Source: Lentisphaerota bacterium (GTDB lineage Bacteria > Verrucomicrobiota > Kiritimatiellia > RFP12 > UBA1067). From it: a DNA stretch of 32,545 nt. Below, piece after piece: positions 1 to 32,545 of this stretch. Position 1 is the first letter of the stretch. The number at the start of each line of letters is the position of its first letter. A program made the position numbers and the translations under genes. The notes beneath the pieces were generated by a model that saw nothing but the letters and a program-made list of their open reading frames with translations, was not told where the DNA came from and ran no database searches. Location of the stretch: contig SUVZ01000002.1 in NCBI GenBank assembly GCA_015061765.1, positions 1 to 32,545 on the forward strand. The letters are read 5' to 3'.

Positions 1-1
1 G

Positions 2-3000
2 GGCGTGACGATTCAGGACAATGCAATGGTCGGTGCATCGGGCACTGCGACGGTGACGGCGCAGGACGGAAATGTGACGGTCACCGCCTCTAAGCTTGCC
101 GCGAATAAGGCTCTGACGGTCAGCGCGGCAGATGCAGACAGTTCCGCTGACGACGGTTCGATCTCCGTGGCCGGCGGTTCGTTCGTGGGCGGCAACAATA
201 CTGCCACGCTCACTGCGGCGAACGAGATCACGGTTAATGCCTCTGAAGTCGCCGCTGTTGGGGATGTTTCCGTAACGGCAACAGGCGGTAAGGTGGAAGT
301 CCTTGGCACGGATGCGAAGATCGGCTCAAATGCGAAGGTGACGCTTGATGCCGGTACGTCGGTGACAGTTGAGACTGACGCTAAGGTTTTGTCTGAGGCG
401 CTGATTGATATCGATGCGGATGACGATGTGACGGTTGCGGGTACGATTCGTGCGAAGGGTTCTGATGACGGTGCGGTCAAGGCTCTCGACATTCAGGCCG
501 GAAACAACGTTAAAGTGAGCGGCACGGTCGAGGCGACAGCCGGAACCGTTGCGATGAACGCCGACGGTACGGATGACGGCGACGGCGTGAAGGTCACGGG
601 TTCAGTGACGGGCGCGACGGGTGTTGCGATGACCGCAGATAAGGACGTTCTGGTCGACGGCGGCACGGTGACGGCGGCGACTGGCGATGTCACGGTCGGC
701 ACGGATGCGGCGACGCGCATCGGCGGCGCGTTCACGGCGCAGAACGGAGCGGCCGTGAAGGCAGAAGCCGGCAGCGTCAAGGTCTATGCCAAAGACAATG
801 TGACTGTTGTCGATACGGCGAGAGTTGAGGCAGATGAGAACGCGGCTCTTGATGCGGGCAATAACGTTGTCATTGAAGGCGGCATACTGGCGGAGAACGG
901 CAAGGTCGATATCGCTGCCGATGCGATGCTGACCGTTTCGGATGACGGCACGGTGGAGGCGACGGCCGGAGCGGTCGATCTGACCGCGAAGAACATGATC
1001 GGCATCAGCAATGAAGCCGAAGTGACGGCCGGCACGTCGGTGACGGTGAAGTCGACCGCCGAAGGCGACATCACGATCGACACGACGAAGGGCGTAACGG
1101 CGAACAACGGCGCGGTGACGATCGACAACGACAACGGTGTCGTGACGGTCAAGAATGCTGTAGTCGAGGCTAAGGGTGCGTCCGGCGACGTCGACATCGA
1201 CGCGACTGCCGGTGTGACGATTGCAAAGGGAGCTCAGAATGCAATCGTAAAGGCCGGGAAGGATATCCTGATCGATAATGCCGGCACAGGCGCTGGGAAT
1301 ATCGTAATCGGAACCGATGGCCTGACGGATGACGGGGCGTCTCTGTCTGCGGCATCAGGCAAAGTTGCCATGAATAACGAGGCTGTAGGCGGTGAGGTTC
1401 AGATTCTCGGCGGTGCGAACGTTTCCGCGAAGACGGATGTCGACGTAGATGCGGTCGGCTCTGTCCGAGTTGACGATTCTGCCGTCGTCAAAGCCACAGA
1501 TGGCACATTGACGATGGATGCGGCGTCCGGATCTGTTACGGTTGCGGACAAGGCGGACATCGACGCGAAAACGACGGTCGGTATCACGGCGGGAACCTTC
1601 GTCAAGGTGACGGAGAGCGCACAGGTAGACGCTGGCGAAGCGGTCACGTTTACGGCGAAGGACGGCGACGTCGCGGTCGATGGGGCTGCCGATGTTACGG
1701 CCTCCAAGGGCGTGACGCTCACGGCCTCCAAGGGCGTTGACGTGCTCGGCGACGCGACCGTTGCGGCGAACGGCGGCAATGCGACGCTTACGGCGCAGGG
1801 TGAGGAAGTGAAGGTGACCGGCTCGGTCGAAGCGTCGGAGAATGTCGTCGTTTCCGCGAACACGGCGCTTGAGATTTCCGAGAACGGCACGGTGGAGGCG
1901 ACGTCCGGAGCGGTCGATCTGACCGCGAAGAACGCGATCGACATCAGCAACGAAGCCGAAGTGACGGCCGGCACGTCGGTGACGGTGAAGTCGACCGCCG
2001 AAGGCGACATCACGATCGGCACGACGAAGGGCGTAACGGCGAACAAGGTTGCGGTCAGCAACGCCAAGGGTGACGTGGTCGCCAATGGCGGTACGGTTGA
2101 AGCTTCGGAAAGCCTCAGTGTTGTGGCGATGGCCGGCGACATTGATCTCACAGGCGGGAAGATGCTTGCGAAGGAAGCGGATTTCAACGCGTCCGGTGAT
2201 ATAAATGTCGATAACGCCGCTAACGACTTTACCGGTACAGTGACGGCTAAAGGGCGAAATGTTGCCCTGAAGGATGCTAATGCGATAAACCTCGGCAATG
2301 TCACAGCCGGAGTAAACGGCAATGTGCTTGTTGAGACCGTTGCGGGAGACCTCACGGTCAAGGACGGAGCAACGGTGCAGGGCAAGGTAACCGAACTGAG
2401 CGCGAAAGGAAACGTAAGGGTCAACGGCACGGTTTCCGGTGCGGACCTCGCATTGGTTTCGGCTCAGGGCGGCAACGTAGAGTTCGATGCGGACGGCGAA
2501 GCAAAGGGTGATACCGTCACCGTCGATGCGTCCGGAAATATCACGCAGATGGGTGCCTCCGTGCCGGTGGACGGCAGCGGATACGCCAATGACCAGCAGC
2601 TTCATGCCGCAGTCAAGGCGAACTCCGCAAATCTGATCGCGGGCGGTTCTATTGGAAATGCCGAACAGGGAACGTCGGACTATGTAGGGGTTGAGGCCGG
2701 TTCCGTCGCTGCGGAGGCCGGCGTCGATGCGGCCATTGCCGGTGCAAATGGTTCTGATATCAATGTTGACTGTGTAACGGCTGGCGCTGACGTGTCCCTG
2801 TTCACGACCGGTACGATCCGTCCCAACGGAACGGTTACGGCCGGCGGCAATCTTACGGTGTCGGCCAAGGACTTCTCCGGCGGCGCCGTCAAGATGAATA
2901 TGAGCGATGCTCTTACCGTCAATAATTTCCAGAGCGGTGACAAACCTCTTCTGGCGTTCTTCGAGACCAATGGCGGAAATACCACTCCGGAGATCAACAA

Positions 3001-3439
3001 TCAGCCGAACGAGACGATTATCTTCATCGACGGTCGTCTTGCCGGCGGAGACATCAAGACGATCAACCTCTTGGGCGCAGTCGAAGCCTTCCCGGTCCAG
3101 ACGCCCGAACTCAAGTCCGAACAGGGTGTCTTTGGCAATCCGCTGTTCCTCCATGACGACCTCGACGTGGCCACTCCGCTCGCGGTTGGTGCGATCGACT
3201 ATCTCCTCCTTGAACTGCCGCGTATGGAACTTTCCAGCGACTTCCCGATAGGGGTGGAGAAACAGGTGTCGGCCAATGGCCTCAACCCGACCACCTCTTA
3301 CTGGTTCGGACAGAACCCTACCGCCGCCGAAGAAGACGAAGCCGATGATGCCAACGACGACGGAAAGGGCGAAAGCCCGACCGGAAACGAAGGTGCGTCG
3401 CCCGACGCCGGATCGAATCCTGTAACGGCAATGAAGTAA
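2..3439 (+). CDS. Repetitive adhesin-like surface protein (5' truncated by window edge)
   Basis: The reading frame is open to the first base of the window, so this is the C-terminal part (at least 1145 residues) of a longer protein; a GTG at 5 is only an internal codon. The visible part is dominated by short, imperfect repeats rich in Ala, Val, Thr, Asp and Gly, of the type TVEATAGAVDLTAKN, alternating strand and turn, as in beta-helical filamentous-haemagglutinin-like adhesins. Around residue 950 the repeats give way to a non-repetitive region, then an acidic, Gly/Ser/Pro-rich tail (about 1105-1144). No C-terminal autotransporter barrel is recognisable. Two 161-nt nearly identical blocks lie within the gene. 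The next gene, a PP2C phosphatase, begins 22 bp after the stop. The role as a surface or secreted adhesin is inferred from composition only; secretion route and target are unknown because the N-terminus is missing. Confidence 0.75.
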   Translation, partial: GVTIQDNAMVGASGTATVTAQDGNVTVTASKLAANKALTVSAADADSSADDGSISVAGGSFVGGNNTATLTAANEITVNASEVAAVGDVSVTATGGKVEVLGTDAKIGSNAKVTLDAGTSVTVETDAKVLSEALIDIDADDDVTVAGTIRAKGSDDGAVKALDIQAGNNVKVSGTVEATAGTVAMNADGTDDGDGVKVTGSVTGATGVAMTADKDVLVDGGTVTAATGDVTVGTDAATRIGGAFTAQNGAAVKAEAGSVKVYAKDNVTVVDTARVEADENAALDAGNNVVIEGGILAENGKVDIAADAMLTVSDDGTVEATAGAVDLTAKNMIGISNEAEVTAGTSVTVKSTAEGDITIDTTKGVTANNGAVTIDNDNGVVTVKNAVVEAKGASGDVDIDATAGVTIAKGAQNAIVKAGKDILIDNAGTGAGNIVIGTDGLTDDGASLSAASGKVAMNNEAVGGEVQILGGANVSAKTDVDVDAVGSVRVDDSAVVKATDGTLTMDAASGSVTVADKADIDAKTTVGITAGTFVKVTESAQVDAGEAVTFTAKDGDVAVDGAADVTASKGVTLTASKGVDVLGDATVAANGGNATLTAQGEEVKVTGSVEASENVVVSANTALEISENGTVEATSGAVDLTAKNAIDISNEAEVTAGTSVTVKSTAEGDITIGTTKGVTANKVAVSNAKGDVVANGGTVEASESLSVVAMAGDIDLTGGKMLAKEADFNASGDINVDNAANDFTGTVTAKGRNVALKDANAINLGNVTAGVNGNVLVETVAGDLTVKDGATVQGKVTELSAKGNVRVNGTVSGADLALVSAQGGNVEFDADGEAKGDTVTVDASGNITQMGASVPVDGSGYANDQQLHAAVKANSANLIAGGSIGNAEQGTSDYVGVEAGSVAAEAGVDAAIAGANGSDINVDCVTAGADVSLFTTGTIRPNGTVTAGGNLTVSAKDFSGGAVKMNMSDALTVNNFQSGDKPLLAFFETNGGNTTPEINNQPNETIIFIDGRLAGGDIKTINLLGAVEAFPVQTPELKSEQGVFGNPLFLHDDLDVATPLAVGAIDYLLLELPRMELSSDFPIGVEKQVSANGLNPTTSYWFGQNPTAAEEDEADDANDDGKGESPTGNEGASPDAGSNPVTAMK
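947..1107 (+). repeat. 161-nt direct repeat, copy 1 (within adhesin gene)
   Basis: This stretch recurs at 1886-2046 with about 6 mismatches by eye over 161 nt. Spacing between copies is 939 nt, an exact multiple of three, so recombination between copies would delete 313 residues in frame. Confidence 0.85.
1886..2046 (+). repeat. 161-nt direct repeat, copy 2 (within adhesin gene)
   Basis: Second copy of the block at 947-1107, roughly 96% identical by eye. The surrounding repeats are far more diverged, so these two copies look recently duplicated or homogenised by gene conversion. Confidence 0.85.
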
Positions 3440-3461
3440 GGGATTGAAGGGTATTCCATAG

Positions 3462-5414
3462 ATGAGCCACTTTCCTCACATAAAGTATGCTGGTCTGTCC
3501 GATGTGGGCAGAAAGCGCAAGAACAATGAGGATTCCTATGGACTCTTCCCGGAGATAGGCGTATTCTGTGTTGCTGACGGAATGGGCGGCGGTGATGACG
3601 GCGAGGTTGCATCCGCCGCCACCGTTCGTGCCGTCGAGATGTTCGCCAAGGCCAATCCGCTTCCACCCAAGGCTGGATTTTCAAAGGATTCGATGGTTGC
3701 CGGACTACGCGGCGCGGTGAATTCCGCATCTTCCTGGATATTGAAGCGCGCTCAGGAGAAAGGTCTCAAAGGGTGCGGATCCACTTTTGTGGGCGTGTTG
3801 TTTGATCCGTGCTGTCCGGATACTGCCATCGCCCTGCATGCGGGAGACAGCAGACTGTATCGGGTTCGCGGACGCTCGATCCAGCAGATAACGAAAGACC
3901 ATTCTGCAGCGGAACTGATAGGTGCGAAGGATGAGAATGAGATTAATCCTATGTTCCGCGGCATGATTCTTCGTGCAGTCGGAATACAGAAGAGCGTTGA
4001 AGTGGACGCAACCCCGTTTCAGGTGAAGCAGGGCGACCGCATTATCATATGCAGTGACGGCTTGAGCAAGATGATCTCCGACAGGCAGATCGTGTCCATT
4101 GTCAAGGAATCCGATGCGGTTGAGACTGCGGTGAAAGCGCTTGTGGCGGCGGCGAATGAAGCAGGAGGATTCGACAACGTGACCGCAGTTGTGGTAGAGG
4201 TGGATAAAATGCCTCCGGCCTTGCCTGCGGTTGAGTTGGATGTGCCGAGGTTCGATGAGGTGGCGGATAATTCGGCTCATGCCGACAGAAACACTTTGGA
4301 CACAAGTTCCGAGACAGGGGTTTCCTTCGACCTTGGAACGGCAACCTCCTCCACAAACACTTCATGCCGCACCGAAGCCACCGGAGCTACAGAACAGACG
4401 GCAATCACCATTCCGGAGGATGATTCGGACAGTGCTGCGGATCCTGGAACGTTTGAGGCTGAGATTCCTGCGAATCCTGATAAAACGGCAGGTGAGGATT
4501 CGGCAAAGGAAGTAAATAAGAAATCCAAAAGCAATGTCGGGTTGTGGATTGCGGCAACCGCCATTGCCTTGGTCGCTGTTGCCGTTGCGGTGGCGATGAT
4601 TAGAAAACCGGCGGTTGTATCGGATTCGCCGGAATCAGTCGTGGGAAAGGCGGTTGAGACCAATTCGATTTATGAAGCCCGTAAGGCGGAGGAGCTTAGG
4701 CAGCAGAGGATAATGGAAGAGCGGAACCGTCAGGAGCGGGAGGCTGCTGAGCGGTTGGCGCGAGTTGAGGCAGAGGAGCGTCAAAGGAAGGAAAATGAAG
4801 CGAAATTGGCTGCTGAGCAGGAACGCCTTCGCAGGGAAGCGGAACTGAAGCGCGCAGAGGAGGAGCGCATTCGCCGTGAAAAGGAAACCGAGCGCGCGAA
4901 AGAGGAGTTAAGGCTTAAAGAAGAGGCGGCGCGTCGGCAGGCGGAACATGAGCGTATGCGCAGGGAAAAAGAAGCGGAACACAAGCGGGCGGAGGAAATA
5001 CGTATCCGCAGGGAGGCGGAACTCAGGAAGGCGGAGGAAGAGCGTAAACGGATGGAGGAGGAGCGTGTGCGAAGGGCGAAACTGGAAAAGGAAAGGGCTG
5101 AAAAGGAGAAGGCTCTGCTTGAACAGCTGACAAAAAAGAAGTCCGCAGCCTTGGCAGAGAGACGCCGTAAGGCTGCTTTTGAGGCTCTTCGTAGGGTATG
5201 CGAAGATAAGTCGGCAATCGCATTCGTGCGAAAGATAAAGGGAATTGCCGACACTGGATCCGTCAATGACATCTGCCGTATGTTTCGTCCGGTGTTGGCG
5301 GCGCACACAAAGGAGGAAATGGAGAAATCTGCCGTCGAATTGATCCGGGTCATGAAGCCTATTGTTGTGAAATTGACAGAGTGCGCGGAAATGTACAAAT
5401 CGGATGCCTTCTGA
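3462..5414 (+). CDS. Membrane-anchored PP2C-type Ser/Thr protein phosphatase with coiled-coil tail
   Basis: Dephosphorylates phospho-Ser/Thr proteins in the PPM/PP2C metal-dependent manner. The catalytic domain spans about residues 8-248 and retains the metal-binding aspartates: the NNED motif (D24), DGMGGG (D39), GDSR (about 128-131), SDGLS (about 198) and the final FDNVT (about 237). The usual His after DGMGG is Gly here, as in the paralogue at 30718. A Thr/Ser-rich linker (about 255-350) leads to one membrane segment (about 360-380). Beyond it, residues about 400-566 are almost entirely Arg/Lys/Glu/Ala, a long predicted coiled coil probably extracytoplasmic, ending in a short globular helical part. 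The start is supported by GAAGGG about 10 nt upstream. The dual-kinase gene lies shortly downstream, so the two probably form an opposing pair. Phosphatase assignment is firm; substrates are inferred to be the local FHA partners. Confidence 0.92.
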   Translation: MSHFPHIKYAGLSDVGRKRKNNEDSYGLFPEIGVFCVADGMGGGDDGEVASAATVRAVEMFAKANPLPPKAGFSKDSMVAGLRGAVNSASSWILKRAQEKGLKGCGSTFVGVLFDPCCPDTAIALHAGDSRLYRVRGRSIQQITKDHSAAELIGAKDENEINPMFRGMILRAVGIQKSVEVDATPFQVKQGDRIIICSDGLSKMISDRQIVSIVKESDAVETAVKALVAAANEAGGFDNVTAVVVEVDKMPPALPAVELDVPRFDEVADNSAHADRNTLDTSSETGVSFDLGTATSSTNTSCRTEATGATEQTAITIPEDDSDSAADPGTFEAEIPANPDKTAGEDSAKEVNKKSKSNVGLWIAATAIALVAVAVAVAMIRKPAVVSDSPESVVGKAVETNSIYEARKAEELRQQRIMEERNRQEREAAERLARVEAEERQRKENEAKLAAEQERLRREAELKRAEEERIRREKETERAKEELRLKEEAARRQAEHERMRREKEAEHKRAEEIRIRREAELRKAEEERKRMEEERVRRAKLEKERAEKEKALLEQLTKKKSAALAERRRKAAFEALRRVCEDKSAIAFVRKIKGIADTGSVNDICRMFRPVLAAHTKEEMEKSAVELIRVMKPIVVKLTECAEMYKSDAF

Positions 5415-5427
5415 ACTCAAGGATCCC

Positions 5428-5595
5428 ATGACATCCGCGGACTATAAAAAGGAACTGAAAGATGTGCCGACGAAGATGGATGATTTCCTTCGTAATTCCC
5501 GGCGGATCGTCGGCAGGGATGCGGAAGATTTCGATGTACATCTGGCGTGTGCGCAGATGATAGAGATGGTTCCGTTGTGGTTTGATGCTTTCTAG
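5428..5595 (+). CDS. Small hypothetical protein (55 aa) between phosphatase and kinase
   Basis: A short ORF between the PP2C and kinase genes; I do not recognise a family. The frame is open from an ATG at 5404, which overlaps the end of the phosphatase gene by 11 nt. I chose the ATG at 5428 because AAGGA at 5419-5423 lies just upstream, while the 5404 start has no visible ribosome site. The product is charged in its first half (several Lys, Asp and Arg) and ends in a hydrophobic, aromatic segment (PLWFDAF). No signal peptide or membrane span is evident, so it is probably cytoplasmic. The second phosphatase-kinase pair at the right end has no equivalent: there the two genes overlap directly. 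It may be a small adaptor or a decayed remnant; tight coupling to both neighbours is the only support. Confidence 0.5.
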   Translation: MTSADYKKELKDVPTKMDDFLRNSRRIVGRDAEDFDVHLACAQMIEMVPLWFDAF

Positions 5596-5603
5596 GGTTT
5601 GAG

Positions 5604-8600
5604 ATGTCAGAGTTGAACGATAAGATAATCGGAGGATTCAGGGTACTCCAGGAGATTCAGGCGGGATCCGGCAGTCAGGGCACCGTGTACAAGGCTGTAT
5701 GCGAGGTCGACAAGTTCGGATTCGTGACGCCGGGTACGGTTGTGGCGCTCAAGGTGATGGCTGTGCAGGATGACGGGAAGCAGCAATGGAAAAAGCTCGA
5801 GAAACGTACTGCGGAACTCAGCCGTCTCAATCATCCCAATGTGGTTCGCTACTACGGATGTTTTTCGGAATCGGGATTGTTCAACGATGTCCATGTGGTC
5901 GTTCAGGAGTTTCTGGACGGCGAGACTCTGAAGGAACGCCTTGTCAAGTGCCGTTCAGGGTTAGATGTGGATTTGGGACTCAAAGTTGCCGATGCCGCCT
6001 TGGCGGGTTTGGAGTACATCTCCCGTTGCGGAATTGTCCATCGTGACGTCAAGCCGGGCAACATATTCGTCTGCGCAAACGGGGCCGTCAAACTTATCGA
6101 CTTCGAGATCGCCAAGCAGAGAGGCGGAACGACCACATCGACGGCCGGAAACATCCGCGGTTCGTTCGACTACATGGCGCCGGATTTCACCGACGCCGAG
6201 TTCCACGGTGACGAGAAGAGCGACGTGTTCTCCATGGGCGTGGTTGTTCATGAGATTCTCGTGGGCAAAACCCCGTATCAGCGTCTTGAAGGGGAAGGTA
6301 AACAGGCGAATTTCGCGTTCCTTTCGCGCTGGTCGCGCGCCTTGACCGAAGACAGCAGCCCCATCTACATCAGCTCGCGCGTGAAGAGACTCCTTGCGCA
6401 CGCGACTGAGATTCTGGAAAAAGCGCTTGCTCCGAAAAGAGAGGAAAGATATTCAGGCTTTTCTGAATTCCGCGAAGCGCTGAAGACGGTGAAGTTTCGC
6501 ACATTGCGCAACGGAAGCCGGTCGTATCAGGTTCTCCAGTTCATCGGCAAGGGCGGCTTTGGCGAAGTGTTCAAGGCACGTCTCAGGGGAACGGACCGCC
6601 TGGTGGCGGTAAAGCATCTCCTCAAGGCGGCCTATGCCGAGCGTTTCTATCGCGAGGCCAAGATAATGAAGAAGCTCAATGATCCGTGCTTTGTGCGGCT
6701 TGTTGACTTTTTCACCATGGATATAGGCGGCAGCAAGGAGGCTTTCCTGGTGATGGCCTTCCTTGACGGAATGCCCGGCAGTTCGCTCAGGGATGCGATA
6801 CGCGGTTCAAACGGCGCCGGGTTGGACGCACATGATGTGTTCACCGCGTTCGAACGCTATGCGCACGGTTTAGGCGTGATGCATGCATCCGGTATATTCC
6901 ACCGGGACATAAAGCCTTCAAACCTTTACTATCCGGCAGAAAGCGTCGGTCTGGCGGCGATCATGGATCTAGGGATCGCTCGTGACGTAAACGGCACCGC
7001 TACGCACGGGCAAGTTCCCGGAACCCTCGACTACATGCCTCCGGAGGTCGTACTCACCGACAATCGGGGTGATGGCGGAATGGACGTGTACGCGCTGGGT
7101 CTCTGCCTGTATGAAGCGCTTACCGGAAAGACCGCATACCCGCGGCTTCCTTCGGGGACGGCGTCTTATACCGCGTTTTTAGAACGTGCGAAAAACAAGT
7201 CGACGCCTGAATTTTCTCATGAGGCGGTGGCTTCGGATTCTGAGATTCTTGCACTGCTGAAGGAGATGACGGATCTTGATCCCGAAAGACGCATCAAGAA
7301 TGCCAACGAGGTGTCGATCCGCCTGAAGAAGATTCTCGACACCCGGTACGGTGGACCGAAGGTGCACAGTGCGGCTCCTGCCGAGGACGACGACTCTCCC
7401 GAAACCGTGGCGACGACCATCGCCATGGATCCCGCCACGGTGGCAACGCAGTGGGGCGGAGTGTCCGAGAAAGACATCAGGATCGAGCGTCGGCGTCATC
7501 TGCTGAAGCGTGTCGGCCTGCCTCTTGCGTTTGTGCTGCTGCTTGCCGTTCCGTCCGTCTATTACGGATGGAAGCCGGCAGTGGAATTCGCGTCGAGGTT
7601 TTCCAAGGATGCAACGGTCGTTCTCGGCTTCAGGAAGCAGATCGACTCCTGCATTCTTGCTGACGGGCTGCTGCATGAAGGAAACTATGCCGAGCTTGAC
7701 AAGGTCGAGATTCCGGTAAGCCGGTCTGTTCTATCATCACTCTCAGGCAATGTCACTGAACTGGGCAAGGCGATATCCTGCTCGATAAGGGCAAATCTCA
7801 AGGTGGAGCCTGCGTTGACGCGTAGAATCCGCCTCAACCGCGCCCGGCAGCTGCTCGGAAGCCGTTGGGCCTCTTTGGCGCTGCCGCCCGGCGAGGCTGC
7901 TCTGCTCAAGCGTGAGATAGCCAATGCCGAGAGCTGGTGCGTGAGCATCGTGAAGAATGCATGCGCAAACTCTATATGGGTGGATGGAACGGAAATCCCA
8001 GTCGGCGGCTCAAAGGTGATGGTTTACGAGGATGGACATCCCGAGAACGGAATCGTGTCGAGACCGGGCTTCAAGACTCTGCACCTTCCCAAAGATATAG
8101 ACGGAAAGGTTCACGAAGTTACGGATGAGGCGTTTGTGGCTAAGCCTGTTCGTTTTTCGCTGCCGACGTTCGCCGATGATGTGTTCTGCGAGTTGGAGGG
8201 GCGGCGCTGGAATTCCGGTGAAACGGTGGAGCTGATGCCCGGATACTACAAGTGCCGTTTCATGCGGGATACGTACAAGACGCAGGAAGTGACATTTTCA
8301 GTCTACGCAAACGCTGAGGTCAAGGTCCCTGAACCAAGGGAATGGGTGCATACGGACGAATTCATTGTGACCGAGCGGAAGAGGAAAGAAGCGGAGGCCA
8401 AGAAGCTGGCTGAGGAGAAGAAGCGCAGAGAGGCGGCCGAAAGGCAAAGGGCGGATGAGGAGAACCGCAAAGCGATAGCGGCCAGACAGAAGGCGGAAGA
8501 AGAAAGGCGCAAAGCGGAAGAGGTGAAACGTCTGGCGGAGGAGGCGAAAAGAAAAGCTCCCGTTGTTGTGACGCTACCGTCGCTGCCGCAGGATGTCGTG

Positions 8601-9203
8601 TGCAGAGTGGACGGCTCCGTCGCAGAACAGAGCATTTCGCTTGCGCCAGGCAGTCACCGGTGCGTGTATTCGCGCGAAGATTACGATGAGCAGTCGTTTG
8701 AATTCAAGGTATCGCCTGCCGCTGCAATGACGTTGCCTCCGCCGGGCGTGTGGAACGCCACGCCGGGACTGAAACGTCTCGAGGCCGCTGAGGCGGCCGC
8801 AAAGAGCGGTGACTGGATAAAGGCAGAAGCCGCGATTCAGTTTGCTGACGTCGTATCGGAGGTGAACCGTAGAAAGAAGCAGGCGATCGCGTCGAGGATC
8901 GCAAGCCAGTCGGAACTTTCCGAAAAGAGAGATCAGGCCGAATTGTATTTTGCCGAGGGTATGTATTACGATGCGGCGAAGTATTATTCCGAGGCCGCTG
9001 AAGCGGGTTATGCACTTACCCAGAAGGACCGAAAGAATTTCGAGAAGGCCTATGCCACGCAGAAGAAGCGTCTGCAGGTGATGATAGACAGGTGTCACAA
9101 GGATATCGCTTTGGGCAAATCTCCGATCCGTCCATTGGCTGATCTGGAGAAGGAGATGCGTCAGCTGATCGAGTGGAATACCAAGGTAAAGGGGCGCAGG
9201 TGA
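5604..9203 (+). CDS. Membrane protein with two tandem Ser/Thr protein-kinase domains and PEGA-like/helical extracytoplasmic region
   Basis: An eukaryotic-like (Hanks-type) protein kinase of 1199 residues. Kinase 1 (about 10-290) has a glycine loop near 20-31, the catalytic Lys (K50, in VALK) and HRDVKPGN near 146, but its DFG motif reads DFE and its APE reads APD. Kinase 2 (about 305-580) has GKGGFGEVFKA near 314, AVKH near 336, HRDIKPSN near 433, DLG near 455 and PPE, so it looks intact. A Thr-rich juxtamembrane linker (about 595-620) contains ETVATT and ATVATQ. A membrane span follows (about 636-657), then an outer region with two PEGA-like beta segments around a Lys/Glu/Arg coiled coil, and C-terminal helices resembling TPRs. 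The start has AGGG 6 nt upstream. It is flanked by a PP2C phosphatase and an FHA-sigma-54 activator, its probable counter-enzyme and target. Two catalytic domains in one chain are unusual, and kinase 1 may be impaired or regulatory. Confidence 0.93.
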   Translation: MSELNDKIIGGFRVLQEIQAGSGSQGTVYKAVCEVDKFGFVTPGTVVALKVMAVQDDGKQQWKKLEKRTAELSRLNHPNVVRYYGCFSESGLFNDVHVVVQEFLDGETLKERLVKCRSGLDVDLGLKVADAALAGLEYISRCGIVHRDVKPGNIFVCANGAVKLIDFEIAKQRGGTTTSTAGNIRGSFDYMAPDFTDAEFHGDEKSDVFSMGVVVHEILVGKTPYQRLEGEGKQANFAFLSRWSRALTEDSSPIYISSRVKRLLAHATEILEKALAPKREERYSGFSEFREALKTVKFRTLRNGSRSYQVLQFIGKGGFGEVFKARLRGTDRLVAVKHLLKAAYAERFYREAKIMKKLNDPCFVRLVDFFTMDIGGSKEAFLVMAFLDGMPGSSLRDAIRGSNGAGLDAHDVFTAFERYAHGLGVMHASGIFHRDIKPSNLYYPAESVGLAAIMDLGIARDVNGTATHGQVPGTLDYMPPEVVLTDNRGDGGMDVYALGLCLYEALTGKTAYPRLPSGTASYTAFLERAKNKSTPEFSHEAVASDSEILALLKEMTDLDPERRIKNANEVSIRLKKILDTRYGGPKVHSAAPAEDDDSPETVATTIAMDPATVATQWGGVSEKDIRIERRRHLLKRVGLPLAFVLLLAVPSVYYGWKPAVEFASRFSKDATVVLGFRKQIDSCILADGLLHEGNYAELDKVEIPVSRSVLSSLSGNVTELGKAISCSIRANLKVEPALTRRIRLNRARQLLGSRWASLALPPGEAALLKREIANAESWCVSIVKNACANSIWVDGTEIPVGGSKVMVYEDGHPENGIVSRPGFKTLHLPKDIDGKVHEVTDEAFVAKPVRFSLPTFADDVFCELEGRRWNSGETVELMPGYYKCRFMRDTYKTQEVTFSVYANAEVKVPEPREWVHTDEFIVTERKRKEAEAKKLAEEKKRREAAERQRADEENRKAIAARQKAEEERRKAEEVKRLAEEAKRKAPVVVTLPSLPQDVVCRVDGSVAEQSISLAPGSHRCVYSREDYDEQSFEFKVSPAAAMTLPPPGVWNATPGLKRLEAAEAAAKSGDWIKAEAAIQFADVVSEVNRRKKQAIASRIASQSELSEKRDQAELYFAEGMYYDAAKYYSEAAEAGYALTQKDRKNFEKAYATQKKRLQVMIDRCHKDIALGKSPIRPLADLEKEMRQLIEWNTKVKGRR

Positions 9204-9218
9204 CAGGGAGATTGATAA

Positions 9219-10622
9219 ATGGGTGAATGGTTGGACAATGATTCGCATGCCGCTCTGATCGGCACTCTTCCGGACGGGCGAAATGTGAGTTTCGTGCTTA
9301 CCGGAGGTGTGGTGTCCGCCGGACGGCAGGGGGATATCCAGATTCCGCACAACAGTGTTTCGCGACAGCACGCTGTTTTTGAGTTTAGAGATGGAGAGTG
9401 GTGCGTCAGGGATGTCGGCAGCCGCAACGGCACGTACGTCAACAATGTGTCGGTGCAACGCGGCAGCCTGAAGACGGGTGATGTGATTCGTTTCGGCAAC
9501 GTGCGGCTCAAATTCTCCGTAAATGGCTGCGAAGATGATGCCGGGGCCGGAGAGGTGACGCGTACATTCGCATCCATGTCATCCACGGGCCTTTCTCATT
9601 GCGGCGGCGGGGTGTCGCTGGTAGGGCGCAGCGAACCGCTCAAGGCCGCCATGCGGCTTGCCGTCCGCGCGGCTAAGTCCGATGCCACGGTGCTGATCTG
9701 CGGCGAGTCCGGTACGGGCAAGGAACTGTTCGCCCGGCTCGTCTATGAGGAGAGCCGACGGCGCAAGAGCAAATATCTCGCCGTCAACTGCAGCGCCATT
9801 GAGCAGAATCTGCTGTCCAGTGCACTTTTCGGGCATGAGAAGGGTGCGTTCACCGGCGCCGACAGGCAGAAGAAAGGCCTCTTCGAGGAGGCGAACGGAG
9901 GAACCCTGTTCCTTGACGAAATCGGTGAACTGTCGCACGATATGCAGGTGAAGCTCCTGCGCGTCCTTCAGGAAGGGGAGTTTATGCGCGTTGGCGGCAT
10001 AGAGCCGATCAAGGTTGATGTGCGCGTAATCGCGGCTACGAACAGGAGCCTTCCCGAAGCGGTGAAAGAGGGTAGATTCCGCGAAGACCTTTACTATCGG
10101 CTCAATGTAATTCAGATAAATCTGCCGCCGCTCCGGGAGCGTCCCGGGGATGTAGGAGATCTTGTGCTGCACTTCACCGAGACGATCGGTGGATCCATGC
10201 GCGGGGTGTCGCAGGAGGCGATGAGGGCATTGTGCGCGTACAGTTGGCCGGGGAACATACGGCAACTCCGCAATATGATGGAGCGTACGATCATTCTCTC
10301 CGCCAATGATGAACTGCAGCTTGAAGATTTTCCGGACGAGATACGCAATTCAGTCGTCGGCGCAGTCCGCGAACCTTCTCCGGCCTCAGTTCCGGCTCCG
10401 CCAGCGCAGCAGGTGGCACATCCGTTCTCTCCATCTTCCCTTGCCGATTTCGAGACCGCCCACATCAGAGCCGTTCTTGAGGAGTGCGGGGGGAACAAGA
10501 AGCTTGCGGCGGAACGACTGGGGATAAGCCGTTCCACCCTGTATGAAAAACTCAAGGAGTGTGCGGCTGTCGGACACGCGACGGGCGGTGTGTGTCCGGA
10601 TTCCGGACAGACAGCCCCTTAA
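9219..10622 (+). CDS. Sigma-54-dependent transcriptional activator with N-terminal FHA domain
   Basis: A bacterial enhancer-binding protein that hydrolyses ATP to open sigma-54 RNA polymerase complexes. Residues about 15-95 form an FHA (phosphothreonine-binding) domain with the conserved SVSRQHA and GSRNGTYVN motifs, in place of the usual response-regulator receiver. The AAA+ domain follows (about 130-360): Walker A GESGTGKE at 162-169, the sigma-54 contact loop GAFTGA at 209-214 and Walker B TLFLDEIGE near 230. A proline-rich linker leads to a C-terminal Fis-type helix-turn-helix (about 407-447, NKKLAAERLGISRSTLYEKLKE without its last two residues in the core helices). AGGGAG 8 nt upstream supports the start. 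It sits between the kinase gene and a consensus sigma-54 promoter, so it probably activates the pilus genes when its FHA domain engages a phosphorylated partner. Domain assignment is very secure; the trigger is inferred. Confidence 0.95.
   Translation: MGEWLDNDSHAALIGTLPDGRNVSFVLTGGVVSAGRQGDIQIPHNSVSRQHAVFEFRDGEWCVRDVGSRNGTYVNNVSVQRGSLKTGDVIRFGNVRLKFSVNGCEDDAGAGEVTRTFASMSSTGLSHCGGGVSLVGRSEPLKAAMRLAVRAAKSDATVLICGESGTGKELFARLVYEESRRRKSKYLAVNCSAIEQNLLSSALFGHEKGAFTGADRQKKGLFEEANGGTLFLDEIGELSHDMQVKLLRVLQEGEFMRVGGIEPIKVDVRVIAATNRSLPEAVKEGRFREDLYYRLNVIQINLPPLRERPGDVGDLVLHFTETIGGSMRGVSQEAMRALCAYSWPGNIRQLRNMMERTIILSANDELQLEDFPDEIRNSVVGAVREPSPASVPAPPAQQVAHPFSPSSLADFETAHIRAVLEECGGNKKLAAERLGISRSTLYEKLKECAAVGHATGGVCPDSGQTAP
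10593..10609. promoter_or_regulatory. 17-bp perfect palindrome, candidate activator-binding site
   Basis: TGTCCGGATTCCGGACA is an 8-bp inverted repeat around a single T. It lies inside the 3' end of the activator gene, about 20 bp upstream of the -24 element of the sigma-54 promoter. A shorter related palindrome, TGTCGGACA, lies at 10568-10576. A role as an enhancer site for the activator is inferred. The distance is shorter than for many enhancers, and I found no clear copy near the second sigma-54 promoter. Confidence 0.4.
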
Positions 10623-10629
10623 AACGGTT

Positions 10630-10645
10630 TGGCACGCTTTTTGCA
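10630..10645 (+). promoter_or_regulatory. Sigma-54 (RpoN) -24/-12 promoter for the Tad assembly genes
   Basis: TGGCACG-CTTT-TTGCA matches the consensus TGGCACG-N4-TTGCW at every fixed position. GG is at 10631-10632 and GC at 10643-10644, with the required 12-nt register. Initiation would be expected near 10656, leaving about 14 nt of leader that contains AAAGGA (10659-10664) before the ATG at 10670. It directly follows the gene for an FHA-linked sigma-54 activator. Confidence 0.9.
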
Positions 10646-10669
10646 TAAGGATTCAATGAAAGGAAAAAC

Positions 10670-11467
10670 ATGAAAAACACAATACCATTGATAATAGCGG
10701 TGCTTCTGGGAGCGGCTGCGGTTTTTGCCGTTAGCCGGATGATCAGGCGCGATACCGGATTGGACGATGTGAACTACATCTACGTCGTGTCGGCGGCGAG
10801 GGATATAACTCCTAAGGATGACGGCATCAAGGAGTCTTGGATCACAAAGCGCAGGGTTGAAGCGGCGTCTGCGCCTGTAAAGGCGATCAGGTGGTCTGAG
10901 GCGAACAGCGTAATCAGCCAGAAGGCGCTCCGTACGATAGCCCGCGGCGACTACATCCTTTCAAGTGATATTTCCGGCGTTGAGATCCGTCTGAGCGGAC
11001 TGGTCGCCGATGGCGAGTGGGCCGTGCCTGTGACGTTCTCCGATCCCGCGCTCGTGAGATTTATGCAGCCGGGCGACGAGATCGCGATTCTCGGAGCGTA
11101 TTCGCTTAAGGAGGCGAAGAAGAAGATCGACTACAGCGAAAAGGCGGATGTGGTGGAGCAGCAGGCGTTGAGCGTGATCTTCCCGTGCGTACGCATATTG
11201 GACATCGGCAAGGGAGACGGAGTCCGCAGGGATGAGGATGGAGTCGGAGCCGCCGGAACGATCGTTGTGGCACTTGATCCGCAGCAGGCTTCCGCCCTTG
11301 TCGCCGCGCAGCGCGAGATGGAGCTGTATCCCGCGCTACGCCGCCCGAATGATGTGAGCGTGCGCCGCCGCAGGGATGTAGGCATGGTCAATGAAAAGAC
11401 ATTCCGCGAATTGAAGCAGGGGCTTGATGTTGTGGTGCTTCCCGACTCCGGTTCGGTTGACAAGTGA
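10670..11467 (+). CDS. cpaB: Flp/Tad pilus assembly protein CpaB/RcpC-like
   Basis: Accessory periplasmic protein of Tad pilus assembly that accompanies the outer-membrane secretin. The 265-residue product starts with an uncleaved-looking N-terminal membrane anchor (about 5-23, IPLIIAVLLGAAAVFAV). A SAF-like segment follows (about 38-105, with AARDITPKDDGI and ARGDYILSSDI), then a C-terminal part containing WAVPVTF and FMQPGDEIAI as in the RcpC/CpaB family. Length is usual for the family. AAAGGA lies 5 nt before the ATG. It is the first gene behind the sigma-54 promoter and is followed 34 bp later by the secretin gene, the canonical CpaB-CpaC order. The C-terminal part contains an Arg-rich stretch (VRRRRDVG) of unknown meaning. 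Confidence 0.88.
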   Translation: MKNTIPLIIAVLLGAAAVFAVSRMIRRDTGLDDVNYIYVVSAARDITPKDDGIKESWITKRRVEAASAPVKAIRWSEANSVISQKALRTIARGDYILSSDISGVEIRLSGLVADGEWAVPVTFSDPALVRFMQPGDEIAILGAYSLKEAKKKIDYSEKADVVEQQALSVIFPCVRILDIGKGDGVRRDEDGVGAAGTIVVALDPQQASALVAAQREMELYPALRRPNDVSVRRRRDVGMVNEKTFRELKQGLDVVVLPDSGSVDK

Positions 11468-11501
11468 TTTCCAAAAACGATAGTAAAAAAGGAAAACAAA
11501 A

Positions 11502-13112
11502 ATGAAAAAACTCATGGCATTGGCGGTCGCGGCGCTTGTCTTCGGACTTGCGTACGCGAAGAGCGTCGAACAGGTGTCTGTGGTGGAGAACGAAATCACC
11601 ACCATTACGCTTCCGTTCGGCATCAAGGGATATACACCTTCCAACAAGGATGTGGTGCGTATTGAACCCAGTTCCGAGACGTCGCTGCGTATAACCGCAT
11701 TGAAGCGCGGCCGCTGTGACCTTGAGGTCATGGGCGAGAAGAACCTCGTCCAGAAGTTCGAGATCACCGTTCTTGGCGATCTTGCTTCAGAGCTTGAAAC
11801 GCTTACGTCCGAACTCGATCAGGTGCAGGAGGTGCGCGCCCGCATCGTTGGAAACTCGATCCGCATCGACGGCGAAATCTCATCGATTGCGAAATGGGAA
11901 TACCTGACCAAGGTTCTGCGCAGTTACGGTTCGACCGTTCGCAACTTCGTGACGTTCTGTCCAGGTCCGGAAGTGCTCATCCGCATGAAGGAGACGCTCG
12001 TCCAGGCCGGATTTGAGGTTCAGTTCAAGGCTTTTGGCAACGACCGTAAAACGTGGAAGCCCAAGACCATCGCTCTCGCGCTCAACAAGCAGACACGTAT
12101 CATGACGGTCCAGGGCAAGGTCTATACGCCCGAACAGCAGACAATGGTGATGCGGTGCCTCTCCTCTGAGAAGTGGCTTTCTCTCGAGCTCGACGCTGGT
12201 AAGGAAATCGATGAGTTCAAAATCCGCGGCATGGTCGACGTGTTTGTAGACAAGCCCCAGATCCGCATGAGTGTTGCCTACATGGTGATCGGCGATTCCG
12301 ATCTGCAGAAGATTGGAAATCCTGTTGCTGCGGATTCAAAGGGTATGGGAGTTTTGCATCCGGTGGGAGCGTTTACTACGATCCAGAATCTTCTCCATGG
12401 AGGTGGGAACCACGGAAACTATGCGCAAATCGGTGTAGGTCTGGAAGTTGTGGCCCGCTTCTTCAAGAATAACGGCATCTCTCGCATAAGTGATACGGGT
12501 TACACGGTGATGGAGAGCTGGAGTGAAAAAGGTGCCAAGTTCAAGAGCGGCGGCACCCTCTATGTTAGACAGTTTGAGTCCAGCGGAAATACCGGCGGCT
12601 CTTCCGTAATGGTCGGTAATCTTGAGATGAAGGAGATTCCTTACGGGTTCGATATCAAGACCAAGGGTGGCCTTATTGATGGAAATTCCGTGGATGTAGA
12701 TTTCGATTTTTCGATGTCGGGTGTAACGAAGACTGACGATTCCGCCGGATATGACCGTCATGAAGAGATATCGCAGCAGAAGATTGTCTGCCCGATCGGC
12801 AAGACCACGCTTATCAGCGGCTTCAAGAGTCTTGTCGATACGCGTACGTCTCCATCCGGACTTCCGGTTCTCCGCAACACTCCGCTGCTTAACTGGTTCC
12901 TTGCGGATTCCGGATATGATATTGCAGATCGCCGTCTGGTCATAATGGTCTGCCCCGAGATCGTGGACAATTCTCAGGCCGGCAACCTGAAGGTGGACGA
13001 GGAAATCAACATCCCCGTAAAGACCGAGGGCGTGAAGACCACGGCTCAGCGCGAAGAGGAGCGCAAGCCCTTTAAGGGATTCTGGTACTGGATGAACTGG
13101 TTCGTGTGGTAA
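11502..13112 (+). CDS. cpaC: Tad pilus outer-membrane secretin (CpaC/RcpA)
   Basis: Forms the multimeric outer-membrane channel through which the Flp pilus leaves the cell. A signal peptide is clear (residues 1-19, MKKLMALAVAALVFGLAYA). It is followed by the N-terminal pilus-secretin domain with VSVVENEITTITLPF (about 24-38) and KRGRCDLEVMG, BON-like ring-building modules (about 100-230), and the C-terminal secretin domain ending in the family pattern GLPVLRNTPLLNWFLADSG and RRLVIMVCPEIVD. Length (536) is typical. AAAGGAA precedes the start. The last 13 residues are extremely aromatic (FKGFWYWMNWFVW), unlike typical members. A stem-loop follows the stop, before the ATPase gene. Confidence 0.9.
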   Translation: MKKLMALAVAALVFGLAYAKSVEQVSVVENEITTITLPFGIKGYTPSNKDVVRIEPSSETSLRITALKRGRCDLEVMGEKNLVQKFEITVLGDLASELETLTSELDQVQEVRARIVGNSIRIDGEISSIAKWEYLTKVLRSYGSTVRNFVTFCPGPEVLIRMKETLVQAGFEVQFKAFGNDRKTWKPKTIALALNKQTRIMTVQGKVYTPEQQTMVMRCLSSEKWLSLELDAGKEIDEFKIRGMVDVFVDKPQIRMSVAYMVIGDSDLQKIGNPVAADSKGMGVLHPVGAFTTIQNLLHGGGNHGNYAQIGVGLEVVARFFKNNGISRISDTGYTVMESWSEKGAKFKSGGTLYVRQFESSGNTGGSSVMVGNLEMKEIPYGFDIKTKGGLIDGNSVDVDFDFSMSGVTKTDDSAGYDRHEEISQQKIVCPIGKTTLISGFKSLVDTRTSPSGLPVLRNTPLLNWFLADSGYDIADRRLVIMVCPEIVDNSQAGNLKVDEEINIPVKTEGVKTTAQREEERKPFKGFWYWMNWFVW

Positions 13113-13133
13113 GCCCGGATATACAGGATGAAT

Positions 13134-13170
13134 GCTGGCCCCGTTCTGCTCGGGGCCGGCGGTTTTGGTT
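13134..13170 (+). terminator. GC-rich stem-loop between secretin and ATPase genes (attenuator-like)
   Basis: A 10-bp stem (13134-13143 with 13151-13160, one G-T wobble) with a 7-nt loop is followed by GGTTTTGGTT. It resembles an intrinsic terminator with a weak T tract, so partial read-through is expected. It lies just before the ATG at 13171 and may lower ATPase relative to secretin transcript. It also argues that the true start is downstream of the stem. Confidence 0.5.
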
Positions 13171-14826
13171 ATGAAGATCAGGATAGAGACAGAAGGCGTC
13201 GCACAGGAGCATGAGCTGTCCGAGGGTCAGGAACTGACCGTCGGACGGCTCAAGGACAATGCAATCTGCATCCCCGCGAATTCCGTGTCGCGGCGGCATG
13301 CGGTTGTGTGTATGCGCAACGGGAAGGTTTATGTTTCCGATGTCGGCAGTCATGGCGGCACATTCGTGAACGGAACCAGAATTGCGTCCGAGACGGCGAT
13401 TTTGGCAGGAGTTATTGTTCGTATCGGCCCGGCGCAGCTATCGATTGCGCCGGATTCCGCCGTTGCGCCGGCTTCCGTGAAGCCGTCCGTCAGGAATGCC
13501 GCATCTCCTAATTTCGCAGAAGTATTCAAAGATGCGATGCATCTCTATTCAGACAAGATGATGGCGTTCAAGTCGAAAGTGCACACCATCATCCTTACTC
13601 GGCTCAACGCCGGCGACAAGATGCAGAACATTTCGGCCGACCGCGATCTTTCCCTGCGCGCCGAGCAGTGTCTTGATCAGGTTCTCCGCGAATTTCAGCA
13701 TGAACTGCCGGACAACATACCGATGGGCGCGGTGCGCCAGTCTCTTCTCGACGAGCTTCTCGGGTTCGGGCCGCTCTCCCCGATGATCAGGATGCCGGAG
13801 ATAACGGAAATCATGGTTAACGGGCCCGATCGCATATTCGTTGAATCGCGCGGCTTGATATACGAGACCGGCGTAAGATTCTTCAACGAGCGCCATCTCA
13901 TACAGATAATCCAGCGAATCGTGGAGCCCCTTGGCCGTCACGTCGATGACGCGAGCCCGATGGTTGATGCCCGCCTTCCGGACGGTAGCCGCGTCAATGC
14001 CGTCATCCCTCCGCTTGCGCTCGACGGTGCTTCGCTTACGATTCGAAAGTTTGCAGACAGGAAACTTACTACCGACGACCTTATTTCGTTCGGGTCGATG
14101 TCGGATGACATGGCAAAGTTTCTGGAAGAGGCGGTACGCGCTCGCCAGAACATTCTCGTGTCCGGCGGAACAGGCTCCGGAAAGACGACTCTTCTCAATA
14201 TCCTCTCCCAGTTCATCCCCGAAGGAGAACGATTGGTTACGATCGAGGACTCGGCGGAACTCAAGCTTTCGCACCGGAACATTGTGCGTCTCGAAGCGCG
14301 TCAGGCCAACATCGAAGGTAAGGGGCGGATCTCCATACGAGACCTCGTGATAAATAGCCTGCGTATGCGTCCGGATCGCATCATTGTGGGCGAATGCCGC
14401 GGCGCAGAAGCTCTGGATATGCTTCAGGCGATGAACACCGGTCATGACGGCTCTCTCACCACGGCGCACGCCAACAATCCTCGCGACGCGCTGTCGCGTC
14501 TCGAGAACATGGTGATGATGGCAGGCTACGATCTTCCCAGCTCCGCGATCCGCGAGCAGATCGCGAGCGCGGTGGACATCATAATCCAACAGACGCGCAT
14601 GGCGGACGGATCGAGAAAGATCGTAAAGATCGTCGAGGTGACAGGTCGCGAGAGTGACGTAATTCAGATGCAGGACGTTTTTGAGTTCAAGCAGACCGGA
14701 ACGGATTCCGACGGAAAGGTGCAGGGCGACTACCATGCGACCGGCAACATTCCGTTTTTCATCGAAAAGCTTCGCAGAAGCAATTCCCTCAAACTCGATA
14801 TGGACGTGTTCGTCCCGAAGGTGTAA
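13171..14826 (+). CDS. cpaF: Tad secretion ATPase CpaF/TadA with N-terminal FHA domain fusion
   Basis: Cytoplasmic hexameric ATPase of the VirB11/CpaF family that powers Tad pilus assembly. Residues about 1-95 form an FHA domain (VSRRHAVV, SDVGSHGGTFVNG), which canonical CpaF lacks. After a linker come the N-terminal CpaF region (about 125-310, with MPEITEIMVNGPDRIFVE) and the ATPase core: Walker A GGTGSGKTT at 332-340, an Asp box (TIEDSAEL), RIIVGE at 403-408 and the His-box region TGHDGSLTTAHANNP. The frame also allows an ATG at 13132, but that one lies across the stem-loop; the 13171 ATG starts directly at the first FHA strand (MKIRIETEG). Ribosome binding is weak for both. TadB begins 5 bp downstream. 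The FHA domain probably recruits or gates the ATPase in response to threonine phosphorylation (inference). Confidence 0.95.
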   Translation: MKIRIETEGVAQEHELSEGQELTVGRLKDNAICIPANSVSRRHAVVCMRNGKVYVSDVGSHGGTFVNGTRIASETAILAGVIVRIGPAQLSIAPDSAVAPASVKPSVRNAASPNFAEVFKDAMHLYSDKMMAFKSKVHTIILTRLNAGDKMQNISADRDLSLRAEQCLDQVLREFQHELPDNIPMGAVRQSLLDELLGFGPLSPMIRMPEITEIMVNGPDRIFVESRGLIYETGVRFFNERHLIQIIQRIVEPLGRHVDDASPMVDARLPDGSRVNAVIPPLALDGASLTIRKFADRKLTTDDLISFGSMSDDMAKFLEEAVRARQNILVSGGTGSGKTTLLNILSQFIPEGERLVTIEDSAELKLSHRNIVRLEARQANIEGKGRISIRDLVINSLRMRPDRIIVGECRGAEALDMLQAMNTGHDGSLTTAHANNPRDALSRLENMVMMAGYDLPSSAIREQIASAVDIIIQQTRMADGSRKIVKIVEVTGRESDVIQMQDVFEFKQTGTDSDGKVQGDYHATGNIPFFIEKLRRSNSLKLDMDVFVPKV

Positions 14827-14831
14827 GGAAC

Positions 14832-15731
14832 ATGGTGACAGAAGCTCTCGTAGTGCAGATTTTAGTGTTCGCGGCCGTTGTTGTGGCGGTTGCCGTTGTA
14901 GCCAAGATTCTGGCGGATACGGCAAGGGCTTCGACGGAGCGGCTTAACGAAATGCAGGATCAGGTCGTGCGGAGCGCGGTGGATATATCTCCGATGTCGC
15001 GGTATGTTTCAAAGACACGACTTCTTCAGCTGCGCATAATTTTTGCTATAGTTCCGCTTGTTGCCGTTCCGGCTGTATTTGGAGTCGCCAGCGGGATCAA
15101 TCCATGGGTCCCCGGAGCGTTTGCGGTAGTGCTGTCGATCTGTGGATGGATGCTGCCGCATTTTTATTTCAGTATGCTGGTGAAGCGCCGTTTCGAACTG
15201 TTCGAGATGGACGTGCTTGATTTGGCGCTAGGTCTCGACAATGCGCTCCGTGCGGGCATGGCGCTGCCTCAGGCGTTGGATAAGATTGCGGGGCAGATGC
15301 ATGGAGTAATGAAAGAAGAGCTGGAAACCGTGCAGCGTGAGTACCGGCTCGGCATAAATCTCGTGCAGGCTCTTGAGCGACTCCACCGCCGCATGCCGAG
15401 TGAAGATGTGAGGCTTCTCGTGAGTGCAATTAAAATTACCTCGGATGCGGGCGGATCGCTTTCCGATGTTCTGAAGGAGATGTCCGCTATGATCCGCGGG
15501 CGGCGTGAATTTCAGGATAAGCTCAAGACTCTTACGGCGGAGGGTCGTTTTGAGGCGATAGCCATGTCGCTTGCGCCTCTTGCCGCATTCGCGTTCATGT
15601 ATCTCATTCAGCCGGAGCTAATGAGGGTGCTCTACACCACCACACTTGGATGGTGTGCGCTCGGCGCGGTGGCAGTGCTTGACATTCTCGGATATATTGT
15701 CATAAGGAAGATAGTCTCCATTGAGGTGTAA
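14832..15731 (+). CDS. tadB: Tad inner-membrane platform protein TadB
   Basis: One half of the inner-membrane platform on which the CpaF ATPase acts. The 299-residue protein has an N-terminal membrane segment (about 5-25), a pair of hydrophobic segments (about 73-118), a cytoplasmic GspF/T2SSF domain with ALGLDNALRAGMALPQALDKI without its last residue, the SDAGGSLSDVLKEM pattern (about 210-225), and C-terminal spans (about 240-295). This is the standard TadB topology. It starts 5 bp after the ATPase stop and is immediately followed, with no gap, by TadC, as in most tad loci. Confidence 0.9.
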   Translation: MVTEALVVQILVFAAVVVAVAVVAKILADTARASTERLNEMQDQVVRSAVDISPMSRYVSKTRLLQLRIIFAIVPLVAVPAVFGVASGINPWVPGAFAVVLSICGWMLPHFYFSMLVKRRFELFEMDVLDLALGLDNALRAGMALPQALDKIAGQMHGVMKEELETVQREYRLGINLVQALERLHRRMPSEDVRLLVSAIKITSDAGGSLSDVLKEMSAMIRGRREFQDKLKTLTAEGRFEAIAMSLAPLAAFAFMYLIQPELMRVLYTTTLGWCALGAVAVLDILGYIVIRKIVSIEV

Positions 15732-16616
15732 ATGAACGACTTGATTGCATACGCGCTTGTTTTTGCGGCTATATTCCTTCCGGTAGCGCTCTGGAAAAGG
15801 GAAGGTGCTGGAGATGTGGTCATGCCTGATGCGGGATGGGATAAACTTCCTGCCGTATTTAGGCTTCTCTGGAAGCCTTCGTATCTGCTCGAAAACGCCG
15901 TCGGAGCGAAATTCTCGCGTCTTCTGCCCAAGGTGGACAGGAGATACCGTGAGATGATAAGCGCTTCGGGGCTGCCGCTTACGCCTGGCAGGGTATTCGT
16001 GTGTCAGGCGATTCTCACACCTGCAATGACGCTTTTGGGGACATTGGCGTTTCTTTATCCCGGAATTTCTGAAGGAGTCGCGGTGGCGGCGGTCGTGTTT
16101 GGAGCTGTGGTCGGATGGAACATGCCTACGATAGGTCTTCAGAACTATGCCGAGCGTCGGCAGACGGAGATAACGAAGGCTCTCCCGTTCGCCATAGACC
16201 TCATAGGGGCGGCGATGAGATCTGGTCTTGAATTTAATGCGGCACTCAGGTATTATGTGGGCCTCGGTGACGGCGGTGCTCTTGAGGAGGAGTTCAGGCG
16301 TGTGCTTCAGGATGTAACGCTCGGAAAACCATTTACGGAAAGCCTTCAGGATATGGCCGACCGGTTGCACATAAAGTCTTTCACTGCCTTTGTGGGCGTG
16401 GTCACATATGGAACGGAGATCGGCGCCTCGATCGCGGCCACACTCAAGATACACGGAGCGGAAATGCGCCGCGAGAGGTTCGGTCTGGCGGAGCGCAAGG
16501 CTGCACGGGCACCGTCGCTGATCATATTCCCGCTGGCCATATTCATCATGCCTGCGGTATTCATCATCATATTCGTGCCGGTTATCATGCAATACCAGGC
16601 AACACGCGGAATGTAA
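15732..16616 (+). CDS. tadC: Tad inner-membrane platform protein TadC
   Basis: Partner of TadB in the inner-membrane platform. The 294-residue protein has an N-terminal span (about 5-20), two central hydrophobic segments (about 95-135), a GspF-type cytoplasmic domain with LPFAIDLIGAAMRSGLEF, GKPFTESLQDMADR and GTEIGASIAATL, and a C-terminal span pair (about 260-290). Its ATG directly abuts the TadB stop codon, so expression is very probably coupled. The next gene is an FHA protein rather than the TadD TPR protein usually found here. Confidence 0.9.
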   Translation: MNDLIAYALVFAAIFLPVALWKREGAGDVVMPDAGWDKLPAVFRLLWKPSYLLENAVGAKFSRLLPKVDRRYREMISASGLPLTPGRVFVCQAILTPAMTLLGTLAFLYPGISEGVAVAAVVFGAVVGWNMPTIGLQNYAERRQTEITKALPFAIDLIGAAMRSGLEFNAALRYYVGLGDGGALEEEFRRVLQDVTLGKPFTESLQDMADRLHIKSFTAFVGVVTYGTEIGASIAATLKIHGAEMRRERFGLAERKAARAPSLIIFPLAIFIMPAVFIIIFVPVIMQYQATRGM

Positions 16617-16632
16617 GGGGGAAACTGGAGAC

Positions 16633-18543
16633 ATGGCTGGAAAATTCTGCATAACATTCACTGGCGGCGGACGGATCGGCGATGCCGTCGAACTGACTCC
16701 GGGCGAACTTGTTCTCGTGGGGCGGTCGCATTCCGCCGATATCAGGGTAAAGGAAGCCGATGTTTCCGGCAGGCACCTTGAGATGTTTCAGGAGGATGGC
16801 GAGTGGGTCGCGAAAAATATCGGCAGGTTCGGATCCCGTGTGGATGGACGCGAGCTGGTGGGAAATGCTGTTGCGACACTGAAAAAAGGTTCGGTCATAG
16901 AAGTGGGAAGCAAGGTGCGCTTCAGAATCGACTCGCTTCCGGTTGATAGCAGAGAAGATGACCATAGATCCTCCCGTGACGGAATAGGGCGGCAGACCGG
17001 CGTTACGCGGTTTTCGGGTGGAATGACAATGGCAACCCGTTTTTCAGGCGGAGAAACGGTCGCCACGGTCGCCGGGACGGTTTCGGACGGCCAGCTGAAG
17101 GTAGCGCAGGGATGTGTGGAAGAGTCTGCCACGATAGATGTATTCATGGTGAAGGATTCTCAGCGGCATGAACCGCAACCGGAACCGGCGGATTCGGCTG
17201 TTGTCATGGGTGTTGAGGATTCAGATGCCGAAACCGCTGATGAAGAGCCGCAGAAGGGGAATGAGGCAGATCGGCCCACAGATGTTCTTGCGGAAGTTAA
17301 TCCGAATGTTGCGTTCCCCTCCCTTGACGATACGGCTGGAGCTTCAGCGGGATTTGCGGCCGAACCTGGCGATCAGCAGACGAATACCGATTGTGCAACG
17401 GGTGACGGTGAGACGCAGGAACTTCAGACGCGCATCGGTTCGTACGAGGAGATACTTGAGCGCAAGCGTCAGCTTGAGCGTCGCGTCGCCGCCAAGCATT
17501 GGCGGTTCGGCGTGCTTGTCGCGCTTGTTCTCGCGGCGTTCGGGGCGATATGGTTCGCATCCGCAACGAGAAGAAACGTTACGGATGTGGAAGGTCCTTT
17601 TCTTCCTGACGGAGAGAAGGATATCGTCTACCAAGAGGTGTATGACGCCGAAGGCGGCATGGAGATGTTCATTGAATGTCCTCGCAACGATGCAATGCGG
17701 GCTGTGTGGTCTGCTGATTCGAACCGGTTTGAACTCGTCAGCTGGATCGGACGTGACCGCGATGTGCCGTTCCGCTTGACGTTCACCAAAGAGAAAAATC
17801 CGGAAGAGCTGCGCCTTTCCATGGAAGAGTCGTTCAACTTGTGGATGTCTCGGAAGAGGGCTGAGAATTTTGCGTTCTCAGATAGGAATGGAAGACCAGT
17901 TGAGAGGGTGTTCTGGGAGGAGGTCTTTCCCGGTTGGATGGAGAGTCAGACTCAATGCGGCATTCCTTTTGTGAGGTCAGAATACACCCGTACCGTCGGT
18001 TCCATAGAGTGGCGCGGAATGTGTCTTCGGTTGAGGGACGGAGATACCGCCTATTGCGTTCTCTCCGAAATACCCGAAACGTACTGGAAACGAGGGGGCT
18101 ACAGGATAAGCGGCTCACCGTTCATAGGCCTTTATTCCCGTTTTGTGGACAGACAGTGGGATTCTCCCGGCAAGGATCGCCTTGTCGATGATTTTGATGA
18201 GGATACCCTCATCTCAAAGGTACGGCATGAGCTGACGGCGAGAGAGACCAGGGCCTGGTCGCAGTTGGAGAAGTGGGTCGATACTCTTATGGTCATGACA
18301 TGGGGAAAAAAGAACGCCAATGCGAAGAGCGCACGTGAATGTCTCGATGCGTTCATGGCACGGAAATCGCTTTTCTACAACGAAAAGAAGCTTGCCTACA
18401 ATACCGCGAAGCTCAACCGCGATGAAAAGCGCATGCACAGGATATTCATGGACTGCCGTCAGATATTCAAGATGCTGAAGCACGACCGGCGCACCAACCA
18501 GATAAACAATCCGGAGTTTTGGGGATGTCTAAATCAACAGTGA
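16633..18543 (+). CDS. FHA-domain transmembrane protein
   Basis: The N-terminal residues about 1-100 form an FHA domain (VGRSHSADIRV, VSGRHLEMF, NIGRFGSRVDG), expected to bind phosphothreonine peptides in the cytoplasm. The long linker (about 105-285) is acidic and Thr-rich and contains TRFSGG twice (125-130, 135-140), immediately followed by ETVAT (141-145). One membrane span follows (about 290-309). The outer region (about 310-636) is Trp- and Arg-rich and has no family I recognise. The start is preceded by GGAG and, further up, AAGGGGGA. The gene follows TadC and overlaps the next FHA gene, so both likely act at the inner-membrane platform. A scaffold or sensor role linking phosphorylation to assembly is inference. 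Confidence 0.85.
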   Translation: MAGKFCITFTGGGRIGDAVELTPGELVLVGRSHSADIRVKEADVSGRHLEMFQEDGEWVAKNIGRFGSRVDGRELVGNAVATLKKGSVIEVGSKVRFRIDSLPVDSREDDHRSSRDGIGRQTGVTRFSGGMTMATRFSGGETVATVAGTVSDGQLKVAQGCVEESATIDVFMVKDSQRHEPQPEPADSAVVMGVEDSDAETADEEPQKGNEADRPTDVLAEVNPNVAFPSLDDTAGASAGFAAEPGDQQTNTDCATGDGETQELQTRIGSYEEILERKRQLERRVAAKHWRFGVLVALVLAAFGAIWFASATRRNVTDVEGPFLPDGEKDIVYQEVYDAEGGMEMFIECPRNDAMRAVWSADSNRFELVSWIGRDRDVPFRLTFTKEKNPEELRLSMEESFNLWMSRKRAENFAFSDRNGRPVERVFWEEVFPGWMESQTQCGIPFVRSEYTRTVGSIEWRGMCLRLRDGDTAYCVLSEIPETYWKRGGYRISGSPFIGLYSRFVDRQWDSPGKDRLVDDFDEDTLISKVRHELTARETRAWSQLEKWVDTLMVMTWGKKNANAKSARECLDAFMARKSLFYNEKKLAYNTAKLNRDEKRMHRIFMDCRQIFKMLKHDRRTNQINNPEFWGCLNQQ

Positions 18544-20840
18544 AGATAGCTCTGCGTCGGGATGACGTCACGATTATATCGCTCGCGATGACCTGCGGCT
18601 GCGAGCCTGTATTCATAGGACGCTCCCGTGAATGCGCGATGCGCGTCCCCTCGGATGAAAACTCCGTTAGCGGACGCCATGCGCGGCTGTTCTGGAAGGG
18701 ATCCGTTCTCTATATCGAAGATGCCGGCAGCCGAAACGGCGTGTTTCATGACGGCGAGCAGATCAGAAAGGCGGTGCGTGTACGGTCGAAGGATCTCTTT
18801 GTTCTCGGCAACTGTCAGATTTCCATAGGTGAATTCGAAAAATTTAACGCCGCTGCTGCCAAGAAATGCCACAAGCTGGAGTTCTTGAACGGGGACAAGG
18901 TCGGTTCGACAATCGATATCAGACCGAATGAAGGAAGGCCGGAGTTCTCTATCGGACTTGATCCTGCCTGTGAAATCCATCTGACTGATACGTTGGTATC
19001 CCGCAAGCATGCGGTACTGAAGGTGCATGACGACGGAGAATGCTGGATTGAGGACACCGGTAGCCGCAACGGGACGTACGTAAACGGCGAAAAACTTAGC
19101 GGCAAGGAACGCCTTCTCAAAAACGGAGACAAGATCACCATCGCTTATTTTGATTTCCGTTTTCTCGACCGGAAGTTCAGGCATACCCGTCTGCACGCCT
19201 GGGTCAAGCTGGCTTCACTTGCGGTATCGGTTTGCGTTGTTGTTGCCGCATATGTGATATGGACGGTTACCCGCAGTTCTGTGGAGGAGTACATGGGCAT
19301 GGTGCGCAAGGCTGCCGCAGTCGGAGATTTCGACGCCGCAAGGAGAATCCTCCAGGAGTCAAGGGGCGCACGTGACGCCATTAAGCTTGGCGGGCAGATC
19401 GATGCTCTCGCCGGGCAGCTGAATATCTGGGAGAAGACCAGAAAGGACTGGTTTACGGCTTGCGATGAAATCTCAGCCGAGCGTTTCCGAGTGGCGAACG
19501 ACATCCTTAATCGACTTAACGAGGCTCCGCTCGATGCGTGGGTGTGGAATGTCGGTGGAGCCGCTTCATCGAGAAAAGAGGCCCGGTATGTGGGCGATCT
19601 GCTCCGCCTGTACTTTACGGGCAGAGAGGCCGTCGCCGCTGCGGAGTCCGGTACTACATACAACGACTATACGCCTGTGCGGACCGCGCTTGAATCGACG
19701 GGAAAGTTTCTCGAAGCCGGAAAGTCCGAGTTTTCGGGGCGCGTCTATCTCAAGCCTCTGATGAAGAGGATTCAAACGATGACAGCCGAACTTGAGACGA
19801 TATGCAGCGGGTTCAAGAAGATAGACGCCTGCCTTGAGCAGATATCGTCGGAGGATCCTGATTTCAGGGTTGTGCTGAGTGAATTCGAGCGTCTGTCCGC
19901 AGATGCGTCGCTGCCGGCGAGCGTGCACGGGTATCTGCTTCAGCAGCTTGATCCTTGCCGTGCGTTTGTCGCAGTGCAGGACTTTCTGGATGGGGAATTC
20001 GAGGCGCTCATCAACCTTGATTTCGACAAGGTTCTTTCGATGAGTCAGGATATCAAACTTCCCGATCCTGAAATGTGTACGCGGCAGCATCGGTATTCCG
20101 ACGCCCGTGCGCTTTTTCTCAGCAAGCATGAGTCGATACAGAAGGAGGCGGTGGAACTGCGCACCATGATCTACGGATTGACCTCGAGCGGTGTCACGCC
20201 CGACAGCTGCGGAGATGCGATAACCGCCGTGATGTCCGCCGATAATTGGCGCAAGGCGCTTTCGTTCGACTGCCTGACGAAACGTCCGCCGAGTCCAAGA
20301 CGCTCCGAGCCGTCCGGCAAATACGACGAGTTTCTGTGCATCGAATATACTTATGAATCGATTCGCGCTCTACCGAACATCTACAACGGCAGGAGCATGC
20401 GGCTCATCGGATTCAAACCGATCTGCCAGCTTGTCCGCAAGACGTTCGAGAAAGCCGAGCTTTTCGTGCAGTATCTCGACAACCCCGACAAGCGCCACCT
20501 TCAGCGCGGCATCGTCGGCAAGTACTATACGCAATGCATGAAAATCGCCATTGACCGTGAGAACGTTGTGCGCGTGCTTCGCAACATAAAGGGTTCGAAA
20601 CGCAAGAGGCTCGTGGCGGCGTTCTATGCAGAATACTTCACGGCACGGCCTTCGTATGCGGCAAAGCGGTCGATTGAGGCGCAGTTCAAGGATCTTTCTC
20701 GCGAAGTGCTGGAATTGTGCGACGCATACGCAAACGAATCCGATCCCGAAAAGCAGATAGCCATTCGCGACAGGATCTTAGAGACCGGATTGCCAGGGGA
20801 TCCGGCTGTTCATCCCAAGTGGGTTCAGAAATTCAACTGA
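18525..20840 (+). CDS. Tandem-FHA transmembrane protein
   Basis: A 771-residue protein with two FHA domains: the first about 10-105 (IGRSRECAMRV, VSGRHARLF, DAGSRNGVFHDG) and the second about 120-215 (IGLDPACEIHL, VSRKHAVLKV, DTGSRNGTYVNG). The second looks the more canonical. One membrane span lies at about 227-248, followed by a long helical region (about 255-771) of unknown family. The frame allows a TTG start two codons earlier; the ATG at 18525 is chosen because GGAG lies 8 nt upstream. It overlaps the preceding FHA gene by 19 nt. Two phosphopeptide-binding domains on a membrane anchor suggest a scaffold bridging phosphorylated partners near the TadB/TadC platform (inference). Confidence 0.88.
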   Translation: MSKSTVKIALRRDDVTIISLAMTCGCEPVFIGRSRECAMRVPSDENSVSGRHARLFWKGSVLYIEDAGSRNGVFHDGEQIRKAVRVRSKDLFVLGNCQISIGEFEKFNAAAAKKCHKLEFLNGDKVGSTIDIRPNEGRPEFSIGLDPACEIHLTDTLVSRKHAVLKVHDDGECWIEDTGSRNGTYVNGEKLSGKERLLKNGDKITIAYFDFRFLDRKFRHTRLHAWVKLASLAVSVCVVVAAYVIWTVTRSSVEEYMGMVRKAAAVGDFDAARRILQESRGARDAIKLGGQIDALAGQLNIWEKTRKDWFTACDEISAERFRVANDILNRLNEAPLDAWVWNVGGAASSRKEARYVGDLLRLYFTGREAVAAAESGTTYNDYTPVRTALESTGKFLEAGKSEFSGRVYLKPLMKRIQTMTAELETICSGFKKIDACLEQISSEDPDFRVVLSEFERLSADASLPASVHGYLLQQLDPCRAFVAVQDFLDGEFEALINLDFDKVLSMSQDIKLPDPEMCTRQHRYSDARALFLSKHESIQKEAVELRTMIYGLTSSGVTPDSCGDAITAVMSADNWRKALSFDCLTKRPPSPRRSEPSGKYDEFLCIEYTYESIRALPNIYNGRSMRLIGFKPICQLVRKTFEKAELFVQYLDNPDKRHLQRGIVGKYYTQCMKIAIDRENVVRVLRNIKGSKRKRLVAAFYAEYFTARPSYAAKRSIEAQFKDLSREVLELCDAYANESDPEKQIAIRDRILETGLPGDPAVHPKWVQKFN

Positions 20841-20974
20841 CAGGGAAGGATAGAGGCAAATGTCCAGCATTGCGGTCAGAGATGTGTGCGTTTCCCGGAC
20901 TGGTGTGTACGGGAATCGGTCATATGCCGCTTCTGGAGGGGCGAAAGACGCGTCAAATGACGGTAATATCAAGT

Positions 20975-20989
20975 TGGCACGCTTTATGC
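20975..20989 (+). promoter_or_regulatory. Second sigma-54 promoter, ahead of pilin genes
   Basis: TGGCACG-CTTT-ATGC keeps GG (20976-20977) and GC (20988-20989) in the required 12-nt register and differs from the 10630 promoter core only by A for T at the first position of TTGC. The two sites share TTGGCACGCTTT exactly. Initiation is expected near 21001, only a few bases before the ATG at 21004. Confidence 0.78.
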
Positions 20990-21003
20990 CTATAGTAGAG
21001 CGT

Positions 21004-21285
21004 ATGAGAAACGCAAGCAAAAAGAAAGGATCGATACTGATGGAATACCTCGTGGTGCTCTTCGGAATGACGGCGCTGGTGCTGTATTTCGCGAACAGTT
21101 TCTACAGTTTTTCCGGTACGGTGGCGACATCCGATCCTCGGGTGAATCCGGCAGGGTTCTACGCCGATGCGGGCGAGGTTACGGATGTGAGTATGAATGC
21201 CGATACCAATAGGCTTTTCCACGGCATACACTTCGTCCGGTTTTATCAGCGCACGATGGGAGGAATTGCGCTTCCGATACCATGA
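21004..21285 (+). CDS. Flp-type pilin-like (minor pilin/pseudopilin) protein
   Basis: A 93-residue protein with a class III (Flp-type) prepilin signature: a basic 9-residue leader MRNASKKKG, predicted cleavage after G9, then SILMEY with Glu at mature +5 and a hydrophobic helix (about 15-32). The remaining 60 residues are not recognisable. The frame is open up to an ATG at 20860, which has a good GGGAAGGA site, but that would give an atypical leader of over 50 residues and span the sigma-54 promoter. An internal ATG at 21040 has AAAGGA 9 nt upstream but would remove the cleavage glycine. I chose 21004 on the leader logic; the start is uncertain. It is followed by the probable major pilin gene. 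Confidence 0.68.
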   Translation: MRNASKKKGSILMEYLVVLFGMTALVLYFANSFYSFSGTVATSDPRVNPAGFYADAGEVTDVSMNADTNRLFHGIHFVRFYQRTMGGIALPIP

Positions 21286-21310
21286 ATTTTCGCAAATGAA
21301 ACGCGAAACG

Positions 21311-21346
21311 AAAACAAACCAACAAACAAACCAACAAACAAAAAAA
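21311..21346 (+). promoter_or_regulatory. A/C-only leader tract upstream of the major pilin
   Basis: Directly before the ribosome site AAGGAA (21345-21350) the sequence is almost only A and C, with reiterated ACAAACC/ACAAACAA units. Such RNA cannot fold on itself, so it probably keeps the initiation region open for strong translation of the abundant pilin. That role is inferred. Confidence 0.5.
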
Positions 21347-21357
21347 GGAACAAAACC

Positions 21358-21687
21358 ATGAACAAGAAAATGCTCAAGAACTCCAAGGCCGGTCGCATCA
21401 TCTGCCGTCTTTTCGGCGAAGAAACCGGCGCCACGATGATGGAATACGTGATCCTCGCGGTAATGATCGCCGCAGCAGTCACAGCAGCCGCCATCTACTT
21501 CGGCAATGCTGCCAAGAACCAGATGAACGTCGCCGGCGATGCGATGGTTGGCAATACCGCGACGGCTGAACAGCGCGCCAAGTCCGCACAGGATATTCAT
21601 GACAAGGAAGCCACTGCCGCACATACCTCGGCCAACAAGTTCAAGAAGATGACTACCGAGGCATCGGAAGCCAAGGGTGGCAAGTAA
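21358..21687 (+). CDS. flp: Flp-family type IVb pilin (likely major pilin)
   Basis: The pilus subunit. The 109-residue prepilin has a positively charged leader (1-24), cleavage expected after G24 in EETG, then ATMMEY with Glu29 at mature +5, and a hydrophobic assembly helix (about 30-48, VILAVMIAAAVTAAAIYFG). The mature tail (about 50-109) is polar, Ala/Lys/Thr-rich and ends in GGK. AAGGAA lies 7 nt upstream of the ATG behind an unstructured A/C leader, consistent with high expression. Mature length of about 85 is somewhat longer than the roughly 50-60 residues common for Flp1 pilins. The prepilin peptidase gene follows directly. Confidence 0.88.
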   Translation: MNKKMLKNSKAGRIICRLFGEETGATMMEYVILAVMIAAAVTAAAIYFGNAAKNQMNVAGDAMVGNTATAEQRAKSAQDIHDKEATAAHTSANKFKKMTTEASEAKGGK

Positions 21688-21701
21688 GGTTCGGTCGAAC
21701 C
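21688..21701 (+). other. Short stem-loop after the pilin stop codon
   Basis: GGTTC-GGTC-GAACC forms a 5-bp stem with a 4-nt loop (or 6 bp with a 2-nt loop), starting one base after the pilin stop. There is no T tract, so it is not a convincing terminator. It could mark an mRNA processing or 3'-protection site. Confidence 0.3.
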
Positions 21702-21716
21702 GGGAAAACTGAGAAT

Positions 21717-22256
21717 ATGACGCTTGAACCCGAGATCTGCCTTCGCGCAGCTCTGCTCACGCCAGGACTTATGTTCCTGTGCGTGAGCGACATCCGCAGA
21801 CGAATACTGCCTAATGCATGGACGCTTGGCGGTCTTGTGTTGGGTCTGGTGATGTCGGCAGGGTTGGGCGGGATTCCGGGATTCCTCGATTCACTGGCTG
21901 CGGCGGGATGCGGAGTCCTTTTCCTCATCCTGCCGTTCCTGCTCCGCGCCGCAGGGGCGGGCGACGTGAAGATGCTTGCGGCATGCGCATCGTTTCTCGG
22001 TACTCGCCCAATTCCGTTTTTCCTTATGGCGGTATCCTTTGCCGGGCTTTTCGTGGCCATCGCCATGATTTGCATGCGGCAGGTTTCGGCGGCGAGACTC
22101 AAGCATGCGTTTCGGACGATTTTTGATTGGCGGTACGACCGCAAGGCCGGCAAGGCGGCGATCCCGAAGAGGGATGACGAAAGGGCAAGGGTGCCGTTCG
22201 GTGTGGCAATAGCCATCGGCACATGGGCGACCCTGCTGATGGAGGCGTTCGGCTGA
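21717..22256 (+). CDS. cpaA: Prepilin peptidase (TadV/CpaA, A24 family)
   Basis: Inner-membrane aspartyl protease that cleaves Flp-type prepilin leaders. The 179-residue polytopic protein has the two catalytic aspartates of the A24 family: D25 in the SDIRRR loop and D83 in GAGDVK (the GxGD motif). Hydrophobic segments lie at about 10-24, 36-50, 58-75 and 95-118, with a final span near 160-175. It lacks the N-terminal methyltransferase domain of PilD, as expected for TadV/CpaA. Substrates are probably the pilin-like proteins at 21004, 21358, 22256 and 24732. Its TGA overlaps the ATG of the next gene by one base. Confidence 0.9.
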   Translation: MTLEPEICLRAALLTPGLMFLCVSDIRRRILPNAWTLGGLVLGLVMSAGLGGIPGFLDSLAAAGCGVLFLILPFLLRAAGAGDVKMLAACASFLGTRPIPFFLMAVSFAGLFVAIAMICMRQVSAARLKHAFRTIFDWRYDRKAGKAAIPKRDDERARVPFGVAIAIGTWATLLMEAFG

Positions 22257-23041
22257 TGGCAGGGTGCGTTTCCAGATTACGCTTCGGCGGAGAGAGGGGC
22301 TCCATATTGATGGAGTTCGTTCTTGTCGCTCCGCTTGTCGTGCTGCTTGTTTCAATGATACTGCAGTTCGCCCATATTTGGACTGCCCGTCAGATAACCG
22401 CTTATGCGGCATATTGCGCAGCCCGTGCGACTATGGTGGTGCCGAAGGAAGAGAAGAAGGCTGCGGCGAAGAAGGCCGCGGAATTGGCATGCGCATGGAT
22501 GTCGCTTGCCGGGCTGCCGGGCTCCACCGGTGATGATGAGGTGAAGATCAAGGGATGGGGGACGATCCCCGGCTCGGATTCCGCCGATAAAAGGGTTTCA
22601 GTGGAGATACAGGAAAACGGAGAGGGGACAGTTCCGGCGGCAGTTGTCACCGTGCGCTTCAAGTTCCCGTTGATGTTGCCTTTGGCCGGACGCATGATTT
22701 CGTGGGCGGTCAGCCGTGAAGAAGGGTTATCCGGTCTTGATTATGGGAGCCATAAATTGACGGAGAAAATAGAGATTCGTGATTCGGATGGCAATGTTAT
22801 TGCATTAAGCGGCGACAATCCTGGGTGGAGAGGTGAGGAGACTATTATGGATGAAAACGGCAATGCCGTAGATCGCAGAGATGGCGTGTGGGGTAAGGGA
22901 GGACGCTTTCCATTCATAACGTTGACTGAGACGTGTATGTTGCCGATGCCGTATTCAACGGCTAAATTTCCTAAGAGCGGATTTAGGAGCGGAGCTTCAT
23001 CTGGAGCAGTTTCCGACCTGACAAGAAGGAGGAATCCGTGA
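22256..23041 (+). CDS. tadE: TadE-like pseudopilin
   Basis: A TadE-type pseudopilin, processed like pilins and placed at the pilus base or tip. The leader is MAGCVSRLRFGGERG with cleavage expected after G15, then SILMEF (Glu20 at mature +5) and a hydrophobic helix (about 21-43). Residues about 45-60 (TARQITAYAAYCAARATM) match the usual TadE pattern of small residues. The C-terminal 200 residues appear extracytoplasmic. The frame is open from an ATG at 22223, but the start at 22256 overlaps the upstream stop (TGATG) and has GGAGG 10 nt before it. The next gene begins at GTGA over this gene's stop. Confidence 0.85.
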   Translation: MAGCVSRLRFGGERGSILMEFVLVAPLVVLLVSMILQFAHIWTARQITAYAAYCAARATMVVPKEEKKAAAKKAAELACAWMSLAGLPGSTGDDEVKIKGWGTIPGSDSADKRVSVEIQENGEGTVPAAVVTVRFKFPLMLPLAGRMISWAVSREEGLSGLDYGSHKLTEKIEIRDSDGNVIALSGDNPGWRGEETIMDENGNAVDRRDGVWGKGGRFPFITLTETCMLPMPYSTAKFPKSGFRSGASSGAVSDLTRRRNP

Positions 23042-24735
23042 TCGGAGTCCTTGTCAGAAAACTGACCGGCCTTGGACGGGATGAGAACGGCGCCGCGCTG
23101 ATGGTGACGCTCGCGCTCTTTCTGCTTATGTACCTTTCCGGGGCCGGGGTATTTGCGATAGGCAAAGTGGTGAAGGATCGCGTTCATCTCCAGAACGCCT
23201 GCGACGCCGCCGCGTATTCCGCCGCTGTGGTTCAGGCGGATACGCTCTCCCGCATCGCCACAATCAACCGCGCAATGGCGTGGACGTACGTCTCCATGAC
23301 CCGCCGTCAGATGGACTATATCGTTTACAAGTGGCTTGAGGAGACGTGTGAGCACCATAAGGAAGACGAGGATAAGGCGAAATTCTTTGCAGAAAAAAAT
23401 CAATGCTCGTTACCAGATCACTGGGGTATAACAGTAATAACATTAAACGGTGATGAAAACAAAAAGTATACTAGAGATGATTTGCAAGATGAATACAAGG
23501 ATAATTTGCCGATATCGATGAGTGCATGCGGCGATTCTTTCTATTCACAAGAGACGACATTGGGCGGTTTGGGCGCGCAGATCGATGACGACTTGGCCAC
23601 TTTGCAGGCTATGAACAGTAGTGTCAGCAATTTGGCGAATGGTCTGCCTGGCAGAGTATTTACTGTCGTGACTAACGTACTCAGTGCAAATATCCCAGGA
23701 GCGCAGACATCCGGCGAGTCGTATGTGTTCAAGATCATTCAAAACAGTAATCCGGCAGCAGACAGAGAGAATGGCAGCGGCTCGGGATATCTGATGGATA
23801 TACGCAATACGGCCGCTGATGAGCTTCGTTTCATCAGGTTTTATACAAATGCTGTATCCGTGGCGGAACTTTTTGGTACAGGGATAGATGACTGGTTTGA
23901 ACGTAACGATGCGGGTATGCCGGGAATACGGAGATCGTACAACTACGGTAAATCAGGCGCGCTGTATGCCGAATGGGAATGGTGGTCGTCGAAGAGGTTT
24001 TGTTCAGAGCCAAATCATAGCCACGAGTGGGCGAATGAATCTGAGTGTACACATAAGCATGACAGTAACCGTTGCTTTTGTTTAAATGATAATGATTGGG
24101 AGACAAGTCATCATATAAAAGCTACGTGCCATGCCGATAATAATTCCAGTTGGGATAATCGATTTGCCAGTATGTTGAATGGTGGTGAGGAGGTTTATGC
24201 ACGACCGCTTGTTCTGAGGGATTCCTACTTCGGCGAGGCGGGGACAATTACTGTTGGACTTGCAAAATACAATGAGAATCCCTGGTACCGGATACTGAAG
24301 ACCGGAACCGATACGGCAGGAATCCTGAGAGGGATTTTTGCGGCATTCAATCCCTACAGATTTGTCGAATGGACCTGGGCATTCTCTTCGGCCAAGGCCG
24401 GATACAAGAAAAGCGGAGACGAGAAAAGAGAATACAGGATTCATGGCGATACAGGAGGCGCATGGAATCTGTGCGTAGATGACTGGGACGCTGTATTTGT
24501 GCCGGTCCGCCGGGCAGTCTCCATGGCCGAGACAGACGGTGACGACGGTGAATGGGATTATTCGAATACGCCTCCGCTGAGGGAGTGGGTAGAAAACGGC
24601 CAGTGGCAGCCATTGACGGGCGCATCGGTTACATACAATGTCTCCAACATGCCGGATCTTCCTCTGATGGATACGCGCTATGGCGCCGACGGCAATCTTG
24701 ACTGGGATAAGATCGCGGAGATGTTATATCATTGA
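23038..24735 (+). CDS. tadG: TadG-like pilus assembly protein (N-terminal Tad domain, no VWA domain)
   Basis: A 565-residue protein whose N-terminus matches the TadG-like helper domain: NGAALMVTLALFLLMYLSG (about 17-35) is a pilin-like helix lacking Glu5, followed by RVHLQNACDAAAYSAAVVQA and SRIATINRAMAWTYV. Classical TadG also carries a von Willebrand A domain; none is seen here, while a VWA protein is encoded two genes downstream. The middle (about 110-390) is more AT-rich than its neighbours. Residues about 320-366 hold a dense Cys/His cluster (SEPNHSHEW, CTHKHDSNRCFC, SHH, CHAD). The start is GTG, supported by AGGAGG (23027-23032) 5 nt upstream and the GTGA overlap. The middle may be a variable surface domain. 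Confidence 0.75.
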   Translation: MIGVLVRKLTGLGRDENGAALMVTLALFLLMYLSGAGVFAIGKVVKDRVHLQNACDAAAYSAAVVQADTLSRIATINRAMAWTYVSMTRRQMDYIVYKWLEETCEHHKEDEDKAKFFAEKNQCSLPDHWGITVITLNGDENKKYTRDDLQDEYKDNLPISMSACGDSFYSQETTLGGLGAQIDDDLATLQAMNSSVSNLANGLPGRVFTVVTNVLSANIPGAQTSGESYVFKIIQNSNPAADRENGSGSGYLMDIRNTAADELRFIRFYTNAVSVAELFGTGIDDWFERNDAGMPGIRRSYNYGKSGALYAEWEWWSSKRFCSEPNHSHEWANESECTHKHDSNRCFCLNDNDWETSHHIKATCHADNNSSWDNRFASMLNGGEEVYARPLVLRDSYFGEAGTITVGLAKYNENPWYRILKTGTDTAGILRGIFAAFNPYRFVEWTWAFSSAKAGYKKSGDEKREYRIHGDTGGAWNLCVDDWDAVFVPVRRAVSMAETDGDDGEWDYSNTPPLREWVENGQWQPLTGASVTYNVSNMPDLPLMDTRYGADGNLDWDKIAEMLYH

Positions 24736-25562
24736 TAGGGCGTAAAACAGATATGAGAAGCTCAAAGACAGGTTCGGTGCTGATGGAGTTCGTTATCGTA
24801 CTCCCGATTTACCTTATTTTGCTTGGCTTCGTATTCATGGTCGGTGAAATGTCCCTACACGGCGTCCATCTTGCTTCGTCTGGGGATCGTACGATTGCGG
24901 TTACTCAGGGTGGCGATGGATATTGGGACAGCGGCTGGAACCTTAATGCGGCCGAAAGCGAGATTGCAAATGCCATATCACCTTTTAGCAACCACGTAAA
25001 TCAGGTTCTCAATTACAGAGAAGAGGGCGTATATGCAAAGGTGTCGAATTTCAGACGTCAAGTTGCCGGACGTGTCGCTGACCCTAATTTCAACGGCCCA
25101 TGGTCATGGCTGGTCGCTTCCACTCTGAGGGATGAATACGCGCTTACCCCATGGACGCGGGGTATGATTAAGACTTGGGCGAACATGGAACGCATGGTCA
25201 AGATGACGGAGCCGCCGGAATCGCTCGGGCCGGATACGGTTCTTTCGAGGCTTTTCAGCGGCGTCGGAGTGGGGCGCATTTCGATGACGAGCAAGGATCT
25301 TGGCAGTGTGAATGCTTACGCCTACTATACGCTGATGCGCAACAATAAAGGACGCTCGTCGTACCGCAGCTGGGGACACGGGGCGATTGTCGATGCAGTC
25401 GCGAGTAGCGCAATCTGGAACCGGAAGGTGGCCAGCGAGGCGTTCGGTAGTGAAATCGATCCGGACGGAATGTCCGGCGAGGACAGAGGTGCGAACCCTG
25501 TCAGCAGCGGCAAACGAGAGGCTTATAAGCGACATCAACAATTTGTAGAATGGAGTGAATGA
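24732..25562 (+). CDS. TadE/TadF-like pseudopilin
   Basis: A second TadE/F-type protein of 276 residues. A short basic leader ends at G14, followed by SVLMEF (Glu19 at mature +5) and a hydrophobic helix (about 20-38, VIVLPIYLILLGFVFMVG). It then has VHLASSGDRTIAV, which resembles the small-residue helix extension of TadE. The remainder (about 50-276) is probably extracytoplasmic and contains several Trp residues. The TTG start overlaps the previous stop (TTGA), echoing the GTGA overlap upstream. An ATG at 24753 (MRSSKTG) is an equally plausible start and also retains the cleavage glycine. It could be the TadF equivalent. Confidence 0.78.
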   Translation: MIGRKTDMRSSKTGSVLMEFVIVLPIYLILLGFVFMVGEMSLHGVHLASSGDRTIAVTQGGDGYWDSGWNLNAAESEIANAISPFSNHVNQVLNYREEGVYAKVSNFRRQVAGRVADPNFNGPWSWLVASTLRDEYALTPWTRGMIKTWANMERMVKMTEPPESLGPDTVLSRLFSGVGVGRISMTSKDLGSVNAYAYYTLMRNNKGRSSYRSWGHGAIVDAVASSAIWNRKVASEAFGSEIDPDGMSGEDRGANPVSSGKREAYKRHQQFVEWSE

Positions 25563-25586
25563 TCCGCAATGAAAAGGAACAATGAA

Positions 25587-28500
25587 ATGAGAATAACAAA
25601 CAAACTGAAAGGCATGTTCAAACGCGTTGCGCTTGCAGCATGTTTTGTCTTTGCCGGGGCAGTTAACCTGTTCGCGGCCAATGTGGGATTCGTCGAACCG
25701 TACGACGACTGGCGTACTGCCATGCAGATCGCGGGCACGCATATTGCGGACTCGTACTATGAGCCTGTGTCGGTGTTCACCACGAACAGCGCGGTAGAGG
25801 TCTCTTTCGGATGGACGCGCAGCGACGGATCGTCCGCCTTGCCGCCGGTGAAGTTCTCGATTCTGGACGGAAGCGGCAAGATGCTTGCATCCTGGACGGA
25901 GCCTGGACGTGCAACCGGATCGACCACTGCGGGTTCGGCGAACGTTTGGTGGAGCGGAAACTGGAAATGTGATTTGATTCAATTTCTTGAACCGGGCGAC
26001 TATGCATTGACTGCGGAACTCGATCCGGCGAACACGCTCGGCGAGACGCTGGCTCAGCGTGCAGACAATTCGACCTTCTTCAGGTTTGCCGTCAAAGACG
26101 GTTCGTTCAATCCTTTGGATGTGGTGTCGGGATTCGCCTCTTCTTCGGTAACGGTGGTGGACGGCAATGACTTTGCCCAGGCGCCTCACCCGGCGTTTAA
26201 GGATTATCTCAACGGCGCAATCAGCATCGGCGATGCACCGATGATGCAGTTCGGTCCATATGTGCCGATGGACGGTAGGGTTGTTTCAAGCCGCAAAAAA
26301 CCGCTCGACCTGGTGCTTCTCATTGACGTCTCAGGCACGATGCAGGATTGCATAAACGGGCTGCTCAGGAATATCGAAACCTTCGTTGATCAGCTCATGA
26401 ACGGTGATGCGAACAATGAACCGATCCCTGATCTGCGTGTTAAAATCATTGGATATCACACCCCATATGCCTCTGAAGATTGGTTTATCGACAAGGGATT
26501 CACTTCCGATTGGAATACCCTGAAAAGCGATCTCCGCAATTTGTGGGCGACTCGTTGGAACGAGAGCGTGTTTGACGCTCTCCTGTATGTTGCCGAGGAA
26601 AAAGATACCGGATATGTATCTTGCGCCTCGCCTTTTAGAGCCAAGGAAGAGGCAACAAGGGCGGTTATACTTTTCACCGATGAGTTGCCGACAACAGGTA
26701 TTAATTTCGTTGCTCCGGGATGTTCAGGGAAAAACATACAGAACGTCATCGATGCGGTCGAGAATGCTGAAATCAATCTGACCGTAGTGGCCGAAACAGG
26801 CAGCAGGCTCAATGATTATGACCGTCTCGCAAATACCAACGCATATCCGACGGCGGCCAAGAATTCGGTTATGATCAGAACCTCAAACTTAAGCGGTTTT
26901 TCAAATGATGCTGATTCAATCCGAGCACTTGCGCAGATGGTGTCAAGTCAGGTCGCCACCGTTGTGGTGGAGCCTATGCTGAAGGTTGAGACAGAGGATT
27001 TCGGCACGCTGTCGTTCAAGTGGAAGAACGATTCCTCCGCCGGTACGAACAACATCTTCCGTTTTGACGGGTACAATCTCGGGAACAGGGCGAATGTCGT
27101 AACGAACGCCGTTCTTGACTCCGGGACCGGATGGAAGGAAGTGGAACTGACCGTGCTTGAGGACGGCCTCCATACGTTTGAATGGACCTACCGCAAGATC
27201 GGCTATGAGGGCGACATTGTAGATTGCGGCTTGATTACCGATCTTACCTGGGAGCCGTGGGCTACCCAGCTGAAGGTAACGCCTTCGCGCATGGAGTTCG
27301 AATACGAGGGCGGATGTTCGGAAACTGTCACAGTAAAGTGCAATACCAACTGGGTTGCCACTGTTAATGCTCCGTGGGTGCATCTTTCCGCGTTCGGCAA
27401 GGGCAACGGTACGTTTACCTACACAGTTGACGCAAATCCCTATCACAACTCACGGACTGCGACGATTACCGTAAAGGCGGGAGACAACGGTCGCCCCGAT
27501 GACGTGATTGTAACGAGGACTGTCACTGTATTCCAGAAGGAGTCGCCTTATGAAGAGAACGGAACGGTTCAGATTCTTGATGTCGGGTTGAAATCCCGCT
27601 GGCCGTGGAATGGGCTGGTCGATCTCGATTTCCGTGTGGTCACGCCGGCAAAGGATGTCCCTGTAACGATTTCGCTTGTCGGTTGGGACAGGGAAGGTGA
27701 AGAATTTGAATTTGACGAAACTACATACGCCAGCTCGTGCAGAAAAAATCCCAGATACGGGTATAATGACATTGTATACGAGAACAACGGCGGATGCAGA
27801 GGTGTTCAGATCGTTGAAAACGAAAAACATGACTGCGAGTTTATATGCCCCAGTTCCGGCGTTTACCGTATAACCTGGAACTTGAGCGAATGGGGTGATA
27901 TTGCCTATGGATCGGATGATCAGTACGTTGGCGATGTCAATGAACTGATGTGGCCGGAGGTCAATAATTTCCATACGCCGCGTTTTTGCGTGGTTGTCAA
28001 AGGGCGTTCAGAGTATAACGGAAGCGAGGAAAATGAAACCGTCTCCAACTGTGTGCGAGTTGATACACGGCAGAACAACAAATGCGGAGGATTGGTTGCG
28101 ACAGGTACAGAGAAGATCGGACATCCCGACGGCGCATTGGATCCGTTTGAATGGGATTCCATGTCTGTGGCAGATGGATTGATTACGGCCGGATCGCTGA
28201 TGCCTGAAGCCTATCGTACTGAAGGCATGACAAATGTGCTTTGCGTGCTTAACGATGTGTATGTGGAAGGCGGTATAATCTCCAATGATACGGTATGGAC
28301 TGCAGATCGCGTTCATCTTGTACGGGACAATGTGTTCATCAAAGAGGGTGCGACATTAACCATTGAAGACGGCGCGATAGTCAAATTCTGCAATCACACA
28401 TCGATATTCGCCAGATATATAGATCAGCCGAACGGCTGGAGCGTCATTGCCAAGGGCGCGTATATTTTGGATGCGTGCAATAGAGATGTCGGTGGCGACA

Positions 28501-30350
28501 CTCTGCATGGAAGCGGCGATGAAAGCCACAAGTTCGGTAAAGGATGGAACAGATTTTTTGATGAAACATTTCCTGCGACGGACAGCGATTTCCTTGCGAA
28601 TTACAACGGTATTTTCGGAATACCGTTATATGTGGTCGCTTCGGTCACGACAAATGATGCAGGGGAGGTGACGAGGGAGTTTGATCTTAAATGGGTGCGG
28701 TATTATACACGCGGCCAGCCTTATGGAAAGCTGCCGCGTCCTGTTTCTCCGGGCGAGCAGTTCTTTGGCTGGTTTTCTTTCGACGGAGATCTTTGGAACT
28801 CGTTGGATTCCGGCTGGTCTTACGCTGGTATCAAAGATAGCGTGATTCGTGAAGACGGTGTGCCGATGCCGACATACAGTGATAATCCTCCTAAGAGAAT
28901 AGACGCTTTGTCGGATATCCCCGATCCCGCAAAATACCCTGATAATTTCTGGCCCATGGGCAATGGCGGCGATGCGGTGATTGAACTTGCATATTCGCTG
29001 ACGAACTATACCGCGTCCGTCCACAAGCCACAGGTTGTTTCGGTCAAGGTGGGCGAGGCCGTGATACCTCCGGCGAACTATACTGTCGCGCATTCCGGCG
29101 GCAACTTCACTACTGTCGGTGTATATACCGTGTCGGTGAACTTCCTGTACGACTATACAAACACGGCGTATGCCACATACGCGGTATGTCCGACCAAGGC
29201 GGAGGATGCGACCGTCACTTTCGTTCCCGAGGAGTATATGTACAACGGATCAAAGTTTACGAAGCCTTCCGTAAGTGTGTATGCGGGCGGACGGTATCTC
29301 AGCGCCAATGAATACAGCATAGGATGGAGCGCCGGAGACTGGACCACTCCCGGAACCTATACGGCGACGGTCGAGCTTAAGGGAAATTATGAGGGTACGG
29401 TAACAAAGACGTTCGAGATAAAGGAAAATCCGGATCTCACGGTTGTGATGTACGATAATGATGCCAAAGCCGGTGCCCGTGTGGTTGAATTGCGCGGCGA
29501 GGGCTACTCTCCGCGTGTCCTCTACCTGAGCGGAAACGACGTTGCGGGCAACGATGGTGTCGCCACGCGCGGTATAATCAAGCTTCTCAAGGAGGATCTG
29601 GATGTGCGTAGCTTCGTGCTCACGAACTATGTGTGCCGGTACGACGACTATGCAAGCGTAGGCTCAAACCGCTGCGAGACGTCGTATGCGCCCGGTTTCG
29701 CAGGCAGGGCTCTTCCGTTCATGGGGGCTGTGGCTCCGGATACGGATAGGTGTCTGGCGCACACGAACGGGTATATGTCCGCCTCGGAGCTTCTGGACTT
29801 CCTGCGTCTCGCGGCGACGATTCCGGATGCGATGCTTCCCGCGCTTCCCGTCGGCGCTACGGATGCGGATGTCGTGGCGTTGATCGGCAAGATGTCCTGG
29901 GGCGACACGGAAGTCGCGGCGAAGATCACGACCGTAGCGGCGTACAACAGGTTCCGTGCTTGGTTCGAACGTCTGGATTCAGCCACGCAGGCTGCGGTCG
30001 AGGCGAGTAACCGTGCCTACATCTCCTCTGTTGTGAGTGAGATCCTTGCGGATGCGGTGCTGCTCGGCGACAGCGAGAAGGTGGATATTTCGATAACCGA
30101 CTTCGAGCTCGATTCTTCGACGGGTTCCTGCAGTGTGACCGTTGAGCTCAAGCTTGGCGGCACGGCGAAGCAGCTGAAGGCGGCCAAGGAGGCTTTTGCG
30201 GGCAAGGTCAGGCTGGGCGCTACGCTCAAGGGCATGTCGCCTGCTACAGAATCCGACATCGCGACGGCGACGCTTTCCGGCAACAGGGTGAAGCTCTCTG
30301 TGAAGATGCCGTCCGGGGAAAGCGGGTTTGTTACGATCAAGATCGACTGA
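25587..30350 (+). CDS. Large secreted VWA- and BACON-domain protein, putative pilus-associated adhesin
   Basis: A 1587-residue exported protein. A signal peptide spans about 1-30 (ALAACFVFAGAVNLFA). The first domain (about 30-200) is beta-rich. A von Willebrand A domain follows (about 240-450) with an intact MIDAS: DVSGT at 247-251 and FTDE near 363-366. A BACON domain lies at about 561-652 (LKVTPSRMEFEYEGG, CNTNWVATVNAPWVHLS, VTVFQKE). The central region (about 655-1120) is unknown, followed by two Ig-like repeats (about 1135-1280, GTYTATVELKGNYEGTV). The C-terminal region is helical, then a beta domain ending in VTIKID. I chose the ATG at 25587, with AAAAGGAA 7 nt upstream, over the one at 25569. 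Position after TadE/G genes suggests it supplies the VWA adhesin function usually fused within TadG (inference). Confidence 0.88.
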   Translation: MRITNKLKGMFKRVALAACFVFAGAVNLFAANVGFVEPYDDWRTAMQIAGTHIADSYYEPVSVFTTNSAVEVSFGWTRSDGSSALPPVKFSILDGSGKMLASWTEPGRATGSTTAGSANVWWSGNWKCDLIQFLEPGDYALTAELDPANTLGETLAQRADNSTFFRFAVKDGSFNPLDVVSGFASSSVTVVDGNDFAQAPHPAFKDYLNGAISIGDAPMMQFGPYVPMDGRVVSSRKKPLDLVLLIDVSGTMQDCINGLLRNIETFVDQLMNGDANNEPIPDLRVKIIGYHTPYASEDWFIDKGFTSDWNTLKSDLRNLWATRWNESVFDALLYVAEEKDTGYVSCASPFRAKEEATRAVILFTDELPTTGINFVAPGCSGKNIQNVIDAVENAEINLTVVAETGSRLNDYDRLANTNAYPTAAKNSVMIRTSNLSGFSNDADSIRALAQMVSSQVATVVVEPMLKVETEDFGTLSFKWKNDSSAGTNNIFRFDGYNLGNRANVVTNAVLDSGTGWKEVELTVLEDGLHTFEWTYRKIGYEGDIVDCGLITDLTWEPWATQLKVTPSRMEFEYEGGCSETVTVKCNTNWVATVNAPWVHLSAFGKGNGTFTYTVDANPYHNSRTATITVKAGDNGRPDDVIVTRTVTVFQKESPYEENGTVQILDVGLKSRWPWNGLVDLDFRVVTPAKDVPVTISLVGWDREGEEFEFDETTYASSCRKNPRYGYNDIVYENNGGCRGVQIVENEKHDCEFICPSSGVYRITWNLSEWGDIAYGSDDQYVGDVNELMWPEVNNFHTPRFCVVVKGRSEYNGSEENETVSNCVRVDTRQNNKCGGLVATGTEKIGHPDGALDPFEWDSMSVADGLITAGSLMPEAYRTEGMTNVLCVLNDVYVEGGIISNDTVWTADRVHLVRDNVFIKEGATLTIEDGAIVKFCNHTSIFARYIDQPNGWSVIAKGAYILDACNRDVGGDTLHGSGDESHKFGKGWNRFFDETFPATDSDFLANYNGIFGIPLYVVASVTTNDAGEVTREFDLKWVRYYTRGQPYGKLPRPVSPGEQFFGWFSFDGDLWNSLDSGWSYAGIKDSVIREDGVPMPTYSDNPPKRIDALSDIPDPAKYPDNFWPMGNGGDAVIELAYSLTNYTASVHKPQVVSVKVGEAVIPPANYTVAHSGGNFTTVGVYTVSVNFLYDYTNTAYATYAVCPTKAEDATVTFVPEEYMYNGSKFTKPSVSVYAGGRYLSANEYSIGWSAGDWTTPGTYTATVELKGNYEGTVTKTFEIKENPDLTVVMYDNDAKAGARVVELRGEGYSPRVLYLSGNDVAGNDGVATRGIIKLLKEDLDVRSFVLTNYVCRYDDYASVGSNRCETSYAPGFAGRALPFMGAVAPDTDRCLAHTNGYMSASELLDFLRLAATIPDAMLPALPVGATDADVVALIGKMSWGDTEVAAKITTVAAYNRFRAWFERLDSATQAAVEASNRAYISSVVSEILADAVLLGDSEKVDISITDFELDSSTGSCSVTVELKLGGTAKQLKAAKEAFAGKVRLGATLKGMSPATESDIATATLSGNRVKLSVKMPSGESGFVTIKID

Positions 30351-30721
30351 TGCCATTGAGATCCTCCATAGTTGCGTTTTTGGTTTTCGCCGCAGGCTTT
30401 GCCCTTGCGGCGGAACCGTTCCGCATACCCGTGGGGGCGGAGGTGACTTCCGGAGTCGCCGAGGCCGGCGGCTGGGCCGCGTCGGGGGTCGTCTATGCGC
30501 CGTATGTACAGGCGCGGGCGAGGCTCATTGCCGCTGCGGCAGCATCCGGCTGGCGGCTGTCGCATGAGATCCCTGTCGGAAAGCTGAACGGCAGAACTCT
30601 GCTTGCGTTCAGGCGTGGACAGGACGAACTGACATTGATGGTGGCGAGATCGGGCGTGGACAGAAGCGTGTTTTCATATGGACTGAGCCGCGCAGGGAAA
30701 AAGGAGAAGGCTTTCAGATGA
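30350..30721 (+). CDS. Small exported protein of unknown function
   Basis: A 123-residue protein with a signal peptide (about 1-21, IVAFLVFAAGFALAA). The mature part is about 100 residues with one amphipathic helix (VQARARLIAAAAASGWRLS) and beta-like segments (TLLAFRRGQDELTLMVARSG). I recognise no family. Its ATG overlaps the VWA gene stop by one base (TGATG), and its own TGA overlaps the ATG of the following PP2C gene (ATGA). It is therefore translated between the secreted adhesin and the second signalling module. It could be a periplasmic partner of the VWA protein or of the phosphatase's outer domain. Confidence 0.75.
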   Translation: MPLRSSIVAFLVFAAGFALAAEPFRIPVGAEVTSGVAEAGGWAASGVVYAPYVQARARLIAAAAASGWRLSHEIPVGKLNGRTLLAFRRGQDELTLMVARSGVDRSVFSYGLSRAGKKEKAFR

Positions 30722-32460
30722 AGCGTTTCGGACATCTGGTTTATGCGGTACGGAGTGAGATAGGACTCAAGCGCAAAAACAACGAGGATGCATACGGGGC
30801 TTATCCCTCGCACGGCATATGGTGCGTTGCGGACGGCATGGGCGGCGGCGACGACGGGGAGATCGCCTCGGCGGCGGTTGTTCAGGCGTTGGACGGCTTC
30901 TGCAGGGAATATCCGATGCCGTCCGAGGGCGCGTATTCGGCGTGGGAGATTTCCCGCGGAGTGTCGGCGGCGGTGAACTCGGCCTCCTCGTGGGTGTTCC
31001 GGCGGGCGCAGTCGCGCAGGCTCAAAGGGTGCGGTTCTACTTTTGCGGGTGTGGTGTTTGACGCGACGCGTCCGGCGGATGCGCTGGTGATGCATGCCGG
31101 CGACAGCCGCGTGTACCGGATCCGCGGCAAGGAGATCCGGCAGATCACGAAGGATCATTCTGCGGCCGAGTTGGTCGGGGTAAAGAAAGAGTCTGATCTG
31201 AATCCTATGTTCCGGGGGATGATTCTGCGGGCGGTGGGCATAGCGGAGAGCGTTGAGGTCGACATCACTCCGATGCAGGTGTGCGAAGGGGATGTCGTTC
31301 TCGTATGCAGCGACGGACTCTCCAGGATGATTCCCGATAAGAGGATACTGTCAATCGTCCGCGAAAACCGCAGCGACATGAATCTTGCCGCAGGAAAACT
31401 GATAGAGGCGGTGTATTCCGCCGGTGCGGTTGACAACGTGACGGCTGTTCTGATTTCCGTGCAGGATCTGCCTGCGGCGGAGAAGGAGCTTCCGTCTCCG
31501 ATCCCATCCGAAGACGTCGAAGATTGTTCAGAGGAACCCGCGACGCATGATACGTCGGCGGGGACGTCCTGCCGCGACACCGGCCTGACGGAGACGGTTC
31601 CGCTGTGTCCCGAAGCGGGGACGGAAGACGGTTGTTCCGCACGGCATGAAAACGATCGGGAAGCTTCGTTCGATGTGACACGGAATTTTGTGCGGATGTG
31701 CCGTCGCAATCCGCTGATGACGGTTATGACGGTTTGTCTGCTGTTCCTAGGATTCCTGTTTGCCGTGCTCGCGGTTTTTACGGTTGGACGGAAGGAAAAA
31801 GCGATCCCCACACCGGTTCATTCCATAACACAGGAGACGATGAGTGTCGTGTCGGAAAGCGAGGCTCATACAGCGCCTGAAAAGGAGGTGGCGCCGGTCG
31901 AACCCAAGGTCGAGCCTCGATCCGTTTCGCCCCGTGCGGAGTGGGTAAAGTCTGTTGTGCAAGCACCGGATGTCCTCGCGGAGCGAAGAAAGCGCGCGGA
32001 GGATTCTGTGGAGGAGCGCGAACGGAAAAAGCTGACCGACATGCTGAAGGCGGAGCGAGCCAAGATGCTTAAGGCAGAGGCTGCAGAGGCGGCGGTGGCG
32101 GTGCGTTGCCGTGAAGCGGAGGTCGCTTTGGGTGTACTCAGCCGGGACCGTGCCGTATTTCCGAAATTCATAGAGCATATGAAGGTGGCGGTCGGGTCCG
32201 CCGCATGCGGCAATGTCCGGATGTGTGGGCAGACGATCGCATCGATGAAGCCTGATGAAAACGGATTCTCCGGCGCCGCCTGCGATCTTGTGCGGGAGAT
32301 CCAGAAGTTTGACGTGTTGCTCAAGGGCGGAAAACACGGCAGAAGGATTCCTGTCGGAAAATTCAGAAAGCTTGCCGAACTGGATCCGACTTCAGGGGAG
32401 GCGTATGAACTTGCGGCCGAGATAATAAAATCCGTGGCAGGGGACAGGAGCCGCCGATGA
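30718..32460 (+). CDS. Second membrane-anchored PP2C-type Ser/Thr phosphatase
   Basis: A 580-residue paralogue of the phosphatase at 3462. The catalytic domain (about 5-250) has NNED, DGMGGGDDGE, GDSRVYR, SDGLSRMI and VDNVT, so all metal-binding aspartates are retained, again with Gly replacing the His after DGMGG. Close similarity to the left copy is visible in long stretches such as TKDHSAAEL and NPMFRGMILRAVGI. A Ser/Thr/Glu-rich linker leads to a membrane span (about 331-355), then a Pro/Glu region, a shorter coiled coil (about 420-475) and a C-terminal globular part. It overlaps the preceding exported-protein gene and the next kinase gene by 4 nt each (ATGA). It probably opposes the kinase that follows. 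Confidence 0.92.
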   Translation: MKRFGHLVYAVRSEIGLKRKNNEDAYGAYPSHGIWCVADGMGGGDDGEIASAAVVQALDGFCREYPMPSEGAYSAWEISRGVSAAVNSASSWVFRRAQSRRLKGCGSTFAGVVFDATRPADALVMHAGDSRVYRIRGKEIRQITKDHSAAELVGVKKESDLNPMFRGMILRAVGIAESVEVDITPMQVCEGDVVLVCSDGLSRMIPDKRILSIVRENRSDMNLAAGKLIEAVYSAGAVDNVTAVLISVQDLPAAEKELPSPIPSEDVEDCSEEPATHDTSAGTSCRDTGLTETVPLCPEAGTEDGCSARHENDREASFDVTRNFVRMCRRNPLMTVMTVCLLFLGFLFAVLAVFTVGRKEKAIPTPVHSITQETMSVVSESEAHTAPEKEVAPVEPKVEPRSVSPRAEWVKSVVQAPDVLAERRKRAEDSVEERERKKLTDMLKAERAKMLKAEAAEAAVAVRCREAEVALGVLSRDRAVFPKFIEHMKVAVGSAACGNVRMCGQTIASMKPDENGFSGAACDLVREIQKFDVLLKGGKHGRRIPVGKFRKLAELDPTSGEAYELAAEIIKSVAGDRSRR

Positions 32461-32545
32461 TTGACCTGAACGGAAAGAAGTTCGGCGGATTTCGGGTCAA
32501 GGGCGTTCTTGGCGGCGGCAATCAGGGCATGGTGTATTCCGCCGT
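32457..32545 (+). CDS. Start of a second Ser/Thr protein kinase gene (3' truncated by window edge)
   Basis: Only the first 29 codons are in the window. The ATG overlaps the PP2C stop as ATGA. The product begins MIDLNGKKFGGFRVKGVLGG and continues with GNQGMVYSA, which matches the start of the dual kinase at 5604 (KIIGGFRVLQEIQAGSGSQGTVYKA) and the glycine-rich nucleotide loop of Hanks-type kinases. So the right-hand phosphatase gene is also paired with a kinase. Whether it too carries two kinase domains cannot be seen. Confidence 0.8.
   Translation, partial: MIDLNGKKFGGFRVKGVLGGGNQGMVYSA

Follow-up and report, generated by a model that had tools for sequence, protein, structure and literature searches.

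In type VI secretion systems (T6SS), threonine phosphorylation is switched by PpkA, PppA and Fha, and a kinase, a PP2C phosphatase and an FHA protein are thereby tied to a surface machine. Closer to type IVc pili, the Kil predation apparatus of Myxococcus xanthus, characterized by a kil gene set in two clusters and by contact-dependent killing, is a Tad-like machine with an FHA-bearing ATPase (KilF) and several FHA proteins, for which a T6SS-like signalling cascade was proposed (PMC8460266). Class III CpaF motors (FHA-IDR-CpaF), which are mostly betaproteobacterial, combine an N-terminal FHA domain, a linker and a CpaF core, and the same account terms CpaF a single bifunctional motor (PMC12019362). 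Among type VII systems, T7SSd and T7SSe carry an FHA domain with an intact phosphothreonine site on the motor ATPase and encode a membrane kinase and a phosphatase in the locus (a PPM phosphatase in T7SSe), while T7SSg and T7SSh adjoin Tad genes; TshM of T7SSh is possibly kinase-like, and the passages on these two systems draw no link to an FHA-CpaF (PMC11217815). Moreover, the juxtamembrane domain of StkP bears several phosphothreonines and is a proposed interaction platform (PMC12077195). Here, we describe a locus that shares features with all of these systems, in a window of 32,545 nucleotides (the whole stretch of DNA analysed), and we consider it probable that it encodes a Tad (type IVc) pilus whose motor is gated by a dedicated Ser/Thr phospho-relay, plus an activator arm in the window's sublineage.

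Results

Positions 3462 to 32545 form a single co-directional run of Tad, kinase, PP2C and FHA genes (ORF list, Pfam), all on the + strand, and the genes from 3462 onward overlap or are separated by at most 72 bp, except for a 190 bp gap upstream of the kinase gene at 5604. Besides the majority of the Tad pilus genes, the run holds two PP2Cs, a kinase with two domains and the opening 29 codons of a putative further one. The first-pass annotation, which had described this packing and content, with five FHA domains on a transcription activator, the assembly ATPase and two membrane proteins next to TadB/TadC, was confirmed by Pfam, ORF and gap analysis. In addition to CpaF (see below), we found CpaB/RcpC (10670..11467; Pfam RcpC), the secretin CpaC/RcpA (11502..13112; Pfam Secretin), TadB (14832..15731) and TadC (15732..16616; both Pfam T2SSF), the Flp major pilin (21358..21687; Flp_Fap 1.8e-4, below the Pfam cut-off), the prepilin peptidase TadV (21717..22256; Peptidase_A24), and TadE-like (22223..23041; Pfam TadE) and TadG-like (23038..24735; Pfam Tad) pseudopilins. 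Two further pilins were recognized by other features: a second Flp-like prepilin (20860..21285) by its GS-ILMEY prepilin-like signature and a profile that cross-matches Flp ORFs, with its true start perhaps near 21004, and a TadE/F-like minor pilin (24732..25562), which has no Pfam match, by its prepilin-like N-terminus and a profile that cross-matches TadE ORFs. The Tad set had been called nearly complete, which holds for most genes; in the Pfam scan of 20 ORFs from this cut window, nothing matched TadZ/CpaE, RcpB or TadD, which are possibly encoded elsewhere. Downstream lie a 1593-aa protein with VWA and BACON domains (25569..30350; Pfam), a possible tip adhesin whose slot varies from 0.3 to 8.3 kb in 24 relatives, and a small, probably secreted protein (30350..30721), whose profile matches adjoin the module in 23/80 relative loci. 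The host group of the cluster consists of uncultured gut-type bacteria, and pattern searches of viral contigs for FHA-CpaF gave no match.

The two phosphatases, PP2C A (3462..5414; PP2C_2, 2.3e-10) and PP2C B (30718..32460; PP2C_2, 2.6e-10), are 51% identical over 320 aa, and each has one predicted transmembrane (TM) segment (about 362-380 and 336-354, respectively; TM scan). PP2C A has an N-terminal PP2C domain and a coiled C-terminus; the Asp motifs of both proteins were judged by eye. The kinase (5604..9203; Pkinase 4.3e-81 in two stretches) retains K, HRD and D in both domains (D as DFE and DLG), followed by a Thr-rich juxtamembrane linker (ETVATTIAMDPATVATQ), a TM segment at about 634-652 and a large C-terminal part, and had no match to PDB sequences at 1e-25. 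A putative further Ser/Thr kinase starts at 32457 and leaves the window at 32545, its identity being read solely from a 29-codon open frame with a glycine-rich loop.

The five FHA domains reside in four proteins, namely FHA-EBP, FHA-CpaF, M1 and M2 (two domains) (Pfam). FHA-CpaF (13132..14826; Pfam FHA and T2SSE; best PDB sequence match CpaF) has the class III architecture of N-terminal FHA, linker and CpaF core. M1 (16633..18543; Pfam FHA; AF2 pLDDT 78) and M2 (18519..20840; Pfam FHA, twice; AF2 pLDDT 90) contain a single hydrophobic segment apiece (TM scan), from which we infer an FHA domain, a disordered Thr-containing linker, a TM segment and an extracytoplasmic domain in M1, and two FHA domains, a TM segment and a helical domain in M2.

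In the relay that we favour, the kinases, membrane-bound here, would respond to a sensed signal by phosphorylating threonines both of their juxtamembrane tails and of the M1 linker. These phosphothreonines would form a docking platform below the pilus base that recruits the FHA domains of CpaF, M1 and M2, and this post-translational step would gate motor engagement on TadB/TadC until the PP2Cs reset the platform. In the window's sublineage, the FHA-sigma54 activator would read the same mark and turn on the cpaB and pilin promoters.

Phosphothreonine-binding FHA pockets carry Gly-Arg, Ser-x-x-His and Asn. All of these residues are present in FHA-EBP (window and two orthologs), and most are present in the first FHA domain of M2 (55 sequences). 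In the FHA domain of CpaF, the Arg that contacts the phosphate (66/68) and the Ser (67/68) are almost invariant; Asn is outside the three commonest residues at its position in both CpaF (68 sequences) and M1 (55), and Ser replaces Arg in 43/55 second FHA domains of M2. Several pockets are thus incomplete, which counts against phosphothreonine docking and favours the strongest rival explanation, that the FHA domains serve as structural adaptors independent of phosphorylation, like those of YscD in T3SS or EssC in T7SSb (PMC11217815), with the kinases and PP2Cs acting mainly elsewhere and the linkage reflecting shared inheritance. Weak YscD-type Pfam matches in the window ORFs also fit this rival. 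The best Foldseek matches of M1 and M2 include phosphothreonine-binding FHA proteins (e.g., GarA and OdhI), and the M1 list also includes YscD/PscD domains of T3SS. We regard the adaptor explanation as unlikely, though worth serious attention, given the near-invariant Arg and Ser of CpaF, the intact EBP pocket and the distribution of threonines described next.

Strict TxxT motifs occurred 31 times in tad-region kinase linkers against 1.3 expected (maximum of 500 shuffles, 6). A G005 gene that a region border cut in two stands twice in the linker list and recurs in the 'other' kinase group of the following comparison. Thr repeat arrays (strict TxxT) were detected in 14/23 module kinases (tad-linked, membrane) versus 0/20 control kinases (Fisher, 1e-5), with median linker lengths of 114 and 54 aa, respectively; any acid-Thr-hydrophobic site was absent from seven of the module kinases and present in three of the controls. 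The module kinases were hand-picked from the maps, leaving out TM-less kinases (e.g., G039, L167 and L179), which have no juxtamembrane linker. The controls were kinases of 20 stretches from nine genomes (G009, G010, G012, G013, G016, G018, G020, G023 and G038) among the best 150 kinase matches, after one TM-less frame was dropped. In the M1 linkers (n = 54), the acid-Thr-hydrophobic motif was found 96 times (38.6 expected) and its Ser equivalent 18 times (33.4 expected). Strict TxxT was at background in the FHA-CpaF linker (0 vs 0.2 expected) and in the PP2C tails (1 vs 0.7). These Thr-specific repeats are candidate FHA docking sites, and in the favoured relay they would be phosphorylated. 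The idea that the motifs of kinase and M1 match each other genome by genome was rejected, as likeness within genomes was not above that between genomes (p = 0.098).

Nine further loci, from eight genomes beyond the 40 surveyed below, bear on both readings. Four of them (G059, G107, G142 and G081:C6) are apparently the same as L051, L060, L045 and L064 of the relative locus set, and a ninth additional genome (G110), a fragment, was left out of the mapping. The kinase is retained in 9/9, which argues against the adaptor explanation; it lacks both a TM segment and a Thr array in 9/9, and we therefore moved some weight, slightly, from the phospho-relay to that rival. PP2C was present in only 3/9.

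FHA-EBP (9219..10622; Pfam FHA, Sigma54_activat and HTH_8) is followed, 40 bp before cpaB, by TGGCACGCTTTTTGCA (10630..10645, +), which matches the -24/-12 consensus of sigma-54 promoters without mismatch. An EBP with AAA+ and HTH domains thus adjoins a -24/-12 promoter sequence, as in an EBP regulon. Among 66 relative loci, a perfect site between the activator and cpaB occurred only in L006 and L011, likewise 40 bp before cpaB; these are the only two of 80 relative loci with a linked FHA-EBP. Across L001-L073 (1.21 Mb) we found five perfect sites: three in L006 and L011, and one apiece in L002 and L024, distant from cpaB. A second sigma-54-like site (20975..20990, +; two mismatches) precedes the pilin genes, just 5' of the possible prepilin start near 21004; alone it is not above chance, and its counterparts have one mismatch in L006 and none in L011. 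Over the whole window, the pattern with at most two mismatches was not enriched (11 vs 8.05 expected; 21/100 shuffles reach 11), so we give weight only to the perfect site and to what accompanies it. The co-occurrence of these promoter-like sequences with the FHA activator backs the transcriptional switch of the first-pass annotation, with candidate promoters in the window and two relatives rather than as a general rule.

It is improbable that control is transcriptional only, with the kinases acting on FHA-EBP to turn on the tad genes and the remaining FHA domains being secondary. The perfect site beside FHA-EBP, the weaker ones before the pilins and the intact EBP pocket would fit this explanation, as would FHA-EBP-like proteins elsewhere in at least 4/40 genomes (G006, G019, G022 and G030; rows aligned from residue 29-31). 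However, FHA-EBP orthologs adjoin cpaB in only 2/40 genomes, the other activators being unlinked, and a linked FHA-EBP was rejected as a general feature. In contrast, FHA-CpaF, M1 and M2 are general: FHA-CpaF was found in 68/71 Kiritimatiellota/Lentisphaerota-type loci (the remaining three end at contig edges within the gene), and M1 and M2 orthologs in 60/80 and 55/80 relative loci, respectively. On the locus maps, extra '2FHA' entries were taken as M2 pieces split at region borders.

We further surveyed 40 related genomes, selected non-randomly from 71 loci, mainly on contig size, of which 30 were mapped. PP2C genes lay within 18 kb of FHA-CpaF in 24/67 cases, against about 0.8 expected, and a PP2C was linked to FHA-CpaF or CpaF2 in 28/40 genomes; contig breaks account for some of the 12 without one. 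The kinase was present in 21/30 mapped loci (counted by hand from the maps) versus 3.6 expected and missing from nine. A chance neighbourhood is conceivable in genomes rich in such genes (457 kinase matches in the 40, 4 to 24 per genome); these counts and the recurrent order beside CpaF2 contradict chance clustering, and we give that explanation hardly any credence. Co-occurrence of kinase and PP2C with the FHA-CpaF run is therefore conserved beside tad genes, in support of the dedicated phospho-signalling module that had been read from this single locus, and its recurrence in many relatives hints at control of both the pilus motor and the pilus genes by phosphorylation. Assignment of the kinase to an anti-phage system is likewise highly improbable: the kinase domains match PD-T4-6, mad6 and other PADLOC models, but in a scan covering kinases and PP2Cs the matches were confined to kinase domains and neither PP2C matched, the neighbouring genes belong to Tad, FHA and surface-protein Pfam families, and tad-linked kinases recur in relatives.

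CpaF2 is a second CpaF-type motor without FHA, outside the window, encoded with the kinase and phosphatase in relatives. The gene order of kinase and PP2C beside it recurs in mapped and further loci; CpaF2 was not seen in G081:C6. An assignment as PilT was rejected, as its nearest solved structures are CpaF and pilT_fam was far under cut-off. Tentatively, the pilus may have two motors and a phosphothreonine clutch, in which phosphorylated M1 and kinase tails would hold FHA-CpaF at the base for extension, and the ancient CpaF2 would take over for retraction once the mark is removed. If true, this would depart from the published picture of Tad pili, in which a single motor is bifunctional.

Discussion

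How Tad pili switch on, and how one machine performs extension and retraction, are the questions on which this locus bears. Its recurrent components (an FHA-tagged motor together with an untagged second one, a kinase, candidate docking repeats and, in many cases, a phosphatase) supply concrete partners and peptides that can be tested.

No description of the whole combination came up in searches of open-licence literature, and the separate parts have precedents in class III CpaF, Kil, T6SS and T7SSd/e. The class III account names the architecture, and its FHA and phosphorylation passages mention neither a docking array nor a regulatory kinase or phosphatase (PMC12019362). For Kil, 'kinase', 'phosphat' and 'PP2C' have no occurrences in the main text (PMC8460266), whereas the window locus has a kinase and PP2C linked to the pilus genes. 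T7SSd and T7SSe differ in their FtsK-type ATPase and in belonging to Gram-positives (PMC11217815). Streptococci, in which StkP acts, lack FHA domains (PMC12077195), whereas the present locus encodes FHA proteins alongside, and its motifs are often tandem repeats. The T6SS switch serves another machine; the first-pass analogy to PpkA/PppA/Fha extends to the way of working only, with T6SS families absent from the Pfam results of 20 ORFs. New, and beyond that first reading, are the perfect sigma-54-type promoter sequence with its FHA activator, the Thr repeats in kinase tails and M1 linkers, and, outside the window, the second motor CpaF2 travelling with kinase and phosphatase. Such a recurrent locus would point to FHA-kinase control as a plug-in common to unrelated surface machines.

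Gene content of the run

The first-pass annotation described a Tad pilus locus wired to a Ser/Thr phospho-signalling circuit, and its observation is right: ORF listing and Pfam place both gene sets in one run on the + strand, from 3462 to the window end. The run comprises PP2C A (3462-5414), a two-domain kinase (5604-9203), an FHA-sigma54 activator (FHA-EBP, 9219-10622), CpaB (10670-11467), a secretin, FHA-CpaF (13132-14826), TadB, TadC, the membrane proteins M1 (one FHA domain, 16633-18543) and M2 (two FHA domains, 18519-20840), two pilins, a prepilin peptidase, and TadE-, TadG- and TadE/F-like proteins. Its 3' part holds a VWA/BACON protein of 1593 aa, a small, probably secreted protein, PP2C B (30718-32460) and 29 codons of a further kinase (32457-32545). 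Pfam results for the window ORFs included no TadZ, RcpB or TadD. Both kinase domains carry the catalytic Lys, HRD and DFG-position Asp (as DFE and DLG), the Asp motifs are present in both PP2Cs as judged by eye from the sequences, and the kinase, both PP2Cs, M1 and M2 have one hydrophobic segment apiece. The VWA/BACON protein (25569-30350), whose slot varies from 0.3 to 8.3 kb across 24 relatives, may be a tip adhesin that can be exchanged. Upstream of PP2C A, and ending 23 bp short of it, lies a repeat-rich protein of surface type (1145 aa, 2-3439) whose filamentous-haemagglutinin-like Pfam match is weak and sub-threshold; similar proteins are encoded directly upstream of cpaB in three relative loci (L010, L017, L025).

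Conservation of the linkage to tad genes

FHA-CpaF has at least 7999 relatives; among the 120 listed, the two bearing organism names are both Kiritimatiellae. Scanning genome contigs yielded 80 loci, of which 71 were counted as Kiritimatiellota/Lentisphaerota-type by name or gene content, the others being six Chloroflexota, two Enterobacterales and one 'Bacterium'. FHA-CpaF was present in 68 of the 71, and the remaining three start inside the gene. M1 occurred in 60/80 loci and M2 in 55/80, many loci being short; M2 was found in 17 of 115 sampled genomes of the phylum. Three Chloroflexota tad loci (L071, L072, L075) encode an FHA-less CpaF and a separate FHA protein of ~680-720 aa directly before cpaB, and in L015, L020 and L022 a divergently oriented gene for an FHA and kinase fusion protein is the nearest labelled gene upstream of cpaB.

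Linkage of the kinase/PP2C/FHA genes to tad genes is conserved in other genomes, with PP2C and kinase counts above expectation. In 40 genomes picked from the 71 loci, we found 67 PP2C_2 matches (1 to 4 per genome), and FHA-CpaF lay no more than 18 kb from 24 of them, where 0.8 would be expected. A PP2C was linked to FHA-CpaF or CpaF2, a second, FHA-less CpaF-type ATPase, in 28/40 genomes; the other 12 had no linked PP2C, in some of these because of contig breaks. Kinase matches numbered 457, and 21 of 30 mapped loci had a kinase (3.6 expected). Nine loci from eight further genomes (L181-L196) showed a kinase beside tad genes in 9/9, CpaF2 in 8/9 and a PP2C in 3/9; this tad-linked module kinase had no TM in any of the nine, was often divergent from the FHA genes, and kept its position next to CpaF2 in 8/9. 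At L085 (G006:C126:19611-26831), a PP2C and, after it, a single 2407-aa open frame encoding four kinase domains stand next to the tad genes.

CpaF2 was found in 39/40 genomes (open frames mostly 344-460 aa), on the FHA-CpaF contig within 40 kb in 26, often between PP2C and kinase or directly after the kinase; its expected position here lies beyond the window end. In a FastTree analysis of 63 sequences, 18 CpaF2 and one L073 sequence, taken as its CpaF2, formed one clade (support 1.0), and the closest solved relative is CpaF. On the boldest reading, CpaF2 would be a dedicated retraction motor. Another 27 entries in these genomes were a more distant CpaF at a separate locus, mostly with FHA-sized frames and ~45-57% identity.

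FHA domains, candidate docking sites and transcription

The FHA-EBP pocket is canonical in the window and two orthologs. In CpaF FHA domains, Arg is conserved in 66/68, Ser in 67/68 and His in 68/68, with Ala, Gly and Thr commonest at the Asn position. M1 retains Arg in 47/55, Ser in 38/55 and His in 55/55, Asn not being among the commonest residues at its position. The first M2 domain has Arg in 51/55, Ser in 38/55 and Asn in 45/55; the second has Ser in 54/55 and Asn in 53/55, Arg being replaced by Ser in 43/55. Predicted models of M2 (pLDDT 90) and M1 (pLDDT 78) consist of FHA, linker, a long TM-bearing helix and a domain at the C-terminus. For each model, the 50 Foldseek matches listed were FHA or FHA-like domains (e.g., GarA, OdhI; for M1 also T3SS YscD/PscD), and none matched the C-terminal domains. 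The best solved sequence match of M2 is an Rv1747 FHA.

Sequence patterns suggest that Thr repeats in kinase tails and M1 linkers are candidate docking sites, those of the window being ETVATTIAMDPATVATQ (kinase) and TMATRFSGGETVATVAG (M1). Membrane-proximal kinase tails carry repeats such as ETALTIDQIP (G010), TLPTQA (G038), VTLQT (G017) and VTMPT (G018, G020). Strict TxxT occurred 31 times in 25 kinase linkers versus 1.3 in shuffles (maximum 6 over 500), and in 14/23 module kinases versus 0/20 other kinases, whose linkers are shorter. The 54 M1 linkers held 96 acid-Thr-hydrophobic sites (38.6 expected) and fewer Ser equivalents than expected (18 versus 33.4); 40 had T[RQ]xA[ST] ahead of the membrane (TRIGS in the window). 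Three results count against docking: the FHA-CpaF linker has no strict TxxT, kinase and M1 motifs do not match significantly within one genome (p 0.098), and the nine further loci, with their TM-less kinases, have no kinase arrays. KTVIP/KTAIP repeats persist in three M1 linkers of those loci (G065, G081:C32, G087).

Directly after the FHA-EBP gene and 40 bp upstream of cpaB, TGGCACGCTTTTTGCA (10630-10645) shows 0 mismatches to the sigma-54 consensus, and we take it to be a candidate sigma-54-type site. Among 66 relative loci with enough upstream DNA, only L006 and L011 had a site with one mismatch or none ahead of cpaB, in both cases perfect and again at 40 bp; these are the only relative loci with FHA-EBP. 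Sites ahead of pilin genes in the window, L006 and L011 have 2, 1 and 0 mismatches, the window's alone not being above chance. At least four genomes encode an FHA-EBP-like protein elsewhere, and unlinked control is therefore possible there.

Comparison with known systems

Together, these findings support the hypothesis of a phospho-signalling mechanism for the Tad pilus. Among the titles and abstract openings listed from an open-licence library, which excludes most subscription journals and all preprints, none described a Tad locus that carries a kinase/PP2C/FHA module. The nearest known systems are class III CpaF (PMC12019362), Kil (PMC8460266), T7SS variants (PMC11217815) and StkP (PMC12077195).
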